64,000 nt of DNA. Source: a virus. How positions within the stretch are numbered: position 1 is the stretch's first letter; each line of letters begins with the position of its first letter. The position numbers and the translations under genes were made by a program. Location of the stretch: IMG/VR virus record IMGVR_UViG_3300008954_003554, positions 19,334-83,333 of that record; one strand, given 5' to 3'. This document shows, one piece after another, positions 1 through 64,000 of this stretch. The notes below the pieces were generated by a model. It saw only the letters and a program-made list of their open reading frames with translations, did not search any database and was not told the DNA's origin.

Positions 1-2
1 TT

Positions 3-959
3 TATAACTTCCCATATTTGTGGGATCTTAGAGTTAGAAGACAAAACCCAGAACTTCAACCGGGAGATTATTACAAGTTCGGACAAGCCGAGGATGAGGG
101 AAGACTGGAGATGATGCAGCAAGCTCTCAGAGATCTGGGTGCCAGCGGTGACACTAAAGGTGTATACAACAATACATCTTCAAGCCAATATATACAGGTG
201 TTTGACGATTGGGAAGCTTTGACTGGAGGTGATCTCGATAATCATCGAAACAATCGACAAGCAGCCTATCGACTTCTTTATGATAGGATTCACGATACCT
301 ATGCTAACGGACACGGAGACGGCAAAGCAATTGATGTACCCCTTTTTCGAGGTGCAAGAGACGTTCTAGATAAGGCAGAGCAAATTGCTGGCGTTAATCA
401 CAAGACGCACAAAGAAGCCGACCACTGGCACGTAACAATTTCTGAAAATGAGGATTTAAAAATGGAAAAAGAAAAAAGAAAAATGACACTCCTGGAAAGA
501 AACATTCAGGCATTTCTTGTGGAGTCAGACCCAGATACGGATGCTGATGATTCCGATGAGCTTAGAGATATTGCAGATGACCTTGAAGGATCTAAAAGTT
601 ACTCTATGTCTGCACAGTTGCAAGACGTTATGGGGCCCGATGAGCTTGAGGCATACGGGGCGAGTTACGATGAAGGAGGAGATCCTACAGATGATGACCC
701 GCGAAACGACCTGGCAGATAACCTTAATAACGCTGTATACGCTGCAAAAGTTTCCAAAATGGATCTAAAGAATATAATTGATGTTCTTGCTGAAATTCTT
801 GTTACGTCACAGGGATATGATGAAGTTGCTGTTCTTGACGCATTTAGTAGTTATGTCAGAGCTGCAGACGAGGGTGCCCACAGGTGGATGATGAGGGAAA
901 GAAGACTATTTGAAGCTTCACGAGGAAGATGGCAGAAACTTTCTGGTCTCACAGAGTAG
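3..959 (+). CDS. Unknown acidic protein, 5' end outside the window
   Basis: The frame is open to the left edge, so the true start lies upstream; the first internal start is a TTG at 18. I recognise no domain. The C-terminal half is rich in D and E. A segment near residue 155 (KRKMTLLERNIQAFLVESD) looks like an internal, weaker copy of the basic leader that begins most genes downstream: basic residues, an amphipathic helix and an L-x-E end. The next leader gene starts 11 bases after its stop. It is probably part of the same late cargo operon. Function unknown. Confidence 0.7.
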   Translation, partial: YNFPYLWDLRVRRQNPELQPGDYYKFGQAEDEGRLEMMQQALRDLGASGDTKGVYNNTSSSQYIQVFDDWEALTGGDLDNHRNNRQAAYRLLYDRIHDTYANGHGDGKAIDVPLFRGARDVLDKAEQIAGVNHKTHKEADHWHVTISENEDLKMEKEKRKMTLLERNIQAFLVESDPDTDADDSDELRDIADDLEGSKSYSMSAQLQDVMGPDELEAYGASYDEGGDPTDDDPRNDLADNLNNAVYAAKVSKMDLKNIIDVLAEILVTSQGYDEVAVLDAFSSYVRAADEGAHRWMMRERRLFEASRGRWQKLSGLTE

Positions 960-970
960 GGAGAGAGTTT

Positions 971-1390
971 ATGAAAATTTCCGAGAAAAATCTTAGAAAG
1001 CTGGTTTTATTGGAAATCCTAAAAGAACAGTATCAGCCCCGGGACGACGACCCCGAAGAAAGCCCTGAAAGCCCTGAAGGATCAGAAGAAAATGAATCCT
1101 ACCAGGTTAATAAAAGAGTTGAGAAGGCAATAAAAAAAGCTTCTACTTCCACCTTTAGGAATAGAAAATTTCGATCTCTTCTTAATAAGTTGCAGACCGT
1201 TACGGTTCCTCTTTACGGCAACAAGACGATAGATTTTAAGCTAGACCCGAAGCAGCCGACCAGCCTTCATTTTACTATTAAGAATATTGTAACAAGCCCA
1301 AAACTCCAAAATATCAACCTAACAGGAAAGGTAGATGATCTGATGAAACGTGATCCCAAGGTTTCATTGAGAATCTCTGGACGATTTTAG
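971..1390 (+). CDS. Leader-bearing small protein (MKISEKNLRK type)
   Basis: 139 residues. I chose the ATG at 971 because it follows a GGGAGAGAG ribosome site and starts the shared leader; a longer frame from 929 would overlap the previous gene by 31 bases. Leader residues 1-15 are followed directly by LKEQYQPR (about residues 18-25), the second motif shared by six proteins here. An acidic Pro/Glu/Ser linker follows, then a basic domain with TSTFRNRKFRSLLNKL. No known domain. By analogy with T4 internal proteins I infer a capsid-packaged protein matured by cleavage near the leader. Confidence 0.8.
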   Translation: MKISEKNLRKLVLLEILKEQYQPRDDDPEESPESPEGSEENESYQVNKRVEKAIKKASTSTFRNRKFRSLLNKLQTVTVPLYGNKTIDFKLDPKQPTSLHFTIKNIVTSPKLQNINLTGKVDDLMKRDPKVSLRISGRF

Positions 1391-1407
1391 CACAAGGAAA
1401 ATTTACT

Positions 1408-1986
1408 ATGAAAGTCACACGCAAACAATTAAGAAATCTTGTCAGGAAGACCCTCAAGTCTGATCTGAGAGAGCAGTATGAACCCAGAGAGCCTAGTCTT
1501 CCGAATCCGGAAGATCATGACTTTACAGGTCCGATCGGAGATGGAAATATTCTCAGGAAGTGGATCTGCATGAGCGGAATCCCTGGGGGTGAGGGAGAGG
1601 AACAATGGGGGTGGATGCGAATTCAACCTAACAAGAAAATTAAATTTGGAAATTGGGGTGATCAAAGTGTAGTCTCGATTTCCCAACTCGAGATAGAATC
1701 TAGGGTTGATAAGTCTTTTAACGAGGATGAGATTAGGGTTTATGGATTTAAGAGGGGTCGGAACGGTAAGCTCTACGTTTCTGGAGAAGTCAACATGGGT
1801 CGACTTCTTGGAGGCTGGCAGGGTGTAGAGCCCGGAACCTGGAAAAGGGTTGATGCTCCCGATGCGAATTCTGTGATTAGAAGCATACTCACCCAATTAT
1901 ACCGACATGAGGAAGCTTCTGTTGAACTCGAAAGACACGATGTTCCTGTGGTAGGGGATGTCACAATAACACTTTCTGTGGCATAA
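1408..1986 (+). CDS. Leader-bearing protein, 192 aa
   Basis: Starts at ATG 1408 after AAGGAAA. The leader MKVTRKQLRNLVRK is followed by LREQYEPREP (about residues 20-29), then a Pro-rich linker. The body (about 45-192) is a Trp/Gly-rich, probably beta-rich domain containing the stretch GGEGEEQWGWMRI. No family recognised. It lies 17 bases after the previous leader gene, in the same operon. Candidate internal head (cargo) protein by leader type. Confidence 0.8.
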   Translation: MKVTRKQLRNLVRKTLKSDLREQYEPREPSLPNPEDHDFTGPIGDGNILRKWICMSGIPGGEGEEQWGWMRIQPNKKIKFGNWGDQSVVSISQLEIESRVDKSFNEDEIRVYGFKRGRNGKLYVSGEVNMGRLLGGWQGVEPGTWKRVDAPDANSVIRSILTQLYRHEEASVELERHDVPVVGDVTITLSVA

Positions 1987-2063
1987 TTTAAAAGAGTCTT
2001 CTGATAATAAATGAGCAGCATAATATTTAATAAATGATCAGTGAATTAGGGAGCTTTTGATTG

Positions 2064-2384
2064 ATGAAAATATCAAAAAAATATCTTAGAAGACTCATCA
2101 AGGAAGAGCTCACACACCTATCAGAGGGAGTCGTACGTCTTAGATTTCTCCACAAACAGAAGATTGATGACTATGTGTGGCGGGCAACCTCCGATAGCGG
2201 CGGCGGTGGCCAGCATGAAATCACAACACCTGATGGTGAAGAATGGGTGAAGGAGGACAGTGAGCTCGTAAAGGTTCACCGCAGCGGTGATTATAATCCA
2301 GCGGATGACATAGATGAGATCCACGCTGCCATGAAGAGTCACCGTGACACAGGCGAGTTTCCTGAGGGATGGACTAAACGATGA
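2064..2384 (+). CDS. Leader-bearing small protein, 106 aa
   Basis: Starts at ATG 2064, with a TTG three bases earlier and an AGGGAG site upstream. The leader MKISKKYLRRLIKEEL runs to LSEG, an L-x-E end compatible with T4-type prohead protease sites. The rest contains GGGGQHEITTPDGEEW and resembles a small beta domain; no family recognised. Its stop overlaps the next start as ATGA, so the two are translationally coupled. An AT motif (TATTTAATAAA near 2026) upstream could be a late promoter. Confidence 0.75.
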   Translation: MKISKKYLRRLIKEELTHLSEGVVRLRFLHKQKIDDYVWRATSDSGGGGQHEITTPDGEEWVKEDSELVKVHRSGDYNPADDIDEIHAAMKSHRDTGEFPEGWTKR

Positions 2385-2746
2385 AGATAACACGTAGACA
2401 ATTAAGAAGAATCATACTTGAGGAGAAGCAGAGGTTGATGCTTGAGTCTAGCGCTGGTGAGAAAAGACAGTCAGAGATGCGCCAGTTTGCAGAGAGCAGA
2501 GGCGGAGCTAGAGTCAGGAGTGAGGGCAACAAGATTAAAGCATCTTCCGAGGCGATTCAGCGACTGGCAACAGAGCAGACCGGTCTCATGAGGGACACAC
2601 TCTATAGGATGTCTGAGTTTGTTAGGAAGGTCGGTGAGTCATATGGAAGCATCGGCTTGCTAGATGAGGGTGGTTCGGTCGGAGACACCCTGCCATCGAT
2701 CAAAGAGCTGAAAGCCTTAGCGAAGTCAATGAAAAAACTTGAATAG
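2381..2746 (+). CDS. Leader-bearing helical protein, 121 aa
   Basis: Coupled to the preceding gene by ATGA. The near-consensus leader MKITRRQLRRIILEE is followed by LMLESS. The remainder is predicted helical and charged, with few hydrophobic stretches. No domain recognised. It is one of a run of leader genes here that have very different bodies but almost identical first 15 codons. Confidence 0.8.
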   Translation: MKITRRQLRRIILEEKQRLMLESSAGEKRQSEMRQFAESRGGARVRSEGNKIKASSEAIQRLATEQTGLMRDTLYRMSEFVRKVGESYGSIGLLDEGGSVGDTLPSIKELKALAKSMKKLE

Positions 2747-2754
2747 GAAGCATC

Positions 2755-3369
2755 ATGAAAATAACACGCAGACAATTAAGACAGATTATTAAAGAAGAGA
2801 TGAATAGGTCACTTCTGAAAGAAGGCGAAAGCGCACGGATGGCAGCCCGTGCACTGAACCGCTCTCGGGTAGGTACAGCATACTGGCAAAGTAGTGGCCT
2901 AAACTATAGTGGAAATCCTGCCTTTAGAATGATGCCGCCTGCTCACATTGCTCTCGCAGTCGCTGCCGGGGTTGTGTCTGCTGCTGTAGCTACAGAGGTG
3001 ATGAGAGCTGCCGGGATGCTTCCGACCGCGTCAGGTGAAGCTCTAACAATATATGATATCGGAAAGATAGATCCTTTCTATAGCGCGCCTGACGTTAAAA
3101 AGAGTGCTGAATGGCAGATATGTCTCGCAGATGCTCGGACTCACGCAAGGAGTGTTGGGAAAGTTTGTGTCTGGGTGAAGGGAAACATCGGTGAAGAGAA
3201 GGTTTATGTCATACATCCTGATGGAAATCTAACAAGTGGGGACAGAGATCAGAACGTGATGACTGTGAGTGAGAATGGAAGATTTGCCCGTGACGGCAGG
3301 CTTTTCTATGAGAGAAGTTGTTCTATATGTGATGATGCAGCAGAGGTTAGAAGCAGATGTCATCGATGA
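2755..3369 (+). CDS. Leader-bearing protein with a hydrophobic segment, 204 aa
   Basis: Leader MKITRRQLRQIIKEE, then LLKEGE. Residues about 62-87 form a hydrophobic Ala-rich helix (AHIALAVAAGVVSAAVATEV), which could insert in a membrane or pack in a bundle. The C-terminal domain carries several cysteines (ICLADART, VCVWVKG, SCSICDD). No family recognised. The stop overlaps the next start as ATGA. A packaged protein that interacts with membrane is possible but not shown. Confidence 0.8.
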   Translation: MKITRRQLRQIIKEEMNRSLLKEGESARMAARALNRSRVGTAYWQSSGLNYSGNPAFRMMPPAHIALAVAAGVVSAAVATEVMRAAGMLPTASGEALTIYDIGKIDPFYSAPDVKKSAEWQICLADARTHARSVGKVCVWVKGNIGEEKVYVIHPDGNLTSGDRDQNVMTVSENGRFARDGRLFYERSCSICDDAAEVRSRCHR

Positions 3370-3593
3370 AAATCACCCGCAGACAACTAAGACAGATAAT
3401 CAGGGAGCAAGCGGGGGAGCAATCTAAGATTGAACAAGAGCTTGAGAGGCGAAAATCTGATCAAGTACTCACTTCAGTGTCTGATCTTATGGATCAGTTC
3501 ATTAGGGCTCAGAATGCTCCGGCGCTACTTGGGGTTTTAGAAAGATTGCAGAGCCTGATTGGCCATTATTCTGAAGCGGAGATACTACAATGA
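3366..3593 (+). CDS. Leader-bearing mini-protein, 75 aa
   Basis: An in-frame ATG exists 9 bases upstream, but ATG 3366 overlaps the previous stop as ATGA and begins the conserved leader MKITRRQLRQIIREQ, so it is the likely start. The rest is a short helical, possibly coiled-coil domain (SKIEQELERRKSDQVL). No family recognised. Ends by ATGA overlap with the next leader gene. Confidence 0.8.
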   Translation: MKITRRQLRQIIREQAGEQSKIEQELERRKSDQVLTSVSDLMDQFIRAQNAPALLGVLERLQSLIGHYSEAEILQ

Positions 3594-3796
3594 AGATCAC
3601 GCGAGAACAACTAAGGCGAATGATTTTAGAAAGCTGGGGTGAGGCATCCAGACCCGCAACACCCGAGGAGGCTGAATATTTTGAAAGGTTGCAGAATATT
3701 CAAAGATCAAGACAGCCTGGCCAAACTGTGGAACAAAGAATGGAAAAGCTTGAAGCGAAGGTTGATGCTATCCTAGATATGATAGGAGAGCTATAG
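3590..3796 (+). CDS. Leader-bearing mini-protein, 68 aa
   Basis: ATGA-coupled to the previous gene. Leader MKITREQLRRMILES. The C-terminal half (VEQRMEKLEAKVDAILDMI) reads as a short heptad-like coiled coil. Probably another internal head protein; no enzymatic motif. Confidence 0.78.
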   Translation: MKITREQLRRMILESWGEASRPATPEEAEYFERLQNIQRSRQPGQTVEQRMEKLEAKVDAILDMIGEL

Positions 3797-3897
3797 TGAA
3801 AACAGATTTGGACAAAGCTCTGGAGAGTTTATCACCAGAAGAGCTAGCAGAGTATGAAGAGATCATAGAGCTCTGGATCACATACGGAGGGGATTAG
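3796..3897 (+). CDS. 33-aa acidic peptide between two leader genes
   Basis: GTG 3796 shares one base with the preceding TAG, and the TAG at 3895-3897 is immediately followed by the next ATG. The peptide (begins MKTDLDKALESLSPEEL) is acidic and helical and lacks the leader. The perfect packing between neighbours supports a real coupled gene. Function unknown. Confidence 0.55.
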   Translation: MKTDLDKALESLSPEELAEYEEIIELWITYGGD

Positions 3898-4962
3898 ATG
3901 AAAATTACAAGAAGACAACTGAGAAGGCTAGTTGAGGTTGAGGTCAAGCTGACGGATGAGGAGATGAACGCTGCAAGAGACGAGTTAATGCAGAAAGGTG
4001 GAACTTCAGACCCAGGAGACTTTGTTCAAGCTGTCAGGATGGCATCAGCTGATGATACTGACGAAGATCTTTCAGATGAAGAGCTTTTGAAAATAGTCAC
4101 AGATCAAGTTGATGATATCGCTGTTCATCCAATGGGAGACATCATTGACACCGAAAAACTTAATGAGGGATCTTGGGTGGGTTCTCGGAGAAAACTACTC
4201 CAGATTATTCAAGAAGAGCATGCTCGAATTGTGGAAGGCGACGTCGTCGGAATGTTCCCTCCGGGACAGACAGCGATTCTGCAAATTGCAAGGGCACTAG
4301 CTTCCCGTGCTGAGGAGATGCTTGATCTCGACGGCGCTGGTGATGATATTGAGGTTCGTGTCGAACCAAACCTCTTTCTTACTCCTTACATAGATTTTGA
4401 CGGACATGGCCAAGAGGTTCCCTCTCTTGCAAATCACGTCTATACCAACTATGTATCAGGAAAAGCCGGAGACCAGGCAGACTCGCTTGATGATATTCTT
4501 ACGAGAATTAGTATTGACTATTTTGATGAACCCATTGAATACGCACTGGAGGCATTAGGTGATGACAGGTTCACAATGCCTGACACATATCACCAGGGTG
4601 ATAAGTCGCAGATGATGAAGACAAAGGAGCTAGCATCTCAACAGGATCCCGAAGAGGTTGAGAAGATGGGCATGGACTTTGAGAGATTCTTGCAAGGTAT
4701 TGATCCAGAGGACCTGAGTGAGCAGCATCAGCCTCGCAACAACAAGCTGAATCAAGTAAATATACTTTTAGATGATGCTCTCAAACTTGTCGGAACGAAC
4801 AACAAAGAAGCTTCCAGGAAGGTCCGGTCTGCTTCTAAAATTATGGACGGCGAGGCGGACGAGGGTGCTGTTGAGCAAGTTTCTCGTCTCGGTGACAAGC
4901 AAACAATAGTTGATATGAAGAGAATGGTAAACTCTAAGGGGTTTTCGTTTGCGCCAGACTAA
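3898..4962 (+). CDS. Leader protein with internal leader copy and internal EQHQPR site (possible polyprotein)
   Basis: 354 residues. The N-terminal leader is MKITRRQLRRLVEVE. A second leader-like segment (SRRKLLQIIQEEHARI) lies at about 97-112, and LSEQHQPR occurs at about 275-282 before a helical C-terminal domain. The spacing suggests three modules joined in frame, each preceded by a possible protease or targeting site, like a fused run of cargo genes. No enzymatic motif is visible. The polyprotein idea is inference; mass spectrometry of virions would settle it. Confidence 0.8.
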   Translation: MKITRRQLRRLVEVEVKLTDEEMNAARDELMQKGGTSDPGDFVQAVRMASADDTDEDLSDEELLKIVTDQVDDIAVHPMGDIIDTEKLNEGSWVGSRRKLLQIIQEEHARIVEGDVVGMFPPGQTAILQIARALASRAEEMLDLDGAGDDIEVRVEPNLFLTPYIDFDGHGQEVPSLANHVYTNYVSGKAGDQADSLDDILTRISIDYFDEPIEYALEALGDDRFTMPDTYHQGDKSQMMKTKELASQQDPEEVEKMGMDFERFLQGIDPEDLSEQHQPRNNKLNQVNILLDDALKLVGTNNKEASRKVRSASKIMDGEADEGAVEQVSRLGDKQTIVDMKRMVNSKGFSFAPD

Positions 4963-5016
4963 GAAGCTTTTCTGAAATTAAGTAAGAATTATTATGAACT
5001 CAATCGGGAGATGTGT

Positions 5017-5022
5017 TATAAT
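5017..5022 (+). promoter_or_regulatory. TGTTATAAT extended -10 at the methyltransferase start
   Basis: TATAAT preceded by TGT ends six bases before ATG 5028, with a weak -35 (ATGAAC, 17 bp spacing). If used, the mRNA would be nearly leaderless; no ribosome site precedes the ATG. Confidence 0.35.
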
Positions 5023-5027
5023 AATTC

Positions 5028-6188
5028 ATGGATTTATTTACAGTTGCTGGCCACGGAACTAATACTCAGATTATTGAAAGACGACTGACTACATGTCAAT
5101 ATAGGCCCGAAGCTGTCTTCATGTCACCGGGAGTTCAATACGATTTTTGGGCTAAGTTCGATCCTAAAATTGAACCAGTTGTAGATTCTCCAGAGGGAAA
5201 GTTGATTCATGTACCGACATTTATAAATCCCGGACAGCACCACGTGAATTCTGTTTTTGACCTGAGTGATACACTTTCGCTTAGAGGTTTTAGCAAAGAT
5301 TTGCATCTTAGGGGTCTTAATTTTGGTCGAAATGGTAGACATTTTCATGCTATCCTATCATGTGCTGCGCTTAGAGAGTCTACAGGAGACTTGGTCAGGT
5401 GGTCAGTGGGAAGAAAAAATATTTTAGACGTGGGAAATGCAGGAGAAACATGGCTTTATCAGGCACTTAAACTTTCTGGACCTATGTTTGTGGAGAATTT
5501 AAACTATTACACCCTTGATATCTGTGATGATGTAAAGTTAGCAAGAAACAGTACATCCCTAGAAGTTCCCGCTGATAGATGGCATCATTTCGCTCACGAT
5601 GCTAGAAAGGTTGACGGGATAGACAAAAGACTTCTACCCGAAGAGGGGTTTGATGTCATTCACATTGCACAGGCTTCATGTGAACTTTTCACGGGTACTG
5701 ACTATATTCAAACACTTGAAAAACTTTATAACTTACTTGCCCCCGGTGGCACAATAATATTTCCTGCTAAAAAATTAGAACTAGATACTTCGTGTGACCC
5801 CGAGAAGAGCAATGAAACATTATATAAAATGGGTGAAGGAGAGTTTAGAATTGGAGGAAATATTTCAGTTTTAACAGCTGAAACTGAAGACCTGATTGCT
5901 GAAAGAGGAACCATTAGTACTCGGGACTGGATTGCTTATAAGTTTTGGGTGCAATCCAACATACAATATTTCTATCAAAGCAACCGATCAGGAATTGATC
6001 TGTTTACGTATTGTAAAAGATATTTTGATGCAAGGGAGCCGCTGAGAATAGACTCGCTCTCGTTTTTCAATAACGTTAGAATTAGATCAGTTTCTATTCA
6101 GACTTCCGACGTTCTGCTGACTCAAAATTATATTCCAACACTCACGAGTCGTGCCACTCTTACGGCGACAAAACCTTTCGATAAATAG
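5028..6188 (+). CDS. Class I SAM-dependent methyltransferase-like protein
   Basis: 386 residues. A Rossmann methyltransferase core is visible: motif I ILDVGNAGE (132-140), an acidic end of the second strand (TLDICDD, 162-168), FDVIHIAQ (208-215) for motif IV, and a LLAPGGTIIFPA strand typical of motif V/VI. The ~130 residues before the core and ~130 after it are unassigned. The substrate cannot be told; the generic fold also serves small-molecule and glycan methylation. The ATG has no visible ribosome site. It lacks the leader, so it is probably not packaged. Confidence 0.7.
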   Translation: MDLFTVAGHGTNTQIIERRLTTCQYRPEAVFMSPGVQYDFWAKFDPKIEPVVDSPEGKLIHVPTFINPGQHHVNSVFDLSDTLSLRGFSKDLHLRGLNFGRNGRHFHAILSCAALRESTGDLVRWSVGRKNILDVGNAGETWLYQALKLSGPMFVENLNYYTLDICDDVKLARNSTSLEVPADRWHHFAHDARKVDGIDKRLLPEEGFDVIHIAQASCELFTGTDYIQTLEKLYNLLAPGGTIIFPAKKLELDTSCDPEKSNETLYKMGEGEFRIGGNISVLTAETEDLIAERGTISTRDWIAYKFWVQSNIQYFYQSNRSGIDLFTYCKRYFDAREPLRIDSLSFFNNVRIRSVSIQTSDVLLTQNYIPTLTSRATLTATKPFDK

Positions 6189-6213
6189 AAGATCCGACAT
6201 GCCTATTTAATAT

Positions 6214-6603
6214 GTGGCACGAAAAAGGCGACAACGTAGGCGTAAGAGGGAGCTGTGGAGCAAGAAGTCAGACTACACATGTCTTGACGGATCGATAGTC
6301 TCAATGGATAGTACCTGGGAAGTTGCCTGTGCCAACCGTCTGGATGAACTTGGAATCCGATGGATAAGAAACCCATCTCTTAAGTTGAAGTACACCACGC
6401 GGGGCAGGAGACTCCGGAATTATATCCCAGACTTCTACCTGCCGGACCATGATGTCTACATCGAAGTCAAAGGGTATTGGACGGATTCGGCAAGACATAA
6501 GATGATGAGTGTGCAAGCACTGAATCCGGTAAAAATTATAATTCTCGAGAGCCTCGAAGAGATAGGAAGATTTGCCCCTGACCATCACGAAGATAAAGAA
6601 TAA
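6214..6603 (+). CDS. PD-(D/E)XK endonuclease, homing- or Vsr-like
   Basis: 129 residues from GTG 6214, with a strongly basic N-terminus. Nuclease core: E36 in STWEVACANRL, D73 in YIPDFYLPD and E84-x-K86 in YIEVKGYW. This E...D...ExK order is that of PD-(D/E)XK enzymes that cut or nick DNA. Phage members are often free-standing homing endonucleases, and its place as a single gene between a methyltransferase and leader genes fits a mobile insertion. Alternative: a repair or recombination nuclease. Target unknown. Confidence 0.75.
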   Translation: MARKRRQRRRKRELWSKKSDYTCLDGSIVSMDSTWEVACANRLDELGIRWIRNPSLKLKYTTRGRRLRNYIPDFYLPDHDVYIEVKGYWTDSARHKMMSVQALNPVKIIILESLEEIGRFAPDHHEDKE

Positions 6604-6647
6604 AACACATCATTTCATAATAGTTATAATATGGACCGGAGCCGCCA

Positions 6648-6926
6648 ATGAAAATAACACGCAGACAGCTAAGACAGATTATTAAAGAAGAAACTAGAAA
6701 ACTATCAGAAGGGTGGGGTATAGATACTGGGATAGCGATTCCGAAACACGGCGTGACAATCGGTGATGTCCAGGACGAGGCTATGAGGCTTGATCAAGAC
6801 CTTTATTTCATTAACGACCGTGGAAAAACATATAAGGTGATGTCAGATGGTAATCTCCAAGGTCTGCCCGGAGATGAGCTTCCATCAGGTGTTGATGATA
6901 GATTAGTATATACAAGGAGATCATAA
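6648..6926 (+). CDS. Leader-bearing small protein, 92 aa
   Basis: Leader MKITRRQLRQIIKEE then KLSEG. Its first 15 codons are nearly identical at DNA level to those at 2755, so the leader was copied recently. The body is a short mixed alpha/beta domain (YFINDRGKTYKVMSDGNL). ATAGTTATAATATGG sits about 25 bases upstream, the candidate late promoter motif. Its stop TAA shares a base with the next ATG. Confidence 0.8.
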   Translation: MKITRRQLRQIIKEETRKLSEGWGIDTGIAIPKHGVTIGDVQDEAMRLDQDLYFINDRGKTYKVMSDGNLQGLPGDELPSGVDDRLVYTRRS

Positions 6927-7537
6927 TGAAAATCACGCGCAGACAGCTAAGGCAGATCATTAAGGAAGCTGGCGGGTATCGTGATTATTCTGATGATGAA
7001 GTTGAATATACCTCGCGTGCCGGAACATTATATGACGAGCTCCCTGGCTTAGGCCCGAGAGACGATCATCTTGAAAACATAAGTTCGCAAGACATGGCTG
7101 ACGCAAAAAGACATGCGGGTGATGACCCAAAGGCACAAGCAGATTATCTCGACATCAGTGTTGAAGATTGGAATCGAATTCGCCAAGAGACAGATGATTG
7201 GTACGAAGAGAGACACATTCTTGATCAGATGGAGATGGTTGATGACAAATTTATTGACTGGTCCAGAGACTTAGCAAAAGCTTTGAAGTATAGAAGCGTT
7301 GAAGATATGCCTGCCGATATGACAAGTGATTCTTACGGAGGACCCTATGATGCTTGGGACAGAGGTGTAAGTCCTGCAGACTATGCAGCGAGTGCTTATT
7401 CTCCAGGGCTAGATAAGACTTCTTCGGGCGGGAGGCACCCGCTCGACGTCGACGGAGACGGAAAGCTGACAATATCTGAAATGAAGATCACGCGTAGACA
7501 GCTAAGAAGAATCATAAGAGAGGCTGCTGAGATATAA
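6926..7537 (+). CDS. Leader protein with EF-hand loop and a second leader at its C-terminus
   Basis: 203 residues. N-terminal leader MKITRRQLRQIIKEA. Near the end is a canonical calcium loop DVDGDGKLTISE (about 174-185), as in EF-hand or dockerin repeats. It is immediately followed by a complete second leader, MKITRRQLRRIIREAAEI, which closes the protein. The second leader has its own ATG at 7481 and could be the relic of a downstream gene fused in frame and then truncated. The middle is acidic and Tyr/Asp-rich. Calcium binding is inferred from the loop only. Confidence 0.8.
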   Translation: MKITRRQLRQIIKEAGGYRDYSDDEVEYTSRAGTLYDELPGLGPRDDHLENISSQDMADAKRHAGDDPKAQADYLDISVEDWNRIRQETDDWYEERHILDQMEMVDDKFIDWSRDLAKALKYRSVEDMPADMTSDSYGGPYDAWDRGVSPADYAASAYSPGLDKTSSGGRHPLDVDGDGKLTISEMKITRRQLRRIIREAAEI

Positions 7538-7550
7538 ATCGAGCGCCCGG
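7538..7550 (+). repeat. Dispersed 13-bp repeat ATCNAGCRCCCAG, copy 1
   Basis: First of seven copies seen in intergenic DNA at 7538, 9125, 9865, 11383, 11397, 11554 and 11580. This copy reads ATCGAGCGCCCGG. Confidence 0.5.
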
Positions 7551-7563
7551 GCACGAGACACGC

Positions 7564-7592
7564 GTGTAGTCAAGAGCAGACTGTGGTACAAT
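7564..7592 (+). promoter_or_regulatory. Early-type promoter GTGTAG-N17-TACAAT
   Basis: First member of the promoter family described in the findings. The -10 is preceded by TGTGG, and the mRNA leader ends in CCAAGGAGG before the gene at 7619. Confidence 0.75.
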
Positions 7593-7618
7593 AGAAACAT
7601 CCAAGGAGGATGTAAACT

Positions 7619-7906
7619 ATGTCACTATCAGTTAATCAACAAATGCAAAATGCTAAGCTGCTCACTCTTGGCGAGCTGCTGGAACTCAATCAATTTATCG
7701 TGGAGCAAATTAAGCAAGGGAGAGCAGAACAGGCACGCCAAATGAAACGAATGCTTTCTGTCGGAAGCAAGGTCTCGTTCGAAAACAATGACAGTAAGGT
7801 CGTTCAAGGTGAGGTCATCAAGATCATGAGGAAGTTCGCCCGGGTTAAGATCGGATCGGATACATGGCGAGTCCCGCTCAATCTTCTGACACTGGAGATG
7901 TCGTAA
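7619..7906 (+). CDS. Small protein with C-terminal SH3/KOW-like domain
   Basis: 95 residues with a strong AAGGAGG site. The N-terminal half is helical (LTLGELLELNQFIVEQIKQ). The C-terminal half (SVGSKVSFENNDSKVVQGEVIKI) has the G-x-x-V strand pattern of small SH3-like barrels; similar proteins occur in many T4-like marine phages. Overlaps the next gene by TAATG. Function unknown. Confidence 0.75.
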   Translation: MSLSVNQQMQNAKLLTLGELLELNQFIVEQIKQGRAEQARQMKRMLSVGSKVSFENNDSKVVQGEVIKIMRKFARVKIGSDTWRVPLNLLTLEMS

Positions 7907-8145
7907 TGAATCTAGTAACAGTACTCTTCGTAAACGGGATCGTAAGCTCGGTCAGCGGGCAGTCGGTAACAGTCCAGATGGATGCGAAACCCGAATGTGA
8001 TCCCGTCGTCCTGGTGATGCCACTCGCCTCCTTTCCGTGTGACATCGGTGAGGGATCTACTTTTCATCTCATGAAACTAGAAGAGGATTCTGAGACGATC
8101 GTTGTTTGTGGAAACTTCAACCAGTCAATCAAGGAAAGGAGGTAG
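7906..8145 (+). CDS. Small beta protein, DUF3006-like
   Basis: 79 residues from ATG 7906, which shares a base with the previous TAA; a longer frame from 7864 would overlap by 43 bases. The order of strands (VNGIVSSVSGQSVTVQM, then a LPLxxFP-like segment, then an IGEGSTFHL turn) resembles DUF3006-type small beta proteins. Weak assignment. It is in an operon with the genes on both sides. Confidence 0.6.
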   Translation: MNLVTVLFVNGIVSSVSGQSVTVQMDAKPECDPVVLVMPLASFPCDIGEGSTFHLMKLEEDSETIVVCGNFNQSIKERR

Positions 8146-8147
8146 AC

Positions 8148-8300
8148 ATGGATGATATCGAATATCCATTTACTTTGAGTTATACCAAGCCTGATGGTGA
8201 GAAGATCAGTGTGGAAATCCACAATGACGGACAAGCCGAGGACGAGTATCACAATATGTGGTGGTTCTGCGGATATGACGTCAAATTTAGTGTGGACTGA
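8148..8300 (+). CDS. Small protein, 50 aa
   Basis: ATG 8148 is preceded by AAAGGAGG, so I prefer it to the longer frame from 8106. The peptide begins MDDIEYPFTLSYTKPDGEKI and contains MWWFCGYDVKF. No family recognised. The exonuclease follows three bases later. Confidence 0.6.
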   Translation: MDDIEYPFTLSYTKPDGEKISVEIHNDGQAEDEYHNMWWFCGYDVKFSVD

Positions 8301-8303
8301 TAG

Positions 8304-9125
8304 ATGAAAGTAGTATTATTTGATGCAATGAATCTGATACACAGGTCACGAAATGGTTTTCACAAAGGTGATCACCCACTAACATATCAGTTTTTTAGAT
8401 CATTCAAGCCCCTCCTAGAGAAGCTTCAGCCTGACCTGGCTTACTTTGTCTTAGAGGGCAGACCTAAGAGTCGAACTGAGGCATATACAGACTATAAGTC
8501 TAATCGGCCATCACTACCCGATTCGTTTTGGCGGCAGCAAGGAGAGATTCTAAGCATCATGCAAAATCTACCTGTCGTCCAGATCAGACATCCTGATCAT
8601 GAGTGTGATGATGTTATCGCCAATCTTGCGAAGCATCACACAGAGTCAGGGAATAGTGTTGTCATTGTGTCAGGTGATTCTGACTTCATTCAGGTGTTTG
8701 ACTCAATGGATCGTGAGCTCGTTGATATTTATCACCCAATTAAAAAGACGTTTGTCGAAAAACCTAACTACACCTATCTCGACTGGAAAGCACTCCGGGG
8801 AGATGTAAGTGACAACATTCCTGGAATCAAGGGGGTGGGAGATAAGACGGCGACTAAGCTCATCAATAATCCTGACCTGTTGAGTGAGACACTATCCAAT
8901 CCCGAGAAGCGTGAGATATTTGAAAGGAATAAGTCACTCATTGCTTTTCACTGGTTCGAAGATCTAAGTGATGACTTAAGAAATGAAGGTGCTGAGATCT
9001 TCTATCCTGTGCCCTCTATGAAAAATGTCATGGAATCGTTTGATCAGATGGGATTCAAGACCATGCTGACAGACAAGTACTGGCCGAAGTTTGAAGGTGC
9101 TTTTCACTCTCTGCTTACTGACTGA
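8304..9125 (+). CDS. 5'-3' exonuclease / flap endonuclease (T4 RNase H / T5 exonuclease family)
   Basis: 273 residues, normal length for phage members. Metal ligands are in place: D7 (VVLFDAMN), E100-D102-D103 (HECDDVI), D125 and D127 (SGDSDF), D167 and D170. The helix-hairpin-helix DNA clamp DNIPGIKGVGDKTATKLI follows at 170-187. It would remove RNA primers and 5' flaps in phage replication. The stop lies at the start of a 41-bp element repeated after the next gene. Confidence 0.93.
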   Translation: MKVVLFDAMNLIHRSRNGFHKGDHPLTYQFFRSFKPLLEKLQPDLAYFVLEGRPKSRTEAYTDYKSNRPSLPDSFWRQQGEILSIMQNLPVVQIRHPDHECDDVIANLAKHHTESGNSVVIVSGDSDFIQVFDSMDRELVDIYHPIKKTFVEKPNYTYLDWKALRGDVSDNIPGIKGVGDKTATKLINNPDLLSETLSNPEKREIFERNKSLIAFHWFEDLSDDLRNEGAEIFYPVPSMKNVMESFDQMGFKTMLTDKYWPKFEGAFHSLLTD

Positions 9126-9163
9126 TCCAGCACCCAGCATCTCGTGCGCTACTAATAATAAAA
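9123..9163 (+). repeat. 41-bp direct repeat, left copy (flanks the leader gene at 9215)
   Basis: Starts at the TGA of the exonuclease; matches 9863-9903 at 37 of 41 positions. It contains the ATCCAGCACCCAG repeat and ends in TACTAATAATAAAA. Confidence 0.8.
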
Positions 9164-9214
9164 TAATAGAGTAGCTTAATAGTTATATAGGAGCTGCAAG
9201 GGAGAGCACAAGAC

Positions 9215-9865
9215 ATGCGCATTACTCGTAAACAACTGAGAAGAATCGTACAAGAAGAGATCTTGAGAGAGCAACAGTACCAACCTAGACCACCCAGCCT
9301 CGGTCGCGCCGGAGATTCCCGACCCTTAGACCCCTCAGATGTGGAGGCAGGTGATGAGCTTCTTGACGTTCAGTTTAATATTCCAAACCGAGGGGGAAAT
9401 CCCAGGATGTTCACTGCCACTGCTAGCGGCGTCGATGCCCCGGGAGGTTTTGCCTATGTCTATGCAAAGCCAGTAAAGATACGCAGTGATCATCTCACTA
9501 AAAGCTACGACCCAGAAGAAGAGACCGGGGGACTTCGTCGGATAGTGCCAGCTGTAGGAGTGAGCGAGGACGATATTGAGATTGAAATAACTAGCTTTGA
9601 ATGTGTTGATCCCGCAGCAGGAACATACAGGATTAGCTGCGATTATGCATATGACGTCACTCTTGCCGGCCAAGATGCTGCGTCAGGTGATGGTACGACC
9701 ACCACCACATTGTCCTGGGCTGAGATGCAGGCTTTAGCCACAGCACTTAAGAGGGGTGAGCAGTTTGGAAAATATGAACCCCCTGCCCCGCACAATCAGC
9801 ATATAGGCATCAAGATATGCGTAACAGCTGGCACACCTAGATGGATATCCATCCGAGAGACCTGA
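9215..9865 (+). CDS. Leader-bearing protein with EQQYQPR motif, 216 aa
   Basis: Leader MRITRKQLRRIVQEE then LREQQYQPRPPSLGR; the QPR-P-PSL linker is like that of the gene at 1408, so the two share leader and linker. The body is probably all beta (TATASGVDAPGGFAYVYAKP, then ITSFECVDPAAGTYRISCDY). No family recognised. It sits exactly between two copies of a 41-bp repeat, the second beginning at its own stop codon, and is preceded by ATAGTTATATAGG. It looks like an inserted cargo cassette. Confidence 0.8.
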   Translation: MRITRKQLRRIVQEEILREQQYQPRPPSLGRAGDSRPLDPSDVEAGDELLDVQFNIPNRGGNPRMFTATASGVDAPGGFAYVYAKPVKIRSDHLTKSYDPEEETGGLRRIVPAVGVSEDDIEIEITSFECVDPAAGTYRISCDYAYDVTLAGQDAASGDGTTTTTLSWAEMQALATALKRGEQFGKYEPPAPHNQHIGIKICVTAGTPRWISIRET

Positions 9866-9903
9866 TCCAGGACCCAGCATCTCACCCGCTACTAATAATA
9901 AAA
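9863..9903 (+). repeat. 41-bp direct repeat, right copy
   Basis: Starts at the TGA of the gene at 9215; start-to-start distance from the left copy is 740 bases. Confidence 0.8.
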
Positions 9904-10005
9904 GCTCTAAGAGTAGATCAAGGGCGTAAGGAACAGAGAGCCGCTAAACCTCTCAGAGAATCATCAATCACCCACACATACGTTACCACCCCTAAGAGAG
10001 CGCGC

Positions 10006-10034
10006 GTGTAATCAGGAGCTGACCGTGGTACAAT
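10006..10034 (+). promoter_or_regulatory. Early-type promoter GTGTAA-N17-TACAAT
   Basis: Reads into the SH3-like gene array; the first gene follows after AAGGAGG. Confidence 0.75.
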
Positions 10035-10055
10035 AGATCTATAAGGAGGTTCTCA

Positions 10056-10238
10056 ATGAAAGCCGGTGATTTGGTGAGAATGAGAGGCACGCTTGAGTGG
10101 AATGGTCAGGTTGGGCTAATCACTAAGGTTCCTAGAACTCAGTGGGGCATGTGGGTTGTTATGCTTGCTTCCGGTGATGACACTTTTGTTGCGACCGGTC
10201 GTAAAGAGTGCATGGAGGTAATCAGTGAAAGTCGGTGA
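10056..10238 (+). CDS. SH3/KOW-like mini-protein, array member 1
   Basis: 60 residues, first of seven tandem genes. N-terminus MKAGDLVRM; the GxVGLITKV and WVVML strands fit a small SH3-like barrel of the KOW type. Its last codons (GGAGGTAATCA GTG AAAGTCGGTGA) contain both the ribosome site and the start of member 2, so its C-terminus MEVISESR is partly dictated by the next gene's initiation signals. Function unknown; a nucleic-acid or protein contact role is only a guess from the fold. Confidence 0.75.
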   Translation: MKAGDLVRMRGTLEWNGQVGLITKVPRTQWGMWVVMLASGDDTFVATGRKECMEVISESR

Positions 10239-10449
10239 TTTGGTAATCAGGAAGATCCCTGAGCGTGGCACCAGCCGTAGGGCATCAGCCCTTAGCCAAC
10301 GCCGGGAGCTGGGCCATGGCCTTATTTTAACGAAGCAAATGGGGGGAAGTAATCCTGTCCACCCATGTGTTACAGTCTATTATCCGTTGACTGGTGAAAT
10401 GTATGATATCGCAGAGTCGCTCATGGAGGTAATCAGTGAAAGTCGGTGA
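10225..10449 (+). CDS. SH3/KOW-like mini-protein, array member 2
   Basis: 74 residues from GTG 10225, overlapping member 1 by 14 bases (GTGAAAGTCGGTGA). MKVGDLVIRK start; an Arg-rich insert (SRRASALSQRRELG) follows the first strand. Ends MEVISESR like member 1, with GGAGG for the next gene inside the coding region. Confidence 0.75.
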   Translation: MKVGDLVIRKIPERGTSRRASALSQRRELGHGLILTKQMGGSNPVHPCVTVYYPLTGEMYDIAESLMEVISESR

Positions 10450-10639
10450 TCTGGTCGCACTTAGATTATGTCAACAAGCAGGTACGATTGGAATGATTAC
10501 AATGCTAACCAAGCCATCTCATCTTGCTAGGACTAAGCCTGAGCTCCGACTATACTGGGTTTTGACTGATTTGGGTAACCAATGCTTCACGGGTAGTCAG
10601 TTGATAAGACATGTCTGGATGGAAAATGAAACTCGGTGA
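10436..10639 (+). CDS. SH3/KOW-like mini-protein, array member 3
   Basis: 67 residues from GTG 10436, 14-base overlap with member 2. MKVGDLVALR, then GTIGMITML and LRLYWVLTD strands. C-terminus MENETR is the variant junction; the next gene starts as ATGAAACTCGGTGA. Confidence 0.75.
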   Translation: MKVGDLVALRLCQQAGTIGMITMLTKPSHLARTKPELRLYWVLTDLGNQCFTGSQLIRHVWMENETR

Positions 10640-10805
10640 TTTGATATATGATTCTCACTTCAAAGAACACGGTGTGGTGGTCGAAGCTAAACCCTGCGAG
10701 ATTGGGCAAGGTGAGTGGTGTGCGATCCTTTATGCAGACGGTGAGCTAGTAGAGGGCATTCGGTCATGGGAAGAAACAGTTGAGGTGGTTAATGAAAGTC
10801 GGTGA
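10626..10805 (+). CDS. SH3/KOW-like mini-protein, array member 4
   Basis: 59 residues. I choose ATG 10626 (MKLGDLIYDS) because it lies at the same junction position as its neighbours; the frame also opens at 10611. Ends VVNESR. GVVVEAKPCE and WCAILYADG match the strand pattern of the other members. Confidence 0.72.
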   Translation: MKLGDLIYDSHFKEHGVVVEAKPCEIGQGEWCAILYADGELVEGIRSWEETVEVVNESR

Positions 10806-10989
10806 TCTCGTCCAGGTAGTGCAATCGGAATCGTGCACACTTCACACACCATTTGAAGGACAAGTAGGCGTAATCATTAATGTCTGTCTAGCTAAGTCTA
10901 AAGAACAGGATAGGTTTGTAGTACTAACAAGGAACTGTACTCTAATATTCGGACCAAGTTACCTCGAGGTTATACATGAAAGTCGGTGA
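10792..10989 (+). CDS. SH3/KOW-like mini-protein, array member 5
   Basis: 65 residues from ATG 10792 (MKVGDLVQVV) at the 14-base junction; an upstream in-frame ATG at 10780 is less likely. GQVGVIINV and DRFVVLTRN strands. Ends VIHESR. Confidence 0.72.
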   Translation: MKVGDLVQVVQSESCTLHTPFEGQVGVIINVCLAKSKEQDRFVVLTRNCTLIFGPSYLEVIHESR

Positions 10990-11164
10990 TCTGGTAAAGA
11001 ATCTAAACTCGGAATCGATGATGCATGGCGTTGTTGTGGACTTTGAGTTGCGGAGGGCGGGCGGCGGACTTTACTCTGTGAGAATGCCTGTGGTGTTGTG
11101 GGCAGATAAAAGGTGCAGTCCAATTATGCCAGATATGGTGGAGAAAGCAAATGAAAGTCGGTGA
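10976..11164 (+). CDS. SH3/KOW-like mini-protein, array member 6
   Basis: 62 residues, MKVGDLVKNL start at the conserved junction. HGVVVDFEL and RMPVVLWAD strands. Ends KANESR. Confidence 0.75.
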   Translation: MKVGDLVKNLNSESMMHGVVVDFELRRAGGGLYSVRMPVVLWADKRCSPIMPDMVEKANESR

Positions 11165-11372
11165 TCTAGTTTTGTTTCCATGCGACTGGGAGCGCTATCA
11201 AAAAAGAATTGGAGTTTTGGTAGAGATTAGAGATAATCCAGCCGATTTAAATAATATTTTTATGCAGAGGCAAGGGCACTCGCCGCGAAAAATTGCTGAC
11301 ATTTTGTATAAAGGAAAAATGACTGGGTGCTGGGTGTCACATTTGGAAGAGGTGGCCAGTGAAAGTCGGTGA
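11151..11372 (+). CDS. SH3/KOW-like mini-protein, array member 7 (last)
   Basis: 73 residues, MKVGDLVLFP start. Ends VASESR. Its junction keeps GTGAAAGTCGGTGAT, but the next codon is TAG, so an eighth cassette has been lost and only five vestigial codons remain (11359-11376). Confidence 0.75.
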   Translation: MKVGDLVLFPCDWERYQKRIGVLVEIRDNPADLNNIFMQRQGHSPRKIADILYKGKMTGCWVSHLEEVASESR

Positions 11373-11376
11373 TTAG
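11359..11376 (+). pseudogene. Vestigial array junction: MKVGD then stop
   Basis: GTG AAA GTC GGT GAT TAG follows member 7 in the usual overlap. It marks where another array gene was joined and deleted. Confidence 0.6.
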
Positions 11377-11382
11377 TGACTG

Positions 11383-11409
11383 ATCGAGCGCCCAGCATCG
11401 AGCGCCCAG
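11383..11409 (+). repeat. Two copies of the dispersed repeat ATCGAGCGCCCAG
   Basis: Copies at 11383-11395 and 11397-11409 are separated by one base. Further copies occur at 11554 and 11580. Confidence 0.6.
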
Positions 11410-11443
11410 CGAATCGTAGCAGCGAGCCCGGGACAAGACAGTC

Positions 11444-11547
11444 TGACATCGCTGTCGACACACTGTCATCGTCTGTGACAAATGGTCATACCTAAAGACA
11501 ACATGTCACTAGCTGTGACAACATGTCAATACTGTGACACCGTGTCA
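11444..11547 (+). repeat. TGTCA/TGACA inverted-repeat array
   Basis: Four TGTCA and four TGACA pentamers alternate in about 104 bases, including the perfect palindrome TGTCAC-TAGCT-GTGACA and pairs spaced 3-7 bases. There is no gene here (11373-11706). The layout suggests a multi-site binding region for a repressor, activator or replication initiator. Confidence 0.7.
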
Positions 11548-11642
11548 TTTCCCATCTAGCACCCAGGATAATGCATTTCATCTAGCGCCCAATAGTTACA
11601 GACTTAAACAGGGGGGACACCCCGACTCGCCCTAACTTTCTC

Positions 11643-11671
11643 GTGTACATCGGGTCAGCATGTGGTATGAT
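11643..11671 (+). promoter_or_regulatory. Early-type promoter GTGTAC-N17-TATGAT
   Basis: Weaker family member lying just downstream of the TGTCA array; drives the three tiny membrane-protein genes. Confidence 0.65.
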
Positions 11672-11706
11672 ATAGATATGGAGGTGCCGGTAGTTGGGAG
11701 GCAGAG

Positions 11707-11862
11707 GTGTCGAGGGATCGGATCAGGGTCAGAGTCGACCTGTTCAGGCGGATGGTCAAGGAGCAAGAGAGAATTCGGAGGGTGGCGCTGACGACGCAGG
11801 TCATCAGTCTGCTCGCGCTTGCGATCTCTGTCGGGGCGATGATCGTTGCGTACACGGGCTAA
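11707..11862 (+). CDS. Tail-anchored mini membrane protein, 51 aa
   Basis: GTG 11707 after GGGAGG. An Arg-rich cytoplasmic head (VSRDRIRVRVDLFRRMVKEQ) is followed by one membrane helix (VISLLALAISVGAMIVAY) and stop. A reading frame of 62 codons in another phase overlaps it but is Gly/Arg-rich and implausible. Next gene starts 10 bases on. Possibly a membrane effector or holin-like protein; no family recognised. Confidence 0.6.
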   Translation: MSRDRIRVRVDLFRRMVKEQERIRRVALTTQVISLLALAISVGAMIVAYTG

Positions 11863-11871
11863 GGAGACGAT

Positions 11872-12105
11872 GTGTTCGGTAGACGGGAGGTGGACACTGT
11901 GCTCCTGCGAGTACGAGAGTCAGAGGCCAGGTCGACCCAAAAGATCAAGGATCTCCAGGAAAGGGTCGACGCCGTTGAGGATGCCTGGGTCGACACCCTG
12001 GGGGAGATTCATCGTTGGCGCACCTGGATGACGCTTAGTGTCTTCTCTCTGGCTGTCACCTCTCTCGTCCTGTCAGGCATCTACCTCGGGGGTGTGCTTT
12101 TCTAG
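11872..12105 (+). CDS. Coiled-coil tail-anchored membrane protein, 77 aa
   Basis: GTG 11872 after AAGGAGA. Residues 15-40 form a charged coiled coil (STQKIKDLQERVDAVEDAWV); residues about 52-74 form one membrane helix (LSVFSLAVTSLVLSGIYLGG). The same topology as its neighbour suggests the two form a pair. Its coding DNA holds several GTCGAC sites. Confidence 0.65.
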   Translation: MFGRREVDTVLLRVRESEARSTQKIKDLQERVDAVEDAWVDTLGEIHRWRTWMTLSVFSLAVTSLVLSGIYLGGVLF

Positions 12106-12146
12106 GGGGTCGACCCGAGGAGAAAGGGGGTCGACTCTGCAGGGCA

Positions 12147-12278
12147 GTGGAGGTGGGGTCGACCCTGGTGTTCAGCTGGAGTCTGGCGGTCGCGATTCTC
12201 GTGTCAGCCCAGCTCTACACCCGGAGAAAACGACGTGAGGAGGAGAAGGCGAGGAAAAAAAGAGTTCGACGTTGGTGA
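12147..12278 (+). CDS. Mini membrane protein with basic tail, 43 aa
   Basis: Open from GTG 12147 (an alternative GTG lies at 12153). A helix (STLVFSWSLAVAILVSAQLY) is followed by a strongly basic tail (TRRKRREEEKARKKRVRR). It overlaps the next gene by 44 bases. Third membrane peptide in a row; start and reality uncertain. Confidence 0.4.
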   Translation: MEVGSTLVFSWSLAVAILVSAQLYTRRKRREEEKARKKRVRRW

Positions 12279-12441
12279 GCTAGTGACGTGGAGCTGGGGA
12301 GGCAAGAAGGCGAATATCTTCCACGGACTCGTGATTGACAAGCGGGACCACATGGGTATCTGGGTCTACACGGTCATGTTTGAGAATCAGATTGTCAGTG
12401 GCTTCAATCCCGAGGAGCTGCGTCGGCTCAAGATCTTGTAA
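12235..12441 (+). CDS. SH3/KOW-like mini-protein, 68 aa
   Basis: GTG 12235 after GGAGAAAA. The basic start MRRRRRGKKEFDVGELVTW leads into the VGELV pattern; HGLVIDKRD and YTVMFENQI strands match the array proteins. The stop codon TAA is also the end of the -35 of the next promoter. Confidence 0.68.
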   Translation: MRRRRRGKKEFDVGELVTWSWGGKKANIFHGLVIDKRDHMGIWVYTVMFENQIVSGFNPEELRRLKIL

Positions 12442-12464
12442 ATCTCAAAATCCTGAGGTATAAT
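12436..12464 (+). promoter_or_regulatory. Early-type promoter TTGTAA-N17-TATAAT
   Basis: The -35 overlaps the upstream stop codon. Leader ends in AGGAGG before 12482. Confidence 0.75.
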
Positions 12465-12481
12465 AGAGACAGGAGGCATAC

Positions 12482-12805
12482 ATGGCTAAGTACAAGCTAA
12501 CCGCGGCCCAAAAGCGTGACATCAAGAAACAGGTGGGTGTCGCTAGGTCGAATGGAGCATCGCTTCCCCGGCAGAAGAAGACCTGGTCTTTCAAGAAGGG
12601 AGACCTGGTGACCCTAAATAAGAAAGGCATGCGCCAGCAGGGGTTGACAGAACCTCCCTGGGGTGTGGTCGCGGGACCCTACCACGAGGGGTCGAATAAC
12701 GGGGGCTACTTCAGGGTGATGACCAGCACAGGCATGCAGGATTGGCACGGTGGTCAGATGGACAGGATTCAGGAACTTGACAAGGAAGACGCTGAAGACG
12801 TGTAG
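12482..12805 (+). CDS. Basic SH3-like protein, 107 aa
   Basis: MAKYKLTAAQKRDIKKQ basic helix, then FKKGDLVTLNKKG, a KGDLV strand like the array proteins, and GVVAGPY and YFRVMTS strands. C-terminus acidic. Single gene with its own promoter. Function unknown. Confidence 0.7.
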   Translation: MAKYKLTAAQKRDIKKQVGVARSNGASLPRQKKTWSFKKGDLVTLNKKGMRQQGLTEPPWGVVAGPYHEGSNNGGYFRVMTSTGMQDWHGGQMDRIQELDKEDAEDV

Positions 12806-12828
12806 CAGCCGCCTACTTATGGTATAAT
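12800..12828 (+). promoter_or_regulatory. Early-type promoter GTGTAG-N17-TATAAT
   Basis: The TAG of the -35 is the stop of the upstream gene. Followed by a C/A-rich leader (AAACCCAAACCCCGAGGAAA) before the MoxR gene. Confidence 0.78.
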
Positions 12829-12870
12829 AGAAACACAGGACAACAATAAACCCAAACCCCGAGGAAACTC

Positions 12871-13926
12871 ATGGATATCAAGACCTTCGCATCCACCGTT
12901 CGCGCCCTTCCGGCCGACGTCTCCGTTCTTATTCGAGGCCCACACGGGATCGGTAAGTCCCACCTCGCCGAGAAAGCGGCTGAGGACATAGGGCTGCCCC
13001 TCATCGACCGGCGTCTCTCGCAGATGTCCGAAGGTGACCTGGTCGGGTTGCCGGAACTGGTGGACGGTGTCACCCGCTTCTGCCCTCCGGACTGGTACGC
13101 TCGGGCTTGCCGCGAACCGGTGGTTCTCCTCCTGGACGAAATCAACCGGGCGACCCCGGAGCTCCAGCAGGGAGCCTTCCAGATCGTTCTGGCCCGGGAG
13201 CTTAACGGCCACAAGCTGCACCCCGACACCCGCGTCATCGCGGCAGTCAATGCCTCGGCAGAATACCAGGTGAACGAGATGGATCCGGCTCTGCTGGACC
13301 GATTCTGGGTTGTGGACCTGGACCCCACCACCGATGATTGGATCGAGTGGGCATCTGGCCCTGGAGATATTGACTCGGTCATCGTGGACTTCATTCGCCA
13401 CAATCCGGCTCACCTTCGATTCAAGGGACAGGCGGAGCCGGATAAGATCTACCCCTCTCCTCGGTCCTACGACCGGTTGAACCACACCTTGCAGCACGCC
13501 TCGATGGCACCTTCCGAGGTGGCTGGAGACGTCAAGTCGAACGTTGGATTCTACGCCATCTCTCACGGCTTCCTCGGTACCGAGGCTGCTATCGCCTTCC
13601 GGGACTTCGTTGATAACTACGAACTCCAGGTATCTCCGGAGGACGTGCTGAATGACTACAAGAAGAACAAGAAGTCTCTTGAGGCGCTCACCAATGATCA
13701 GGGGAATGGTCTGATCGCCAAGGTGGTTGACCACTGCAAGCAGAACAGCTGGACGGTGGATCAGTGCTCCAACCTCTCCAAGTGGGCTAAGACCCTGCCT
13801 GGTGAGATGATGGTGAGTCTCTGGAACGGTGTGATGGAGACCAAGGAGGTCAAGAACATCACCAAGCTCCACAAGTTCCTGGGTCAGTCTGTTGTTGAAG
13901 CAGTTCAGCGGTCACGCAGTCTGTAG
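12871..13926 (+). CDS. MoxR-family AAA+ ATPase
   Basis: 351 residues. Walker A GPHGIGKS (23-30), Walker B VVLLLDEINRA (84-94), sensor Asn in VIAAVNAS (about 127) and the arginine-finger motif LLDRF (141-145). MoxR ATPases act as chaperones that mature or remodel partner proteins, normally with a VWA-domain partner, and here the next gene supplies one. It has its own strong promoter and an unusual C/A-rich leader shared with the RadA-like gene. A long minus-strand frame over it is a high-G+C shadow. Confidence 0.9.
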   Translation: MDIKTFASTVRALPADVSVLIRGPHGIGKSHLAEKAAEDIGLPLIDRRLSQMSEGDLVGLPELVDGVTRFCPPDWYARACREPVVLLLDEINRATPELQQGAFQIVLARELNGHKLHPDTRVIAAVNASAEYQVNEMDPALLDRFWVVDLDPTTDDWIEWASGPGDIDSVIVDFIRHNPAHLRFKGQAEPDKIYPSPRSYDRLNHTLQHASMAPSEVAGDVKSNVGFYAISHGFLGTEAAIAFRDFVDNYELQVSPEDVLNDYKKNKKSLEALTNDQGNGLIAKVVDHCKQNSWTVDQCSNLSKWAKTLPGEMMVSLWNGVMETKEVKNITKLHKFLGQSVVEAVQRSRSL

Positions 13927-13943
13927 TTGTCCTGCCCCCTCCC

Positions 13944-13972
13944 GTGTAGCACACACGGGAGGGTGGTATAAT
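13944..13972 (+). promoter_or_regulatory. Early-type promoter GTGTAG-N17-TATAAT
   Basis: Drives the VWA gene; AGGAGG follows at about 13979. Confidence 0.78.
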
Positions 13973-13989
13973 ATAGTCAGGAGGTACTA

Positions 13990-15288
13990 ATGGAACCCAT
14001 GGAACAGAAAGATCAAGGCACCGCGACCGAGCTTCCGAGCAAGCTGGAAGCCACTGATGAACAGGTGTCTCGATTCAAGCTCGATGATCATCTCGTCAAC
14101 CTCATGTTGCACGAGCCTTTCTTCAGTCAGGTGATGGTTAAGCTCAACAAGTCAGAGACCAGCGCGGTGCCGACAGCAGGCGTCATGGTGAAGGACTGTG
14201 TCCCTCACTTCGTCTGGAACCCTCGATTCGTAGCAGCACTCTCGGCACTCAAGGTGCGAGGGCTTCTCAAGCACGAGTGCTACCATCTCATCTTCAATCA
14301 CTGCACCCAGCGTCGACAGGAGCCACACCGTGTGTGGAACTTCGCCACCGACCTGGCCATCAACTCAATCATTCCTCGCAAGGAGCTGCCAGACGGTGGT
14401 CTCTTCCCGGGTGAGGCACTCGACCTAAGCGGGATCACAGATCCCGAGCGGTTGAAGAAGTGGCAGAAGGTATCAGACCTGATCGCCTCGTTTCCTACCG
14501 AGAAGTCAGCTGATTGGTACTTCACCGAGCTGATGAAGGACCCTGAGATCTCTGAGACCATCGAGCCGGAGCCCGGTGAGGGTGAGCCCGGTGGGATGGA
14601 CGATCACGAAGGCTGGGGTGACATGTCTGATGAGGAACGTCAGGTGGTCGAAGGCCGCATCAAGCAGGCACTGGCAGAGGCAACTCGACGCTGTGATGGT
14701 AACGGGCAGTGGGGATCGGTCCCTAGCTCCGTCCAATCTCGAATCCGTCAGATGGTAAGTAACGAGGTGGACTGGAAGTCGCTTCTCAGGAACTTCTGTG
14801 GTCGGACACAAAGGGCTCACCGAAGCTCGACCATGAAGAGAATCAACCGGAAGTATCCGTACATTCACCCTGGTCGGAAGCGAGGTCACAGCGCTCACCT
14901 GGCCATCTACCTCGATCAGTCCGGTTCGGTTGCTGACGATGATATCGCCCTGCTGTTTGGTGAGCTCAACAACCTGGGCCGGATGGTTGAGTTCACGCTC
15001 ATCCCGTTCGACTCCACTGTGGACACAGAGAACGAGATGAAGTGGCGACGCGGTGCCAAGGTCCCACCCCAGCGCTGGCGGTCAGGAGGTACCTGCTTCG
15101 ATGCTGTGGCTAAGCACGCTGTCGAGAATAAGCACCGATTTGACGGCTACATCGTCCTCACTGACGGTGAGTGCTCTGATCCCGGGCCATCAAAGATGCG
15201 ACGGGCCTGGGTGATCGTTCCAGATCGGAAGCTCTACTTCAAGCCACACCCCAAGGATATGCTCATCAATATGAAGCGTAGCGTGTAG
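13990..15288 (+). CDS. VWA-domain protein with HExxH metallopeptidase-like domain (DUF2201 type)
   Basis: 432 residues. The N-terminal domain has HECYH at 95-99 with helices typical of DUF2201 putative metallopeptidases. An acidic linker follows (about 190-225), then a VWA domain whose MIDAS begins D309-x-S311-x-S313 (YLDQSGSV) with a later TDGE segment. It is the expected partner of the MoxR ATPase. Whether it cleaves anything is unknown. The pair may modify host complexes early in infection. Confidence 0.85.
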   Translation: MEPMEQKDQGTATELPSKLEATDEQVSRFKLDDHLVNLMLHEPFFSQVMVKLNKSETSAVPTAGVMVKDCVPHFVWNPRFVAALSALKVRGLLKHECYHLIFNHCTQRRQEPHRVWNFATDLAINSIIPRKELPDGGLFPGEALDLSGITDPERLKKWQKVSDLIASFPTEKSADWYFTELMKDPEISETIEPEPGEGEPGGMDDHEGWGDMSDEERQVVEGRIKQALAEATRRCDGNGQWGSVPSSVQSRIRQMVSNEVDWKSLLRNFCGRTQRAHRSSTMKRINRKYPYIHPGRKRGHSAHLAIYLDQSGSVADDDIALLFGELNNLGRMVEFTLIPFDSTVDTENEMKWRRGAKVPPQRWRSGGTCFDAVAKHAVENKHRFDGYIVLTDGECSDPGPSKMRRAWVIVPDRKLYFKPHPKDMLINMKRSV

Positions 15289-15311
15289 CACGCGCCAGGC
15301 GGTGGTATAAT
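15283..15311 (+). promoter_or_regulatory. Early-type promoter GTGTAG-N17-TATAAT
   Basis: The -35 TAG is the stop codon of the VWA gene. Leader ends CCAAGGAGG. Confidence 0.78.
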
Positions 15312-15333
15312 AGAAACACCCAAGGAGGATAAC

Positions 15334-16032
15334 ATGGAAGACAGTCGCAGAGACGCCATCATTGACGATCTACTCAAACTCAGACCTGAAGGTCTACCCA
15401 CAGAGAAAGTTGAGTACGAGGAGTACACGGAGTTCTGTTACCAGGCATACAAGGACAAGACACGATATCGTTGTACTCACCCAAACTGGGGATACGACAT
15501 CGACACGCTGTTCAGCCTGGGTCTCCGTACTCGAAACGAGCTGGAGGAATACGTCGCTAAGCGCTTCTATGAGGTTGAACATTCCAGCAGGCTCAAGAAA
15601 GGAAAGAAGTCCGGCCACAGCCGGAAGGTCAATCGACTCTGGTCTCGAATTGATTCCGCTGTCACCCAGGTCCAAGACGAAGGTCGACCAGGGATCTACA
15701 CTCTCACCAAGAGGTGGGGGTCAGCAGTCCTCGCCTCAGTGTGGGCTACGGACCATGATGAAGCTCGAACAATGGGAGAGATGTTCTACGGTCATGTCCT
15801 CAATGAGGAAGACGGACTTCGGACTCGCTTTGTGAGAATCGGTTCACCCGAAGAGGTGATTCCAGTTAACGTCGAGGCGGTAACTAGTTTGAGAGAAGAC
15901 ATCGATAGCTGTCAGAGTCGCATCAAGAGACTACAGAATCAGATCGACCAGGCAAAGGCACGTATCGGGGCCATTCAGATGATGCAGTCTCACATTCTGG
16001 GAAGCTGTGCCTCCCGTGCAGAAGAAGGCTAG
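15334..16032 (+). CDS. Unknown protein with C-terminal coiled coil, 232 aa
   Basis: No family recognised. Contains a basic patch (RLKKGKKSGHSRKVNRLW, about 86-103), a probable alpha/beta core and a C-terminal coiled coil (LREDIDSCQSRIKRLQNQID). It is monocistronic under its own promoter, between the MoxR-VWA pair and the RadA-like gene, so an early host-directed or replication role is plausible but unproved. Confidence 0.75.
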   Translation: MEDSRRDAIIDDLLKLRPEGLPTEKVEYEEYTEFCYQAYKDKTRYRCTHPNWGYDIDTLFSLGLRTRNELEEYVAKRFYEVEHSSRLKKGKKSGHSRKVNRLWSRIDSAVTQVQDEGRPGIYTLTKRWGSAVLASVWATDHDEARTMGEMFYGHVLNEEDGLRTRFVRIGSPEEVIPVNVEAVTSLREDIDSCQSRIKRLQNQIDQAKARIGAIQMMQSHILGSCASRAEEG

Positions 16033-16044
16033 TGGTGGTATAAT
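16016..16044 (+). promoter_or_regulatory. Early-type promoter GTGCAG-N17-TATAAT
   Basis: Overlaps the end of the preceding gene; the mRNA begins with the C/A-rich leader ACAAACCCAAATCCATCGAG. Confidence 0.75.
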
Positions 16045-16086
16045 AAGAAGGTAAGCTAAAACAAACCCAAATCCATCGAGGAAACA

Positions 16087-16833
16087 ATGAAGCTTAAAGT
16101 CAATCACAGTGTCTCACGAGGCACAAACATCCTGAATGTGGATGTCCCAGATCAACTTCGAAAGAGGATTCCTACCGGACTTCCTCACATTGATGATGCA
16201 CTGGGAGGCAGGGGATTTACCCCGTCCATGGTTACTCTCTTCACCGGAACACCTGGTGCGGGTAAGACCACACTCATGCTCGAAGCAGCCAATGCTTTGC
16301 AGGGAAAGGGTGCCACAGTTCTCTTCAATACCGCTGAGGAATCTCTCTTTCAGCTCAAGATGACAGTTGAGCGACTGGGTCTCCGTCACGGTTTTGTGGC
16401 AGGACAGGATACCATGGTCAAGAACTTGCTGGAGCACGCTGATGAGCTTCGCGCTAGCAATCCGAACAAGCCCTTCTTCCTCATCGTGGACTCTCTGCAG
16501 TGCCTCAATGATGGTAAGTACGGTAACCACCAGACCAACAGCAAGACAGCTCAGCGGTCGTTGTCGATGATTACGGATTATTGTAAGAAGCACTTCTGCA
16601 ATGCTGTTATCATTGGGCAGGTCACCAAGTCAGGTGCTATGGCAGGAGCAAACGTCCTGAAGCACATGGTTGATGCTTACATCACTCTTGATGTGGAGCG
16701 CAAGGATCAGGATCTGCTCGGTTGTCGGGTACTCGCCACTGAGAAGAATCGGTTCGGCGGTGCTGGTCACATCTTCTTCCTCGCTCTGAGGGAATCTGGT
16801 TTTATGGAGGTATCACGGGTTTCGGTGGGTTAA
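16087..16833 (+). CDS. RadA/Sms-like RecA-fold ATPase
   Basis: 248 residues. Walker A GTPGAGKT (54-61), Walker B FFLIVDSLQ (about 135-143) and the RadA signature KNRFG (220-224). The zinc finger and Lon-like domain of cellular RadA are absent. RadA drives branch migration during recombination; a core-only phage version may serve as recombinase or replication helicase loader. Strong promoter and leader suggest high early expression. Downstream DNA carries two interleaved inverted repeats. Confidence 0.85.
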   Translation: MKLKVNHSVSRGTNILNVDVPDQLRKRIPTGLPHIDDALGGRGFTPSMVTLFTGTPGAGKTTLMLEAANALQGKGATVLFNTAEESLFQLKMTVERLGLRHGFVAGQDTMVKNLLEHADELRASNPNKPFFLIVDSLQCLNDGKYGNHQTNSKTAQRSLSMITDYCKKHFCNAVIIGQVTKSGAMAGANVLKHMVDAYITLDVERKDQDLLGCRVLATEKNRFGGAGHIFFLALRESGFMEVSRVSVG

Positions 16834-16890
16834 CCGCCGAACCTGCCGGCCGGGTGTGATACCTCTACCTCATGGGTTGCCCGGCCGGCA
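16808..16890 (+). terminator. Interleaved inverted repeats after the RadA-like gene
   Basis: AGGTATCAC (16808-16816, inside the gene end) pairs with GTGATACCT (16856-16864); TGCCGGCCGGG (16844-16854) pairs perfectly with CCCGGCCGGCA (16880-16890). The helices overlap in order, so they could form a pseudoknot or exclude each other. There is no T-run, so it could be a terminator, mRNA stabiliser or attenuator for the next gene. Confidence 0.5.
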
Positions 16891-16920
16891 CCCCCTCCCA
16901 CACGTCTAAGGAGAGCCAAA

Positions 16921-17127
16921 ATGACAGTCGGTGACATGGTACGAATCAAAGGCAACTTTCAGGTGCAGCATGGCGCTGCCCTCGGTGAAGTCTGGCCCGA
17001 GGTTTACGGCCAGATCGGTGTGATCGTTGGCTTGGCCAAGCGACTCTATATTCCCGCAGCCAAAGTCATGGTACTGGGTGAGGTCGCTGAGTTCGACCTC
17101 GATGAACTGGAGAAAGTAAATGACTGA
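16921..17127 (+). CDS. SH3/KOW-like mini-protein (second array, member 1)
   Basis: 68 residues, MTVGDMVRIKG start after AAGGAGAGCC. GQIGVIVGL and AKVMVLGEV strands. Overlaps the next small gene, whose ATG lies at 17120. Confidence 0.7.
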   Translation: MTVGDMVRIKGNFQVQHGAALGEVWPEVYGQIGVIVGLAKRLYIPAAKVMVLGEVAEFDLDELEKVND

Positions 17128-17278
17128 CAAAGAGATTATTCGTGAAGCATACTTCGCACTGGCCGGCTATCGAAGCCCGACACTAACAAGACAGCAGCGG
17201 GAGAATGAACTACAGAGATGTTATACACTTCTTGCGGACGCTCTGTATAGACGGGATGAGGAAGATGAAAGTAGGTGA
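17120..17278 (+). CDS. 52-aa helical protein inside the second array
   Basis: ATG 17120 overlaps the previous gene end. Sequence (MTDKEIIREAYFALAGYRS) is helical and unlike the SH3 genes. It ends EEDESR at exactly the 14-base junction, with the next ATG at 17265, so an unrelated protein has been fitted into the array junction. Confidence 0.6.
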   Translation: MTDKEIIREAYFALAGYRSPTLTRQQRENELQRCYTLLADALYRRDEEDESR

Positions 17279-17432
17279 CCTGGTAAAGTATAAAGGTTCA
17301 GTCGGAATTGTTCTTGGGCCTTGCACAAAGCGCTGGGCTAAGCCCGCTGATGTTTGGGTACTTTGGCCTCATAAGCACAGGCCCATGATCGAGAGCAGCG
17401 ACTTTATGGAGTTAGTAAATGCAAGTCGGTGA
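17265..17432 (+). CDS. SH3/KOW-like mini-protein (second array, member 3)
   Basis: 55 residues from ATG 17265 (MKVGDLVKYKGSVGIV); the longer frame from 17205 reads through the neighbouring gene. Ends VNASR with the next ATG at 17419. Confidence 0.72.
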   Translation: MKVGDLVKYKGSVGIVLGPCTKRWAKPADVWVLWPHKHRPMIESSDFMELVNASR

Positions 17433-17610
17433 CCTGGTATCATTGAAGATGAAGAAGACACAACCCCCTCAGGTACCTTGCCATGGCATCGTACTCAATC
17501 TATGGCGGAATCATAAGGGACGGCTTGTTGAAGTAGAGGTGATGTGGTCAGAAGGTAATGTTAGAAGGTTCCGTGCTGATCTCTTCGAGGTGATCAATGG
17601 AAGTAGGTGA
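17419..17610 (+). CDS. SH3/KOW-like mini-protein (second array, member 4)
   Basis: 63 residues, MQVGDLVSLK start; CHGIVLNLW and VEVEVMWSE strands. Ends VINGSR at the junction with the gene at 17597. Confidence 0.72.
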   Translation: MQVGDLVSLKMKKTQPPQVPCHGIVLNLWRNHKGRLVEVEVMWSEGNVRRFRADLFEVINGSR

Positions 17611-17779
17611 TATTGTTCATGATCATGCTGTTGGTCGCAATGGCATCATCCTATCTAAGACGGTGTGTGCGTGGAAAGTTAACTGGTTCTATGTCTTTTA
17701 CGGCGACGGCTCCATCGAGCAGGCACGTGCCAATGAGCTAAGCATACTTTCTTGTAAAGCGCTCAGAAATGATGTATAA
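17597..17779 (+). CDS. SH3/KOW-like mini-protein (second array, last member)
   Basis: 60 residues, MEVGDIVHDH start; NGIILSKTV and WFYVFYGDG strands. The end of the gene contains the next promoter: its stop TAA lies inside the -10 TATAAT. Confidence 0.72.
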   Translation: MEVGDIVHDHAVGRNGIILSKTVCAWKVNWFYVFYGDGSIEQARANELSILSCKALRNDV

Positions 17780-17780
17780 T
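17752..17780 (+). promoter_or_regulatory. Early-type promoter TTGTAA-N17-TATAAT
   Basis: Fully embedded in the end of the upstream gene. Leader AATCACCAAGGAGG. Confidence 0.75.
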
Positions 17781-17803
17781 ATAATCACCAAGGAGGAATA
17801 TTC

Positions 17804-18211
17804 ATGTCAGTTCAGTTAGCAAATATTCAACACGACGGCGGCACTCACGATGTGTCTGTGGAAACAGAGGGTGATCAGTGTGTCATCAAGTTTGGCGGCA
17901 GCTTCACGCTCCGCGTGGATGAGGCAAATCTAAATAAGCTGCGTGAGATGATTCACATCGCGGCTCGTGACTTGACCATTGAGCGACGTGATACTGCCGG
18001 TGCTCGGGAGTGGTCGGAGTCGGGGTTAGACGACGTGTTTGACTTTGATGAGAGCGATGAGATCTCGGGTGAAGACCTGAAGGCGGCTGATGAGATCTGG
18101 CAATCGAGCGTTGAAGCTGACATGATCCAGCGTGGGATCGACGCGCGCGAGATGATGAAGGGAACAGCTAGCGCTGGAGACTGGAACCCGAACGATCCAT
18201 CCAACTGGTAG
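17804..18211 (+). CDS. Unknown acidic protein, 135 aa
   Basis: N-terminal beta segment (HDVSVETEGDQCVIKFGGSF), helix (LNKLREMIHIAARDL), then an acidic region (DDVFDFDESDEISGEDL) and C-terminal NPNDPSNW. No family recognised. First gene of a four-gene operon. Confidence 0.7.
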   Translation: MSVQLANIQHDGGTHDVSVETEGDQCVIKFGGSFTLRVDEANLNKLREMIHIAARDLTIERRDTAGAREWSESGLDDVFDFDESDEISGEDLKAADEIWQSSVEADMIQRGIDAREMMKGTASAGDWNPNDPSNW

Positions 18212-18217
18212 GTAGAT

Positions 18218-18427
18218 ATGTTACAAATTCCATGGACAGTCGTGTTTGCGAAAGAGAGACAATCATTTACGCACCCCTCAGAGTACGTTGCGAAGGAGCT
18301 CTACGGGTCGATAGAGCAGAAAGCTATGCTCGAACAGGCCAATCAGTATGCGACACATGTCGGCTATGCGTCGGTTGTCTGCATCATCAAGGGGAGCCAT
18401 GCTGGAGGATTCTATGCAAATCGGTGA
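18218..18427 (+). CDS. Small protein, 69 aa
   Basis: MLQIPWTVVFAKERQ start; looks like a small alpha/beta domain (GYASVVCIIKGSHAGGFYANR). It ends at the 14-base junction: ATGCAAATCGGTGA is both its end and the start of the next gene. Confidence 0.65.
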   Translation: MLQIPWTVVFAKERQSFTHPSEYVAKELYGSIEQKAMLEQANQYATHVGYASVVCIIKGSHAGGFYANR

Positions 18428-18587
18428 CATTGTTAGGTATAAGAACGAGAACACACCCTTTGGGACGATTGTTTGGATCATGCCCAAGGAAGAGAGAAAG
18501 GATAATGTTCTTGTGATGTGGAGCAAGAATAGGAAGTGGTTTGTGTGGCCTGAGAACATCGAGGTAGTAAATGAACGTGCAGCTTAG
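18414..18587 (+). CDS. SH3/KOW-like mini-protein (isolated array junction)
   Basis: 57 residues from ATG 18414 (MQIGDIVRYKN), chosen over the longer frame from 18348 for the junction. FGTIVWIMP and NVLVMWSKN strands. Overlaps the next gene start at 18571. Confidence 0.7.
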   Translation: MQIGDIVRYKNENTPFGTIVWIMPKEERKDNVLVMWSKNRKWFVWPENIEVVNERAA

Positions 18588-18765
18588 TAAAGAAGAGTAT
18601 GATACAATGATTGAGGCACTTGCACTCTATTCTAGCACCCATCACAAGGAGTTCCTAGATAACCAGGTCTACGCCGGAGTAGAGAGCAAAGGGTGTAGGG
18701 ATCGATGGCTGAATTCACATAAGCTCATTGAAAAGCTTGAAATGATTGAAGGTCAGAATACGTAA
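18571..18765 (+). CDS. Small helical protein, 64 aa
   Basis: MNVQLSKEEYDTMIEALALY; helical, with two conserved-looking segments (STHHKEFLDNQVY, RDRWLNSHKLIEKL). Resembles small phage proteins of unknown function. Overlaps the preceding gene by 17 bases. Confidence 0.65.
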   Translation: MNVQLSKEEYDTMIEALALYSSTHHKEFLDNQVYAGVESKGCRDRWLNSHKLIEKLEMIEGQNT

Positions 18766-18769
18766 CAAC

Positions 18770-18798
18770 GTGCAGCTCTTGCGCTTTGTTGGTATAAT
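18770..18798 (+). promoter_or_regulatory. Early-type promoter GTGCAG-N17-TATAAT
   Basis: Drives the gene at 18818; leader AAGGAGG. Confidence 0.72.
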
Positions 18799-18817
18799 AG
18801 ATTCAAGGAGGCAAACC

Positions 18818-19600
18818 ATGCCACGCAAATCTCACGATCTTCGTCTTAGTCAGGCTGTTGAGCTTCTTCAGGCCTATGAGGCAGCTGACCATCAAGGGAC
18901 CGAGGTCTCTTTCGTCAGGGACATGATTGCCCGCATGGGGCGTCGGAAGCAGATGTCTCCCAAGCAGAGGGGCTGGCTTGATTCACTCATCGAGCAGGGG
19001 GTTCCAGCTCCCAAGGGGGACTCAAAGCTTATTGATGAGATCGAGCGCCTGCTCAAAGTTCCCGGCGCTGATCACGTTCATCAGCCGCTGCGAGACTTTC
19101 TCTTCCGAGAAAAGAAGGGTTGGACACTTTCTCCCAAGCAGATCGCCTTTCGAGACAGGCTGATAGATGAAGCCAGAGTCATCGAGCGCGACGGTCCTTG
19201 GTTCCCATCGAGCGAGCAAGCAGAAAAGCTCAGAAGCTGTGCAGCTATGTCTCCGAGCCGCAGCGGGATGTACTGGTCCACGCACCCAGGCGAGGAGCGA
19301 GCGCTTAAGAAGGTTTTGTCGTGGCTAGAGGGCTGTGATAAGTTTGTAGACTCGTGGTCTGTAGACAAGGTGCTTCACAGCTTCAGGAGCGGATTGAAAG
19401 AGATGGAGGCACCTTACGCTTCCGCCGGTGATATCGTCTGGGGGAATCACGGAAAGTATTACGGAAAGATGGCTCTTGTTACCGGTGGTCCTGCCATCGC
19501 TGAGAACGGCCGTATCGGATACCCGGTCTTGATCGACGGGGTATCAACAACCTTCTCGAAAGGGATGATCACCAAGCGCCGACCGAAGGCAAGGGAGTAA
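18818..19600 (+). CDS. Unknown protein with repeated MSPKQ modules and SH3-like C-terminus
   Basis: 260 residues from ATG 18818 after AAGGAGG. Residues 45-125 contain two copies of a helical module (MSPKQRGWLDSLIEQG and LSPKQIAFRDRLIDEA), with a third degenerate copy. The C-terminal ~55 residues (ASAGDIVWGNHGKYYGKMAL) look like an SH3/KOW domain. The helical SPKQ module recurs in phage proteins of unknown role. It may be an adaptor that joins the early SH3 family to a helical partner-binding part. Confidence 0.7.
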   Translation: MPRKSHDLRLSQAVELLQAYEAADHQGTEVSFVRDMIARMGRRKQMSPKQRGWLDSLIEQGVPAPKGDSKLIDEIERLLKVPGADHVHQPLRDFLFREKKGWTLSPKQIAFRDRLIDEARVIERDGPWFPSSEQAEKLRSCAAMSPSRSGMYWSTHPGEERALKKVLSWLEGCDKFVDSWSVDKVLHSFRSGLKEMEAPYASAGDIVWGNHGKYYGKMALVTGGPAIAENGRIGYPVLIDGVSTTFSKGMITKRRPKARE

Positions 19601-19602
19601 CC

Positions 19603-19785
19603 ATGGGTGATACGATTAAGTCAGGGAAGTGCAGACTGTGCACGGGTCAAGGTCTCGGAGTTCAGATGGTCGACACACGTGGTCAACCAGCTGTGTTCCA
19701 CTGCAAGCAGTGCGAGCCCGTCTACTTCCACCGTCTATCGATGCTTGACAAGGAGAGGTTTCTCAAAGGTGCAGGTGTAGAGTGA
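19603..19785 (+). CDS. Zinc-ribbon mini-protein, 60 aa
   Basis: Two CxxC knuckles (CRLCTGQG and CKQCEPV) bind one zinc by the usual ribbon pattern. Starts three bases after the upstream stop with an AAGGGAGTAACC site. Stop overlaps the next GTG. Confidence 0.72.
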   Translation: MGDTIKSGKCRLCTGQGLGVQMVDTRGQPAVFHCKQCEPVYFHRLSMLDKERFLKGAGVE

Positions 19786-19901
19786 CATTTGATCTAGGCT
19801 TCTGGCTAAGTGGCGGGTTCTTCTTCTCTCTCGGCATGTTCATTGGGATTTGGGCTGAGCATCGAGCCCGAGAATATTATGAACGGAAGGGAAAGGAGTA
19901 G
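19782..19901 (+). CDS. 39-aa single-pass membrane peptide
   Basis: GTGA overlap with the zinc-ribbon gene. Membrane helix FWLSGGFFFSLGMFIGIWA, then a charged tail (EHRAREYYERKGKE). Function unknown. Confidence 0.6.
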   Translation: MTFDLGFWLSGGFFFSLGMFIGIWAEHRAREYYERKGKE

Positions 19902-19920
19902 TCCCCGGACACCCTCTCTC

Positions 19921-19949
19921 ATGTAAACTTGGGTAGTCTGTGGTATAAT
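19921..19949 (+). promoter_or_regulatory. Early-type promoter ATGTAA-N17-TATAAT
   Basis: Leader TATCACCAAGGAGG before 19971. Confidence 0.76.
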
Positions 19950-19970
19950 ATTATCACCAAGGAGGTCCAG

Positions 19971-20255
19971 ATGGATTTGAATGTTGATGTGATCGATAAC
20001 GAGACCGGTGAGATTTACCGGGAGGGCGTGCTGCTTGCGAGTGCGCATATCTTTATTGCCAAAGAGAATGGTAATATTGTCCGGGACGAAGTGAACACCG
20101 TTCACCTTGATGAGATTGATGGCGGCGGCGAGATAAAAGTCCGTGATATCTATGTCGATTTTCCGGAAGAGAGAAGGAAGAGAGATTTGTCAGCTGAGGC
20201 AATAATCAAGGCCAGGGAGTTCTGGCAGTATGAGAATGGCGGGGGTCAGGTATGA
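19971..20255 (+). CDS. Unknown acidic protein, 94 aa
   Basis: ATG 19971 directly after GGAGGTCCAG. Begins MDLNVDVIDNETGEIYREGV; a small beta domain followed by a basic helix. ATGA-coupled to the next gene. Function unknown. Confidence 0.68.
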   Translation: MDLNVDVIDNETGEIYREGVLLASAHIFIAKENGNIVRDEVNTVHLDEIDGGGEIKVRDIYVDFPEERRKRDLSAEAIIKAREFWQYENGGGQV

Positions 20256-20500
20256 ATATCTATACATTTGTAATCGGTAGCGCTGACGACTTCGAGGGAA
20301 TCGAAGATTTGACGGACTATGTGGACCAGGAGGGTTGCGACGGCGGTTTGAACTACAGCTGCCATGAGTTCGCAGTACATCCGGAGTGTGACGAGGAGAC
20401 AGTGACCCTGATCGGTCGTGGTATCGCGTTCAGTAACGACTGGTGCATGGACCACACTTTCAGTTTCCTCGTCCGCGGGGAGATTTCCCCTGTAGTCTGA
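20252..20500 (+). CDS. Small protein, 82 aa
   Basis: ATGA-coupled. MNIYTFVIGSADDFEGIEDL then a Cys-containing core (GCDGGLNYSCHEFAVH). Resembles a compact alpha/beta fold; no family recognised. Confidence 0.68.
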   Translation: MNIYTFVIGSADDFEGIEDLTDYVDQEGCDGGLNYSCHEFAVHPECDEETVTLIGRGIAFSNDWCMDHTFSFLVRGEISPVV

Positions 20501-20518
20501 AGTGTGTGGTGGTATAAT
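20490..20518 (+). promoter_or_regulatory. Early-type promoter CTGTAG-N17-TATAAT
   Basis: The -35 overlaps the end of the upstream gene. Leader AATCACCAAGCAAGGAG. Confidence 0.74.
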
Positions 20519-20542
20519 ATAATCACCAAGCAAGGAGATGCA

Positions 20543-20773
20543 ATGCCTATTCAAGAACTAGACGAAATGGAAAAGCTACTCGATGAAACTGCAGACTGCT
20601 TCGAGGACACTATGAAGCAGCTGTTCGATGAGGATCCCGGGATGTTCGAGGGTCGGTCTACCCAGGCAAGCTGGTCAGCTCAGGTAAGTTTTGCTGGCGA
20701 TGAGCTTCGCAAGGAACTCAACAAGGTTATCGAGCAGATAGAGATTCGACTACACGATGGACAGTTCGCATAA
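20543..20773 (+). CDS. Small acidic helical protein, 76 aa
   Basis: ATG 20543 after AAGGAGATGC. Helical (MEKLLDETADCFEDTMKQLF, ELNKVIEQIEIRL). Function unknown. TAATG overlap with the next peptide. Confidence 0.65.
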   Translation: MPIQELDEMEKLLDETADCFEDTMKQLFDEDPGMFEGRSTQASWSAQVSFAGDELRKELNKVIEQIEIRLHDGQFA

Positions 20774-20853
20774 TGTGGAGGGTCGAAGCTATATTCTGGA
20801 TTCTATCCGGACTTGCGGTTGGATGGCTCGTGCTGGGTGTTCCAGCACACTAG
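20773..20853 (+). CDS. 26-aa membrane peptide
   Basis: TAATG overlap. Nearly all of it is a hydrophobic helix (FWILSGLAVGWLVLGVP). The tight coupling argues that it is real; no homology can be judged at this length. Confidence 0.45.
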   Translation: MWRVEAIFWILSGLAVGWLVLGVPAH

Positions 20854-20865
20854 GGGATGATTGTT

Positions 20866-21036
20866 ATGTTAAGTCAAATGTGGTTATGGACAGCGACAGT
20901 GAGGCTCCCAAACGGAGATGCTCCTGCTACAGTGATCGCTCCCGATCAGTGGACAGCGCGACGAATGATTGAAGCGCAGTTCGGGAAGGGATCGATTCTT
21001 GGTGACTACGTCGAGTGCGTAAAGGCTGTCGGATGA
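20866..21036 (+). CDS. Small protein, 56 aa
   Basis: ATG 20866 has AGGGG nine bases upstream, so I prefer it to ATG 20857. Begins MLSQMWLWTATVRLPNGD; the pattern APDQWTARRMIEAQFGKG is compact alpha/beta. Stop overlaps the next start as ATGA. Confidence 0.6.
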   Translation: MLSQMWLWTATVRLPNGDAPATVIAPDQWTARRMIEAQFGKGSILGDYVECVKAVG

Positions 21037-21221
21037 TGGAGCGAGGGGACCAGGTCCTTGTAACTCAGGGAACTTATCGCGAGTGCACTGGGCAGGTTGT
21101 ATTTCTTGATCATGTTGACAGCCTTGCCACCATTGCCCTCGACCAGCACAGCATGCTGCTGAAGATAAGTATTGCTAGTCTTGAGCTAGTCACGTGTAAA
21201 TCCAGGGCTGGTAAGGTATAA
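21033..21221 (+). CDS. SH3/KOW-like mini-protein, 62 aa
   Basis: ATGA-coupled at 21033; ATG 21036 is also possible. GDQVLVTQGTYRECTGQVVF and ATIALDQHS strands. The end of the gene overlaps the next promoter's -10. Confidence 0.65.
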   Translation: MMERGDQVLVTQGTYRECTGQVVFLDHVDSLATIALDQHSMLLKISIASLELVTCKSRAGKV

Positions 21222-21222
21222 T
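21194..21222 (+). promoter_or_regulatory. Early-type promoter GTGTAA-N17-TATAAT
   Basis: Lies within the end of the upstream gene. Leader ATATCCAGGAGG before 21241. Confidence 0.75.
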
Positions 21223-21240
21223 ATATCCAGGAGGCGACAC

Positions 21241-21402
21241 ATGCCCAAGAAGAAGCAGAAGAAGCAATTCACCAGCAAGGCCCAGGAGCGTCGTGCTCGT
21301 AACTGGCTCGCTGTCCACGCGTTTCAGCGGAGCGGTGCTGGTCGGCATACTGATAAGAAGAAGAAGGCCAGCAAGCAGGCGTGCCGAGGGAGCCATCAGT
21401 GA
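21241..21402 (+). CDS. Very basic small protein, 53 aa
   Basis: MPKKKQKKQFTSKAQERRAR start, then NWLAVHAFQRSGAGRHTDKK. Likely nucleic-acid binding by charge. Its last base begins the next gene. Confidence 0.62.
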   Translation: MPKKKQKKQFTSKAQERRARNWLAVHAFQRSGAGRHTDKKKKASKQACRGSHQ

Positions 21403-21584
21403 TGGAGTCAGCTGTTGCTATCGTGTTCTTCATACTCTGGACAGTCTTGATTATCCTAGTCTTGAACCCAGAGTTATTCATCCGGCTCAGGTACCGTATC
21501 GACATCGATGATGTGGATGATCAGTCTGACAAGCCTGATCTAGCGCCGGAGAAAGATGAACCAAAGCTAGATCGTTACGTGTAA
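21402..21584 (+). CDS. Single-pass membrane protein with acidic tail, 60 aa
   Basis: ATG 21402 shares a base with the previous TGA. Membrane helix AVAIVFFILWTVLIILVLNP, then an acidic cytoplasmic tail (IDIDDVDDQSDKPDL). The stop TAA lies in the next promoter's -35. Confidence 0.65.
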   Translation: MESAVAIVFFILWTVLIILVLNPELFIRLRYRIDIDDVDDQSDKPDLAPEKDEPKLDRYV

Positions 21585-21607
21585 AGCGCCCATAAGTTTT
21601 GTATAAT
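21579..21607 (+). promoter_or_regulatory. Early-type promoter GTGTAA-N17-TATAAT
   Basis: The -35 ends with the upstream stop codon. AGGAGG precedes 21627. Confidence 0.75.
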
Positions 21608-21626
21608 GTACCCAGGAGGTAATACC

Positions 21627-21857
21627 ATGACCGAGCTTGAAGAAGCACAGATGAGAGCAGCCGAGTTCACGAACTCATTGGCATGCTTGTATCACATTCA
21701 ACAACTGCTTGCTGTGGGAGAGGAGGCTAAGGGAAGTATCCGAGACAGGACACTGCCTGATCCGGTTCGCAAGCAGGCAATTCAGGATCTTCGCCACGTC
21801 AATCTACAATTCAATGTGGTCGCTGCTGCGCGCGCTGTGTTGGGAATCTCAGCTTAG
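21627..21857 (+). CDS. Small helical protein, 76 aa
   Basis: ATG 21627 after AGGAGGTAATACC. Helical throughout (MTELEEAQMRAAEFTNSLA). No family recognised. Confidence 0.68.
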   Translation: MTELEEAQMRAAEFTNSLACLYHIQQLLAVGEEAKGSIRDRTLPDPVRKQAIQDLRHVNLQFNVVAAARAVLGISA

Positions 21858-21867
21858 GAGAAGAATC

Positions 21868-22104
21868 ATGACAACTGCAGAGATCATTGCTAACTACAAG
21901 GCCATGCAGGAGATGAAGCCTCATAGCTCCATCCTCCGCGAAGTGCGCATCCAGTATGCCGACATGGCAGAGGGTGGCGACGGGGGGACCTTGGGTTACG
22001 CCCCTGACGGTTTCAATCGCCCACCAACCTGTCGTGAGTACAACTACCCTGGCAAACCGGACTCTTTCTTCCAGGAAGTCAGACAGGCTCTGGGATGGCA
22101 ATGA
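21868..22104 (+). CDS. Small protein, 78 aa
   Basis: ATG 21868 after GGAGAAGAATC. MTTAEIIANYKAMQEMKPHS, then a Gly-rich, Pro/Tyr-rich C-terminal half (PPTCREYNYPGKPDSF). ATGA overlap with the next gene. Confidence 0.65.
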   Translation: MTTAEIIANYKAMQEMKPHSSILREVRIQYADMAEGGDGGTLGYAPDGFNRPPTCREYNYPGKPDSFFQEVRQALGWQ

Positions 22105-22391
22105 GCGAATCCAATATTGTCTACCTTGATGACCACAGACAAATTAATCCCATCCTGGGTCGAGGCGACCTGGTCCGAATTGTCTCTCCGGAGATAGATG
22201 GGATTGTTGTGGGGGTGACAGCTGTCATGGGACCCGATTCAGACGCACCAGGTCAGGCAGCGTCTGTTGATGTTGCTGTTCCTTACGACGAAGAATGGGT
22301 GATTCATGAGGACGTCCCAGTCCAGGAATTGCATCGAGTTATCAACAAGGAGTATCAGGTGTCGAGGATGATAGACACAGAGGAGGGATAG
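22101..22391 (+). CDS. SH3/KOW-like protein, 96 aa
   Basis: ATG 22101 makes the ATGA overlap; an ATG two codons earlier is also possible. GRGDLVRIVSPEIDGIVVGV carries the GDLV pattern of the family, with a longer second half (VDVAVPYDEEWVIHEDVPV). Confidence 0.65.
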   Translation: MSESNIVYLDDHRQINPILGRGDLVRIVSPEIDGIVVGVTAVMGPDSDAPGQAASVDVAVPYDEEWVIHEDVPVQELHRVINKEYQVSRMIDTEEG

Positions 22392-22422
22392 AAAAAAGAA
22401 TTGTGACCTACGTGTCGACTTC

Positions 22423-22451
22423 GTGTAGCACTGAGGGTGTGATGGTATAAT
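22423..22451 (+). promoter_or_regulatory. Early-type promoter GTGTAG-N17-TATAAT
   Basis: Drives 22508 through a longer leader that ends in the C/A-rich CCCCAAAACCCCCGAGG. Confidence 0.78.
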
Positions 22452-22507
22452 ATTATCATGGAGGGGATGGATCCCTCCTCTCAACCCCAAAACCCCCGAG
22501 GTTAATC

Positions 22508-22867
22508 ATGGCTATCACCGCTAACTCCCGCTACCTGTTCGAAATCCTCAGCTCCGACGAGCTGGCTGCTCACCCGAAGTCCGGTCTCAAGACCGTCGTG
22601 GTCTCCGGGACCTGCACCAACGCTGACGGCGTCAGCTTTGACTTTATCGCTACCAACAACTTGGACCAGCGGTACCCCGACCGGTTCAAGGTGAACTGGA
22701 ACGGAAAGGCAGCTCGGATGCCTAAGGTCGTCGGCTTCGGTATCGCGGAAGACGTCCGCACCGATCGCAAGGTGACTGAGGACCTCTACTTCACCCGCGG
22801 CGCTCGCATCGCAATCGCTCGGAAGTGCAAGTCGCTCTTCCCGCTTTGGAAGCAGGCGTCAAGCTAG
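22508..22867 (+). CDS. Unknown protein, 119 aa, likely well expressed
   Basis: MAITANSRYLFEILSSDELA; mixed alpha/beta with a basic C-terminal half (TRGARIAIARKCKSLF). Strong promoter and the same C/A-rich leader as the MoxR and RadA-like genes suggest an abundant early product. Function unknown. Confidence 0.72.
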   Translation: MAITANSRYLFEILSSDELAAHPKSGLKTVVVSGTCTNADGVSFDFIATNNLDQRYPDRFKVNWNGKAARMPKVVGFGIAEDVRTDRKVTEDLYFTRGARIAIARKCKSLFPLWKQASS

Positions 22868-22952
22868 GACACTGGCTGGGACTTCCGGTTGTTCGGCACC
22901 GTAACGGTTCTGATGACTTGACCGGCACTCCCAGCCTCACCTGGCTGTCCCG

Positions 22953-22982
22953 ATGTACAATCGGGGCGGTCCTCTTTATAAT
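22953..22982 (+). promoter_or_regulatory. tRNA promoter ATGTAC-N18-TATAAT
   Basis: Atypical 18-bp spacer. The -35 lies in the loop of a CCCGAT/ATCGGG hairpin. It ends eight bases before the tRNA. Confidence 0.55.
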
Positions 22983-22990
22983 GTTCACAT

Positions 22991-23067
22991 GCGCCCTTAG
23001 CTCAGTTGGATAGAGCATTGGCCTTCTAAGCCAAGGGTCGTAGGTTCGAATCCTACAGGGCGTACCA
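22991..23067 (+). tRNA. tRNA-Arg (anticodon UCU), CCA encoded
   Basis: Cloverleaf: acceptor GCGCCCT with AGGGCGT, D arm TTAGCTCAGTTGGATAGAG, anticodon stem TTGGC/GCCAA with loop CTTCTAA (anticodon TCT), T arm TAGGTTCGAATCCTA, 3' ACCA. It reads AGA codons, which the A+T-rich parts of this genome use heavily, so it probably supplements the host supply. Confidence 0.95.
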
Positions 23068-23077
23068 TTTAGTTCTC

Positions 23078-23106
23078 GTGTAAAACAAGCAGAGTTGAGG
23101 TATAAT
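23078..23106 (+). promoter_or_regulatory. Early-type promoter GTGTAA-N17-TATAAT before a non-coding region
   Basis: Sits just after the tRNA. No ribosome site or gene follows for about 770 bases. Confidence 0.75.
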
Positions 23107-23111
23107 AAAGA

Positions 23112-23738
23112 GGTAAGGAACAAGGAGCACTGTTCGCACCGGTTGCACGCCCTAGTGAGTAAGGATCTTCGTAAGGGGACCGCTCCAGGTGGTATCAAAG
23201 ATGCAATGTCGTCTGGAGTCGAAAGACCTAAGCTCCGCTTCCCTTACTGATCTTTAACATTCTAATCCCCCAGGTCCGAAAGGAGGAGCTCAAAGAGGCA
23301 CCGGACGGTCCAGCCAGTTATTGGTGTTCTGGGGGATTTATTTGAGGCCTTGGATTTAGCGGTCCGAGGAGCCGGTGGGAGTCGGCAGTCGTGGAACGAA
23401 GAGCTCACGGTGAGTGACATATTGGTAGTCACAAGAGGTCCGGGGTGCTGAGAGGTGTGTGCACCAACCGCACATCGCGCAACAACTAAACGGACTCCCA
23501 CCCCCTCTACCCTTTATGTGGGGGACACAGACCAGAGTGGTTGCCGATACTAGTTGTGGCAACTCGTGGTTGCGTAAGCGTGGTCAGGATTTCTGACTTT
23601 ACAGGCTGTGTCTAGATAGAGAAGTTGGGAACTCTATCACCATCTCCGCGGCTGGCGGTAAAATGGGAGCGAAGTCAGACACGTCCATCCAGTCCTACCC
23701 GGCACCCGCCTGGGGAAACTGACAGCGGGTATATTTTA
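23112..23738 (+). ncRNA. Large structured RNA candidate (GOLLD/ROOL-like setting)
   Basis: About 630 bases without a credible gene, but with dense perfect complementarity. Closing stem GTAAGG..GGAGC with GCTCC..CCTTAC (23113-23247). AATCCCCCAG/CTGGGGGATT (23264-23273 with 23329-23338), enclosing GTCCG/CGGAC. GGTGGGAGTC/GACTCCCACC (23374-23383 with 23493-23502), enclosing GTGAC/GTCAC. GTTGCC/GGCAAC near 23540-23565. GTGTCT/AGACAC near 23608-23682, enclosing ATAGAG/CTCTAT. The last hairpin, ACCCGC/GCGGGT, runs into ATATTTTAAT. Large ornate phage RNAs of the GOLLD and ROOL classes have this size and lie next to tRNAs. Assignment to either is inference; no motif was matched. Confidence 0.65.
23704..23738 (+). 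terminator. Hairpin ACCCGC/GCGGGT then A/T run
   Basis: Perfect 6-bp stem (23704-23709 with 23725-23730) followed by ATATTTTAAT; likely 3' end of the structured RNA. Between here and 23877 there is a further GGAAGAG/CTCTTCC hairpin but no gene. Confidence 0.5.
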
Positions 23739-23876
23739 ATAGAGGAGATTTGGGAAGAGCGAGGGTCTCTTCCAAGGTTAACAAAAGGCGGGACGCTGCT
23801 GAAAGTGATGATAACAATCCCAGCTCGGGGGAACATTCCGGCCTTCACTAACCCTACATTTAAGGAGACTCAGAGG

Positions 23877-24068
23877 ATGAGGTCAGGTGACATTGTTAGG
23901 AATCGAAACTCAGAGAGCGGAGAGATGGGTGTCTTCATGGGCATGACAGTGTTCAAGAACCAGACGAACAACGAGCTCTATGAGTGTGCCGAGGTTTACT
24001 GGCCGGAGAGAAGGAAGGTGGGGACGATTCAGACTAGCCTAGTGGAGGTGATCAGTGCAGGTCGGTGA
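23877..24068 (+). CDS. SH3/KOW-like mini-protein, 63 aa
   Basis: ATG 23877 after AAGGAGACTCAGAGG (MRSGDIVRNRN). The frame extends upstream to 23625, but that part lies in the structured RNA and is not used. MGVFMGMTV and CAEVYWPER strands; ends VISAGR at the 14-base junction. Confidence 0.7.
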   Translation: MRSGDIVRNRNSESGEMGVFMGMTVFKNQTNNELYECAEVYWPERRKVGTIQTSLVEVISAGR

Positions 24069-24231
24069 TCTGGTAGGTCACATCAGCGGAGACGGCCCCA
24101 CCGGCATTGTTCTGGCCACATGGGCGGATGTTCAACCCGGTATTGGCATCGAGGAAACATGGTGTGAGATCCTCTGGGGCTGCGGTGAGATCTGGGAATA
24201 TGCCGAGAAAGATCTCGAGAGGGTTCAGTGA
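24055..24231 (+). CDS. SH3/KOW-like mini-protein, 58 aa
   Basis: GTG 24055 at the junction GTGCAGGTCGGTGA. MQVGDLVGHISGDGPTGIVL; ETWCEILWGCGEIWEY continues the barrel. Two-gene version of the array. Confidence 0.7.
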   Translation: MQVGDLVGHISGDGPTGIVLATWADVQPGIGIEETWCEILWGCGEIWEYAEKDLERVQ

Positions 24232-24238
24232 TTCGTGC

Positions 24239-24267
24239 ATGTAACAGCAAGACAGCTGTGGTATAAT
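24239..24267 (+). promoter_or_regulatory. Early-type promoter ATGTAA-N17-TATAAT
   Basis: Leader AGCACCAAGGAG before 24288. Confidence 0.76.
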
Positions 24268-24287
24268 AGAAGCACCAAGGAGATATT

Positions 24288-24512
24288 ATGACAGAGGAAG
24301 AGAAACGAGCGCTGGTTGAGAGGTACGAGTGTGATTCATCGATTGCGTATGACGTCACAGACGATGAGCTGGATGTTTTGCTCCTAACGCTGGGAGAGAT
24401 GGAGCCTATCGTCGACGCGATCAATGTTCGCTGCGGTGCAAGCATCGAACAGCGAGCAGCGGATATCGGGTGTGATCCGGAAGACTTTGCTTATGAGATC
24501 CAGGGATTTTAG
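24288..24512 (+). CDS. Small acidic protein, 74 aa
   Basis: MTEEEKRALVERYECDSSIA; helical, with ASIEQRAADIGCDPEDFAYE, which could be a short helix-turn-helix-like C-terminal part. Function unknown; own promoter. Confidence 0.68.
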   Translation: MTEEEKRALVERYECDSSIAYDVTDDELDVLLLTLGEMEPIVDAINVRCGASIEQRAADIGCDPEDFAYEIQGF

Positions 24513-24513
24513 C

Positions 24514-24542
24514 ATGTAATCATATCCTAGCTGTGGTATAAT
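24514..24542 (+). promoter_or_regulatory. Early-type promoter ATGTAA-N17-TATAAT
   Basis: Begins two bases after the upstream stop. Confidence 0.76.
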
Positions 24543-24564
24543 GAGAACACAACGGGAGGTTGTC

Positions 24565-24666
24565 ATGAGAACTGGAACTTTGAAAGATAGGTATAACAAC
24601 TACGTGAGCGCGATGATTAGCATGGGTCTTCCCTACGTTGACTTCGACACCTGGCTCAATCGATAG
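24565..24666 (+). CDS. 33-aa peptide under its own promoter
   Basis: ATG 24565 after CGGGAGG. Sequence begins MRTGTLKDRYNNYVSAMISM and ends DFDTWLNR. A dedicated promoter and ribosome site for so short a gene make it credible. Function unknown. Confidence 0.6.
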   Translation: MRTGTLKDRYNNYVSAMISMGLPYVDFDTWLNR

Positions 24667-24672
24667 GACTGC

Positions 24673-24701
24673 GTGTAACCCACGAGCTGCCGTGGTATAA
24701 T
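24673..24701 (+). promoter_or_regulatory. Early-type promoter GTGTAA-N17-TATAAT
   Basis: Leader TATCACCTAAGGAGG before 24723. Confidence 0.77.
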
Positions 24702-24722
24702 GGTATCACCTAAGGAGGTACA

Positions 24723-24902
24723 ATGAAGTACACAATCAAGAAGTTCAATGGCGACGATCAATACAGCTGGGCGGTCTTTCGCGCGGCAGACGTGAAGGGG
24801 ATGCGGAGTCCGATCTTTTACGGTGATGCTGAGCCGATCATCAATGGTCTGGACCGCAGTGAGGCACGGTACCACAGAGATCGACTGGAGAAGATCGCAT
24901 GA
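24723..24902 (+). CDS. Small protein, 59 aa
   Basis: MKYTIKKFNGDDQYSWAVFR; short alpha/beta domain with a basic C-terminal helix (RSEARYHRDRLEKIA). ATGA overlap with the next gene. Confidence 0.63.
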   Translation: MKYTIKKFNGDDQYSWAVFRAADVKGMRSPIFYGDAEPIINGLDRSEARYHRDRLEKIA

Positions 24903-25003
24903 AGTATTACTGTAGATTCTGCGGCGTCAAGTCGCACAACCCACACTGGGTGCAGGGTATGTGCCCTCGATGCGGAGCAAGAACACCCCCGAAGGAATGG
25001 TGA
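24899..25003 (+). CDS. Zinc-ribbon peptide, 34 aa
   Basis: MKYYCRFCGVKSHNPHW, then CPRCGARTPP: two CxxCG knuckles that bind one zinc. It is paralogous to the 41-residue protein at 25944 (MKYYCPTCG..., CPACG). Confidence 0.65.
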   Translation: MKYYCRFCGVKSHNPHWVQGMCPRCGARTPPKEW

Positions 25004-25083
25004 TGATAATCTATGCACTGTTTATAGGTGGTGGGCTCTGGTTTACTATCGCTGCATTCATGAACATCGTGCAGCACTCGTAG
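25003..25083 (+). CDS. 26-aa membrane peptide
   Basis: Shares one base with the zinc-ribbon stop. MIIYALFIGGGLWFTIAAFM is a membrane helix. It overlaps the next promoter. Confidence 0.45.
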   Translation: MIIYALFIGGGLWFTIAAFMNIVQHS

Positions 25084-25097
25084 CCCTGTGGTATAAT
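25069..25097 (+). promoter_or_regulatory. Early-type promoter GTGCAG-N17-TATAAT
   Basis: Leader AATCACCAACCAAGGAGG. Confidence 0.73.
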
Positions 25098-25122
25098 AGA
25101 ATCACCAACCAAGGAGGCCCAC

Positions 25123-25293
25123 ATGGCAACAACAGCAAATGCCAACCGAGCCGCCCACAAGAAGTGCGCGGGAAGCGGATACCCTGTAGCCTTGTTCCTT
25201 CTACGGCTGGGTCACACCAAAAACCCTTGCGGCCACTGCGGCCGGAAAGTAAGGATTCTCAAGAACGGCCGGATGGCGTCTCATCGGGCGTAG
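25123..25293 (+). CDS. Small zinc-binding protein, 56 aa
   Basis: MATTANANRAAHKKCAGSGY, then CGHCGRKVRILKNGRM. One CxxC plus an upstream Cys/His suggests a small zinc knuckle. Basic; possibly nucleic-acid binding. Confidence 0.6.
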   Translation: MATTANANRAAHKKCAGSGYPVALFLLRLGHTKNPCGHCGRKVRILKNGRMASHRA

Positions 25294-25327
25294 CTACCCA
25301 AACGAAAGACATAAGGGAGAAACCAAA

Positions 25328-25447
25328 ATGACCAAGACCCAGACCAGCCAGAAGCCCTACGTCAGTCAAACCGGCAGCAAGTACCATGTGCTCAACAGCC
25401 GGGGCAAAGTTGCGGCGACGTTCACCAGCATCTCACTTTCGGCGTGA
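25328..25447 (+). CDS. 39-aa peptide
   Basis: ATG 25328 after AAGGGAGAAACC. MTKTQTSQKPYVSQTGSKYH, then VLNSRGKVAATFTS: two beta strands. Function unknown. Confidence 0.5.
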   Translation: MTKTQTSQKPYVSQTGSKYHVLNSRGKVAATFTSISLSA

Positions 25448-25450
25448 ATA

Positions 25451-25666
25451 ATGGCGACTAGAACTTCAAAGCTCAAGGCAATCATCCCGGGAAACTGGGG
25501 TTACCAGAAGGTTGAGATATACTTTGGCCAGGTGCGGGTGACTAGCTGTCAGCAGTGGGTGATGGCCGGTGAACTGATGCAGCACATAGAAGGTGGATCG
25601 GTGTGGGAGTTTAGGTATCGTGAGGGAGATGTGCTGCGCGGATATCCTGTAAAGCATCACCGGTGA
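25451..25666 (+). CDS. Small protein, 71 aa
   Basis: MATRTSKLKAIIPGNWGYQK; beta-rich, with an amphipathic helix (QQWVMAGELMQHIEGG). The end overlaps the next promoter. Confidence 0.6.
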   Translation: MATRTSKLKAIIPGNWGYQKVEIYFGQVRVTSCQQWVMAGELMQHIEGGSVWEFRYREGDVLRGYPVKHHR

Positions 25667-25675
25667 TGGTATAAT
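25647..25675 (+). promoter_or_regulatory. Early-type promoter CTGTAA-N17-TATAAT
   Basis: Leader CACCAACCAAGGAGGCCCAC, nearly identical to that at 25100. Confidence 0.75.
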
Positions 25676-25701
25676 ACATACACCAACCAAGGAGGCCCAC
25701 A

Positions 25702-25947
25702 GTGGCTATCAGAACTTTCAATTGTCGCTTTAACTCACTGACCACACATACAAAAAAGACGTTCCACGTCCATGTGAAGTGGTGGGCATTTGACGATGAT
25801 CGGCTCAATGCCCGGGGACCGGCGAGGCTGAATGAGGCCAACGTTGAGGTCCGGGCAGGAGATGCCGCGAAAGCCAGGGCACTGGTTGTCCGTGAGTGGA
25901 ACGGTGTATCATCGTTCATCGGCCAGGCCGAAGAGGTGGCAGTATGA
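25702..25947 (+). CDS. Small protein, 81 aa
   Basis: GTG 25702 after AAGGAGGCCCACA. Beta start (MAIRTFNCRFNSLTT), then EVRAGDAAKARALVVREWNG, a ferredoxin-like helix-strand pattern found in small phage proteins. ATGA overlap. Confidence 0.65.
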   Translation: MAIRTFNCRFNSLTTHTKKTFHVHVKWWAFDDDRLNARGPARLNEANVEVRAGDAAKARALVVREWNGVSSFIGQAEEVAV

Positions 25948-26069
25948 AGTACTACTGCCCAACTTGCGGATATGCAACAATTCACAGACTGTGGCATCGG
26001 TGCCCAGCTTGTGGTTCTAGTCATCAACCGAAGGAGGTGGCAAGTGAAGCTATTCCTGTGGAAGCTTAG
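25944..26069 (+). CDS. Zinc-ribbon peptide, 41 aa
   Basis: MKYYCPTCGYATIHRLWHRC with CPACG: zinc ribbon, a duplicate of the 24899 protein. Overlaps the next gene by 26 bases. Confidence 0.6.
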   Translation: MKYYCPTCGYATIHRLWHRCPACGSSHQPKEVASEAIPVEA

Positions 26070-26349
26070 TCAAGACGTCAACAATGATTACGACACGTAC
26101 AGCGATGCTGTTGTGGTGTCGAGCAACCCAGTCGCAGCTAAGAGGATCCATCCGAGCGTCGATAGCCAGACAGGTGAGATGATGTTCCGGTGGGTCGAGG
26201 GAGAAGGTTGGCGCTGGACCCATGACGGAGAGCGCTATAGCAATGGCTGCTGGGCTGACCCGAAGGACATTCAGGTCACATGTGTCGGTGAGGCAGCTGA
26301 CTGGTTAGGTGAGGGTGCAGTGGTTTGTCGGTCCTTTCATGCTGGGTGA
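26044..26349 (+). CDS. Conserved phage protein of unknown function, 101 aa
   Basis: GTG 26044 after GGAGGTGGCAA. MKLFLWKLSQDVNNDYDTYS, then DAVVVSSNPVAAKRIHPS and a C-terminal VTCVGEAADWLGEGAVVCRS segment. From memory, this pattern recurs in many unrelated phages as a conserved hypothetical protein. Confidence 0.75.
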   Translation: MKLFLWKLSQDVNNDYDTYSDAVVVSSNPVAAKRIHPSVDSQTGEMMFRWVEGEGWRWTHDGERYSNGCWADPKDIQVTCVGEAADWLGEGAVVCRSFHAG

Positions 26350-26350
26350 C

Positions 26351-26379
26351 GTGCAATTCTCACATCCCCGTGGTATAAT
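26351..26379 (+). promoter_or_regulatory. Early-type promoter GTGCAA-N17-TATAAT
   Basis: Last member of the dense early block; AAGGAG precedes 26403. Confidence 0.74.
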
Positions 26380-26402
26380 ATAGAAGTAATCAAGGAGATT
26401 CC

Positions 26403-26858
26403 ATGAACTTCACCGCTCGCGAAAACAGCCTCCTCTCCAACACCGACGTCCTGGGTTACATCCAGGCGAAGAACGCCGAGCGCGACGCGCAGGCGAAGGC
26501 CGAGGGCTGGGAGTTCTGGACACTGATGCCTGAAGGTAATCTGTTCGTGGCGGAGTTCGCCAACGTCTATGAGCTGGAGATGCGCTACGCTCGCGGCACC
26601 TACAGCGACGTGTACAAGGAGTGGTGCGGCATCCGCCCGTCCATCCCGCAGGGTCTGACCCTGACTCAGCTGGAGGCAGAGATCGAGCAGCTGTCCGAGA
26701 TGGCAGCTGAGTCCCACAAGGCGGACCTTGAGTGGCAGGCCGAGATGGACCGCCAGGATCGTGAGGCTATCGCGATGGGTCTGGCTGAGCCGACCGAGGA
26801 GACAGAGTTGGAGCAGTGGGAAATCTATGAGGCGAAAGCCGAAGCGGAGGGATACTAA
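26403..26858 (+). CDS. Unknown acidic helical protein, 151 aa
   Basis: MNFTARENSLLSNTDVLGYI; helical, with a long coiled-coil region (LTQLEAEIEQLSEMAAESHK) and an acidic C-terminus. No family recognised. Confidence 0.7.
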   Translation: MNFTARENSLLSNTDVLGYIQAKNAERDAQAKAEGWEFWTLMPEGNLFVAEFANVYELEMRYARGTYSDVYKEWCGIRPSIPQGLTLTQLEAEIEQLSEMAAESHKADLEWQAEMDRQDREAIAMGLAEPTEETELEQWEIYEAKAEAEGY

Positions 26859-26871
26859 GATGGAGGAATCT

Positions 26872-27048
26872 ATGCATCGTATTTATGTTGCCTGGGAGGG
26901 AGGTTACTTTGTTACCTCTCTTAACAACTCGAACTTTCATGCCGACCTTCAAGAGATGGTTGCAGATCTAGGACCACCTACTACGGTGGAGTTTCGGCAT
27001 ACGGACGAAGGTTGGTATGTAGAACCAGAGGAAGAGGAGAAGTCGTGA
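26872..27048 (+). CDS. Small protein, 58 aa
   Basis: ATG 26872 has GGAGG at the right distance; the ATG at 26860 is too close to it. MHRIYVAWEGGYFVTSLNNS; beta-rich with an acidic tail. GTGA overlap with the next gene. Confidence 0.62.
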   Translation: MHRIYVAWEGGYFVTSLNNSNFHADLQEMVADLGPPTTVEFRHTDEGWYVEPEEEEKS

Positions 27049-27212
27049 CCAAGTATCAAGTACACTATGAGAAGGCAACCTGCAAAGGTATCAAGCGTGG
27101 CATACGCACAGTCAAGGCTCGCAATGAGGCTGAGGCTAAGCTGAAGGTGGCCTCTGTGGTTGATGGAAGCTTTGGTCACTGGGTTAACCGGCTCGCAAAC
27201 GAGGCGCTATAA
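27045..27212 (+). CDS. Small protein, 55 aa
   Basis: GTG 27045 in the GTGA overlap. MTKYQVHYEKATCKGIKRGI, then RTVKARNEAEAKLKVASVV: a strand-helix-strand unit. Confidence 0.62.
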   Translation: MTKYQVHYEKATCKGIKRGIRTVKARNEAEAKLKVASVVDGSFGHWVNRLANEAL

Positions 27213-27215
27213 ATA

Positions 27216-27578
27216 ATGAAAAGAACTAGACGCGATACGGTCAGGAGACTCTACAGGGAAGCGATCCTTGAGTACTTCGGGGAGTCAGACCACCTAAGGG
27301 AGGCAGTAAAGAGAGATGTGCACTGCGCTAACAAGGCTCCAGGGGAGTGGGTAGGTGCTCACGGTGTCCTAGAGATCTACTGTGAGGGAGGGATCCCGAA
27401 TGCTTCAGATATAATCGAGCCAGGCTGGTACGGCCTCGAAGGCCCTACACACTATAACAGCGACACCTGGGCCAAGGTAGATGACTGGGTGAATCTGGGA
27501 CTAGCTGCTCTCGGCAAGACAGATCGTGTCCACCACGAGCCCTGGAACAGTGCAGTGATCGGGGTCTACTGGTCCTAA
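27216..27578 (+). CDS. Protein with a degenerate leader, 120 aa
   Basis: MKRTRRDTVRRLYREAILEY resembles the shared leader but has lost the RQLR core. The rest (YGLEGPTHYNSDTWAKVDDW) is unassigned. It marks the end of the early block; a GGGCCC-rich region follows. Confidence 0.65.
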   Translation: MKRTRRDTVRRLYREAILEYFGESDHLREAVKRDVHCANKAPGEWVGAHGVLEIYCEGGIPNASDIIEPGWYGLEGPTHYNSDTWAKVDDWVNLGLAALGKTDRVHHEPWNSAVIGVYWS

Positions 27579-27589
27579 CATCCTAGACC

Positions 27590-27770
27590 CAGGGACCCAG
27601 GGCCCTTCTACAGGGCCTTCATACAGGGCCCTATTTCTGTGCATCTAGCTCGGATAGGGGCCTAGGGCCCCCCTCAAAAAAGGGCTAAAAAGAGCCCTAT
27701 AGAGCCCCAGGGGGTAGGGGCCCCCCAGGGCCCCCGGCAGGCTCAGTGGGCCCTCTGGGGCCTCCTGGAG
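27590..27770. repeat. GGGCCC-rich intergenic region, possible bidirectional terminator
   Basis: No gene on either strand. Six GGGCCC palindromes in about 180 bases, plus the hairpin AGGGCT-aaaaag-AGCCCT (about 27686-27703). It separates the convergent genes ending at 27578 (+) and 27815 (-). Confidence 0.6.
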
Positions 27771-27814
27771 GGGGCTAAGGCTCTTAACCGATCACGACAA
27801 ATTTCCAAAAACTT

Positions 27815-28003
27815 CTAGTCAGCTTCCTGGTTTCCTGTGCTGAAGTCTCTTGGTTCGTACAGCTCTATAGTTTCAGACACGTGGTTATTACTGGTCATTG
27901 CACCAGCAGCACCCATCTTGATTAGAACATAGATGGTAAACATTGCTCCTGCTAGGGCCCACGCCATTGCAACTACCAAGGGATGTTCATCACTATGATT
28001 CAT
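27815..28003 (-). CDS. Small membrane protein, minus strand
   Basis: 62 residues: MNHSDEHPLVVAMAWALAGA, membrane helix about 10-33, then a polar tail. No strong ribosome site. The convergent and divergent layout of its neighbours makes it plausible, since there is no plus-strand alternative here. Confidence 0.42.
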   Translation of the reverse strand: MNHSDEHPLVVAMAWALAGAMFTIYVLIKMGAAGAMTSNNHVSETIELYEPRDFSTGNQEAD

Positions 28004-28152
28004 CGTACGGCAATAAGTATTACTCCCAGAAGAAAGAAGCTAAAATCTGGGCTGGAATCAAAAAGGAAAAGCTCATTTTTTGTCAAAAATTTCCGGAGAA
28101 AATTTAAAAACCATTCCATATGTATAAAGGATCATCATCAGGAGACAAAGGG

Positions 28153-28638
28153 ATGAGAGTTACTCGCAAGCAGTTAAGAAAAATAATCCGGGAAGAATCC
28201 TTCAGGGCACTTAGGGAGCAAACAGCACCTGAGCCCCCAGAGCCAGGAGAGGAAGATGAAGAAGATGAAGAGAGAGACTATGGAGACAGCCGAGCCGGAC
28301 GACCAGACCCGAAAGCTGTCCCCTGGAGGAAAATTACTGAAGAGATGGCTGGACAGGGCGGTAAGCTCGTTGCCATGGACAAGGGTTCCGGTCTTGGACA
28401 GGTTTACTTTTTTGGTGTTGGAGATCACCCCCCGAAAGGGTGGCCAGTCAAAATGCTCATGCGAGTAAAGAATGAAAAAGGACAAAGTGCCAAGGAGCTT
28501 GGAATAGAGATACGAAGGGTCGGAAGTGCTGTAAGTGGAAATAAGAATGTGAAGCTCGGTCGAGCAAGCACAGACTTTGAGATGGTTTCAGATGCTGAGC
28601 TTATCTTTGTTGCTTACAATGCAAATGCAGACTTCTAA
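28153..28638 (+). CDS. Leader-bearing protein, 161 aa
   Basis: ATG 28153 begins MRVTRKQLRKIIREE then LREQTAPEPPEPGEEDEEDE: leader plus acidic Pro/Glu linker. The body (KLVAMDKGSGLGQVYFFGVG) is alpha/beta and unassigned. First gene of the second leader cluster. Confidence 0.78.
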   Translation: MRVTRKQLRKIIREESFRALREQTAPEPPEPGEEDEEDEERDYGDSRAGRPDPKAVPWRKITEEMAGQGGKLVAMDKGSGLGQVYFFGVGDHPPKGWPVKMLMRVKNEKGQSAKELGIEIRRVGSAVSGNKNVKLGRASTDFEMVSDAELIFVAYNANADF

Positions 28639-28646
28639 GGTTAAAA

Positions 28647-29195
28647 ATGAAAATTACACGTAGACAGCTAAGAATGCTTATTGAAAAAGTTCTAAGAGAG
28701 CAGACCGCCTCTGTCTCACCTTCACAGGCCCAAATCGAAAAGAACCTTGAGAAGTTGGCGAAGGGCCCTCCCGTGCTCACCCATCTGGGGACGGATCCCG
28801 GAAAAGAGAGCGTTTTCGACAAAGTCTCAGATGATGAATTTCCCAAGCAGATGGCCGGGGTATTGGCACTTGAAATGATAAAGTCTACCAGAAAGACAAA
28901 GAGAGCTGCACGGAAAGCAGGTGTTGATAGGGTGGCTGATTTCTATGATGGAATAGAGCTACTAAGGACCGATGATTCTCGAGGGCAAGGGGTAACAGAG
29001 CTTGTGTACACTGTCGACTTAGGGGACCAGACTCTCAAGGACGCATGGGTAGATAGTTACAATAAGTTCAATTCAAGTGCCCTGGATAGAATAATGCGTA
29101 ATCATGACAAGACAGGTCAATATTCTGTCGGAAGCTTTGGGAACGCTGATGGGACTGCTATCCAGATCGGAATCATTGACAGCCAGACAAAGTAA
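28647..29195 (+). CDS. Leader-bearing protein, 182 aa
   Basis: MKITRRQLRMLIEKVLREQT shows the leader joined directly to LREQ. The body begins SVSPSQAQIEKNLEKLAKGP and is mixed alpha/beta (ELVYTVDLGDQTLKDAW). No family recognised. Confidence 0.78.
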   Translation: MKITRRQLRMLIEKVLREQTASVSPSQAQIEKNLEKLAKGPPVLTHLGTDPGKESVFDKVSDDEFPKQMAGVLALEMIKSTRKTKRAARKAGVDRVADFYDGIELLRTDDSRGQGVTELVYTVDLGDQTLKDAWVDSYNKFNSSALDRIMRNHDKTGQYSVGSFGNADGTAIQIGIIDSQTK

Positions 29196-29264
29196 GTCAA
29201 TTTAACTCATAAGTTTTAATACCATTAGAATACATATAATAGTCATTGATCAGGAGACAGAGAG

Positions 29265-29534
29265 ATGAAAATCACAAGAAGCCGGCTAAGAAAGATTATA
29301 CTTGAAACAGTAGTTAATGAAGGTGATTCAGGTGCCGGAAGAGGTAAGATTCTGAATGCCATAGAAGATGTATATGGAGTCGATCAGCAAGAGGCCCAGC
29401 AGATATGGGCTACTGTACCGGAAGATAGGGCTGCGCAAGCAGTCCAGCTTGCATCGTCAGACTGGGTCACAGAAGAACTAGTTGAGTCCATCATCAGAGC
29501 TCTTCAGGAGCGCGGTCATCTTCGTAGAAGCTAG
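29265..29534 (+). CDS. Leader-bearing helical protein, 89 aa
   Basis: MKITRSRLRKIILETVVNEG leader. The body is helical, with repeated short helices (VDQQEAQQIWATVPEDRAAQ), possibly an armadillo-like or UBA-like bundle. Function unknown. Confidence 0.76.
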   Translation: MKITRSRLRKIILETVVNEGDSGAGRGKILNAIEDVYGVDQQEAQQIWATVPEDRAAQAVQLASSDWVTEELVESIIRALQERGHLRRS

Positions 29535-29602
29535 GACCAGGTCAATTTAAAAATTTCTTTAAGAAATTTTGTAAACTTCCCTCAGATATAGTAGAATTTA
29601 AT

Positions 29603-29630
29603 ATTGGATCGGTCATCGGTCCAATTTTTT
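29603..29630 (+). terminator. Rho-independent terminator
   Basis: ATTGGATC/GGTCCAAT stem with one G-T pair, 7-base loop, six T. A palindrome AAAATTTCTT/AAGAAATTTT lies 50 bases upstream. Confidence 0.75.
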
Positions 29631-29656
29631 ATGCTTATATACAAGGAGAAAAAAGC

Positions 29657-29896
29657 ATGTCATTTACCAAGTCAAAGTCCACGAAGCGCTTCAGCTTCGA
29701 TATTAGCCGCAACCTCACTGCAAAGAAGGCCGGTAGCAACACTGTTACCATTGCAACCAACCCGATCGCAGAGGGCCGATACAGTTATGGAGGTACCCAA
29801 CTTACCATGACAGTGCGTGAGGCACAGGCACTTCGTAGCTTTCTCAATGAGAATCTTACCCCGGTAAGCTACGACAGCGGCGAAGGAATTGGCTAG
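29657..29896 (+). CDS. Small basic protein between two terminators, 79 aa
   Basis: MSFTKSKSTKRFSFDISRNL; beta segment YGGTQLTMTV, then REAQALRSFLNENL, a helix seen in small conserved proteins of marine phages. It is monocistronic between strong terminators with an AAGGAGAAAAAAGC site, so probably abundant. Function unknown. Confidence 0.72.
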   Translation: MSFTKSKSTKRFSFDISRNLTAKKAGSNTVTIATNPIAEGRYSYGGTQLTMTVREAQALRSFLNENLTPVSYDSGEGIG

Positions 29897-29915
29897 CATC
29901 AAGACTTAGTCATCT

Positions 29916-29950
29916 AAAAGGCCTGGCTAGACACCAGGCCTTTTTTATTT
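29916..29950 (+). terminator. Strong rho-independent terminator
   Basis: AAAAGGCCTGG/CCAGGCCTTTT stem, CTAGACA loop, T-run. Confidence 0.9.
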
Positions 29951-30007
29951 TTAAAATCAGCATCTAAGTGATAGTTATAAATGTGACTAACGCAAATAGG
30001 AGAAAAA

Positions 30008-30499
30008 ATGCGTAAACTTAAGATTAATGAGCTAAGACAGCTAATCAAAGAGGAGGCCGACACCGACGAAGAGGGTGAGGAGGGCAGCGAGGCTGTTGAT
30101 GAGCAACATCAACCCAGAGCTGGCAAGTTTAAGACACCAGCTGAGTACATCGCCAGCGGTCACGAGGACACCTTTCTTGAAGTCACCGGACGCCTCATGG
30201 GATACAAGAAGCTCTGGGAAGGTACATGGGGCACCAAGGGAGTCGAAGAAATGGCTAAGCAGCAGGCGAGATTCTCCGGTGGCGAACTTAGCTACCATGA
30301 GCTGGATGTAGGTGGCCTGAGATTCTGGCTCACCATAGGAACGGTCCTATCAGATTACCACGACGGCAGCGTCGGCGCTAACGTCATCGAGGAGCTTGAG
30401 TCTGACGGGATCATCGACGGTAGTTTCAGGAGAGTGAGCAGCAACATGGGAATTAGCCTCGTAGCCCTAAACGGTTGGGCTAACAGGGAAGGGATCTAG
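30008..30499 (+). CDS. Leader protein with DEQHQPR motif, 163 aa (paralogue of 32279)
   Basis: The MRKLKINELRQLIKEE leader, an acidic spacer, then DEQHQPRAGKFKTPAEYIAS. The body matches the gene at 32279 throughout (AEYI-SGHE, SDYHDGSVGA, FEELE/IEELE, IDGSFR). The alignment begins at EQHQPR, while spacer and leader differ, so the mature domain is conserved and the leader part is free. Preceded by ATAGTTATAAA. Confidence 0.8.
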   Translation: MRKLKINELRQLIKEEADTDEEGEEGSEAVDEQHQPRAGKFKTPAEYIASGHEDTFLEVTGRLMGYKKLWEGTWGTKGVEEMAKQQARFSGGELSYHELDVGGLRFWLTIGTVLSDYHDGSVGANVIEELESDGIIDGSFRRVSSNMGISLVALNGWANREGI

Positions 30500-30519
30500 G
30501 ACCTTTAAGGCACCAATCA

Positions 30520-30843
30520 ATGAAGATCACGCGGGGACAGCTTAGGCACATACTCCAGGAGGAGATGACACGGGCATTGCGTGAAGACGGTCACACCGAT
30601 ATCCCCTCAGCACAAAGGGCCATGATGACCTCGATGGAGGACGCGACAGACATTTTAAACGCGTTAGCCCATGCTGATGGCGGTCACCACCTGCCCTCCT
30701 GGTGGATGAAGAAGGTGCACTTAGCCGCGGATTACCTTAATGTGACTCGCGATTATCTCGTCACTAAGCCTCATACGGGACAACAAATTTCTGAAGAGGA
30801 GGGTTCCGGTGGATGCGACTGTGGTTGCGGTAACTGCGGCTAG
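30520..30843 (+). CDS. Leader-bearing protein with Cys-rich tail, 107 aa
   Basis: MKITRGQLRHILQEE, then LRED. Helical middle (MKKVHLAADYLNVTRDYLVT). It ends GCDCGCGNCG, a four-Cys tail that could bind metal. Overlaps the next gene by 35 bases. Confidence 0.76.
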   Translation: MKITRGQLRHILQEEMTRALREDGHTDIPSAQRAMMTSMEDATDILNALAHADGGHHLPSWWMKKVHLAADYLNVTRDYLVTKPHTGQQISEEEGSGGCDCGCGNCG

Positions 30844-31117
30844 ATCCGGCAGCGCAGGTAAGGTCACCCTGCGTAAGCGGGACCTGATTGAATTAATTAA
30901 ATGCGATGTTGTCGATCTCACCGAGGGTGCCTTCCGGGTCGTGCTTGACTCTGACGACGGCGGCACTCTCATTAACGTCATGCTCGAGGATCACGCCAAC
31001 ACGCATGAGATCATGAAAGAGCTGTATCTGGCCTATCCTGGTCAGCGCCTGGTAATCACCAAGGTCCCACTTGGGTGGTTAAAGGTGTTTATGCCATTAA
31101 ATAGCCACAGAGACTGA
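30809..31117 (+). CDS. Unknown protein, 102 aa
   Basis: GTG 30809 with GAGGAGGG six bases upstream. LRKRDLIELIKCDVVDLTEG and RVVLDSDDGGTLINVMLEDH suggest an alpha/beta domain. It starts inside the upstream gene; no leader. Confidence 0.62.
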   Translation: MDATVVAVTAARSGSAGKVTLRKRDLIELIKCDVVDLTEGAFRVVLDSDDGGTLINVMLEDHANTHEIMKELYLAYPGQRLVITKVPLGWLKVFMPLNSHRD

Positions 31118-31172
31118 TTTTGAGCGTGTAGTTTCAATTCTCGATCATATTTATTACATGAGGGGTATCGCC

Positions 31173-31523
31173 GTGAGAATCACATTGCAAGAGCTACGTC
31201 AAATAATCTCTGCGGAGATCAGTGGGCTAAGTGAGGATATGAGGACACCCGAATTCATGAGTATGACGCAGGGTGCGAGACTCGGGGGATCGGAGGAATC
31301 CGAAGTGGAGCAAGAGGTCTCTCTTGCGACGCTCGGAGAAAGAGTTCTATTGGGTCTTTTTGGCATTAGGGGATCTCTTGAGACAGTATTATCTGAGATT
31401 GAGGATATGGCTAACCACCACGAATCACAGTCTCGGGGTCTAGAGATGCAATTTGCTGATAGTCATGCGGAACTAGCCATGGTTTTATCAAATCTTGAGC
31501 AAGCAATTGATAGGATGAAGTGA
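31173..31523 (+). CDS. Leader-bearing protein, 116 aa
   Basis: GTG 31173 has GAGGGG seven bases upstream and starts the leader MRITLQELRQIISAE, so I prefer it to ATG 31158. C-terminal helices (LAMVLSNLEQAIDRMK). ISGLSED gives an L-x-E end. Confidence 0.75.
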   Translation: MRITLQELRQIISAEISGLSEDMRTPEFMSMTQGARLGGSEESEVEQEVSLATLGERVLLGLFGIRGSLETVLSEIEDMANHHESQSRGLEMQFADSHAELAMVLSNLEQAIDRMK

Positions 31524-31533
31524 GGGGAATGAT

Positions 31534-31686
31534 ATGGAAAGAATAAAAAAAATTTTTCGAAACCTGAATTCAAAAATGGAGTGGCGAGGTATCACACCCA
31601 ACGATATTATGATGTCAATTTTTTCTCTGGGAGTCCTGGCTGGTTTTATTTTTTGGATTGCGATAGGCTTTTTATCCCAGACATAA
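31534..31686 (+). CDS. Single-pass membrane protein, 50 aa
   Basis: ATG 31534 after GAGGGG. Basic N-terminus MERIKKIFRNLNSKMEWRGI, then membrane helix SIFSLGVLAGFIFWIAIGF. An overlapping frame from 31581 is a shadow. Function unknown. Confidence 0.6.
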   Translation: MERIKKIFRNLNSKMEWRGITPNDIMMSIFSLGVLAGFIFWIAIGFLSQT

Positions 31687-31725
31687 TATTTAATCCTATA
31701 TCACTAACACACGGGAGATGTAACA

Positions 31726-32253
31726 GTGAAAAACTTAACCAAAAAAGGTCTTCAAAAATTGATTCTTCAAGAGGCCAAGAAACTTAATAGTAAAAAAAGA
31801 GCCCTCAACGAATCGGTCTTGATTGATAATAGCAGGGGAAGTAGAAAAAATCTTAGAACAATGATTCTCAGAGAGGCCAAAAAGATGGGTATCGTTGATG
31901 CACCCAAAGAAAACTGGCCCAGGCCTGGTGACAAAGTATCAGATATTGCAAATAAGGCTGAGTTCTCTAAGATGAAGGTTGACAAGGAAGCAGCGAAGCT
32001 CGTTTCTCACAGCTGTGCCAATCACGTCCTGATGGAATCACCTGGTGATCAGAAGACTCACGGTATTTCAGAAAAACACTCCCTTGGAACCTGTGTCTGG
32101 CACTCACTCAACGAATCAGGTCACGTCTCCCATTACGATGTTCGATTTGGTGATAAGGTTGTCAAGAACATCCCGGCTAGCAGACTAATCGTAATATCTG
32201 AAAGAAGCCATCAACATGAAACCCGTTCAAAAAGAAAGTCTAAGAAAAGCTAA
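31726..32253 (+). CDS. Protein with two tandem leaders, 175 aa
   Basis: GTG 31726 after GGGAGATG. First leader MKNLTKKGLQKLILQEAKKL (1-20), second SRKNLRTMILREAKKM (about 39-54). The C-terminal domain has conserved-looking His/Cys residues (VSHSCANHVLMESP, LGTCVWHSL, GHVSHYDVRFG). Unassigned; metal binding possible. Confidence 0.75.
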   Translation: MKNLTKKGLQKLILQEAKKLNSKKRALNESVLIDNSRGSRKNLRTMILREAKKMGIVDAPKENWPRPGDKVSDIANKAEFSKMKVDKEAAKLVSHSCANHVLMESPGDQKTHGISEKHSLGTCVWHSLNESGHVSHYDVRFGDKVVKNIPASRLIVISERSHQHETRSKRKSKKS

Positions 32254-32278
32254 ATTTCAGAAAACTATAGGAAAAAAA

Positions 32279-32710
32279 ATGAAAATTTCAATGAATCAAC
32301 TTAAGAGCATCATCAGAGAGGAATCATCTCGAATGAGAGAGCAGCACCAACCCAGGTCAGGAGGAGGAAAAACCGCGGCTGAGTACATCTCCGGAGGACA
32401 TGAGGGCGTATTTATGGAGGTAATGGGAGCTCTCGCTGCATGTGATAAAATATGGGATTGGGTCGAAGGGCAGGTAAGCAACTATGCAAGAATTAATCAG
32501 GGTCCAGTGTCTACTAGCAGCGGTACAGATTATCATGACATTTTAGTTGTTGGGGCAGTCTGCAGTGATTACTTTGACGGTAGTTCAGGTGCAAAAACTT
32601 TTGAGGAGCTTGAAGCGGACAATAAGATTGACGGCTCCTGGAGAAAAGCAGCAGCTAGCGATGGGTTTAGCCTGATGTGGGCCAACGGAATTAAACAGAA
32701 GAATTGTTAA
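32279..32710 (+). CDS. Leader protein with REQHQPR motif, 143 aa (paralogue of 30008)
   Basis: ATG 32279 begins MKISMNQLKSIIREE followed closely by MREQHQPRSGGGKTAAEYIS. Shares its whole body with the gene at 30008 (SDYFDGSSGAKTFEELE, DGSWRKAAASDGFSLMWANG). The longer frame from 32216 overlaps the previous gene. Confidence 0.8.
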   Translation: MKISMNQLKSIIREESSRMREQHQPRSGGGKTAAEYISGGHEGVFMEVMGALAACDKIWDWVEGQVSNYARINQGPVSTSSGTDYHDILVVGAVCSDYFDGSSGAKTFEELEADNKIDGSWRKAAASDGFSLMWANGIKQKNC

Positions 32711-32741
32711 ATAAATAGTTTGATTATTTTTTAAACTTTTC

Positions 32742-32770
32742 TTGTAAATCGTATCACATAGTGGTATAAT
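32742..32770 (+). promoter_or_regulatory. Early-type promoter TTGTAA-N17-TATAAT (lipoprotein gene)
   Basis: Isolated copy of the early promoter outside the early block. Confidence 0.77.
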
Positions 32771-32806
32771 AAAAGAGTTCTAAATAAGTAGAGCTCTTTT
32801 TCTTTT
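32771..32806 (+). terminator. Hairpin at the promoter start site, T-rich tail
   Basis: AAAAGAGTTC/GAGCTCTTTT with a 10-base loop, then TCTTTT. It can terminate read-through from upstream; transcripts starting at the promoter would lack part of the 5' arm. Confidence 0.5.
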
Positions 32807-32825
32807 AATAAAAAAGGATTTAAAT

Positions 32826-33359
32826 ATGCTTAATGCAAAATCAATCGTTCTCCTCTCCCTTCTTCCTCTCACCCTCGTTGCATGTGAAGGCGACTATGAC
32901 GAAAGTATTTCTTTTCCAGAAGATGCCCTTTCTGATACGAGCTCTTTTGAAACAGATGACGATGTTGTTTTCGATACTTCTCCAAGCACCCCGGATCATC
33001 CGTTTGGTCGATCTCCGATCATGACAGAAGATTTTGATAAATTTGGGGTCTGTTATTCTGAGGCACAGAGTGATCAGGCAGATTTTTTCAATAGCGGTAC
33101 ACCCTGTATTGACGGGATGGTGGCGTTGATTAGTGGCCGAGGCTGTCCCGAGGTTGTCTATGAGGATAACGAGGATGGCACACACAGTATTTACTGCACC
33201 ACTGAGCCGACATGCGATGTGGTCCACAGTGATGGTTATCTTGCTATTCCAAATAGCCTTGACTGGAGTGATTTTGGAAATCGGAGCCAGATGATGTGTC
33301 AAGATAATAATGTTACTCTTGTTTATTTTTCAAACAAGTCTAGTGTTATTGATCAATAG
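32826..33359 (+). CDS. Phage-encoded lipoprotein (moron-like)
   Basis: 177 residues. Lipoprotein signal peptide: MLNAKSIVLLSLLPLTLVAC with lipobox LVAC, lipidated Cys20. After it an acidic low-complexity linker and a Cys-rich domain (six further Cys, e.g. FGVCYSEAQ, TPCIDGM, GRGCPEVV, YCTTEPTC) that should form disulfides in the periplasm or on the outer membrane. Own promoter and flanking terminators. Phage lipoproteins of this kind (Llp, Cor) block superinfection by masking receptors; here that is inference. Confidence 0.8.
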   Translation: MLNAKSIVLLSLLPLTLVACEGDYDESISFPEDALSDTSSFETDDDVVFDTSPSTPDHPFGRSPIMTEDFDKFGVCYSEAQSDQADFFNSGTPCIDGMVALISGRGCPEVVYEDNEDGTHSIYCTTEPTCDVVHSDGYLAIPNSLDWSDFGNRSQMMCQDNNVTLVYFSNKSSVIDQ

Positions 33360-33378
33360 ATCTTAAAAATTATTTTTT

Positions 33379-33403
33379 AAGCCCGCAATTTGCGGGCTTT
33401 TTT
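33379..33403 (+). terminator. Rho-independent terminator after the lipoprotein gene
   Basis: AAGCCCGCA-att-TGCGGGCTT followed by T-run. Confidence 0.9.
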
Positions 33404-33424
33404 ATTGCTCTGTATCAGCTCTGT

Positions 33425-33453
33425 TTGACACGAGAGTCCTGGCTTGATAATCT
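33425..33453 (+). promoter_or_regulatory. Sigma70-type promoter TTGACA-N17-TAATCT
   Basis: Perfect -35, four of six at -10, canonical spacing; upstream of 33515. Confidence 0.4.
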
Positions 33454-33514
33454 AATCATTATAGCACCTAAGATGCAATAGAGTTCAAGCTAGATACTAC
33501 AGATAGTTATTGGT

Positions 33515-33859
33515 ATGAGTTCTATACTCTTGCCAAACCAACCCTTTAAACTTGTTATCAGCATGGAGGGGGTCAACCCAACAGCAGATGGTTTTGCAAC
33601 ATTTTCATGGTTTGGGAAAAGAATGAAACTATATGAAAAAGTTGATCTTGATACCTACCCGTCTATGAAAGACTTTAAAGGGAATAGTTTTTATTTTGAT
33701 ATTGGGACGGTAGGGACCGTCGTTAGACTTGTAGGTCGACCAGACAAGATAAAAAAAGATCCAATCTGGTGCAAATTTGATCTATATGAAGTTCTAATTG
33801 GAGGAAAAATTATTCAGATGTTTAGACAAAACATGGAACCAATAAGTTATCATATATAG
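33515..33859 (+). CDS. Small beta-rich protein, 114 aa
   Basis: MSSILLPNQPFKLVISMEGV; strands and a GTVGTVVRLVGRPDKIKKDP segment. No leader and no family recognised. No clear ribosome site before the ATG. Confidence 0.62.
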   Translation: MSSILLPNQPFKLVISMEGVNPTADGFATFSWFGKRMKLYEKVDLDTYPSMKDFKGNSFYFDIGTVGTVVRLVGRPDKIKKDPIWCKFDLYEVLIGGKIIQMFRQNMEPISYHI

Positions 33860-33882
33860 TTATATAAGCTAAGAGGCACTTA

Positions 33883-34689
33883 ATGAAAATTACAGCGCGC
33901 GAAATTAGAAAAATGATCCTAGAAGAATCTCAAAAGCTAGAGAGAGAGAAAAGAGATCAAGACGATGAAATCCTAAGAGAAGCCTGGTTAGATCTTAGAG
34001 ATCGAGGATACACAGATTCAGAAGTGATTGATGGTTTGCTTTCTAGTGCAGGCGTTATGATTGAGTCAAGATTTCTCAACGAAGAAGATGCTGCCGGAGA
34101 AAATGGAGGCGCGGGTTTCTTTTCCACTATTGCGACTGGGGCAGGAGATGTCCTTAAAGGTAAAATTTCACAGATTGTAATTGATACAATTCTATCTGCA
34201 TTCCAGGTAGATCTTCGAACACCTTTTGGAAGAATGGTCAGAGCCTTAGCAATCAACGTCGGTGAAAACTTTGAGTATGCGAGGTGGAGAGAATATTTCG
34301 GAGGGGAAAGTAGTTGTGGTCTTTGGGCAGAAACAATTTCACAAGCTGTTGGAGAAACTGTGATCTTAGAGCCGATAATGTCAGCAATTTTAGTGCAGCT
34401 CGGACTTCGAGGAGCGGGAGGGGCAGCAACGCCGACGCGACCTCCCGATATTGCTGCACCAGACGCAGGTATTGGGGGAGTGCTCGCGGGAACTTTAATT
34501 AGAACCATAGAAGAGGCAATAAACGAAGCCCTTGTGGGACCCGTTTCCGATGCAATTGCTGACAGGTTGTGTAGAATTAGAGTTAGGGATCTGGTTGGAG
34601 ATACTTTTGGACTAGGCTCTATAGCCCGCAGACTAACTGGGTCTGACAGGCCTGAAGGATATTACTCAGCACTATCCGGTGCAACTTGA
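33883..34689 (+). CDS. Leader-bearing protein with hydrophobic glycine-rich core, 268 aa
   Basis: MKITAREIRKMILEESQKLE leader. A helical part with YTDSEVIDGLLSSAG is followed by amphipathic/hydrophobic helices (ILEPIMSAILVQLGLRGAGG, GIGGVLAGTLIRTIEEAINE). Glycine-rich membrane-active-looking segments recur in the 955-residue protein at 51413. Possibly involved in genome ejection or membrane passage; unproved. Confidence 0.75.
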   Translation: MKITAREIRKMILEESQKLEREKRDQDDEILREAWLDLRDRGYTDSEVIDGLLSSAGVMIESRFLNEEDAAGENGGAGFFSTIATGAGDVLKGKISQIVIDTILSAFQVDLRTPFGRMVRALAINVGENFEYARWREYFGGESSCGLWAETISQAVGETVILEPIMSAILVQLGLRGAGGAATPTRPPDIAAPDAGIGGVLAGTLIRTIEEAINEALVGPVSDAIADRLCRIRVRDLVGDTFGLGSIARRLTGSDRPEGYYSALSGAT

Positions 34690-34690
34690 T

Positions 34691-35344
34691 ATGGTGGTAG
34701 ACAAAGCTGCTCTAAGAGAAATCATAAGATCTGTAATTTTTGAAGATCTCGGTAAGCACAAAACTAGAATGTTCAAGGGTACGGGTGCATCTCATAGCTA
34801 CAATACAAAGTCCGGACCTAGCATGCTTGGAGATCTAGATCCTTTTGACGTTGAGGACGAGACACCTGACAGTCCAGTTGAAAAAATAAAAACTAGTCGA
34901 GCCTTTAAAGAAGATATAAAAAACATGTTTGAAAATAAATCTGATCAGTTCAGATCTGTCTACGACTCTAAGATAAATTACAAAGTAAGGCCTGAAAAAT
35001 ATAGAACCACGCGAGATGCCCAAGGTGTTTATACTGTCATGCCATACAAGTCAGACTTTATTAATTATTTTAGTTTTTCTTCTCCCGGCCAAGCAAGAAA
35101 ATCTGCACAAAAAATATATGAAATTTTTACAGACTATAGGGATAGGAATGATTTTGTCGGAATGGACATGGCTAGAAAATATTTACAGCTAGGGTACAAG
35201 CTTTCAAAAAGATTTGAAAAATATCCCTCCGGAAAAAGGTCCCTAAGGAGCGAATCGGGAGATAGAGATATGTCGCTATCTGCACTAGAATTTAAAAAAA
35301 AATTAGTTAAAGTAATGAAAGACAAAGAGTATAATCCTTTTTAG
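34691..35344 (+). CDS. Leader + DUF4385 protein
   Basis: 217 residues from ATG 34691 (MVVDKAALREIIRSVIFEDL, a divergent leader). The rest matches the DUF4385 pattern: Y-K-VRPEKYR...GVYTVMPYKSD...ARKSAQKIYEIFTDYRDR and the hallmark NDFVGMDMARKYLQLGY. DUF4385 occurs in bacteria and phages with no known function. Here it is probably packaged because it carries the leader. Confidence 0.8.
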   Translation: MVVDKAALREIIRSVIFEDLGKHKTRMFKGTGASHSYNTKSGPSMLGDLDPFDVEDETPDSPVEKIKTSRAFKEDIKNMFENKSDQFRSVYDSKINYKVRPEKYRTTRDAQGVYTVMPYKSDFINYFSFSSPGQARKSAQKIYEIFTDYRDRNDFVGMDMARKYLQLGYKLSKRFEKYPSGKRSLRSESGDRDMSLSALEFKKKLVKVMKDKEYNPF

Positions 35345-35415
35345 ATTACTGTTTTGTATTTTTATCCACGCCGCTATATTTAATAATATAGTTTCACCTG
35401 GAATGGGAGTGTATT

Positions 35416-37548
35416 TTGGAATTTACTGAAGACAAACTTCGAAAGCTTGTTAGAGAAGAGGCAGCCAAAAAGCTTGTCTCTGAGAAAAAAACTGAAGTAA
35501 AAAAGTTTTTAACTCTGCAGGAGCAGCGGAGTACAGCACAGGTTCGTAGTGATAATCAGCGGGGATATCTTGGAGGCTCAGTTGTGGGGGCTTTTCAAGG
35601 ACAGCTTGGAATAACAAGTCGCATCTTCACTCCGGATTTTAAGGTAGAGTTTGCAGCCAACTACATGGATGGAAGAAAGGGGAGGGCTACGCGTAGCACC
35701 AACGAAGATGAGATCGATAGTGCACTACGTGATTTTCAACTTGAAGTTGAAGAACACAAGCTAGGACCCTACACACATCGTGCCTGGGAGATCTGGGTCG
35801 GAGATAACTACACATCCGAACAAAGAAACAAAGCAACTCAGGTGTACAATGATCCAAGGTGGGGTGCAGAGCTAGCAAAAATATTTGATGATAGTGATGA
35901 AACTGTGCCTATTCAGGCACCATCAGCTGGATCAGTAGCCCACACCTGGGAGGTTGCAGGAAGAGAGCTAGGCTGGACAATAGGAACCCGATCAAGACTT
36001 CAAGGATATTCGAGATCTACCACGTATCATGTTGAAAATGCAAGGGACTTTATGCAGGCAATCATAAGTAACAGCAATTTTGGTGGCTTCAATCCTAGAT
36101 TAGTTGCCCTGGCCCTGGCAGAAACTGACGAGGCAGCAGAAAGGGCGCGTCGCCGAACCGATGAGGAGCCTGATGAAGCTGATCGATCTCGTCAGGTAGA
36201 CATTAGCACGATCGAAGGATCAGACGTCGCTGCTGTTGTACCTCAACGGCAAAATGAGCCCCAGACAGACTATGGTGACCGACTTGATGCTTCGGCTGCC
36301 TATCTTAACGGTGCACCCCTCCAGTTCGGACTTTCAGACATTCCCCTTGAGGAAAATCCAGCAGAAATTGAGCTGGGTGGTCTCTATGATTATGGCGGGC
36401 AGTGGCAAAGCAACGTTCCAACACAAGTTTATTTTCTTATCACCCCTGGTAACCTACCCGGCCCCAGGGGTCAGAAAAAAATGCACCCAATCATTACAAA
36501 AGGAGCACTAAATACCCTTTCCCAGCAGATGGCAGAGGGATTTTATCACGGTGCTTTTTCAGGGATAGGTGCCAACGTTGGAGCGGGATCAATAGAGTCG
36601 TGGATCCAACTAATCAAATGGCTATCAGGTACAGGTAACAGATGCGGCGGAGGAGTCTTTGACGGAACAGGTGGAGGAAATCTATCAGGAAGGGTCGGAT
36701 ATAGGGATGGCGGAGGGGTTTATGATGCCCTAAGTTATCTTTTGGCCCAATTCAAATCAAATAGTTCAGCAACCATTGATAGCGATTTTGCCAACATGAC
36801 CCTTGTCGATGCTGCACTTCAGTCAGAATACACAGATGACAGTGATGACTGGGGCGACGACGATGATGTAAATAAAAGAAGGGATTATCTTGGACGATTA
36901 ACAAGGGCTTTTGTTCAGAGACCCGGGGGTAGAAGGAGAGCAAATACTGATACAGTTCTACAAAACCCTTGGGTTGTAAGACTAGCTAAAGAAAGAACAG
37001 ATGAAATAGCAAGAGAGATTAACCCCAGGATAGTAAGAGAGTCAGCATCTGAAACATTTTCCAGAAAGGAAATCTCATCATTATCTTCAATTATCACCGG
37101 GGCAATACAGGAGTCATTCGGCGTTGAAAACGTGTCTAGGAGAACCGGTCGATCACAAAGAAGGGCCCCGGTGAGACCAGTTGCTGAACCCCCTGCAGCG
37201 CCACCGACCCGAAGAGGAACGGTGTTTTCAATTGGAATGTCCAATGACCCGAATTCAATTATTAAAATCCAAAGATTCTTCAATACCGCAAACACGGGTG
37301 TGTGGAGTGGCGACGATGACCGATCATTTCTTTCATATTTTGAACTTTACTACTCTGGTAGGCTTAAGCCTGGACTGAGTGGAGTACTGCAAACCGGGGG
37401 TTGGGATGCAATGGCTCAGTACCTTGCCGTAAATCAGATCGGAGGCGGATATAATAGTGGGCCTAGTGGCCTATTAAGCTTTATCACCACCCCGGGGTAT
37501 TTCTCTAGTCAGCGAAGAAGAATACGAAATTTTGAAAGAGATGAGTGA
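35416..37548 (+). CDS. Large leader-bearing protein, 710 aa
   Basis: TTG start at 35416 after GGAATGGGAG, giving MEFTEDKLRKLVREEAAKKL; no ATG fits the frame and the leader supports the TTG. The long body is mixed, with Gly-rich patches (RCGGGVFDGTGGGNLSGR) and an acidic stretch (DDSDDWGDDDDV). Near the C-terminus, NSIIKIQRFFNTANTGVW recalls the start of peptidoglycan-binding repeats, but weakly. Likely a major cargo or internal structural protein. Confidence 0.78.
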   Translation: MEFTEDKLRKLVREEAAKKLVSEKKTEVKKFLTLQEQRSTAQVRSDNQRGYLGGSVVGAFQGQLGITSRIFTPDFKVEFAANYMDGRKGRATRSTNEDEIDSALRDFQLEVEEHKLGPYTHRAWEIWVGDNYTSEQRNKATQVYNDPRWGAELAKIFDDSDETVPIQAPSAGSVAHTWEVAGRELGWTIGTRSRLQGYSRSTTYHVENARDFMQAIISNSNFGGFNPRLVALALAETDEAAERARRRTDEEPDEADRSRQVDISTIEGSDVAAVVPQRQNEPQTDYGDRLDASAAYLNGAPLQFGLSDIPLEENPAEIELGGLYDYGGQWQSNVPTQVYFLITPGNLPGPRGQKKMHPIITKGALNTLSQQMAEGFYHGAFSGIGANVGAGSIESWIQLIKWLSGTGNRCGGGVFDGTGGGNLSGRVGYRDGGGVYDALSYLLAQFKSNSSATIDSDFANMTLVDAALQSEYTDDSDDWGDDDDVNKRRDYLGRLTRAFVQRPGGRRRANTDTVLQNPWVVRLAKERTDEIAREINPRIVRESASETFSRKEISSLSSIITGAIQESFGVENVSRRTGRSQRRAPVRPVAEPPAAPPTRRGTVFSIGMSNDPNSIIKIQRFFNTANTGVWSGDDDRSFLSYFELYYSGRLKPGLSGVLQTGGWDAMAQYLAVNQIGGGYNSGPSGLLSFITTPGYFSSQRRRIRNFERDE

Positions 37549-37554
37549 TAGATC

Positions 37555-38736
37555 GTGAAATATTTAAAAAATATTATTCTGACAGAGAGGGATCTAAGAA
37601 GTATTATCTCTGATAATATACTTTCTGAAAAAAGATTTTATTCTTACGACGGGCCCAGGCGTGCAGGATTTCAAACTTCTGGAGAAGCGGCGTGTAGTGT
37701 TGCAGGCGCAGTAGGTACCAGAATATCGAGTGACAAAGCTAGGATAAAGGCTGGTATCATACTCGGAGTCGGGGTCGATGACGATGACCCGATAGCCAAA
37801 GAAACCTTTGTATCTGATCCGATTAGAAAGAGTGAGTCAGCGGCTGCAATAGGGAGCGATTCAGAGGTAGACGCTGATAGGATGTGGAAGATGACTATTG
37901 GGTATGCTGACGGAGATGGGCCTCAGGCTAACAAACACATGCTAGCACTTTTCATCCTACCAAAACCCGATGAGATTACAATCAGGGCTGCAGAAACTGC
38001 GGAAGACGATGAGGGAGATGAGGTTGTGTTGACCCCGGCGGTAACTACTCCCGGAAGCACTTTAAGATTTATTCTAAGGTACGCAAATAGTGACGGTTCT
38101 CCCATCACCGACGACAGCGGGCACATAGCAGTTGATCCACACACGGGGGCAGTGACTGACAACGATGATAAGTGGTTTAAATCTGTTGTTCCAATAGCTT
38201 TTGAGTGGATGGCACGGTATGTTAATAATGTTGAACTGTGTGATGAAAGGACCCGGGCAAGCATTAGTCGCAGGTCTGGAAGAACTGGGGGGACTACGGG
38301 CGTTTATGCTGCAGGAGCCCTCGCGTTGTCATCGTGGTGGGACGGAGACAGGGATACAGGGCTGCCCGTAAGAGCAGCTTCAGATATTGAAGCCCCCGCC
38401 CGACGGGTTCTTGTTGTGTCCAGAATGACTAGCACTGTGAACGAAAAGCTCGAACAAAAAGCTTCAGGCCTGAGGCGCTGGAGGGTTGATGTAACAGAGA
38501 GTGGAACTCATGTCTATCTTATTCCAACGGGTACCTTCCAGAAAGACAACTCTTATGCAACATCAGCCCGTGAAGATTACAGCACCAACAAAGCAAGAGT
38601 TGGGAGTGCCGATGCGGCCATGCGTAAATTTGGATCCCACGGAAATTTTAAAACATTTTTACAAATTTTAACAAAAGTTTGTGAAGAGCTGGGGGAAAAT
38701 GATCCAGGCTCGACTCTTATTGATATGTCAAGATAG
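37555..38736 (+). CDS. Leader-bearing protein, 393 aa
   Basis: GTG 37555, seven bases after the previous stop. MKYLKNIILTERDLRSIISD is a shifted leader (LTERDLRSIISDNIL). The body is unassigned alpha/beta (LRFILRYANSDGSPITDDSG). Its 3' end faces the minus-strand metallopeptidase gene nine bases away. Confidence 0.76.
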   Translation: MKYLKNIILTERDLRSIISDNILSEKRFYSYDGPRRAGFQTSGEAACSVAGAVGTRISSDKARIKAGIILGVGVDDDDPIAKETFVSDPIRKSESAAAIGSDSEVDADRMWKMTIGYADGDGPQANKHMLALFILPKPDEITIRAAETAEDDEGDEVVLTPAVTTPGSTLRFILRYANSDGSPITDDSGHIAVDPHTGAVTDNDDKWFKSVVPIAFEWMARYVNNVELCDERTRASISRRSGRTGGTTGVYAAGALALSSWWDGDRDTGLPVRAASDIEAPARRVLVVSRMTSTVNEKLEQKASGLRRWRVDVTESGTHVYLIPTGTFQKDNSYATSAREDYSTNKARVGSADAAMRKFGSHGNFKTFLQILTKVCEELGENDPGSTLIDMSR

Positions 38737-38744
38737 AAATATCC

Positions 38745-39164
38745 CTAGATAAGCTTTTTGTGTAAATTTTCATATATCTTTTTTCTGCCCGGTTTTTTTG
38801 CATAAAGCTTTATAAGCTCACCCGCCCTGGCATTTGCTTGATCTTCGTGAAAACCTCCGGCATCTCTAATGTTGCCGTGCAATAAATCTTGTTCATCTTG
38901 CATCATGTGCGTCATTTCGTGGGCGATGGATCTCAGGACATCGACTGTGGCACGATTTTTTCCATAGATTCTAATTTCACCATCTCCAACCATGTAAGCA
39001 GCGGTTGTTGATATTGAGTATGGCTCTCTCTCTGAGACTATATAGACATTACAATTACCGTGAATTGGGAGTGATTCACAGCAGAATATAATAAAGTCAC
39101 CTATTAACAGTGCTTTTTCTGGATCTATTTCAAGATCTTGGGAAATAAATAGTTTTCTTTTCAT
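38745..39164 (-). CDS. HExxH metallopeptidase-like protein, minus strand
   Basis: 139 residues. The zinc motif AHEMTHMMQDEQ has H82, E83, H86, and the downstream GGFHEDQANARAGELIKLY supplies a possible third ligand (E107 or a neighbour). Small single-domain putative zinc peptidase as in SprT/minigluzincin-type families. It lies alone on the minus strand in a plus-strand region, suggesting separate regulation or acquisition. Substrate unknown. Confidence 0.75.
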   Translation of the reverse strand: MKRKLFISQDLEIDPEKALLIGDFIIFCCESLPIHGNCNVYIVSEREPYSISTTAAYMVGDGEIRIYGKNRATVDVLRSIAHEMTHMMQDEQDLLHGNIRDAGGFHEDQANARAGELIKLYAKKPGRKKIYENLHKKLI

Positions 39165-39432
39165 ATTATTTTTTTCAATATTTGTGTAAACGGTTTTCTT
39201 TCCTGTGTACTATTTAATTATACAGGGACAGAGGATTAGGTCAGACCTTTTTCATTTTGAATTTAGGAGAAATGAGATGAAATTTGTAATTTATAGGTAA
39301 ACATATTCAAACAGTAATTCAATAGAAAGGTGAAATATCTTTAAGCTTTTCTTTGAAACTTAAAACTAAACGTATTAGGTGAAAGAGGTGTAGATATTTC
39401 CTCCTTTAGTAACCAACACCTTAAAATAAAAA
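39165..39432. other. 268-bp intergenic region with leader-like signals
   Basis: Holds GTGTAA (39184) with TACTAT 18 bases on, TATTTAATTATA (39212), a 7-codon frame after TAGGAGA (39277-39300, MKFVIYR), and two inverted repeats: GAAATATCT/AGATATTTC and AGGTGT/ACACCT (39386/39416). It could be a regulated 5' leader of the gene at 39433. Confidence 0.4.
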
Positions 39433-39699
39433 ATGACAGATCAAATATTAATAAAGATAAAAATGTTGGAACAGGGAATATTGCCTGCTAGAACGGGACG
39501 GGATTTAGTAAAAATGCTAGAGTCAATCCCAAAAGATGAAAGAAGAGAATTTAAAAGAAAATTTAGAAAAGCTTGGAGAAAAATTGCCAAAAAAGATCCT
39601 GACCTTAAGTTTCCAATGGGACTAGGAAACAAAAAGCCCACCAGAGAGCAAAAGATACAAAGAGTTTCAAGAGTTTATATGAATGCCGCGAAAAAGTAA
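39433..39699 (+). CDS. Small basic protein, 88 aa
   Basis: MTDQILIKIKMLEQGILPAR, then a very Lys/Arg-rich helix-turn region (RREFKRKFRKAWRKIAKKDP). Probably nucleic-acid binding by charge. Overlaps the next gene by 17 bases. Confidence 0.68.
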   Translation: MTDQILIKIKMLEQGILPARTGRDLVKMLESIPKDERREFKRKFRKAWRKIAKKDPDLKFPMGLGNKKPTREQKIQRVSRVYMNAAKK

Positions 39700-39952
39700 A
39701 AGAAAAAGTAAAATTAAAAAAGAAGAACCCGGGATCATCGAGCACAAGGGTTTTACTGTAGGTCAAAAAATATGGTCAAAATATCTGACTGGTAAAATTA
39801 TATCAGGTGTAATTACCAGATTTATTCTTGCAGAGGGTCAAGAAGAGGCAATAGAGATAATTACCGAAGACATGGGGTATAGAACAGTCAGGCTTTCTGA
39901 GTCTAGTGAGAATAGAATTATAAAGAGAAGAAATAAAGGTTTTCAGTTGTAG
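39683..39952 (+). CDS. Basic SH3-like protein, 89 aa
   Basis: MPRKSKRKSKIKKEEPGIIE, then FTVGQKIWSKYLTGKIISGV, a VGxKI barrel-like strand pattern. Ends ten bases inside the convergent serine protease gene. Confidence 0.66.
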   Translation: MPRKSKRKSKIKKEEPGIIEHKGFTVGQKIWSKYLTGKIISGVITRFILAEGQEEAIEIITEDMGYRTVRLSESSENRIIKRRNKGFQL

Positions 39953-40722
39953 TCTACGCTGTTTCTATCAAGAAAATCCCTAATATTTTCTACTCCGACA
40001 CCCATTCCGACAGCTGGAAATCTTGGATCCGCCATCTGTATCATTCCTATAACTTCAAATCTAGAGTTGAGAATAAGGCTCCCAGAGCTTCCAAATATTG
40101 CAGGAGTGGTGAAGAAGCAAATGCCGCTCAAATCACATCCAGAAAAATTTCCATCGAAGTGGGGGGCAGCACCTTCTGATCGAATAGAGAGCGGGGCTGA
40201 TATTGTATAGACGTCGCTTCCTATTTCCGGCATAGAGCTAGCAATTCTAATTTTTCTAAATGCTGGCATGTCTGACTTTATTAGACATAGATCATTCTCT
40301 TCGTCTATGTCAACAATCTCTGCGGACCAGATTGCTCCATAGAAGTCTGTTACCGTTAGCTCTGTTTTCATTTGAAACAACATGTTAAGCAAGTATGTAT
40401 CCGGAGAGTCTGACTCTGGGTTGTCACAAAAATGACCTGCAGTTAAAATAAGGGACTCGCCTGTCTCTAGTTCAGAAAATATCATCCCGGAGGCAGAGCT
40501 ACCTTCGACTACTACACTATCACAGTCCCCTGTATCAGATTCACAATCATCATATATGATAGATTTTGATATATTTAAACTAACAAAATTTTCTGTTGGG
40601 AACTTTGTTATTTTCGGGGGCGTCTTGTCTATAACAAATGACACCATCGAAACTATAAGAGATAAAAATAAACATAGAATTAAAATTCTTAGAAGTTTTT
40701 CTTTTAATCCTATGCTTTCCAC
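39943..40722 (-). CDS. Membrane-anchored trypsin-like serine protease, minus strand
   Basis: 259 residues. N-terminal membrane helix (LRILILCLFLSLIVSMVSFV, 11-30), so the protease domain is exported. Catalytic triad: H97 in LTAGHFC, D144 in ENDLCLIK, S213 in FGSSGSLI (GxSG form). Two Cys pairs are likely disulfides. Chymotrypsin/HtrA-like proteases occur in some large marine phages; a role in envelope remodelling or lysis is inferred. Confidence 0.85.
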   Translation of the reverse strand: MESIGLKEKLLRILILCLFLSLIVSMVSFVIDKTPPKITKFPTENFVSLNISKSIIYDDCESDTGDCDSVVVEGSSASGMIFSELETGESLILTAGHFCDNPESDSPDTYLLNMLFQMKTELTVTDFYGAIWSAEIVDIDEENDLCLIKSDMPAFRKIRIASSMPEIGSDVYTISAPLSIRSEGAAPHFDGNFSGCDLSGICFFTTPAIFGSSGSLILNSRFEVIGMIQMADPRFPAVGMGVGVENIRDFLDRNSVDYN

Positions 40723-40804
40723 GATATTTATCTCACTTTTAAAATTTTAAATTCTCTGCCATTCTCTTTTATAGTTTGTCTATCTCTATTAAATATGTAT
40801 TATC

Positions 40805-41281
40805 ATGAAATTACGAGACGAAAATTTTCTAAGAGACTATATTAGGAACATTATTAGAGAAAGAAAATATGATTCTATTTCTTGCGGAATAGTGGTCGTA
40901 AAAAAATTTGGAAACAAATGGAAGCCCCTTGCGCTGATTGTCGGCAGCAAGATAGATATTCCCAAAGGAAGGGTTGAAGATGGCGAAAATACGCTAGAGA
41001 CTGCGACTAGGGAGACTTATGAAGAGTCGGGAATTTCTGATCTTAATTTTTCCTGGGGAAGGGATTTCCTTAGGGTTCAAAACATGGTTGTATATCTTGC
41101 ATCAACAACGCAGGAACCTAAAATAATTCCAAACCCTGTTACCGGTCGAATGGAACATGATTTTTGGAAGTGGATGGATTGGGAGGATATGATATCAAGA
41201 AGTAGTCCCAAGATAAGGCACTCTCTTAGGTGGGCAAAAAGAAAAATTCAGCAAAATGATTTATTGACATCAGTTTTTTAA
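40805..41281 (+). CDS. NUDIX hydrolase with leader-like N-terminus
   Basis: 158 residues. Full Nudix box GRVEDGE-x7-RETYEESGI (55-77), which binds Mg and hydrolyses nucleoside diphosphate-linked compounds such as damaged dNTPs, NAD(H) or mRNA caps. The first 20 residues (MKLRDENFLRDYIRNIIRER) look like the packaging leader, so this enzyme may travel in the head. Starts a mostly A+T-rich operon with the YeaH-SpoVR-PrkA trio. Confidence 0.88.
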   Translation: MKLRDENFLRDYIRNIIRERKYDSISCGIVVVKKFGNKWKPLALIVGSKIDIPKGRVEDGENTLETATRETYEESGISDLNFSWGRDFLRVQNMVVYLASTTQEPKIIPNPVTGRMEHDFWKWMDWEDMISRSSPKIRHSLRWAKRKIQQNDLLTSVF

Positions 41282-41317
41282 TTATAATGTATTGGACAGG
41301 TGGAAATAAATATAAAC

Positions 41318-42493
41318 ATGTCGATATTCAAATCAAACCCAAGGCATGCAGATAGATCAGCATCAGACAGGTCTCGTCATAAGAAAAAGATAGCGCATGC
41401 CATAAGAGAGGGAATTCATCATATTGTATCTGATGAGTCAATTATTGGAAAAGATGGAAAGAAAAAAATCAAAATCCCAGTCAGGGGAATTAAAGAATAT
41501 AGGTTTGTATTTGGGGATAACAACAGAAAAAAAGTAGGTTCGGCACCGGGAAAGGATATCTCAAGGGGACAGCGGATAGGACAGTCTGATCAGCAGCAGC
41601 AAGGGTCAGGAAACAAACCGGGAAATGAAGAGGGTGAGGAGTATTACGAAGTAGAAATAACCCTAGAAGAGTTAAGTGAATATCTTTTTGATAGCCTTAA
41701 GCTTCCCGATATTGAAAAAAAGAAATTCAAAAGCATAGTTGGAGAAAAATATAAAAGATCAGGATACAGAAAAAAAGGTATTCGTCCCAGGCTGTCGAAG
41801 AAACAAACACTTATTAATAAAATAAAGCGTAGAAAAAAAGCCTATTTTGAAAATAGTGAAGATGAGAATGAAAGATTTCCATTCCACAAAGATGATTTAA
41901 AATATCATCATATTAAAACTAAACCAAAAGAAGTAACAAGCGCTGTTATATTTTTTATGATGGATGTTTCTGGATCCATGACGCAGACAAAAAAGTTCAT
42001 GGCACGATCTTTTTTCTTTCTCTTGTATCATTTCTTGAGAGCAAAATATAATAATGTTGAAATAGTTTTCATATCTCACACAACAGTTGCCAAAGAAGTT
42101 TCTGAAGATGAGTTCTTTACAAGAGGAGCTAGCGGGGGTACCAAAATATCTTCTGCTCTAGAGCTATGTCTTGACATTGTCAATAAGCGTTTTCATCCTT
42201 CCGCGTGGAATATATACACTTTTCACTGTTCAGACGGAGATAATTGGACCGATGATAATGAAAAGTGTGTTTCACTTTCTAGAACTATCAAATCACTTTC
42301 ACAACTTTACTGTTTTGTTGAAATAACACCTGAAATATTTGAAAATGATGGAAATACAACCTTTGGATTTTCCCAAGAAAGTAAAATATCCAACTCATAC
42401 ACACCGATGAAAGATTCTAAATTTAAAATAGTAAACCTGTTTCACAGTGATGACATATGGAAAGAATTTAAAAGAATATTTGGAGGAAGCTAG
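41318..42493 (+). CDS. yeaH: YeaH/YhbH family protein (DUF444, VWA-like)
   Basis: 391 residues from ATG 41318 (MSIFKSNPRHADRSASDRSR); a GTG at 41300 is also possible. Basic N-terminus and Gln-rich linker typical of DUF444, then a VWA-like domain with D216-x-S218-x-S220 (FMMDVSGSM) and a later GGTKISSALE. Directly abuts SpoVR and then PrkA. In bacteria the YeaG(PrkA)-YeaH-YcgB(SpoVR) set acts in nitrogen starvation and stationary-phase stress or sporulation. A complete set in a phage is unusual. Confidence 0.88.
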   Translation: MSIFKSNPRHADRSASDRSRHKKKIAHAIREGIHHIVSDESIIGKDGKKKIKIPVRGIKEYRFVFGDNNRKKVGSAPGKDISRGQRIGQSDQQQQGSGNKPGNEEGEEYYEVEITLEELSEYLFDSLKLPDIEKKKFKSIVGEKYKRSGYRKKGIRPRLSKKQTLINKIKRRKKAYFENSEDENERFPFHKDDLKYHHIKTKPKEVTSAVIFFMMDVSGSMTQTKKFMARSFFFLLYHFLRAKYNNVEIVFISHTTVAKEVSEDEFFTRGASGGTKISSALELCLDIVNKRFHPSAWNIYTFHCSDGDNWTDDNEKCVSLSRTIKSLSQLYCFVEITPEIFENDGNTTFGFSQESKISNSYTPMKDSKFKIVNLFHSDDIWKEFKRIFGGS

Positions 42494-43810
42494 ATGTCTG
42501 ACTGGTCAATGAAAGATTTAGAAACCTGGGATGAGAAGATTATACAGATTGCCAAGGGATATAATTTAGATTGGTTTCCAATAAACTATGAAATATCCGA
42601 CTACTATGACATGATTGGTAGCATGGTATATCATGGGATGCCATCACACTACGGTCACTGGTCTTATGGAAAATCATTTGAAAGAACTCATTTAAACTAT
42701 AATTTTGGGATGACTGGGTTGCCATACGAGCTTATAATCAATTCGAATCCATCGATTGCGTATCTTATGAAAGAAAATCCTCTATACCTTCAGATATTGA
42801 TTATGGCTCACTGTATTGGACATTCTGATTTTTTTAAAAATAGTAGAATATTTTCACACACAAGGCCCGGGGACATTGTTACCAAGCTTAGAAGTGCAAA
42901 AAAGAGAATTCAAAAATATTCTGAAGATCCGGGTATTGGAATGGAAAAAGTAGAGAAGACTCTTGACTCTCTAAGGTCGATACAGTATCAAACGAGCAGA
43001 TTTAATCTTCCTCAGCTTTCACATGTAGAGAAAAAAAGAAGAATTGTAGAAAAAATAAATAAAACTAGTTCAAAAAAAGAAAGTGCAAAACTTAGAGAGA
43101 GTCTAGATAGGATTCCAGTTGAGCCAGAAACAGATCTTTTATGGACAATTCTTGAATTTGGAAACCACATACCCGAATGGAAAAAAGATATTATAAACAT
43201 AGTAAGAGAAGAATCTCTCTACTTTATACCCCAGATTAGAACAAAAATTTTAAATGAAGGGTGGGCCAGTTTTTGGCACTATAGAATATTAAATGATCTA
43301 AATCTGCCTCAAAAGTATCATATTCCATTTTTAAGAAGTCACAATCAAGTAATTAGACCCCATTTGGGTGGAATTAATCCGTATCATTTGGGATTTTATT
43401 TATTTGACAAGGTAGAGAAAAGAGACGGAATAGAGGAATGTTTTCTAATTAGAGAAATACATGATGATGCCTCTGCAATTAGGTTCCTATTGGAACAAGA
43501 AGATTGTGAAAATTTAAACCTATTCTCCTATTCAAAGAAAAAAAAGCTAACTTCAATAGACGATGTCTCTGATGACGTGGGGTGGAGAAACATTAAGAAT
43601 GATCTAGTAATGACAACAGGGGTTAACTCTATCCCTGTAATCGGAGTTGATGAAATTTTATCTGATGGTACTTTAATTTTATTACACGACCATGACGGAA
43701 GAGATTTAGAGTTAAATTATGCCGAAGAGGTTGTCGAGCATATTAGATATTTATGGGATAGAGATGTTAAGCTGTTTACGATTATCGAAGAAGAAACGTG
43801 GGAAATCTAA
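42494..43810 (+). CDS. spoVR: SpoVR family protein
   Basis: 438 residues, starting right after the YeaH stop with GGAGGAAGCT as ribosome site. SpoVR hallmarks: DWFPINYEISDYYDMIGSMV, HYGHWSYGKSFE, LNYNFGMTGLPYELIINSNP (near IAYLMKENP) and NEGWASFWHYRILNDL. SpoVR affects spore cortex in Bacillus; its biochemical role is unknown. Here it is at or slightly below normal length (~470-510). Confidence 0.92.
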   Translation: MSDWSMKDLETWDEKIIQIAKGYNLDWFPINYEISDYYDMIGSMVYHGMPSHYGHWSYGKSFERTHLNYNFGMTGLPYELIINSNPSIAYLMKENPLYLQILIMAHCIGHSDFFKNSRIFSHTRPGDIVTKLRSAKKRIQKYSEDPGIGMEKVEKTLDSLRSIQYQTSRFNLPQLSHVEKKRRIVEKINKTSSKKESAKLRESLDRIPVEPETDLLWTILEFGNHIPEWKKDIINIVREESLYFIPQIRTKILNEGWASFWHYRILNDLNLPQKYHIPFLRSHNQVIRPHLGGINPYHLGFYLFDKVEKRDGIEECFLIREIHDDASAIRFLLEQEDCENLNLFSYSKKKKLTSIDDVSDDVGWRNIKNDLVMTTGVNSIPVIGVDEILSDGTLILLHDHDGRDLELNYAEEVVEHIRYLWDRDVKLFTIIEEETWEI

Positions 43811-43864
43811 TGCAAAGGGTTTATATTTCCATAATTCAAAGTAAAATCTCATATAGAGGATCAG

Positions 43865-45796
43865 ATGCCTGATAAGAACAAATTTTTAAAAATCATAGAA
43901 GATCAAAGAAAAGGAAAAAAGAAAGAAAAGTTTTCTGGTAATTTCCTAGAGTATCTTAATATTATAAAGGAAAATCCTGAGACAACTCAGACGGCTCATC
44001 AGAGACTCTACAGGAAGATTGAAAGCTTTGGTGTGAGTGAGATAGATCGATCTGACCCTAGATTCCAGGGGGTTTTTTGCGGAGAAAAAGTTAAAACATA
44101 TGAATATTTCAAAGATGAATTTTTTGGAATGGAAAATGTAATTTCAAAAATAATGAGATTTCTTAGGTCTGCTGCACACAGAGGTGAAGAGAGCAGGCAG
44201 GTTCTTCTCCTTCTTGGCCCAGTTGGTGCAGGTAAATCAGCGCTGACAGAGCATGTAAAAAAATCGCTCGAAGGGGAGAGGTTTTATCATTTATCAGGAG
44301 ATCCCCAGAAAGGGGAGCCCCTCCAGTTGATCCCTAGAAACCTAAGGGAAAAATTTGAAGAAATTCTAGGTGTAAAAATAGAGGGAGATATCAGTCCCGT
44401 TGCCAGATTTAAGCTCCTCGAAGAGTTCAAGGGAAAATATGAGAATTTTCCTGTTGTAGAATCAAGCTTTTCCCAGAGAGCTCGTAGAGGGATAGCTGTT
44501 GTTCCTCCCATGGATCCAAATAGTCAGGACACCAGCGTTCTAATAGGGTCGGAAGATATATCTAAATTAGACTTATATCCAGAAGACGATCCCAGAACGC
44601 TATCTCTCAATGGAGCTTTTAACGTCGGAAATAGGGGAATCGTAGAGTTTGTTGAAATTTTTAAAAATGAAATAGAGTTTTTACATACCATTATTACGGC
44701 AACACAGGAAAAAAGAGTACCTAGCCCGGGAAAAAATGCTATGATTCACTTCGACGGTGTGATACTTTCTCACTGTAATGAAGCTGAGTGGAATAAGTTT
44801 CAAAGTGAACATACTAATGAGGCAATCTTAGATAGGATTGTTATGATTAGAGTTCCATACGTTCTTGAGCTAGATCAAGAAATTAAAATATATGAAAAGA
44901 TGATATCTCGATCAGACTTTTCGGCACACATTGCTCCTCATACCCTTAGAGTTGCCTCAATGTTTTCTGTTGCCTCTAGGCTCAGGGAGTCTCAAAAGTG
45001 CGATATTTTAACAAAAATGAAAATCTATAACGGAGAAGATGTTATAGAAAAGGGAAGAGTCAAAAGCATAGACATTACAGATCTAAGAGAGGAATCCCAC
45101 GATGAAGGAATGAGCGGAATATCTACAAGATTTATAATGAAATCCCTAGATAATGCCCTATCCGATTCAGAAAAAGGAATGGTTACACCTATTTCGGTAG
45201 TCGACGCCCTTGTCAAGCAAGTGAAAGAACAGGTAGTCTCAGAAGAAGAAAGAACAAGATTGCTAGAAATTCTACAAAAAACAATTAGAGAAGAGTATCT
45301 TAAAATCCTAGAAAATGAAATCGCAAAAGCGTTTGTCACCGCTTACGAAGAGCAGGCACAATCACTTTTTGATTCTTATCTCGATAATGCTGAAGCATAC
45401 ACTACTAGAAAAAATCTAAAAGATCGCGTTACAAAAGAAGAAAGAGATCCAGATGAGCATTTCATGAGAGCAATTGAAGAACAGATTGGAATATCGGGAT
45501 CTTCTCGCGATGGATTTAGATCAGATGTCACAGCATATATGTTTGCTAAAATGAGAAGAGGTGAAAAAGTAGAGTATAAAACTTATACCCCTCTCAAAGA
45601 AGCGATTGAATCTTATTTAATATCTTCAGTAAAAGATATAGCTAGAATTGTTACAAAGAGTAAATCAAGGGACGATGATCAAAAGAAGAAATATAGTGAA
45701 ATGATCCAGACCCTCATAGATGAATATGGTTACAATAAAGATTCTGCAGAGGAAATTTTAACTTATGCAGCTAACAATCTCTGGAGAGATTCATAA
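43865..45796 (+). CDS. prkA: PrkA/YeaG serine kinase-family AAA+ protein
   Basis: 643 residues, full length. The N-terminal PrkA AAA domain has Walker A GPVGAGKS (118-125); characteristic segments include FFGMENVISKIMRFLRSAAH, SLNGAFNVGNRGIVEFVEIF and DGVILSHCNEAEWNKF. PrkA proteins were reported as serine kinases and also act as ATP-dependent proteases in Bacillus. With SpoVR and YeaH it forms the complete three-gene stress module. Confidence 0.92.
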   Translation: MPDKNKFLKIIEDQRKGKKKEKFSGNFLEYLNIIKENPETTQTAHQRLYRKIESFGVSEIDRSDPRFQGVFCGEKVKTYEYFKDEFFGMENVISKIMRFLRSAAHRGEESRQVLLLLGPVGAGKSALTEHVKKSLEGERFYHLSGDPQKGEPLQLIPRNLREKFEEILGVKIEGDISPVARFKLLEEFKGKYENFPVVESSFSQRARRGIAVVPPMDPNSQDTSVLIGSEDISKLDLYPEDDPRTLSLNGAFNVGNRGIVEFVEIFKNEIEFLHTIITATQEKRVPSPGKNAMIHFDGVILSHCNEAEWNKFQSEHTNEAILDRIVMIRVPYVLELDQEIKIYEKMISRSDFSAHIAPHTLRVASMFSVASRLRESQKCDILTKMKIYNGEDVIEKGRVKSIDITDLREESHDEGMSGISTRFIMKSLDNALSDSEKGMVTPISVVDALVKQVKEQVVSEEERTRLLEILQKTIREEYLKILENEIAKAFVTAYEEQAQSLFDSYLDNAEAYTTRKNLKDRVTKEERDPDEHFMRAIEEQIGISGSSRDGFRSDVTAYMFAKMRRGEKVEYKTYTPLKEAIESYLISSVKDIARIVTKSKSRDDDQKKKYSEMIQTLIDEYGYNKDSAEEILTYAANNLWRDS

Positions 45797-45808
45797 GTTT
45801 AATTTAAA

Positions 45809-47203
45809 ATGAATGTAAATATTTTAAATAGAGAGGAAATAAAAAGCTCTATAATAAAAAATAGTAAAAGTCTAATTGACATAGGGAAAGAAGAGACTCT
45901 TATCGGATTTAGTTCTTTTAAGCCCATTATTACACAGAACGGAATTCAATCTGCTATTTTTACCAGATCAGGGGATAGGATTTTTGATAAAATAATAAAG
46001 CCTACTATTATTATAGATTGTATTGATGCAGAGCTTTCTGTCCCTGGGTCTGGAGATATATCTTTAGATATAACTTCAAGATTAATTTATAACCTCTACG
46101 GAAAAATAGGAACAGGAATAGATTTTAAAGACTATTCAAAAATTTCAAATAATTTTCTATCTTTTTGCATAGAGGCAATAAGAGATATAGGTTATCATCC
46201 TACAAAAAAAGACTTACAAAAGCTAATAAATCAAGAAAACAAAGATCCCTTTATTAGAAGCGTGATCAAAAGTTGTATCGATTTATCAGGCGCCAGACGA
46301 GAGATAACATGCAGAGTTTCTAATTCTTTTGAAACAATGATAAAAGTTGAAGAAGGTTATAAGTTTCCTATAAAACCCTATCAGGGATTTGTTTCCGAAA
46401 AATGGAAAAAGAACAATGTCGCAGTCATTACAATAGACGGGGCAGTTGTAGAAATATCAGAGATACATCACGTCCTAGAAAAATGTAGTGAAAAAGAAAT
46501 ACCTGCAATTATTTTTTGTAGAAATTTTTCTCCTGATGTTTTAAATACCCTTTATGTAAATAAAAGACGAGGAACTCTTGATATTATTCCAGTTGAAATA
46601 TCAATAGAAGACGAGACGCTTAATATGCTAAAAGACATATGCGTTGTTTCTGGTTCGAGATTGATTAGCTCCGACATGGGAGATCTAATATCTTCTTCAG
46701 TTAGGAAAGGATTGATATATGTCGACTCAGTAGAGATGACTGAGGATTATGTTAAGATATTTAATAGAAAAACTGAAAAAGACTCTCGTGAGCATCTGAG
46801 GTTTTTAAAAAATAAAAGAAGTAAAGCTGATCCGCAGGTCCAGCCCTATATCGATGATAGAATAAAATCCATGACTTGTGAGTCAGTTTCGATTTCTATC
46901 GGACAAGATCAATTAAATCGAAATAAAGTTACTGTGGAAAAAATTGATAGCTTCTTAAGATCTTTAAAAACTTTTTTTAGAACCGGATGTGTTGATACAG
47001 TAGAGTTTGAAAAAGTCCTATTAAAAAGAAAAAAAATATCAGAAAATATAGAAAAAATTCTAATTGATTCAATTATAAATGCTATCAAATCCTCTAATAA
47101 AAAAATTATTTCTGTTGGTTCGGTTGTAAAGGCGTTGAAAATCTCTATGTCAACAGCTAATTCTATTTTTTCTACTTCAGTTATTCTGGCTGATGATAGT
47201 TAA
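45809..47203 (+). CDS. Divergent GroEL-like chaperonin
   Basis: 464 residues, shorter than GroEL (~545). The apical domain is recognisable: YQGFVSEKWKKNNVAVITID (opening like GyxSPYF...), IPAIIFCRNFSPDVLNTLYV, NKRRGTLDIIPVEI, then LNMLKDICVVSGSRLISSDM matching the LeDiAiLTGG region. The equatorial ATP-binding GDGTT motif is not evident, so ATP use is uncertain. Phage chaperonins exist (e.g. phage EL) and some are single-ring. It may fold head or fibre proteins or a phage client. Confidence 0.8.
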   Translation: MNVNILNREEIKSSIIKNSKSLIDIGKEETLIGFSSFKPIITQNGIQSAIFTRSGDRIFDKIIKPTIIIDCIDAELSVPGSGDISLDITSRLIYNLYGKIGTGIDFKDYSKISNNFLSFCIEAIRDIGYHPTKKDLQKLINQENKDPFIRSVIKSCIDLSGARREITCRVSNSFETMIKVEEGYKFPIKPYQGFVSEKWKKNNVAVITIDGAVVEISEIHHVLEKCSEKEIPAIIFCRNFSPDVLNTLYVNKRRGTLDIIPVEISIEDETLNMLKDICVVSGSRLISSDMGDLISSSVRKGLIYVDSVEMTEDYVKIFNRKTEKDSREHLRFLKNKRSKADPQVQPYIDDRIKSMTCESVSISIGQDQLNRNKVTVEKIDSFLRSLKTFFRTGCVDTVEFEKVLLKRKKISENIEKILIDSIINAIKSSNKKIISVGSVVKALKISMSTANSIFSTSVILADDS

Positions 47204-47257
47204 TAAATATTTTACTTGTACATCTATTGTGAGTAATTTTATCTTACGGAGGAAATA

Positions 47258-47488
47258 ATGATCAAAAATCCAGAAATGGCAATAAATAGCGCAGTTTCTA
47301 ATATTGTTGATTTTATAAAACAAAATGTAAAGAATAACCTGCATGAAGGCCTTAACCAAGGTCTATTTCAAGTTGAAAATGAGGATGAACTAAGAAAGAT
47401 CTCTGATTTAGTCTCCACATCTATTGACCAAGGTTTTGTTAGAGCTCATGGTGAATTAAAATCGACTCTAAGCCAGATATTAAATTAA
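47258..47488 (+). CDS. Small helical protein, 76 aa
   Basis: MIKNPEMAINSAVSNIVDFI after ACGGAGG. Fully helical, including LRKISDLVSTSIDQGFVRAH. Directly downstream of the chaperonin; a co-chaperone role is only a guess. Confidence 0.68.
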   Translation: MIKNPEMAINSAVSNIVDFIKQNVKNNLHEGLNQGLFQVENEDELRKISDLVSTSIDQGFVRAHGELKSTLSQILN

Positions 47489-47491
47489 AAA

Positions 47492-47956
47492 ATGAGAGGA
47501 TCGAAACATTTAATACAGTGTCACTGTATTTTACCGCAATACAAAAATAGAAAAGATCCTATTTTTCATAAATTTGTAGTGTTTTCTATCCTAGATGATA
47601 ATGATGAAGTGATTCATAAAATTTGTCAATGCAACAATTGTGGTGTTCTTCACAATGTTATAGATCTTTGCAAGTCAGAGATTGTAAGGGGCGCTGAAGA
47701 CTCAGCAGCCATTGTCACAATTGATGATATTAAATTTAGTCTACCCAAAGATATCTCTTCTGTCTTAGAGTCTCACAAGTCCGATCTTCCAACCTGGGAG
47801 CATGTTAAGTTTGTCTATGACACAGAAAGATGGGGAGAGATAGTCATTATATCACAAGAAGAGGTAGATGAGTTTACACAAATCAAACTTATGAAAATAA
47901 TTTCAGAGAACAAGATAAATATAGAGAGCAGGACAAGGAAAAATACAATACTATGA
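47492..47956 (+). CDS. Putative zinc-binding protein, 154 aa
   Basis: Cys/His pairs CHC (about 10-12) and CQCNNCG (about 44-50) suggest a zinc ribbon. The C-terminal half (PTWEHVKFVYDTERWGEIVI) is alpha/beta. No family recognised. ATGA overlap with the next gene. Confidence 0.68.
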   Translation: MRGSKHLIQCHCILPQYKNRKDPIFHKFVVFSILDDNDEVIHKICQCNNCGVLHNVIDLCKSEIVRGAEDSAAIVTIDDIKFSLPKDISSVLESHKSDLPTWEHVKFVYDTERWGEIVIISQEEVDEFTQIKLMKIISENKINIESRTRKNTIL

Positions 47957-48204
47957 CATCAGAAATTAAAAGATACGGAAGAACCTCAGGGGAAAAACGG
48001 ATTGAAAAAATAATGCAATGCAGGGAAATAGTTTCTGAAATTTTAAAATTTGGTGTAGATGAATTTCAAAAAGCCAAAATAATTCAATTGATTTCTCTTG
48101 AAATGGAAAGCAGGGATTTTATGTTAAAAATTTCAGATTCCTATAAGATTTTTGAAGAAGATGTTGAAGAAAAAAAGAGTGAAAACAAGATACTCACAGT
48201 CTAA
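47953..48204 (+). CDS. Small helical protein, 83 aa
   Basis: MTSEIKRYGRTSGEKRIEKI; helical, with EFQKAKIIQLISLEMESRDF. It overlaps the upstream stop. Function unknown. Confidence 0.68.
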   Translation: MTSEIKRYGRTSGEKRIEKIMQCREIVSEILKFGVDEFQKAKIIQLISLEMESRDFMLKISDSYKIFEEDVEEKKSENKILTV

Positions 48205-48218
48205 TAAAGGAGAATATT

Positions 48219-48407
48219 ATGAGTAAGACAGATTTAGTTAACCAGTGGACAGAACTTAAAGTTCTAGTTGAAAGCCTAGAGCTTGATGTTCTTAAAAATG
48301 CAAACGGGAACAAGTCAGCAGGTGTTAGAGCAAGAAAAGGTCTTAGGCTTCTTAAGCAGAGATCTGGCGATCTTGTTAAGACTTCGTTGCTAGAAGACAA
48401 GAGCTAA
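48219..48407 (+). CDS. Hc1/histone H1-like small protein
   Basis: 62 residues. ELKVLVESLELDVLKNANGN, then KSAGVRARKGLRLLKQRSGD, matches the conserved N-terminal core of Hc1-type bacterial histone H1-like proteins (GNKAAGTRxRKxLxxLK). The basic repeat tail of chlamydial Hc1 is missing. Such cores are frequent in large phages and probably bind DNA. It ends 11 bases before the tmRNA. Confidence 0.72.
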   Translation: MSKTDLVNQWTELKVLVESLELDVLKNANGNKSAGVRARKGLRLLKQRSGDLVKTSLLEDKS

Positions 48408-48418
48408 TATATAAACAT

Positions 48419-48787
48419 GGGCCCGAAACGGCTTCGACGGGGTAGGAGAGAAGAAGAGTGCAGGTGGTCGCACGAGACAGCGGACCTTAAGCGTGGTTTC
48501 AAAACTTTAATTGCCAATAACAATTATCACTTCGAATCTGTCCGCCTAGCGGCTTAATCGGTGGGGTTTCTTAAGACCTTATTACCCAATTTAAGATAAC
48601 AGGTAGAGATCCTGCGAAATAAAAAAATCAGAATGGTTCCCTGGAAACAGGTGGGGCGCAACAGGTTGATAAGCGCAGGGATGATCAACTATCTTTTCTA
48701 ATTTGTGATAGTAAATTAGATAAACCTGTGAATGACTTGACTTTGAAGCTATTGCGGACGCGGGTTCGACTCCCGCCGGGTCCACCA
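48419..48787 (+). ncRNA. ssrA: tmRNA, phage-encoded, tag ANNNYHFESVRLAA
   Basis: The 5' end GGGCCCG pairs with CGGGTCC at the 3' end, including the G3-U70 pair needed for alanine charging; encoded CCA. The D-region GGCTTCGACGGGG and T-arm GCGGGTTCGACTCCCGC are standard. The tag frame runs 48513-48557: GCC resume codon to TAA, 14 residues ending LAA, as required for ClpXP-type degradation. It would rescue stalled ribosomes and tag products with its own sequence. Confidence 0.96.
48513..48557 (+). CDS. tmRNA tag reading frame
   Basis: Fourteen codons plus TAA, translated only by trans-translation from the GCC resume codon: A-N-N-N-Y-H-F-E-S-V-R-L-A-A. Charged and aromatic residues replace the usual DENYA middle. 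Confidence 0.9.
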   Translation, partial: ANNNYHFESVRLAA

Positions 48788-48795
48788 TTTTTTAT
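48765..48795 (+). repeat. 31-bp direct repeat: tmRNA 3' end, left copy
   Basis: From TTCGAC of the T arm through CCA and the TTTTTTAT tail. Identical to 49498-49528. Confidence 0.95.
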
Positions 48796-48840
48796 GTTTC
48801 TCAGCTAGCCAGATAGTTATATCTGCACGGGAGATCTACA

Positions 48841-49497
48841 ATGAAGGTAACAAGATCACAGTTGAGAAGAATTATTAAAGAAGAGCTAAATAGAGCCTTA
48901 CTTATGGAGAGAGGGACAGCGGATTCTGTTGCAACTAAGCAGGCATGCCCGGAAGAATATTGCAGTCGATCTGTAGCAAAGGTTGGAAATCTAGTTCAGG
49001 ATACCGGGGGCTATAGTTTCACACCATCTGGAGGGTCAGAGTATCCATCATTTAAGGACGAAAAAGAAAACCTCATTGGAAAAGAGGGGACAGAGTGGTC
49101 AGATCTCAAGGTTGTTAAGTACGATGATGACTCGGAAAAAAGAGCCACAGAGAGTCGAGAGATAGAGCGTCGAGAGAAAGAAGCAGCCAATCTTCAGAAG
49201 AAACTCAATGACATCATAGATGAAATCGGAGAGAATAACTCATGGGCAACTGTCGATGAGATGTCTAAAAACAGCGGTGCTTGTGATGGCTGTAAGGTCT
49301 GGGTGAGATTTCATTTGAATGTAAACGACTATGATGACAGAGCTGATATGCCGAAAGATTGGGATGGGACTCCTTCCGAGGGAAAGATAGATCAACAGAA
49401 GCTATGGGCCGCAATCGACAAGGCATCATTTTGGCTTGCTAAGCTCTACGATGAGGGAAGTATCGATGATCAGACATATCAGCTCAAGTATAAGTGA
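48841..49497 (+). CDS. Leader-bearing protein inserted between tmRNA-end repeats, 218 aa
   Basis: MKVTRSQLRRIIKEELNRAL, then LMERG. Acidic/basic body with a coiled region (RAAESREIERREKEAANLQK-like) and a Cys pair (GACDGCKVW). The stop TGA is immediately followed by the second copy of the tmRNA 3' end. ATAGTTATATC lies upstream. Likely a cassette that entered at the tmRNA. Confidence 0.8.
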   Translation: MKVTRSQLRRIIKEELNRALLMERGTADSVATKQACPEEYCSRSVAKVGNLVQDTGGYSFTPSGGSEYPSFKDEKENLIGKEGTEWSDLKVVKYDDDSEKRATESREIERREKEAANLQKKLNDIIDEIGENNSWATVDEMSKNSGACDGCKVWVRFHLNVNDYDDRADMPKDWDGTPSEGKIDQQKLWAAIDKASFWLAKLYDEGSIDDQTYQLKYK

Positions 49498-49528
49498 TTC
49501 GACTCCCGCCGGGTCCACCATTTTTTAT
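49498..49528 (+). repeat. 31-bp direct repeat: tmRNA 3' end, right copy
   Basis: Exact copy of the tmRNA T-arm-to-tail segment with no tmRNA body attached; 733 bases from the left copy. Confidence 0.95.
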
Positions 49529-49557
49529 ATTTTTCAGATTCAGTGATATTTATACAC

Positions 49558-50571
49558 ATGCTGATAACTGAGTCAAAGCTAAGAAGAATCATTAGAGAAG
49601 AGTTTAAACAACAATTCACACCCAAAGAGATGGGCATTGATCACGATCCCGAAGAGCGAAAGGCATTAAAATGGTGGCAAAGCCCTAAAAAAAGACAGGA
49701 ATTTGCAGAGAGCTATACTTCCGGACAAAATAGAATCTCTCTTATCAGCACAGTTAAATCTAAAGTTTTCAAATCAGATACACCTGATGATATTATAAAA
49801 GATTATTACGACGAATTTATACTACCCCAGATCCTATACATTATCAATGAAACGTGGGTCGTACGGGAGCCTTTGCGATCTAAAAAAGGAACAAGATATG
49901 TCAGTCCGAACTGGAGTGAAAAAGGCTCTCAAGAGTTACATGATCCAAATCGCATAAGTAAGTCTGGCAAAATTGTGAAAGGAACTAATTGGATCGCAAT
50001 CATCCCTGGTCTCGTAGCCGGCTTATTAGCAGGTCCGATCTGGGGTGGTCTGGTTGGTGGAGTTATGCTACTAGTAAAAGCAATAGAGTGGAGAAGATAC
50101 ACTTTTGGTCATGAGTTATCGCACGCAATAGACAGGGAAGTTGATCTTATGATGGGAATCAGGTGGGAGAACGGATATCAGAATCCAAAAAGTATCTATA
50201 GACAGTCTACTGATCCAGTAGAAAATCCAAAATACTTACCCTATAGAAATGAAAAAATAAAGATAAATCGGGGATCTATTGTTGCCCACCAGAGAGAAAT
50301 TCTAAGAGATATATTCCCATGTATTAATGAGGATCATCCAGAATATAAGGATGAACATGCACATAGTCCGGGTGAGCTGTACTCTAACGTAATTCAAACA
50401 CGTAAAAATCTAAAAAGAAAATTTAAAGCTAGTGATATTAAAAAATGGAGGGTGCGTGGGAAGATACCGGTAGGGGGGCATAGTTCAGTATCTGATTTGG
50501 TACAAATTATAAAAGCATGCGGAAATGGATCTAACGAAGAGATTGCAACTGCATTAAACAAGCTAGGCTGA
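49558..50571 (+). CDS. Leader + HExxH metallopeptidase-like membrane protein
   Basis: 337 residues from ATG 49558 (MLITESKLRRIIREE; a longer frame opens at 49543). Two adjacent membrane helices (WIAIIPGLVAGLLAGPIWGG...VMLLVKAIEW) are followed at once by the zinc motif FGHELSHAIDREVD (HExxH plus D). The N-terminal region contains KWWQSPKKRQEFAESY. Topology plus leader suggest a packaged peptidase that meets the host membrane during entry; this is inference. Confidence 0.78.
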   Translation: MLITESKLRRIIREEFKQQFTPKEMGIDHDPEERKALKWWQSPKKRQEFAESYTSGQNRISLISTVKSKVFKSDTPDDIIKDYYDEFILPQILYIINETWVVREPLRSKKGTRYVSPNWSEKGSQELHDPNRISKSGKIVKGTNWIAIIPGLVAGLLAGPIWGGLVGGVMLLVKAIEWRRYTFGHELSHAIDREVDLMMGIRWENGYQNPKSIYRQSTDPVENPKYLPYRNEKIKINRGSIVAHQREILRDIFPCINEDHPEYKDEHAHSPGELYSNVIQTRKNLKRKFKASDIKKWRVRGKIPVGGHSSVSDLVQIIKACGNGSNEEIATALNKLG

Positions 50572-50652
50572 TTTACCTATACCTGATTTTTTGTATACTT
50601 TCCTTGAGTTACAATTTTTGTTACTCAATTCACACACACAAAGGAAAATAAA

Positions 50653-50865
50653 ATGGGTGATTCAAAAAGCGGGTACCAGCTCCGCACAGACTTGCTGGGA
50701 ATGGCTACAGGAATTGTAATTGACAGGGCTAATCGTCTTGAGAATAATGAGCACTTCCTGGCAGAAAATGATAAAACATATCAGCGTAAGCCAGTTTCTC
50801 CGTATACAACCGAGGATGTTATTGCTGAAGCTGAGAAGCTTTATGTATTCGTTCAGAAGAAGTAG
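50653..50865 (+). CDS. Conserved small phage protein, 70 aa
   Basis: MGDSKSGYQLRTDLLGMATG with C-terminal YTTEDVIAEAEKLYVFVQKK. This two-block pattern is common in T4-like and cyanophage genomes as a conserved hypothetical protein. AAGGAAAATAAA precedes. Followed by a terminator. Confidence 0.75.
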   Translation: MGDSKSGYQLRTDLLGMATGIVIDRANRLENNEHFLAENDKTYQRKPVSPYTTEDVIAEAEKLYVFVQKK

Positions 50866-50880
50866 TATCTAAAAAAAATT

Positions 50881-50920
50881 AAACCTCTGATTTGACATAT
50901 AGTTATTTCAGAGGTTTTTT
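50881..50920 (+). terminator. Rho-independent terminator
   Basis: AAACCTCTGA/TCAGAGGTTT with a long AT loop and T-run. Confidence 0.85.
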
Positions 50921-50995
50921 AGTTTAAAGATAGTGAATGAAAACTAGCCTCAATATTTGTAAAAAACAATCGATCTAAGCGATCTAGGGTAAAAA

Positions 50996-51184
50996 ATGAA
51001 TTGGTATAAAAGAATTATTAAAAGAAATCATTTAAAAGAAAGTAGGGCATTTTATCTAGAAGATACCCCGGAGATTACAGATGAAATAGAGAAATCTCTC
51101 TGGCTGCTCAAAGAAGACCTAGATTTACCAACAGAAGAGATTCAAAAATCTGTTGACTCTAGAAGAAAATCAAGAAACAAGTAA
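50996..51184 (+). CDS. Small protein, 62 aa
   Basis: MNWYKRIIKRNHLKESRAFY; basic start, acidic middle (YLEDTPEITDEIEKSLWLL). The start recalls a degenerate leader, ending LKES. Function unknown. The 228 bases after it hold no gene, only an AT-rich TATTTAATAATT motif near 51373. Confidence 0.55.
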   Translation: MNWYKRIIKRNHLKESRAFYLEDTPEITDEIEKSLWLLKEDLDLPTEEIQKSVDSRRKSRNK

Positions 51185-51412
51185 GCTTCCCACGGGACCA
51201 TGCTCACAGAAATAGGAATACAAGGTATCTGGGACCCAGCCAGATATATCCGACATCGATATATGTGGTTTAGGTTAAATACCTATTGACACACAAACAG
51301 AAGCTGTTCTAAGTGTAGATAAGATTTGTCAATATTTCTATGCTAATAATAGTTATTTTCACTCTTGGGCCAATATTTAATAATTGTTATTGCCCTCCAA
51401 GGAGAGAGTCAA

Positions 51413-54280
51413 ATGATTTCTAAGAAAGGTCTTAGGGCTATTATAGAAGATGAGTTAAGATCAAATATAAGGCTTGATGAACAATTTGACCTTGTGCCAG
51501 AGCTTATAGACGACACCGGAGCCCCTGAAGGGAGCCTTGGTAGACCTGATCTTAATCCGGGTCGAGGGGTAGGCCCGACGTGGGGTGGTGATCACCCTAC
51601 GGGAGCTCCTCGCTCAATAGAGTCTGGTCACCCTAATGCTCTTCTGGCAGGTGAAATAGCTATTGGCATGACCCCGGCAGGTGTGGCCATAGATGCTAGA
51701 GATACAGTTAGAGCCATAAGGAATAGAGATCCTGCCGGATTCGGTCTTGCGATTATTGGGTTTATTCCCTGGGGTGGCGACTGGCTAAAGGGTTTGGGAA
51801 AGAGGCTTAGAAGAAAAGGCAGAGATATACCCGATATCTCTGCCACTGATGATCTGACACTTGAAGACTTTGAGATGTGGGATCCAAGGGCTATGGATGA
51901 TGTGGCTGAGGAGCTTGGTGAAGAAGGGATGGACGCCCTAGAGCGGAGAGCTCGCGGATTACGTAGCCACGATGATGCTGTCAAAAGAGCTTCTAGAGAA
52001 GGAGTCCCAACAATAAAAGGTGCACCGTATAGAAAGTGGGCAAGAGCGTGGGATATTCTTGAGGATGTTGAACCCCTGGAGAGGGCAGAAGATCTAGCGG
52101 CTAGATTGAGAGCTGCCTCGGGAGCTGGCGCTGTTAGAAGACAACTGGGAGAAGTAGAAGATATTGTCGATGAGCTTGCCAGGAGACAGAAAGCTCTTGT
52201 AGAAGGGATGGATGCTGTTAAAGGAAATGCAGACCACTGGGTGGAACCGTTTGCCGTAGGTCTTGACATTCAAGAAGATGTTCTTAGAGAGCTATCTGCT
52301 GCCGCACTTCCCCAGGCCAGAAGAGCTGGCATGATGGATGAGTATGCGGTGTCGATGAGAAGGGCTGTTGAAGGATCTGGCCTAAGCGGCCTTAAAAAGA
52401 GACATATTTTCGGAATACTTCTCGGCGGAGCAGTTGCTGTCGGAGGCGCCCGGGCCTGGTCTAGATCTCGATCTGGGCGACAAGAGCTCGGTACAGACAT
52501 AACTGGCGATGAAGATGATGAATATGAAGAGGCTTTGGATACAGGAGAGTATACCCGGGGTGATATCGAGGATGAGGAAGAAGACGATGAAGAGGAAGAT
52601 GGAATTGATGATACTAGTAATCCTGGAATATGGGAAAATAAAGTGAAAATAAATAAAAGAACCCTGGAAAAGATAATAAAAGAAGAGATAAACAGATATA
52701 CCTTGCTGGAACAGGTTTTCGATAGCCCTAGAATGGATCCTGAGGCAGTCCTTGCGACACAGATAGCTACAGGGCAGATTGAAGAGCCTGAGAACTGGCC
52801 GGGCACCGGTGATACGGATCCTTATGAAGCTTCTCAATGGGGCTTGGCTCTTGCATCCTTCTTTCCCGGCGCCGGTGAAGTAGCTGACGTTGCTGCTACA
52901 TCCCTCTACTTGGCCGAAGCACTTGATAAAAAACAGGAAGGCGATGAGGAGGGGTATGAGATAGCTATGGGTAACGCTGTTTTTACTGCTGCATTAATAC
53001 CGATTCCCATTGTAGGAAGCTGGCTAACCAAGCTTGTTCCAAATTCTCTCATCGGCTGGTTCGTTAAAAAGTTCTCCGTAAAGGTTGATACTCTCGGTCC
53101 TGTACCTGACATGACCGATGAGATGACTGAGGTTACCGAAGACTTTGCAAGCAGACTTGATGATCTTGGTGGCGGAACTCCGGCAACCCGACAACAAGCC
53201 CAGAGGGAGTTGATGACTAGAGAAGGTTTGCCCGTTAGGACTGGTCCGGACCCTGATGATTTGGCCGAAGTCACTGCTGATCTGACTCAAGGGAGAGAGT
53301 TAGCAGGTCGAGTAACCCAGGAGGCAGATGACGGTATCAGATTTGCTGATGAGATAACAAGTGAAGTGACGTCAGGATCTGGCCTTGGCCCCAGGGTTGC
53401 TGGAGATGTGACACAAGCAGGATCCCGAACGGGGGATGACATTCTCAGAGCAGCCTCAGAGGTTCCTGTTCCAAGGATAAGAGGAAGAGCTTTGATAAAT
53501 AGAACGCTTAACCTGGGGGTAGAGGCGCTACAAAAACTAGACATAACCCTCCAATATGGCCAGACGGTTCTGTCTACCCTGAGGCGAGGGGCTAAAGTAG
53601 ACGGAGACATGATCAAGCAGATAGGGGCAATTGGAACAGAAATGAAAGCCCTAAGCAATGCGGTAGCAACTTCTACTAAACAGGCTGCCAGAAGAGATGG
53701 GACAGAGTTAGCAGCAGATCTGATTCACTGGAAGGGAGCTTATCAACAGGGATATGCTGCTCTAAAGGACATGTCTAAGACTATAAATCGAGAAATTTTT
53801 TCAACGGCTAGCGGTCGAGTTGTCGATGTTAGGACTCTTAGGACAGTAAGTAGTGCATGGCAAGAGGGTCGTGGACCCATAAGAGCAATTTATGAAAAAA
53901 TTGGCGGGGGAAGAACTCTGCTCGGGATGTTTGCTACTGGCACTACCGTAGTTGTAACACGAGAATACTTCAGAGCACACAGCGGAAGTCAGTCAGCGGA
54001 TCCATACCCAACTTCTGACTCCGATACCGGAATAGATTCGGAGACCGGAGCAGTAAACGATGAGGAGTCTATCTCTGTAGATCCCCCAGATGTAGAGGCA
54101 CAGGTAGGCTTTCAAGGAAGAGCAGCACCTGAACTGGTTGAAAATGCTCCACCTGAAGCTCTGGAGGTAGTAGATAATGATGGTACCCAGGTTGATGTTC
54201 AACCGCTAATACAAGCTGCTTCCCAAGAGGCAGGTAGTGATGAAATGCCTTCTGCTTTGAGTTGCCCGGAGTGCTGGTAG
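51413..54280 (+). CDS. Giant two-module leader fusion protein, 955 aa
   Basis: ATG 51413 after AAGGAGAGAGTCAA (MISKKGLRAIIEDELRSNIR). Module 1: linker, hydrophobic segment (LLAGEIAIGMTPAGVAI, FGLAIIGFIPWGGDWLKGLG), charged helical region, helix LLGGAVAVGGARAW, acidic linker. At about residue 421 a second leader starts (KINKRTLEKIIKEEINRYTL), followed by module 2 of the same plan (LALASFFPGAGEVADVAA, ALIPIPIVGSWLTKLV). FIPxxGDxxK-type hydrophobic hairpins also occur in pre-toxin regions. Probably a packaged membrane-active protein formed by fusion of two cargo genes. Confidence 0.8.
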   Translation: MISKKGLRAIIEDELRSNIRLDEQFDLVPELIDDTGAPEGSLGRPDLNPGRGVGPTWGGDHPTGAPRSIESGHPNALLAGEIAIGMTPAGVAIDARDTVRAIRNRDPAGFGLAIIGFIPWGGDWLKGLGKRLRRKGRDIPDISATDDLTLEDFEMWDPRAMDDVAEELGEEGMDALERRARGLRSHDDAVKRASREGVPTIKGAPYRKWARAWDILEDVEPLERAEDLAARLRAASGAGAVRRQLGEVEDIVDELARRQKALVEGMDAVKGNADHWVEPFAVGLDIQEDVLRELSAAALPQARRAGMMDEYAVSMRRAVEGSGLSGLKKRHIFGILLGGAVAVGGARAWSRSRSGRQELGTDITGDEDDEYEEALDTGEYTRGDIEDEEEDDEEEDGIDDTSNPGIWENKVKINKRTLEKIIKEEINRYTLLEQVFDSPRMDPEAVLATQIATGQIEEPENWPGTGDTDPYEASQWGLALASFFPGAGEVADVAATSLYLAEALDKKQEGDEEGYEIAMGNAVFTAALIPIPIVGSWLTKLVPNSLIGWFVKKFSVKVDTLGPVPDMTDEMTEVTEDFASRLDDLGGGTPATRQQAQRELMTREGLPVRTGPDPDDLAEVTADLTQGRELAGRVTQEADDGIRFADEITSEVTSGSGLGPRVAGDVTQAGSRTGDDILRAASEVPVPRIRGRALINRTLNLGVEALQKLDITLQYGQTVLSTLRRGAKVDGDMIKQIGAIGTEMKALSNAVATSTKQAARRDGTELAADLIHWKGAYQQGYAALKDMSKTINREIFSTASGRVVDVRTLRTVSSAWQEGRGPIRAIYEKIGGGRTLLGMFATGTTVVVTREYFRAHSGSQSADPYPTSDSDTGIDSETGAVNDEESISVDPPDVEAQVGFQGRAAPELVENAPPEALEVVDNDGTQVDVQPLIQAASQEAGSDEMPSALSCPECW

Positions 54281-54301
54281 TACTATAGAGATTTAAATAT
54301 T

Positions 54302-54505
54302 TTGAAAATTTGTCACTCATTTCCCAAAGTATCTGATATAGTTTATGTAAAACCAGGGGGTAAAAAAGAAATAATGGGAATTGTGATAAGCGAGCAAAAA
54401 AAGATACCCGGCATAGGATATACATTTTCAGTTCTGACACCGAGAGGTGTGAAAGAAGTCCTCAGGGAGAACATATACAAGAAGAAAAATGTTACTAAGT
54501 TATGA
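54302..54505 (+). CDS. SH3-like mini-protein, 67 aa
   Basis: TTG 54302 gives MKICHSFPKVSDIVYVKPGG; EIMGIVISE and YTFSVLTPRG strands fit the same small barrel class as the early genes. Weak start context. Overlaps the next gene by 17 bases. Confidence 0.58.
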   Translation: MKICHSFPKVSDIVYVKPGGKKEIMGIVISEQKKIPGIGYTFSVLTPRGVKEVLRENIYKKKNVTKL

Positions 54506-54743
54506 GAAACTAACTAGTACGTATGCATTTTTTTTACTTTTGATGGATGACCATGAGAAATCAAGTAGCTTTCTCTTTAAAATGGTGGATGAGTGTAGCA
54601 GTGATTTTAAAAAAGGAGAAGAAGAGTTTAATAGTATAAGGGAGTTTGTTCTTGATATTGTCGAAATAATATCTTTAATTGATCCAGAATACTCAGAAAG
54701 TATGGCTGCAACATATTACGGTCTAGTCACCGAGAAAAAATAA
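54489..54743 (+). CDS. Small helical acidic protein, 84 aa
   Basis: MLLSYEKLTSTYAFFLLLMD; helical, no family recognised. Convergent with the sigma-like gene on the other strand. Confidence 0.65.
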   Translation: MLLSYEKLTSTYAFFLLLMDDHEKSSSFLFKMVDECSSDFKKGEEEFNSIREFVLDIVEIISLIDPEYSESMAATYYGLVTEKK

Positions 54744-54778
54744 TTTATCCAATAGATATACATGTGACACTAAAAGAA

Positions 54779-55033
54779 TTAGACATTAATCATACCAGAT
54801 ATTTTTCTCAATATTTTTTTTTCAATTTGACAAATTCTCATTCTAGTTACACCAAACATATCTCCGATTTCTTGCAAAGTTCTCGGTCCAGAGGCGGCAG
54901 CGAGTATGGTGCAATTCTTCTCTTTTCCGCAATCTATCCAATACTTACACTCTTTATTATGACATTGTGTGTCATTCTTTCTATTCATTTCAAAGCATTT
55001 CATTTTATATTTCTCTCTATGGGATTTTGCCAT
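54779..55033 (-). CDS. Sigma70 region-4-like DNA-binding protein, minus strand
   Basis: 84 residues from MAKSHREKYKMKCFEMNRKN. Contains a Cys cluster (CHNKECKYWIDCGKEKNC) that may bind a metal, then GPRTLQEIGDMFGVTRMRIC-QIEKKILRKI, the sigma region 4.2 helix-turn-helix that contacts -35 elements. No region 2 is present, so it is more likely a regulator or anti/appropriating factor than a full sigma. The overlapping plus-strand frame at 54764 is a shadow. Divergent from PhoH. Confidence 0.75.
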   Translation of the reverse strand: MAKSHREKYKMKCFEMNRKNDTQCHNKECKYWIDCGKEKNCTILAAASGPRTLQEIGDMFGVTRMRICQIEKKILRKISGMINV

Positions 55034-55085
55034 ATAATAAAAATGTATCTTAATGAAAGGGGATGTACACAAAAGGAGGCAGACT

Positions 55086-56381
55086 ATGGGCAATAGAAAA
55101 AACTTTATCATAGATACTTCAGTATTATTATATGACAAAAATTCTATTCATTCTTTTAAAAATCACGACGTTGTTATTCCAATGGTAGTTCTTGATGAGC
55201 TAGATAGGTTTAAAGACAAGCAAGGTATTTTAGGTGAAAATGCTAGATATGTCAATAGATTTCTAGACGGATTAAGAGATCTTGGAAAATTACATGAAGG
55301 TGTTGCATTAAAAAATGGTCAAACAATAAAAGTCGAAAAGAATCACATGAATACAGTTCCAAACTCTCTGGATTTAAATTCAGGTGATAATCAAATAATC
55401 GGAACATGTCTATTTTTATCCGAGAGTGATAAGGATAAAAAAACTGTTGTAGTAACAAAAGATATAAACTTTAGAGTGAAATGTGACTCTCTAGACATAC
55501 TTTCTGAAGATTATTATAGGGATCGGATAGTTAATGACAGTGATGAAATTTACACAGGCCAATCGACGATAGACCTCAAGTGTAGTGATACATTTAATTC
55601 ATTTTTTGAAAATGGAGATCCCATATCACTTGTTGATATCGGTGTTGAACTTTTTCCTAACCAATATGTTGTTGGTAAGTTTGGATCTCAATCATTGCTA
55701 GGCGTTGTTAAGGATAGCAAGATACACCCACTTACGAAAAATCTGGACACTCTAATAAAAGTAAGTGCTAGAAACAAGGAACAAAAGTTTGCACTAGATT
55801 TACTCACTAGAGATGATATAGATATTGTAACACTCTCTGGGATAGCTGGGTCTGGAAAGACTTTTTTGGCTCTAATGGCTGCACTTTCTGGAATTAATTC
55901 AAAAAAATACGATAGAGTAATTTTTACCAGAAGTATTCAGCCTGTTGGAAAAGAGATAGGTTTCCTTCCCGGAGATATCAAAGACAAGATGGATCCTTGG
56001 ATATCACCGCTGGTTGATAACTTTAGACATGCTTTTCAAGATATCAGCTATTTTGAAGTAATGAGGGACAAAGGCAAGATAGAGATTGCTCCTATGGCTT
56101 TTATTAGAGGTAGAACATTTAATAGATCTATTATAATAGTAGATGAGGCTCAAAACGCATCTATTCATGAGTTAAAGACGATAATAACGAGAGTCGGAGA
56201 AGATTCAAAAATAATACTTTTAGGAGATGTAGAGCAAATAGATACACCCTACATAGACACTCTTTCAAACGGCTTGACAATTGTTGTTGAAAAATTTAAG
56301 AAAGAGAAAATTGCTGGTCACATTACTCTTCAAAAGGGAGAAAGATCAAAGTTGGCAACTTTGGCATCAAAGATAATTTAG
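55086..56381 (+). CDS. phoH: PIN-PhoH fusion (PhoH2/YlaK type)
   Basis: 431 residues from ATG 55086 after AAAGGAGG. The N-terminal PIN RNase domain (FIIDTSVLLYDKNSI, VIPMVVLDELDRF, VVTKDINFRVK) runs to about 150. The C-terminal PhoH ATPase has Walker A GIAGSGKT (252-259) and Walker B SIIIVDEAQNA. PhoH2 proteins act as RNA helicase/RNase. PhoH is a frequent phage gene, so this fits a phage setting. Confidence 0.92.
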   Translation: MGNRKNFIIDTSVLLYDKNSIHSFKNHDVVIPMVVLDELDRFKDKQGILGENARYVNRFLDGLRDLGKLHEGVALKNGQTIKVEKNHMNTVPNSLDLNSGDNQIIGTCLFLSESDKDKKTVVVTKDINFRVKCDSLDILSEDYYRDRIVNDSDEIYTGQSTIDLKCSDTFNSFFENGDPISLVDIGVELFPNQYVVGKFGSQSLLGVVKDSKIHPLTKNLDTLIKVSARNKEQKFALDLLTRDDIDIVTLSGIAGSGKTFLALMAALSGINSKKYDRVIFTRSIQPVGKEIGFLPGDIKDKMDPWISPLVDNFRHAFQDISYFEVMRDKGKIEIAPMAFIRGRTFNRSIIIVDEAQNASIHELKTIITRVGEDSKIILLGDVEQIDTPYIDTLSNGLTIVVEKFKKEKIAGHITLQKGERSKLATLASKII

Positions 56382-56406
56382 TGCCTATTTAATCTTAGAG
56401 GTTAAT

Positions 56407-56745
56407 ATGGCAGGCACAACTTTTAAAAAAAGAAATAGAAATTTATTTAAAAGGGTATATCCCTACGTTAGAAGAGCACCGGTTTATGAATATTCTTCTG
56501 ACCAAGAGACAGTAATAGAGGTAGCAAAAGTAACTTTTACAAACTCTAGCTCTGAAAGCTTTGTATTTACTTCTACTTTTTCATCGGCGCCAGTAGTTAC
56601 AGTTGTATCTGTTGATTCTGAGTCAAATGATACAGCAAATGTCAATGTTTTTCTTACTAGCGTATCAACTACATCAGCCGCGATAGAGACTAGCCAGACA
56701 TTTACCGGAACAGTTCATCTTCACGCTATCTTGATAGGTTCATAA
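56407..56745 (+). CDS. Virion beta-sandwich protein (H-type lectin-like)
   Basis: 112 residues. Basic start (KKRNRNLFKRVYPYVRR), then a domain with VAKVTFTNSSSESFVFTSTF, APVVTVVSVDS, NVNVFLTSVSTTSAAIETSQ and FTGTVHLHAIL, the repeat of strands seen in tail-fibre and H-type lectin domains. It abuts a shorter paralogue. Likely a fibre-tip or head-fibre protein. Confidence 0.72.
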   Translation: MAGTTFKKRNRNLFKRVYPYVRRAPVYEYSSDQETVIEVAKVTFTNSSSESFVFTSTFSSAPVVTVVSVDSESNDTANVNVFLTSVSTTSAAIETSQTFTGTVHLHAILIGS

Positions 56746-56979
56746 ATGGCTGGATCTGATAGTCTTACGGTTGAAATAGGTGAGGTAACTTTTACTAACT
56801 CATCCTCAGAAAATGTCACATTCTCGTCAACTCACAAATCTGTTCCCTCAGTAGTAGCTTCATATGAAGGATCGACGCCTGTCAATGTTTTTATTGCTAC
56901 TGTAACAAAAACAGGTGCAACAATAGAAACTAGTTCCATAATTAATGGAGTAGTACACTTTCAAGCGATATCATCATAG
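56746..56979 (+). CDS. Virion beta-sandwich protein, short paralogue
   Basis: 77 residues starting at the base after the previous stop. Same strands (IGEVTFTNSSSENVTFSSTH, PVNVFIATVTKTGATIETSS, GVVHFQAI) without the basic N-terminus. A tandem duplication. Confidence 0.7.
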   Translation: MAGSDSLTVEIGEVTFTNSSSENVTFSSTHKSVPSVVASYEGSTPVNVFIATVTKTGATIETSSIINGVVHFQAISS

Positions 56980-56995
56980 TAGGGTTTAGTTTAAC

Positions 56996-59900
56996 ATGTC
57001 AAACGATTTTTCATCTAAACAAATAAGAGTTTCACAATTAATAGCATCTGGCGGAATAGCAGTACCGGGCCGGTCATGGAGTCCTGGGCTTGTAGTATAC
57101 TCGGCTTCGAATGCATCTGATCTTTCGGGTGGAATACCAGCTAGCCTTCTTGCTGATTTATCATCCGATGTTTTCGTTTTCGTATCAGGGTCTAAGGATG
57201 GTGTAGTCAGGGGTGAGGGTGTTACACTATTTGGCGGTGATGTAGTTGTCTCTGGTACACTGTATGCTGAAAAGCAGGTTGTTGAAGTAGATGAGAATGT
57301 TACTGGGTCTTTAACTGTTCAAGGTAGCATGTTTGTATCTTCTAGTGCAACAGTCGCAGGAGGTTTAACTGTTAATCAAGATGCTGGTGGGACTACCGGG
57401 GACGGCATTGTTGTAAAAGGCAGTGTCTCAGGAAGAGAGCTCTTTAGAGCAAACCCGGGCACCAATACTGTTCTTATTCTTTCTGGAGGCTCAGAAAAAT
57501 CTTTTAATCAATCTGAAGCATCGGGAATATCCTTCTTTGTCTCAGGCGGGATGGGTCCCGATTTTGATGTAGGGGTGTCTTTATTTGGCGGAGATGTTTT
57601 TGTCTCAGGTGGATTACGAGTAGAGGGTGAATTTGTTACGATTTCTGACTCTATCGATCACATGGGTGATCCTGATACATTTTTAAAGTTTGATACTGAT
57701 AAGATAACGCTAGAGGCCGGTGGAAAAAATATGGCCCAGCTTATTGAAGATGGTGCAAATAACAGGGTGCTAATCTTATCAGGAGGTTCTGACAAGGCTT
57801 ACGACGAATCATCGGGTAATGATATTGCCTTTTATGTCTCAGGCTCTGTTTCAAAAAGAGGAACTGGAGAAAGGGGTACAGCAGTATTTGGTGGAGACCT
57901 TCATGTTAGTGGAGCAGTTACCAGTGATACCACAAACTTTGGACAGTGGACAGACGCTGGAGCTTTCCTACATCCTGATGAGTACAGTGTTGAAAGCGTT
58001 ATTGTTGGAGGTAACTCCCTGGGGGGTGCTGATATACTGCTAGCTGTGGATGGAGGTGCTGTATTTAATGAGCAGAGTAACAGTGTTGATTTTAGAGTTG
58101 AGTCTAATAATAAAACACATGCTCTAGTTGTAAGTGGATCTACAGATCAGGTTCTTATTCTTTCAGGAGGTTCAGATGCGTCATATAACGAAGCTTCTGG
58201 CGGTGACGTGGCACTCTATGTTTCCGGTGCTGTTGGAAGGAGAGGTTTTCCCGATGTTAGGGGAACCTCAGTATTCGGCGGTGACGTATACGTGTCAGGA
58301 ACTCACTATGCCTCACACATAACAGCATCAGGTGATCTTACTGTTGGAAATGAACTAAAGGCTTCGGGTGATCTTCTTGTTTCCCAATATATCATACACG
58401 ACGGCGACGGAAATACAAAGCTAGACTTTACCGATGACAAGCTTGTTTTCACCATAGGTGGTCGTCGATTCATAGATATGACTGAGGCGTCCACAGATAC
58501 GATTGAATTCAATGCTCTTCAGTCTTCTAATTTTACATTCATTGTTAATAACTCCAGTAACGAAATGCTTACTATAAACGACACTGAGTTCGTTGTGAAT
58601 GAGGAGGGTGCCCCGGATGATTTTCGAGTAGAAAGTAATACCAAGCAAAGAGCCATCTATGTAGACGGTGATAATCAGTTTATTCAACTTCTAGAGGATA
58701 CTACCACTACGCCGGGATCAGATGCAGCGCTCTTTGTCTCCGGAGGAATAGGATCAAAACTAAGGGGTGTCAGAGGGGTATCAGTATTTGGAGGAGATGT
58801 TGTCATATCAGGATCTCTTTACGGGGGAAGTCCTCTCAGGGTGAGCGGAAGCATGGAGGTAACTGGAACACTTTCATCTACTCTGGGAATATCTGGATCA
58901 ATAACGAACCTGGTTGACGGCACTTCCTACCTTGCTGCGGGTGCAAATATTACCATTACCTCAGCTTCAAATGGTCAGATATCAATAGCAGCTGCAGAAA
59001 CAAATCCAGGCGGCTCAGATACACAACTTCAGTATAATAGTAACGGATCTTTTGGAGGAATATCGGGTGCTACCACAGACGGATCATCTGTCACATTTAG
59101 TGATAATGCCATACTCGTTAGTGAAAATATAATACACGCAGGCGATACAGATACAAAAATTACATTTGGGACTGATGCTATTAGATTTGATGTGGGGGGC
59201 AAAGAATTAGTAAACCTTAACGAAGACGAGTCAACAATAGCTTTTAATAGTGATAGTGATGCAATTAATACCGTTATTCACACAGATACTAAACTCGCTA
59301 TTGCTGCTGGTACACCGCTAGGTGCAGGAAAAGATCAAGTATTGATAATGAGCGGAGGATCAGATGCTTCGTTTAATGAAGCGGCAGCTAATGATGTTCT
59401 ACTCTACGTTTCAGGTGCAGTCGGTTCGCGAGGAACAGCAAATAGAGGTACTTCAGTATTTGGTGGTGATGTAGTTGTATCCGGAACTCTTTCATTAAAC
59501 CAGAGTGCTGCAGCAGGAAGTCAAGTTTTCGTAACAACACAAGGAAGGGTTGGTATTGGAACAGATGCTCCAGACTATAAGCTAGATGTTGCAGGTAATA
59601 TCGGCCTCAATGAATACATCTATCACAATGGCGATACTGATACCTACATTCGATTCACAGGCGATGATATTGAACTCGTGGCTGGCGGAGTAAGTGCTGT
59701 AGATGCTGGGACAGATCAAGTTCTAATTCTTTCCGGAGGTTCAGATGCGTCATATAATGAAGCTACGGGCGCAGATGTTTCAGTCTATGTCTCGGGATCT
59801 AGAACACAGATTGGAGGCCCAGGAGCCCTCACTACAGGAAGACACACTGGGCAAAGAACTAACACAATTTTTGGTGGAGATGTTGTATTTTCTGGAAGCA

Positions 59901-60553
59901 TTTATGGTGCAGGAGAAATATCACCAGGAACAACAGCAGTCCACGTCTCGGCCGGTGTCTTGCAATTAGATGCTTCAACACAGATAGCTTTTTGCGATAA
60001 TACCGGGACATCTCCGGGATTTGGAGGAGCCCAGTCTACTGACACGTTCTTTAGTGTAAGCGGGAGCATAGGTTCAATAAATAGCACCTCTATCAAAGGA
60101 GTATCTGTATTTGGTGGTGATGCTGTTGTATCTGGATCCTTTAGATCGGGTGGGCAGCTTCATATAACGACCCATAAATCTTCACCAGGAAATAGTACTG
60201 CCGCCTATCTTAGATTTGATTCAGATGGGTCAGATTCCCCAAACCCGGGTGGAAATAACAAGATGGTTACACCATACAACGGTAGATTGGTCAAGGTCAT
60301 CGCCAGGGGGGTCAATGCACCGGGAAGCACTGTAATAGGATTTCATAGAAACTCAGACGGAAGTGCTGAACTAAATCCCACAACTACTGAGGATATTACG
60401 GTAGATATGGCTGCTGGAAATACTGCCTATACATTTAACTTTACTACTGCTGCTGACTGGGCAGCAGGAGATATAGTTGGATTAAAAGTTAATCCTAACT
60501 CTGATCCAGGGGCGCTTGTAGTTACAGCAGTATGGGAATTTGATAATATCTGA
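56996..60553 (+). CDS. Repeat-built tail fibre/spike protein, 1185 aa
   Basis: Built from repeated units: VLILSGGSDASYNEA-type segments at least five times and (V/L)FGGDVVVSG-type segments eight times, each pair linked by a YVSGAVGSRG-like stretch. Intervening blocks contain YHNGDTDTYIRFTGDDIEL-type triple-beta repeats. The C-terminal ~120 residues (PYNGRLVKVIARGVNAPGST to WEFDNI) form a separate jelly-roll-like tip. Polar, repetitive and acidic, as expected for a trimeric fibre; probably host binding. No chaperone domain is visible. Confidence 0.82.
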   Translation: MSNDFSSKQIRVSQLIASGGIAVPGRSWSPGLVVYSASNASDLSGGIPASLLADLSSDVFVFVSGSKDGVVRGEGVTLFGGDVVVSGTLYAEKQVVEVDENVTGSLTVQGSMFVSSSATVAGGLTVNQDAGGTTGDGIVVKGSVSGRELFRANPGTNTVLILSGGSEKSFNQSEASGISFFVSGGMGPDFDVGVSLFGGDVFVSGGLRVEGEFVTISDSIDHMGDPDTFLKFDTDKITLEAGGKNMAQLIEDGANNRVLILSGGSDKAYDESSGNDIAFYVSGSVSKRGTGERGTAVFGGDLHVSGAVTSDTTNFGQWTDAGAFLHPDEYSVESVIVGGNSLGGADILLAVDGGAVFNEQSNSVDFRVESNNKTHALVVSGSTDQVLILSGGSDASYNEASGGDVALYVSGAVGRRGFPDVRGTSVFGGDVYVSGTHYASHITASGDLTVGNELKASGDLLVSQYIIHDGDGNTKLDFTDDKLVFTIGGRRFIDMTEASTDTIEFNALQSSNFTFIVNNSSNEMLTINDTEFVVNEEGAPDDFRVESNTKQRAIYVDGDNQFIQLLEDTTTTPGSDAALFVSGGIGSKLRGVRGVSVFGGDVVISGSLYGGSPLRVSGSMEVTGTLSSTLGISGSITNLVDGTSYLAAGANITITSASNGQISIAAAETNPGGSDTQLQYNSNGSFGGISGATTDGSSVTFSDNAILVSENIIHAGDTDTKITFGTDAIRFDVGGKELVNLNEDESTIAFNSDSDAINTVIHTDTKLAIAAGTPLGAGKDQVLIMSGGSDASFNEAAANDVLLYVSGAVGSRGTANRGTSVFGGDVVVSGTLSLNQSAAAGSQVFVTTQGRVGIGTDAPDYKLDVAGNIGLNEYIYHNGDTDTYIRFTGDDIELVAGGVSAVDAGTDQVLILSGGSDASYNEATGADVSVYVSGSRTQIGGPGALTTGRHTGQRTNTIFGGDVVFSGSIYGAGEISPGTTAVHVSAGVLQLDASTQIAFCDNTGTSPGFGGAQSTDTFFSVSGSIGSINSTSIKGVSVFGGDAVVSGSFRSGGQLHITTHKSSPGNSTAAYLRFDSDGSDSPNPGGNNKMVTPYNGRLVKVIARGVNAPGSTVIGFHRNSDGSAELNPTTTEDITVDMAAGNTAYTFNFTTAADWAAGDIVGLKVNPNSDPGALVVTAVWEFDNI

Positions 60554-60806
60554 TAGTGTAAATTAAGTCAAATTATCCTCTCTAGATAGTTAATTATTAG
60601 TGTTATTAGGCATCTTAGTATTTCTATCTCTATTTGTAGTAATTGTATAATAATATCTCTCTAATAGTATCTCTAATAGTATATTAATAATATCTCTATA
60701 AATAGAGATATAATATATTCTATCCCTCAGAGAGCAGATAATTTCAATAAAAATTAAACTTTAATCTTCTTCTCAGTATGATTCAATCAGGCATCAAAAA
60801 ACATAT
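60554..60806. repeat. A+T-rich intergenic repeats with TATCTCTAT palindrome
   Basis: 253 bases without a gene. TATCTCT occurs four or more times, TCTCTAATAGTA twice in tandem, and TATCTCTAT-AA-ATAGAGATA (60691-60710) is a perfect palindrome. It marks the border between fibre and glycosylation genes. Confidence 0.55.
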
Positions 60807-62807
60807 GTGAGTAAGAGATTGATAACTAGTTTTGATAGTAATATTTTTCCTGAGAAAAAAGAAGAAAAGCACACTTTAGTCCCCTCAGACGCTGAGGTTG
60901 TTTTTGTATCTGATGTGTTCATTGAGGAATATGTGGGAGGAGCAGAGCTTAGCTCAGAGGCTTTGATTGAGTCTTCTCCGTTTAATGTTTTTAAAGTAAA
61001 ATCTAGTCAAGTTTCAATGGAGACTCTTGAGTCGGGTCATAAGAAATTTTGGATATTTTGCAATTTTGCTTCAATGGATTTTGACTTAATTCCCACAATA
61101 GTTTCAAATTTAAAATATGCGATTGTTGAATATGACTACAAATATTGTAAATACAGGTCTGTAGAAAAACATCAAGTTGCAGAAGACAAGCCCTGCGACT
61201 GTCACGATCAACCTTTTGGAAAGATGGTGTCAGCATTTTTATATGGTGCCAGATCTCTATGGTGGATGTCAGAGAAACAACAAGCTCACTATAACAACCT
61301 CTTCCCTTTTCTAAAAGAAAAACCAAGCATAGTTCTTTCTTCTATATTTAATGATAGTTTTTTTCTAAAGGTCAAAGAGCTTAGACTTGAAAGTAAAAAT
61401 TTGAATAGGACGGGTTATGTTATTGTAGGGTCAAATTCCTGGATAAAGGGTTTGCAAGACTCCATTGCATATTGTGAAGAAAATTCTTTAGATTATCAGG
61501 TAGTGTGGAACAAACCTTATAATGAATTACTAACAATACTGTCTAGATCAAAAGGCCTGGTGTTTTTACCAAGAGGGGGAGATACCTGTCCCAGACTTGT
61601 CATAGAAGCTAAGCTTCTAGGTTGTGATCTAATATTAAATGAAAATGTTCAGCATAAAGATGAAATCTGGTTTGACACAGATGACATGTATGACACGGAG
61701 GCATATCTATATGCTGCTAGGCATAGATTTTGGGAAGCCATAAAGTCTAATATGTTTTATAACCCAACTATAAGCGGATATACCACTACACTCAACTGTA
61801 TAGATCAAAATTATCCTTTTGAAGAATCAATTACGTCACTATTGGGTTTCTGTGATGAGGTCGTAGTAGTTGATGGCGGGTCTACGGACGGAACATGGGA
61901 GAAATTAAATAAGATTGCCAGTGAAAATGAAAACATGATTATCCACCAGCAATCGAGAAATTGGGATAGCAAAAGATTTGCAGTTTTCGATGGTTTACAA
62001 AAAGGGCTGGCAAGATCTCTATGCAATATGGACTATTGTTGGCAACAAGACGTTGATGAAATAGTTCACGAAAGAGACTATGTTAGGGTCAGAGATCTTG
62101 TAAAGAGTATTTCAACATCAATAGATCTTTTATGCCTCCCAGTAGTAGAGTATTGGGGAGGAACAGAAAAGGTAAGAATAGATGTAAATCCGTGGAAGTG
62201 GAGATTAAGTAAGAATCTACCGCACATTACTCACGGGATTCCTGACAAATTAAGAAAATTTGATGAAGATGGGGATCTTTATGCTGCCCCGGGAACAGAT
62301 GGCTGCGACTATGTCAGAAATAATGACTATAGTACGATTAAATTTTCAACTTTCTACACAAATGAAGTAGAGGGTGTGAGAAGAGCTTGTATGGTGTCCC
62401 CTTCTGTCGCGGCAGAGCAAGGAGAAAACTTTCTAAGAGATGCTGTTAAAAATTATGAAAACTGGATGAATGTAATGGTAGACTCTCTACCTACAGTTCA
62501 TCATTACTCATGGTTTAACATAGAAAGAAAAATTAAAACATATAAAAATTACTGGTCTTCCCACTGGCAGAGTCTATACGATATAAAACAAGAAGATACT
62601 TCTGAGAACAATATGTTCTTTAATAAGCCATGGTCTAAAGTTTCTGATAAAGATGTCTCTGAAATGGCCTCCAAGCTTTCAGAAAAAATGGGAGGATGGG
62701 TTTTTCATTCAAAGGTAGATTTTAGAAAATCCACCCCACATGTAAAATTAAACTGTAACCATCCTGAAATAATGAAAGACTGGATTAAAGAAAACGCCGG
62801 AAAATAA
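60807..62807 (+). CDS. Bifunctional glycosyltransferase (GT4-like plus GT2)
   Basis: 666 residues from GTG 60807. Residues ~30-300 resemble a GT-B donor-binding fold (GYVIVGSNSWIKGLQDSIAY, PRGGDTCPRLVIEAKLLGCD). Residues ~310-560 are a GT2 GT-A domain (YTTTLNCIDQNYPFEESITS, DEVVVVDGGSTDGTW, and QQDVDEIVH as the DxD-like metal site). It probably builds a glycan for virion protein, phage DNA or host surface. Confidence 0.8.
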   Translation: MSKRLITSFDSNIFPEKKEEKHTLVPSDAEVVFVSDVFIEEYVGGAELSSEALIESSPFNVFKVKSSQVSMETLESGHKKFWIFCNFASMDFDLIPTIVSNLKYAIVEYDYKYCKYRSVEKHQVAEDKPCDCHDQPFGKMVSAFLYGARSLWWMSEKQQAHYNNLFPFLKEKPSIVLSSIFNDSFFLKVKELRLESKNLNRTGYVIVGSNSWIKGLQDSIAYCEENSLDYQVVWNKPYNELLTILSRSKGLVFLPRGGDTCPRLVIEAKLLGCDLILNENVQHKDEIWFDTDDMYDTEAYLYAARHRFWEAIKSNMFYNPTISGYTTTLNCIDQNYPFEESITSLLGFCDEVVVVDGGSTDGTWEKLNKIASENENMIIHQQSRNWDSKRFAVFDGLQKGLARSLCNMDYCWQQDVDEIVHERDYVRVRDLVKSISTSIDLLCLPVVEYWGGTEKVRIDVNPWKWRLSKNLPHITHGIPDKLRKFDEDGDLYAAPGTDGCDYVRNNDYSTIKFSTFYTNEVEGVRRACMVSPSVAAEQGENFLRDAVKNYENWMNVMVDSLPTVHHYSWFNIERKIKTYKNYWSSHWQSLYDIKQEDTSENNMFFNKPWSKVSDKDVSEMASKLSEKMGGWVFHSKVDFRKSTPHVKLNCNHPEIMKDWIKENAGK

Positions 62808-62808
62808 A

Positions 62809-63525
62809 ATGAAAGTAATATTCATATCACCTTGCTATAATGCTTCTAGAAATCTGGACAATCTAGTAAATTCAGTTAGATGTCAAAAAAATGAAAATTG
62901 GAATCTAATTTTAATAGATGATATTTCAGATGACGATACATTTGAAAAAATGAAATCTATATCAGAAGAGAAACGAAACTCTGATAAAAAAATCAAGATA
63001 GTAAAGAACGATGAAAAGAAATATGCCTTGAGAAACATTATAGAAGCAGCCAGAGATTTTCAGGATCAAGATTACATTATTGCTGTAATAGACGGTGATG
63101 ATCAACTTTGCAATGAAAGCACTGTTGATATTCTGATAAAAGAATATAATAGTGGCAACGACGTGGTCTGGACCGGACACAGATGGGATATTAACGGAAT
63201 GAATATTTCAAAAGACATGCCCTTTCATGTTGATCCGTACCATTGGCCGTGGTGCTCTTCTCACCTAAGAACGTTTAAGTCAAGCCTGCTTAATAAAATA
63301 CCTGATTCTAATTTTAAAGATACTTTTGGAAACTGGTTCAAAAGAGGATATGATCAGGCCCTTATGCTACCGGTGATACGAGTCGGTGAGAGTAGAAAGT
63401 ATGTAGATGAAATTTGCTATCAATATAATATTAATTCAGTATCTGTTTCAGATAGAGACTGGGCTGAGAAAATACAGCATAGCACAGTAAACCTGGTTAG
63501 GTCACGGGGATTTTTAGAAAAATAA
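62809..63525 (+). CDS. Family 2 glycosyltransferase
   Basis: 238 residues, starting one base after the previous stop. MKVIFISPCYNASRNLDNLV, LILIDDISDDDT and VIDGDDQL (DxD) define a GT2 fold. In an operon with the preceding transferase and the nucleotidyltransferase. Confidence 0.88.
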   Translation: MKVIFISPCYNASRNLDNLVNSVRCQKNENWNLILIDDISDDDTFEKMKSISEEKRNSDKKIKIVKNDEKKYALRNIIEAARDFQDQDYIIAVIDGDDQLCNESTVDILIKEYNSGNDVVWTGHRWDINGMNISKDMPFHVDPYHWPWCSSHLRTFKSSLLNKIPDSNFKDTFGNWFKRGYDQALMLPVIRVGESRKYVDEICYQYNINSVSVSDRDWAEKIQHSTVNLVRSRGFLEK

Positions 63526-63536
63526 AGAGAAGCCGA

Positions 63537-64000
63537 ATGAAAGGAATAATACTTGCCGGAGGCCTGGGCCAGAGACTTTACCCCTTGACAATGGTTACAA
63601 ATAAGCACCTGCTTCCAGTTGGAAGAAAACCAATGATATTTCATCCAATAGAAAAACTAGTTGGTGCTGGAATAAAAGATATTACAATAGTTACAGGAAC
63701 TAATCATGTTGGGAACATGATAAGATTGCTGGGTAGCGGAGACTCGTTTGATTGTAACTTTACGTATAGGGTTCAAGATAGTCCTGATGGCATCGGAGGA
63801 GCCCTAAAGCTATGCAGGGACATAGTAGGTAATGAAAAATGTGTTGTTATTCTTGGAGATAACATGTTTGAAGATGGGTTGAGCAAGTTCATCGAAAAAT
63901 TTAATAAATCTGATTCTTCCTGTATGCTTCTCTTAAATAAAGTAGAAGACCCGTGTAGATTCGGTGTCGCTGTAATAGAAAATAAAAAAATAGTTAAAAT
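63537..64000 (+). CDS. rmlA: Sugar-1-phosphate nucleotidyltransferase (RmlA-like), 3' end outside the window
   Basis: Runs off the right edge after about 154 codons. MKGIILAGGLGQRLYPLTMV, then NKHLLPVGRKPMIFHPIEKL, is the RmlA/GlmU signature; LGDNMF supplies the catalytic Asp. It would make dTDP- or related NDP-sugars for the two glycosyltransferases upstream. Which sugar cannot be told from the fragment. Confidence 0.88.
   Translation, partial: MKGIILAGGLGQRLYPLTMVTNKHLLPVGRKPMIFHPIEKLVGAGIKDITIVTGTNHVGNMIRLLGSGDSFDCNFTYRVQDSPDGIGGALKLCRDIVGNEKCVVILGDNMFEDGLSKFIEKFNKSDSSCMLLLNKVEDPCRFGVAVIENKKIVK

Follow-up and report, generated by a model that had tools for sequence, protein, structure and literature searches.

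About one third of the genes on an 83 kb contig of a large marine phage carry a common N-terminal leader, which, judged from sequence, very probably targets proteins to a T4-type capsid and is then removed. The original prediction of a capsid cargo system finds support by inference, from the prohead protease and Gp23 of leader-bearing phages, from leaders on core genes, from the L-x-E at leader ends and from a promoter-like motif, and we infer that leader proteins are packaged, cleaved and ejected.

Extent of the leader family

A leader PSSM trained on this contig yields 42 leader copies at 11 bits or more (plus-strand scan), and 34 of 118 called genes reach at least 14 bits, a level attained by none of 3825 shuffled proteins (best, 13.8 bits). 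Up to about 45 matches are found in a single record. Coordinates refer to the window, the whole 64,000-nucleotide stretch of the contig that was analysed, unless marked as contig.

Left block (window 1-9865)
contig -813: leader of the 1..959 protein, QLMNLKLLRNIIKEEMLRE, then Q
1..959, +: 3' part of a leader protein of ~590 aa, start upstream of the window
~924-956: scaffold-type C-terminal tag GRWQKLSGLTE, ending the 1..959 protein
971..1390, +: leader gene, MKISEKNLRKLVLLEILKE then Q, 23.7 bits
1408..1986, +: leader gene, ending KSDLRE then Q, 32.5 bits
2064..2384, +: leader gene, ending LTHLSE then G, 32.7 bits; late-type motif ATATTTA ~2023
2381..2746, +: leader gene, 44.4 bits; 88% identical to G020 129087, a leader gene in another phage
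2755..3369, +: leader gene, ending RSLLKE then G, 46.1 bits
3366..3593, +: leader gene, 43.5 bits
3590..3796, +: leader gene, 34.6 bits
3898..4962, +: leader gene, 36.9 bits; second copy inside at 4174 (ending ARIVE then G), 20.4 bits
6648..6926, +: leader gene, ending RKLSE then G, 46.1 bits; late-type motif ATAGTTAT ~6620
6926..7537, +: leader gene, 42.2 bits; second leader C-terminal at 7481, 42.1 bits, preceded by EF-hand loop DVDGDGKLTISE
9215..9865, +: leader gene, ending EEILRE then QQYQPR, 39.8 bits; late-type motif ~9179

Right blocks (window 28153-54280)
28153..28638, +: leader gene, ending RALRE then Q, 38.8 bits
28647..29195, +: leader gene, ending KVLRE then Q, 34.5 bits
29265..29534, +: leader gene, 34.3 bits
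30008..30499, +: leader gene, body a paralogue of 32279, 18.3 bits; late-type motif ~29971
30520..30843, +: leader gene, ending RALRE then D, 37.2 bits
31173..31523, +: leader gene, GTG start, ending SGLSE then D, 19.2 bits; late-type motif ~31147
31726..32253, +: weak leader at start; second copy at 31831, 12.1 bits; late-type motif ~31686
32279..32710, +: leader gene, paralogue of 30008, 22.4 bits
33883..34689, +: leader gene, 27.2 bits
34691..35344, +: divergent leader gene, 14.5 bits
35416..37548, +: large leader gene, 710 aa, TTG start, 24.3 bits; late-type motif ~35376
37555..38736, +: originally listed gene without a profile-supported leader, <11 bits
40805..41281, +: NUDIX hydrolase (motif and family match), weak leader-like start, 11.1 bits; late-type motif ~40724
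48765..48821, +: 57-nt repeat copy 1, tmRNA 3' end plus ATAGTTATA
48841..49497, +: leader gene, ending RALLME then R, 41.5 bits
49498..49554, +: 57-nt repeat copy 2, 84% identical, directly 5' of leader gene 49558
49558..50571, +: leader gene with HELSH, a HExxH metalloprotease-like motif, 33.2 bits; late-type motif ~49546
51413..54280, +: 955-aa protein with N-terminal leader, 13.4 bits, and a second leader inside at 52643, 24.2 bits; late-type motifs ~51349 and ~51373

The original prediction had listed some 27 leader genes. The start codons of all are present and 25 of the 27 score at the given start, the exceptions being 37555, for which the profile gives no support (nothing at 11 bits), and 31726, whose start scores weakly and whose second copy is also weak. 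Scanning the whole 83 kb contig, in line with the search of the rest of the genome that had been suggested along with the prediction, added copies upstream of the window and on the gene that runs into it and ends at 959; the internal copies at 4174 and 52643 and the C-terminal copy at 7481 had likewise been missed.

The leaders of 2755 and 6648 are nearly identical in DNA, as had been noted (about 3 of 45 bases differ), and pairwise DNA identity is 0.70/0.62 within the leader versus 0.26-0.29 on either side. Leaders as the mere outcome of recent whole-gene duplication were rejected, because similarity ends at the leader. Strong DNA identity limited to the leader could also point to a spreading sequence cassette, a recombination handle or gene-duplication remnant with no protein function, as could identical codons in excess of expectation (0.47-0.62 versus 0.36-0.41) and the repeat-bounded cassette at the tmRNA end, where 48841 is flanked on both sides by a copy of the tmRNA 3' end plus a late-type motif. 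We regard this as highly improbable, since leaders are in frame and almost always at the start codon, their amino acids are conserved between diverged phages, a constrained L-x-E ends them at residues 18-23, and conserved core genes bear the same leader type. Recombination may instead be the route by which new cargo gains a leader.

Candidate cleavage site, head genes and promoter-like motif

That leaders often end in L-x-E is borne out by 151 leaders drawn from five phages, 84 of which (56%) have L/I-x-E at residues 16-27, versus 63 of 711 control windows (9%; p = 3e-35). G014, which represents the same virus population as the contig, was excluded from this and from the promoter-motif statistics. 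Q, A, S or G usually comes next. Gp23-type capsid proteins have a conserved predicted site at about residue 60, LRE followed by A, Q or S, and this match between leader ends and the capsid-protein site supports a capsid address. The cut point is uncertain in more than 40% of leaders, because a clear second L/I-x-E is absent there.

No head genes, including a T4-type prohead protease (Peptidase_S77), were found on the 83 kb contig itself. The gp21-like protease that the original prediction had proposed to look for is present in 10 of 11 leader-bearing records larger than 120 kb, always together with Gp23, and both occur in G002 and G004, the two records collinear with the contig. The right arm of the contig is collinear with marine phages of 255-273 kb, with identities to the two collinear phages of 52% for DUF444, 54-58% for SpoVR, 71-72% for PrkA, 47-53% for PhoH and 51-52% for a glycosyltransferase. 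Each of the eight head operons read has, directly 3' of the protease and ahead of the scaffold, two small genes with leader-like starts (for example KISKSKLKTLIKECLVEILTES and LTVSKLKQIIKEEKKALKDAG). Eleven of 13 scored core-gene leaders lie above the 99% level of shuffled proteins and two within the shuffled background; they have diverged further than cargo leaders. These conserved core genes are probably structural.

Of 84,980 genomes of bacteria and archaea, a single one, a MAG, fits the leader pattern. A cellular leader in this MAG was rejected, as all 29 copies lie on its one Gp23-bearing contig, a phage contig; this co-occurrence, too, favours a capsid address. A tblastn search of INPHARED phages with the leader or a core gene gave no match, short queries being insensitive there.

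The late-type motif (ATATTTA or ATAGTTAT) lies upstream of portal, scaffold and sheath genes; on this contig, it also lies upstream of 8 of 13 well-spaced leader genes. Across five phages it precedes 15 of 41 leader genes versus 48 of 431 (p = 6e-5), a test that is not fully independent because the motif was spotted in head and leader genes together. Early-type promoters precede 0 of 41 leader genes versus 26 of 431. A promoter-like motif common to leader and head genes again supports a capsid address and would fit expression of leader genes alongside head genes.

An amphipathic helix is the predicted fold of the leader; AlphaFold2 drew that of 49558 as a helix (no alignment; pLDDT 38, model unusable). 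A basic helix of this kind is able to bind many partners, and the leader might thus dock proteins to another phage structure or to the host (inner membrane, replication compartment or RNA polymerase), with no role in packaging. This appears improbable to us: core genes located between protease and scaffold bear the leader, its end resembles the predicted capsid-protein cleavage site, leader and head genes have a promoter-like motif in common, and Gp23 is present alongside leaders in all sufficiently large records but one. As a capsid-targeting sequence, the leader helix would dock late-made proteins on the assembling prohead core, as core proteins themselves would dock. After shell closure, a gp21-type protease would cut after L/I-x-E at about residue 21, and possibly also at residue 14, behind I-x-E. 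The bodies would then be free within the capsid and be delivered along with the DNA into the next host cell.

Bodies behind the leaders and a C-terminal tag

The bodies, originally described as mutually unrelated, are so in nearly all cases; 30008 and 32279 share ~41% identity over 160 aa. They are mostly orphan: 142 leader proteins match 14 Pfam families versus 124 for 140 non-leader proteins, a set that includes enzymes, portal and capsid. In a few cases the body is an enzyme or regulator domain (NUDIX, Zeta-toxin kinase, SET, LysM; an RMF match is sub-threshold), and PADLOC returned a single weak KwaB match for the 142 proteins. We infer that the bodies are fast-changing effector or protective proteins.

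T4 gp67 and gp68 are structural parts of the head and core. Following this precedent, and because the leader-bearing conserved core genes are probably structural, leader proteins could be targeted to the capsid as head or core parts and not be injected. This variant of capsid targeting seems possible yet unlikely: most bodies differ from one related phage to another, and the few enzyme or regulator domains are as expected of delivered proteins. In 2.9 million viral contigs, no relatives of the 49558 and 51413 bodies were found, and those of the 35416 body came only from the same virus population.

Each of the nine scaffold proteins read has R[WM]xxLAG[IL] at its C-terminus, and the scaffold of a cultured relative, Flavobacterium phage immuto, carries this tag. 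The same C-terminus is found on nine non-scaffold proteins in five phages, four of them with a leader, where 0.24 would be expected by chance. RWxxLAGI is a predicted second signal common to scaffold and large cargo proteins, which likewise favours a capsid address, and larger cargo may bear it in addition to the leader. We consider evenly balanced the chances of a joint proposal for these marine T4-type phages in which the N-terminal leader mimics core proteins, the C-terminal tag mimics scaffold and the same protease removes both. Each phage would in this way load ~10-45 different effectors with rapid turnover, some of them multi-module polyproteins that are cleaved at the leaders inside them.

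Comparison with known packaging systems

In T4, a capsid-targeting sequence (CTS) is found on the internal proteins IPI-IPIII and Alt, and gp21 cuts after (I/L)xE. Reviews describe the CTS as the one conserved part of otherwise very diverse internal proteins in T-even phages (PMC3012670) and state that Alt undergoes processing at its N- and C-terminal ends (PMC9026906). The leader resembles the CTS as a predicted short N-terminal propeptide ending in I/L-x-E on variable bodies, in phages with a T4-type protease and Gp23. It differs in sequence and is longer (~22 residues), and at E ≤ 0.1 the leader profile matches nothing in the genome of T4; RM378 has no match either. We consider the two signals analogous. 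Unlike in T4, there are up to ~45 matches per record rather than a handful, the leader is also on core genes, and there are internal and C-terminal copies plus a scaffold-type C-terminal tag. The leader system would thus be a greatly enlarged, two-signal version of T4-like capsid targeting. If this is true, one short signature would reveal straight from sequence the injected protein arsenal, mostly proteins without known fold or function, of large marine phages that are uncultured and form a widespread group. It would also provide two portable packaging signals usable in phage-based protein delivery, and make cargo recruitment testable: a gene that acquires a leader, for example beside tmRNA or head genes, would be packed at once.

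Phage P1 is not known to have a separate scaffold system. The N-terminal 30 residues of its DarB suffice to direct a reporter into the capsid, and BLAST shows no common N-terminal consensus among Dar proteins (PMC9024508). The leader would likewise be an N-terminal packaging signal; unlike Dar proteins, leader proteins have a consensus, and relatives here have a T4-type head. In SPN3US, some N-terminal propeptides are cut after a glutamate motif, A-x-E (PMC10052503). phiKZ and SPN3US pack and eject a large protein set, some with propeptides, as leader phages would. Their nine protease substrates mostly have long individual propeptides (111-254 residues) and, unlike in leader phages, no single short leader in common.

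Leader copies and their autonomy

The record comprises 83,333 bases, of which the window covers bases 19334-83333; the upstream 19 kb (stretch L001) was also read and is numbered negatively. With a position-specific profile trained on the 15-residue leaders of this contig, 34 of the contig's 118 called genes scored at least 14 bits; the highest score among 3825 shuffled proteins was 13.8 bits. Scanning at 11 bits located 42 leader copies on the plus strand of the 83-kb contig. The original prediction had listed 27 leader genes; 25 are supported at the starts it gave, 31726 is weak and 37555 is unsupported. Leaders do occur elsewhere in the genome, where it had proposed to search, with plus-strand copies upstream of the window. 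The majority of copies are N-terminal.

Leader copies at other positions (profile scan, window numbering) and an associated fusion
-3702, plus strand: internal copy
-11155, plus strand: internal copy
4174, plus strand: internal copy
52643, plus strand: internal copy
7481, plus strand: C-terminal copy
7445-7534 and L001 15595-15690: EF-hand loop DVDGDGKLTISE fused to the leader in two proteins, 90% identity over 29 residues

The EF-hand loop immediately preceding the copies at -3702 and 7481 is perfect. The leader is a unit in its own right, distinct from its flanks and from the protein bodies. Within the contig, leader DNA is 62-70% identical in pairwise comparison, and the flanking DNA (120 bases 5', 60-80 bases 3') lies at or near the 26-29% background. 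The bodies, which had been described as mutually dissimilar, are indeed unrelated by BLAST with the exception of 30008/32279. In contig gene 14224, the C-terminal domain follows a 140-residue stretch; its counterpart in the marine phage record G004 abuts the leader directly. Among 2.9 million viral contigs, no relatives of three bodies were found outside their own virus population.

Leader-bearing phages and head assembly

Our contig is a fragment lacking a capsid gene. Its right arm, encoding DUF444, SpoVR, PrkA, a GroEL-like protein, PhoH and a glycosyltransferase, is collinear with the IMG/VR records G004 (255 kb) and G002 (273 kb), with 47-72% identity between the main proteins. The DUF444/SpoVR/PrkA set typically co-occurs in bacteria and is phage-borne here; the three genes are consecutive and, together with that for the GroEL-like protein (41318-47203), kept in relatives.

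A degenerate DNA pattern of the leader matched 36 stretches in viral contigs. The gp21-like prohead protease sought by the original prediction is present: 10 of 11 leader-bearing records >120 kb encode both a T4-type protease and Gp23, with 7-45 leader matches per record. Leader genes immediately follow the capsid gene in G002, and several of the 21 matches in LR756508, a 484 kb uncultured phage, lie shortly upstream of that phage's own capsid gene. One genome in the bacterial and archaeal collection matched, with 29/29 leaders on its single Gp23-bearing contig. Searches of the T4 and RM378 genomes gave zero leader matches. In a stretch of the 484 kb phage (L126 17787-23666), several neighbouring genes open with a different short leader (MRLKEILLE or MKFKELLKE); they carry YRGT-like motifs that hint at ADP-ribosyltransferases.

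Two small genes with leader-type starts come directly after the protease gene, ahead of the scaffold and capsid genes, in eight head operons. The position and size of these small genes recall core proteins, for instance gp67/gp68 of T4, which in that phage lie immediately before the protease. Eleven of 13 scored above the shuffled 99% level with a profile not trained on them. The head operons of relatives also have a small basic ORF close to the scaffold gene (L081 8337-8555, L082 8596-8820, L124 9110-9337); the last is annotated as ribosomal protein S21, and the other two look similar.

L/I-x-E occurs at residues 16-27 in 84 of 151 leaders (G014 duplicates, from the same virus population, removed) versus 63 of 711 control windows of equal length. 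The sites cluster at residues 18-19 and 21-23, and the residue that comes next is most commonly Q, A, S or G. A site common to the capsid proteins, LRE followed by A, Q or S, lies at about residue 60; by analogy with T4, we infer that the protease cuts there. The leader system probably works like the capsid-targeting system of T4, whose head type the leader-bearing phages share, but the leader sequence differs from that of T4. The literature searched, with most subscription journals outside its scope, yielded no description of a system of this scale or of its second tag.

A C-terminal tag and a shared upstream motif

This second tag is a C-terminal RWxxLAGI or close variant on some large leader proteins. 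Scaffold proteins of all eight relatives end in this type of tag, as do those of Flavobacterium phage immuto and a Microcystis phage (RMKKLAGI). Five phages contain 12 such proteins, three of them scaffolds, against 0.24 expected from shuffling, and 10 of 10 coding-pattern matches inspected in further records fall at a reading-frame end. One family of about 394 amino acids carries both leader and tag. L-x-E frequently lies immediately upstream of the tag, for example LLE before RWRKLAGLL. T4 Alt, processed at both ends, offers a precedent for two removable tags (PMC9026906).

The motif ATATTTA or ATAGTTAT lies a short way upstream of many portal, scaffold and sheath genes in relatives and of 8 of 13 adequately spaced leader genes in the contig. 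It also precedes 31726, 40805 and 51413, which are leader-like and sub-threshold in the motif test. Across five phages it precedes 15/41 leader genes versus 48/431 other genes (Fisher p=6e-5), and its reverse complement 2/41 leader genes. An early-looking promoter (TGTA..., TGGTATAAT) precedes 26/431 other genes and 0 leader genes. These counts support a possible expression link, in a test that is not independent because the motif was first noticed in head and leader genes simultaneously. The window's GC-richer block at 10000-28000 holds many short non-leader ORFs and an early-looking promoter, TGTA-N(15-22)-TGNTATAAT.

Possible cargo functions and recruitment

Leader proteins (n = 142) match 14 Pfam families, including NUDIX, Zeta toxin, SET, LysM, EF-hand, DUF4385 and, below threshold, ribosome modulation factor, and a few carry HExxH motifs; 140 non-leader G004 proteins match 124 families, including metabolic enzymes, portal and capsid. 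This domain content would fit delivered effectors.

A candidate route for the arrival of new cargo lies at the following gene.

48419-48787: phage-encoded tmRNA, tag ANNNYHFESVRLAA

A 57-base repeat, consisting of the 3' end of the tmRNA gene and a late-type motif, stands on both sides of leader gene 48841 (48765-48821 and 49498-49554), which looks like an integrated cassette. Between the matching genes of G002, nothing corresponds to the block 48841-54280. Both G002 and G004 also encode a tmRNA, with a leader gene immediately 3' in G002 and leader genes close by in G004. Elsewhere, the stretch L095 (14956-15216) joins a leader to a ribosome-modulation-factor-like domain, a sub-threshold match (26.6 of 27.9 bits).

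Follow-up and report, generated by a model that had tools for sequence, protein, structure and literature searches.

In the current analysis, we found that the window (the whole stretch of viral DNA analysed, 64,000 nucleotides) encodes a complete tmRNA whose peptide tag belongs to a family borne by phages. We consider it probable (roughly 0.8) that this is a working tmRNA of a large-phage lineage, inherited rather than recently copied from a host gene, and predicted to use the host's AlaRS, SmpB and Clp protease. Phage tmRNAs as such are already known; the part worth attention is a phage-borne tag family whose ends have switched repeatedly. A large set of phage tmRNAs in a conserved place, with selected tags and with near kin that differ by tag, bears on the question of why phages carry tmRNA.

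ARAGORN calls a gene with exactly the limits given in Table 1 and reads its tag as ANNNYHFESVRLAA, and the Rfam model RF00023 matches it over its full length (positions 1-374), scoring 109 bits (cut-off 47; E 1.1e-41). The alanine identity pair G3-U70 and the CCA end are both present, and the original prediction of a complete tmRNA with this pair and this tag is confirmed by both programs and by the acceptor stem. The middle of the molecule, including the ring of pseudoknots around the tag, is aligned with less certainty (mean posterior 0.61) by RF00023, which models its structure without pseudoknots. ARAGORN shows the standard gene order and not the permuted (two-piece) one. Among 47 phage tmRNAs, G3-U70 is invariant (111 of 112 in a larger set), while both partners of acceptor pairs 4, 5 and 6 vary and no pair is broken. 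The source record is itself a fragment, an 83,333-bp uncultivated virus contig; an identical tag is encoded by contig 3300007512_002660, a shorter assembly obtained from a different metagenome, which breaks off before the 3′ end of the tmRNA.

Table 1. Positions in the window of the tmRNA, its parts and the neighboring genes
Feature	Position	Strand	Remarks
YeaH (DUF444), SpoVR, PrkA (YeaG) and GroEL-like genes	41300..47203	+	upstream of tmRNA
62-aa ORF	48219..48407	+	directly upstream of tmRNA (11 nt from stop codon to tmRNA); syntenic in relatives
tmRNA gene (ssrA)	48419..48787	+	complete, one-piece, CCA encoded; ARAGORN, Rfam RF00023 109 bits
Acceptor stem, 5′ strand	48419..48425	+	GGGCCCG; G3 = 48421
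Tag reading frame	48513..48557	+	ANNNYHFESVRLAA-stop; GCC resume codon to TAA
P5-like stem-loop	48534..48559	+	from tag codons 8-14, stop codon and two bases; inner stem CCGC-CUA-GCGG
T arm	48760..48776	+	GCGGG-TTCGACT-CCCGC; intact
Acceptor stem, 3′ strand	48777..48783	+	CGGGTCC; U70 = 48781; ACCA next
Encoded CCA end	48785-48787	+	
PhoH-like gene	55053..56381	+	downstream of tmRNA here and in many relatives

The tag belongs to a class that we searched for with the pattern AN[ND]NxH[FY][DE]xxRLAA-stop. Tags of the form ANNNxH[FY][DE]xxRLAA were found in 45 IMG/VR viral contigs, some of them not independent, as against one match in 84,980 bacterial and archaeal species genomes (GTDB representatives, one genome per species, contigs of at least 3 kb), a search by exact pattern that is blind to related tags such as ANNNxHFExxALAA. 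The one match lies on L114, a 4.7-kb contig of a Flavobacteriales MAG that is phage-like by its ORFs as judged by eye, with a tubulin/FtsZ-like protein and a leader ORF like those of the window. The tubulin/FtsZ-like ORF (L114 823-2040, minus strand) carries a GGGTGS-type motif. No deposited phage is similar at the DNA level. The nearest, by the terminase of relatives (41-47% identity), are Flavobacterium phage immuto and Microcystis phage Mel-JY01, and neither yields a tmRNA over the Rfam cut-off.

The tmRNA also has a conserved place. In large uncultivated phages, we found the block YeaH-SpoVR-PrkA-GroEL-like-u154-u83-small ORF-tmRNA-PhoH, in which three small ORFs sit between the GroEL-like gene and the tmRNA. 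Viral contigs with a PrkA relative, which reach 361 kb, repeat this gene order, and many of them have the tmRNA at the same position; a tmRNA above the Rfam cut-off was present in 15 of the 44 records searched whole, most of which are fragments. A second set of phages, which showed no PrkA block in the vicinity of the tmRNA, also has tmRNAs of this family; wherever PhoH is visible too, the tmRNA precedes it by about 1-7 kb. In four members of this PhoH group (L141, L143, L155 and L164), the Lys/Arg-rich end of the upstream ORF appears to run into the 5′ end of the tmRNA. Separately, the YeaH (DUF444)-SpoVR-PrkA operon, a bacterial stress module (window 41300-45796), is common to many viral contigs, and tblastn confirmed 201 stretches with PrkA relatives.

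To judge from its codons, the tag is under purifying selection. Among 36 distinct related tmRNAs with 14-aa RLAA tags, codon variation is concentrated at third positions (mean entropy 0.76, versus 0.23 and 0.19 at the other two), and pN/pS is 0.19, a value in which pN is lowered because the set was gathered partly by means of a pattern in which many residues are fixed, including most of the invariant ones (A1, N2, N3, N4, H6, R11, L12, A13 and A14). Tags found independently, via PrkA, show the same residues. Part of the tag's odd sequence is explained by a second role of its codons, since most relatives form an RNA stem from codons 8-14. The inner stem links the Arg codon with that of Ala13, and we read this as dual coding, in which the Arg codon would also be part of a P5-like stem. 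Because the last codons form this stem, Arg CGC and Ala13 GCG go together: among 37 RLAA tags, the two codons are CGC-GCG in 34, CGU-GCG in 2 and CGG-GCC in 1 (L008). Covariation was rejected as proof of this structure; in the RLAA rows, 88.8% of cells are paired, compared with at most 47% when the pairing is slid, and shuffles cannot separate a stem from codon conservation because most pairs are invariant.

These observations bear on whether the tag peptide matters at all. It is possible, if in our view somewhat unlikely, that ribosome rescue alone is the benefit and that the tag is free to drift as long as the P5-like stem and a generic LAA end are kept, in which case its oddness would mean little. 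The stem formed by codons 8-14 in most relatives is in keeping with this, as are the Ala13 codon (GCG in 36 of 37 RLAA tags, variable in ALAA tags), the exchange of CGG-GCC for CGC-GCG in L008, and the sheer diversity of tags elsewhere, with 710 distinct tags among 1,631 tmRNA sequences (PMC4131195). However, the codons outside the stem also vary mainly synonymously (albeit in a collection whose pattern fixes several residues), and thus the peptide itself seems to be selected.

The tag ends have changed repeatedly. A tree was built from the bodies of 112 phage tmRNAs, excluding the tag and the acceptor ends; about 10 changes are needed on it to account for the R/A state before LAA, and six independent pairs differ in this state on supported branches. 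L027 (tag ANNNNHFESVRLAA) is the sister of L011 (tag ANNNNHYEYALAA), and L008 is closely related to L084; L323 clusters with L128 by tmRNA body, yet its tag is ANDNVAFDYALAA. The pairs L027/L011, L008/L084 and L323/L128 could reveal whether the tag peptide, beyond ribosome rescue, matters to the phage. A coupling of tag type to acceptor pair 4-69 (C-G with RLAA) was suggestive in a few close pairs and was rejected as nonsignificant over the six supported pairs (median p 0.125). The L116 tmRNA (1493-1926; tag ANNADYTRNYSYALAA), which comes from a phage-like contig of the same MAG as L114, was omitted from the larger trees because its gene is permuted (two-piece).

The original prediction went further and proposed that the phage may redirect rescued proteins. 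As it had stated, the context used by SspB is absent from the middle of the tag, which, with the charged alanine, reads AANNNYHF; the E. coli adaptor requires AANDENY, and ClpX requires an ALAA end (PMC8512704). Its statement that only the initial A and the LAA end resemble host tags was too strong; RLAA ends are not rare in bacteria, occurring in the M. tuberculosis tag ADSHQRLAA (PMC12493166) and in Bacteroidota, where DNNYSYRLAA made up 7 of the 28 tags that we read from the tmRNAs with the best scores. That the tag is built to route rescued proteins, for the benefit of the phage, to an adaptor or protease other than that served by the host tag is in our opinion doubtful. The restriction of the tag class to phage sequences, the amino acid conservation of the tag, the repeated RLAA/ALAA switching and the wholly different tag of L323 are what would be expected of such a design; moreover, in the E. 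coli tag, Ala8 reportedly matters for ClpA (PMC12493166), so that R at this place could lower ClpA use. Against this, the window tag keeps its LAA end and ends in an RLAA that bacterial tags share, its Arg codon also serves the RNA stem, and 27 phage records, mostly fragments, yielded no SspB-family adaptor. SmpB was likewise not found in 17 records, most of them again fragments, so host SmpB would be needed. Thus, the phage tmRNA and the near absence of its tag class from the cellular genomes searched held up, whereas redirection was not supported. It is equally speculative, and at best an outside chance, that widespread large aquatic phages use a private tag unlike any bacterial one and swap its end (RLAA or ALAA), or the whole tag, within a tmRNA that otherwise stays similar, to fit the degradation machinery of changing hosts, giving proteins rescued in infected cells a route of the phage's choosing.

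A still less probable explanation is simple recent acquisition, in which the host tmRNA would carry the same tag, the case that the original prediction named as its own refutation. GTDB representatives miss some hosts, as do searches that leave out contigs under 3 kb. However, no such case turned up in the search, in which the species genomes gave only the phage-like match, in contrast to the many viral contigs, and conserved synteny and a branching tree of phage tmRNAs both speak for inheritance within phages. A Flavobacteriales host, as the single cellular match might suggest, was rejected, given that L114 is phage-like and that Shine-Dalgarno motifs precede 50% of the window ORFs (background 10%), as opposed to 2% in a true Flavobacterium phage. 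This use of Shine-Dalgarno motifs argues against a Bacteroidota host in general. Finally, it is very improbable that the tmRNA acts as a decoy or inhibits host trans-translation, a role discussed for the mycobacteriophage DS6A tmRNA (a tRNA-like domain only); phage tmRNA parts that possibly titrate SmpB have been discussed (PMC4131195), but the molecule here is complete and its tag frame is open and selected.

We therefore favor a working, inherited phage tmRNA, and we infer its charging, its use of SmpB, its protease and its benefit to the phage along the following lines. A host enzyme would charge the tmRNA with alanine through G3-U70, and the charged molecule would bind host SmpB and enter ribosomes stalled on broken mRNA, a situation to be expected once a lytic phage breaks down the transcripts of its host. 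The peptide (A)ANNNYHFESVRLAA would then be added to the stalled product, the ribosome would be freed at UAA, and the terminal LAA would send the tagged product to a Clp-type protease of the host. The tag sequence may be set jointly by the LAA end, the codon-built RNA stem and possibly host adaptors; such joint constraints would explain the RLAA/ALAA switches.

With the bacterial one-piece tmRNA (RF00023), the window gene shares the full-length match, G3-U70, T arm, CCA, resume codon, tag frame with stop, and LAA; it differs in being phage-borne and in a tag class that is missing from the cellular genomes searched, bar the phage-like contig. Complete phage tmRNAs are on record for mycobacteriophages (Bxz1 and relatives, Wildcat) and Bacillus phage G (PMC4131195). 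These are likewise complete and lie in phage genomes, but they belong to other lineages, whereas the window tag family is common to many uncultivated aquatic phages. More broadly, 402 phages (2.3%) bear ssrA, including OM43 phage Melnitz (PMC9004378), a marine myophage whose tmRNA, like ours, has its own history. However, the Melnitz gene is two-piece and under a glutamine riboswitch, while the window gene is one-piece and located downstream of the PrkA block. Pseudomonas phage pf16 also has a gene touching the same degradation pathway, but this is an SspB adaptor without a tmRNA (PMC5587285), the reverse of the window, where a tmRNA and no SspB was found.

Other tmRNA-like genes were noted in still larger phages. 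In L182, a 484-kb phage, a tmRNA-like gene of 447 nt (LR756508.1 92434-92880) carries at the tag site an open frame of >30 codons (NNADYESAGFTAEDFAQMDGESLYHGSERKPAAV, read by eye), where ARAGORN reads another frame. The 595-kb phage L181 (LR756511.1) has a tmRNA with the short tag ANPEFAMAA followed by two consecutive stop codons.

A leader like MKITRRQLRQIIKEE, which includes an [LI]xE site, is shared at the N terminus by 17 ORFs, namely, those at 2064, 2755, 6648, 9215, 28153, 30008, 32279, 48841 and 49558 in the window and at 6691, 7110, 8184, 14224, 15631, 16046, 17396 and 18526 in L003. The [LI]xE site resembles the cleavage site of the T4 prohead protease, and this shared leader is perhaps a capsid-targeting one.
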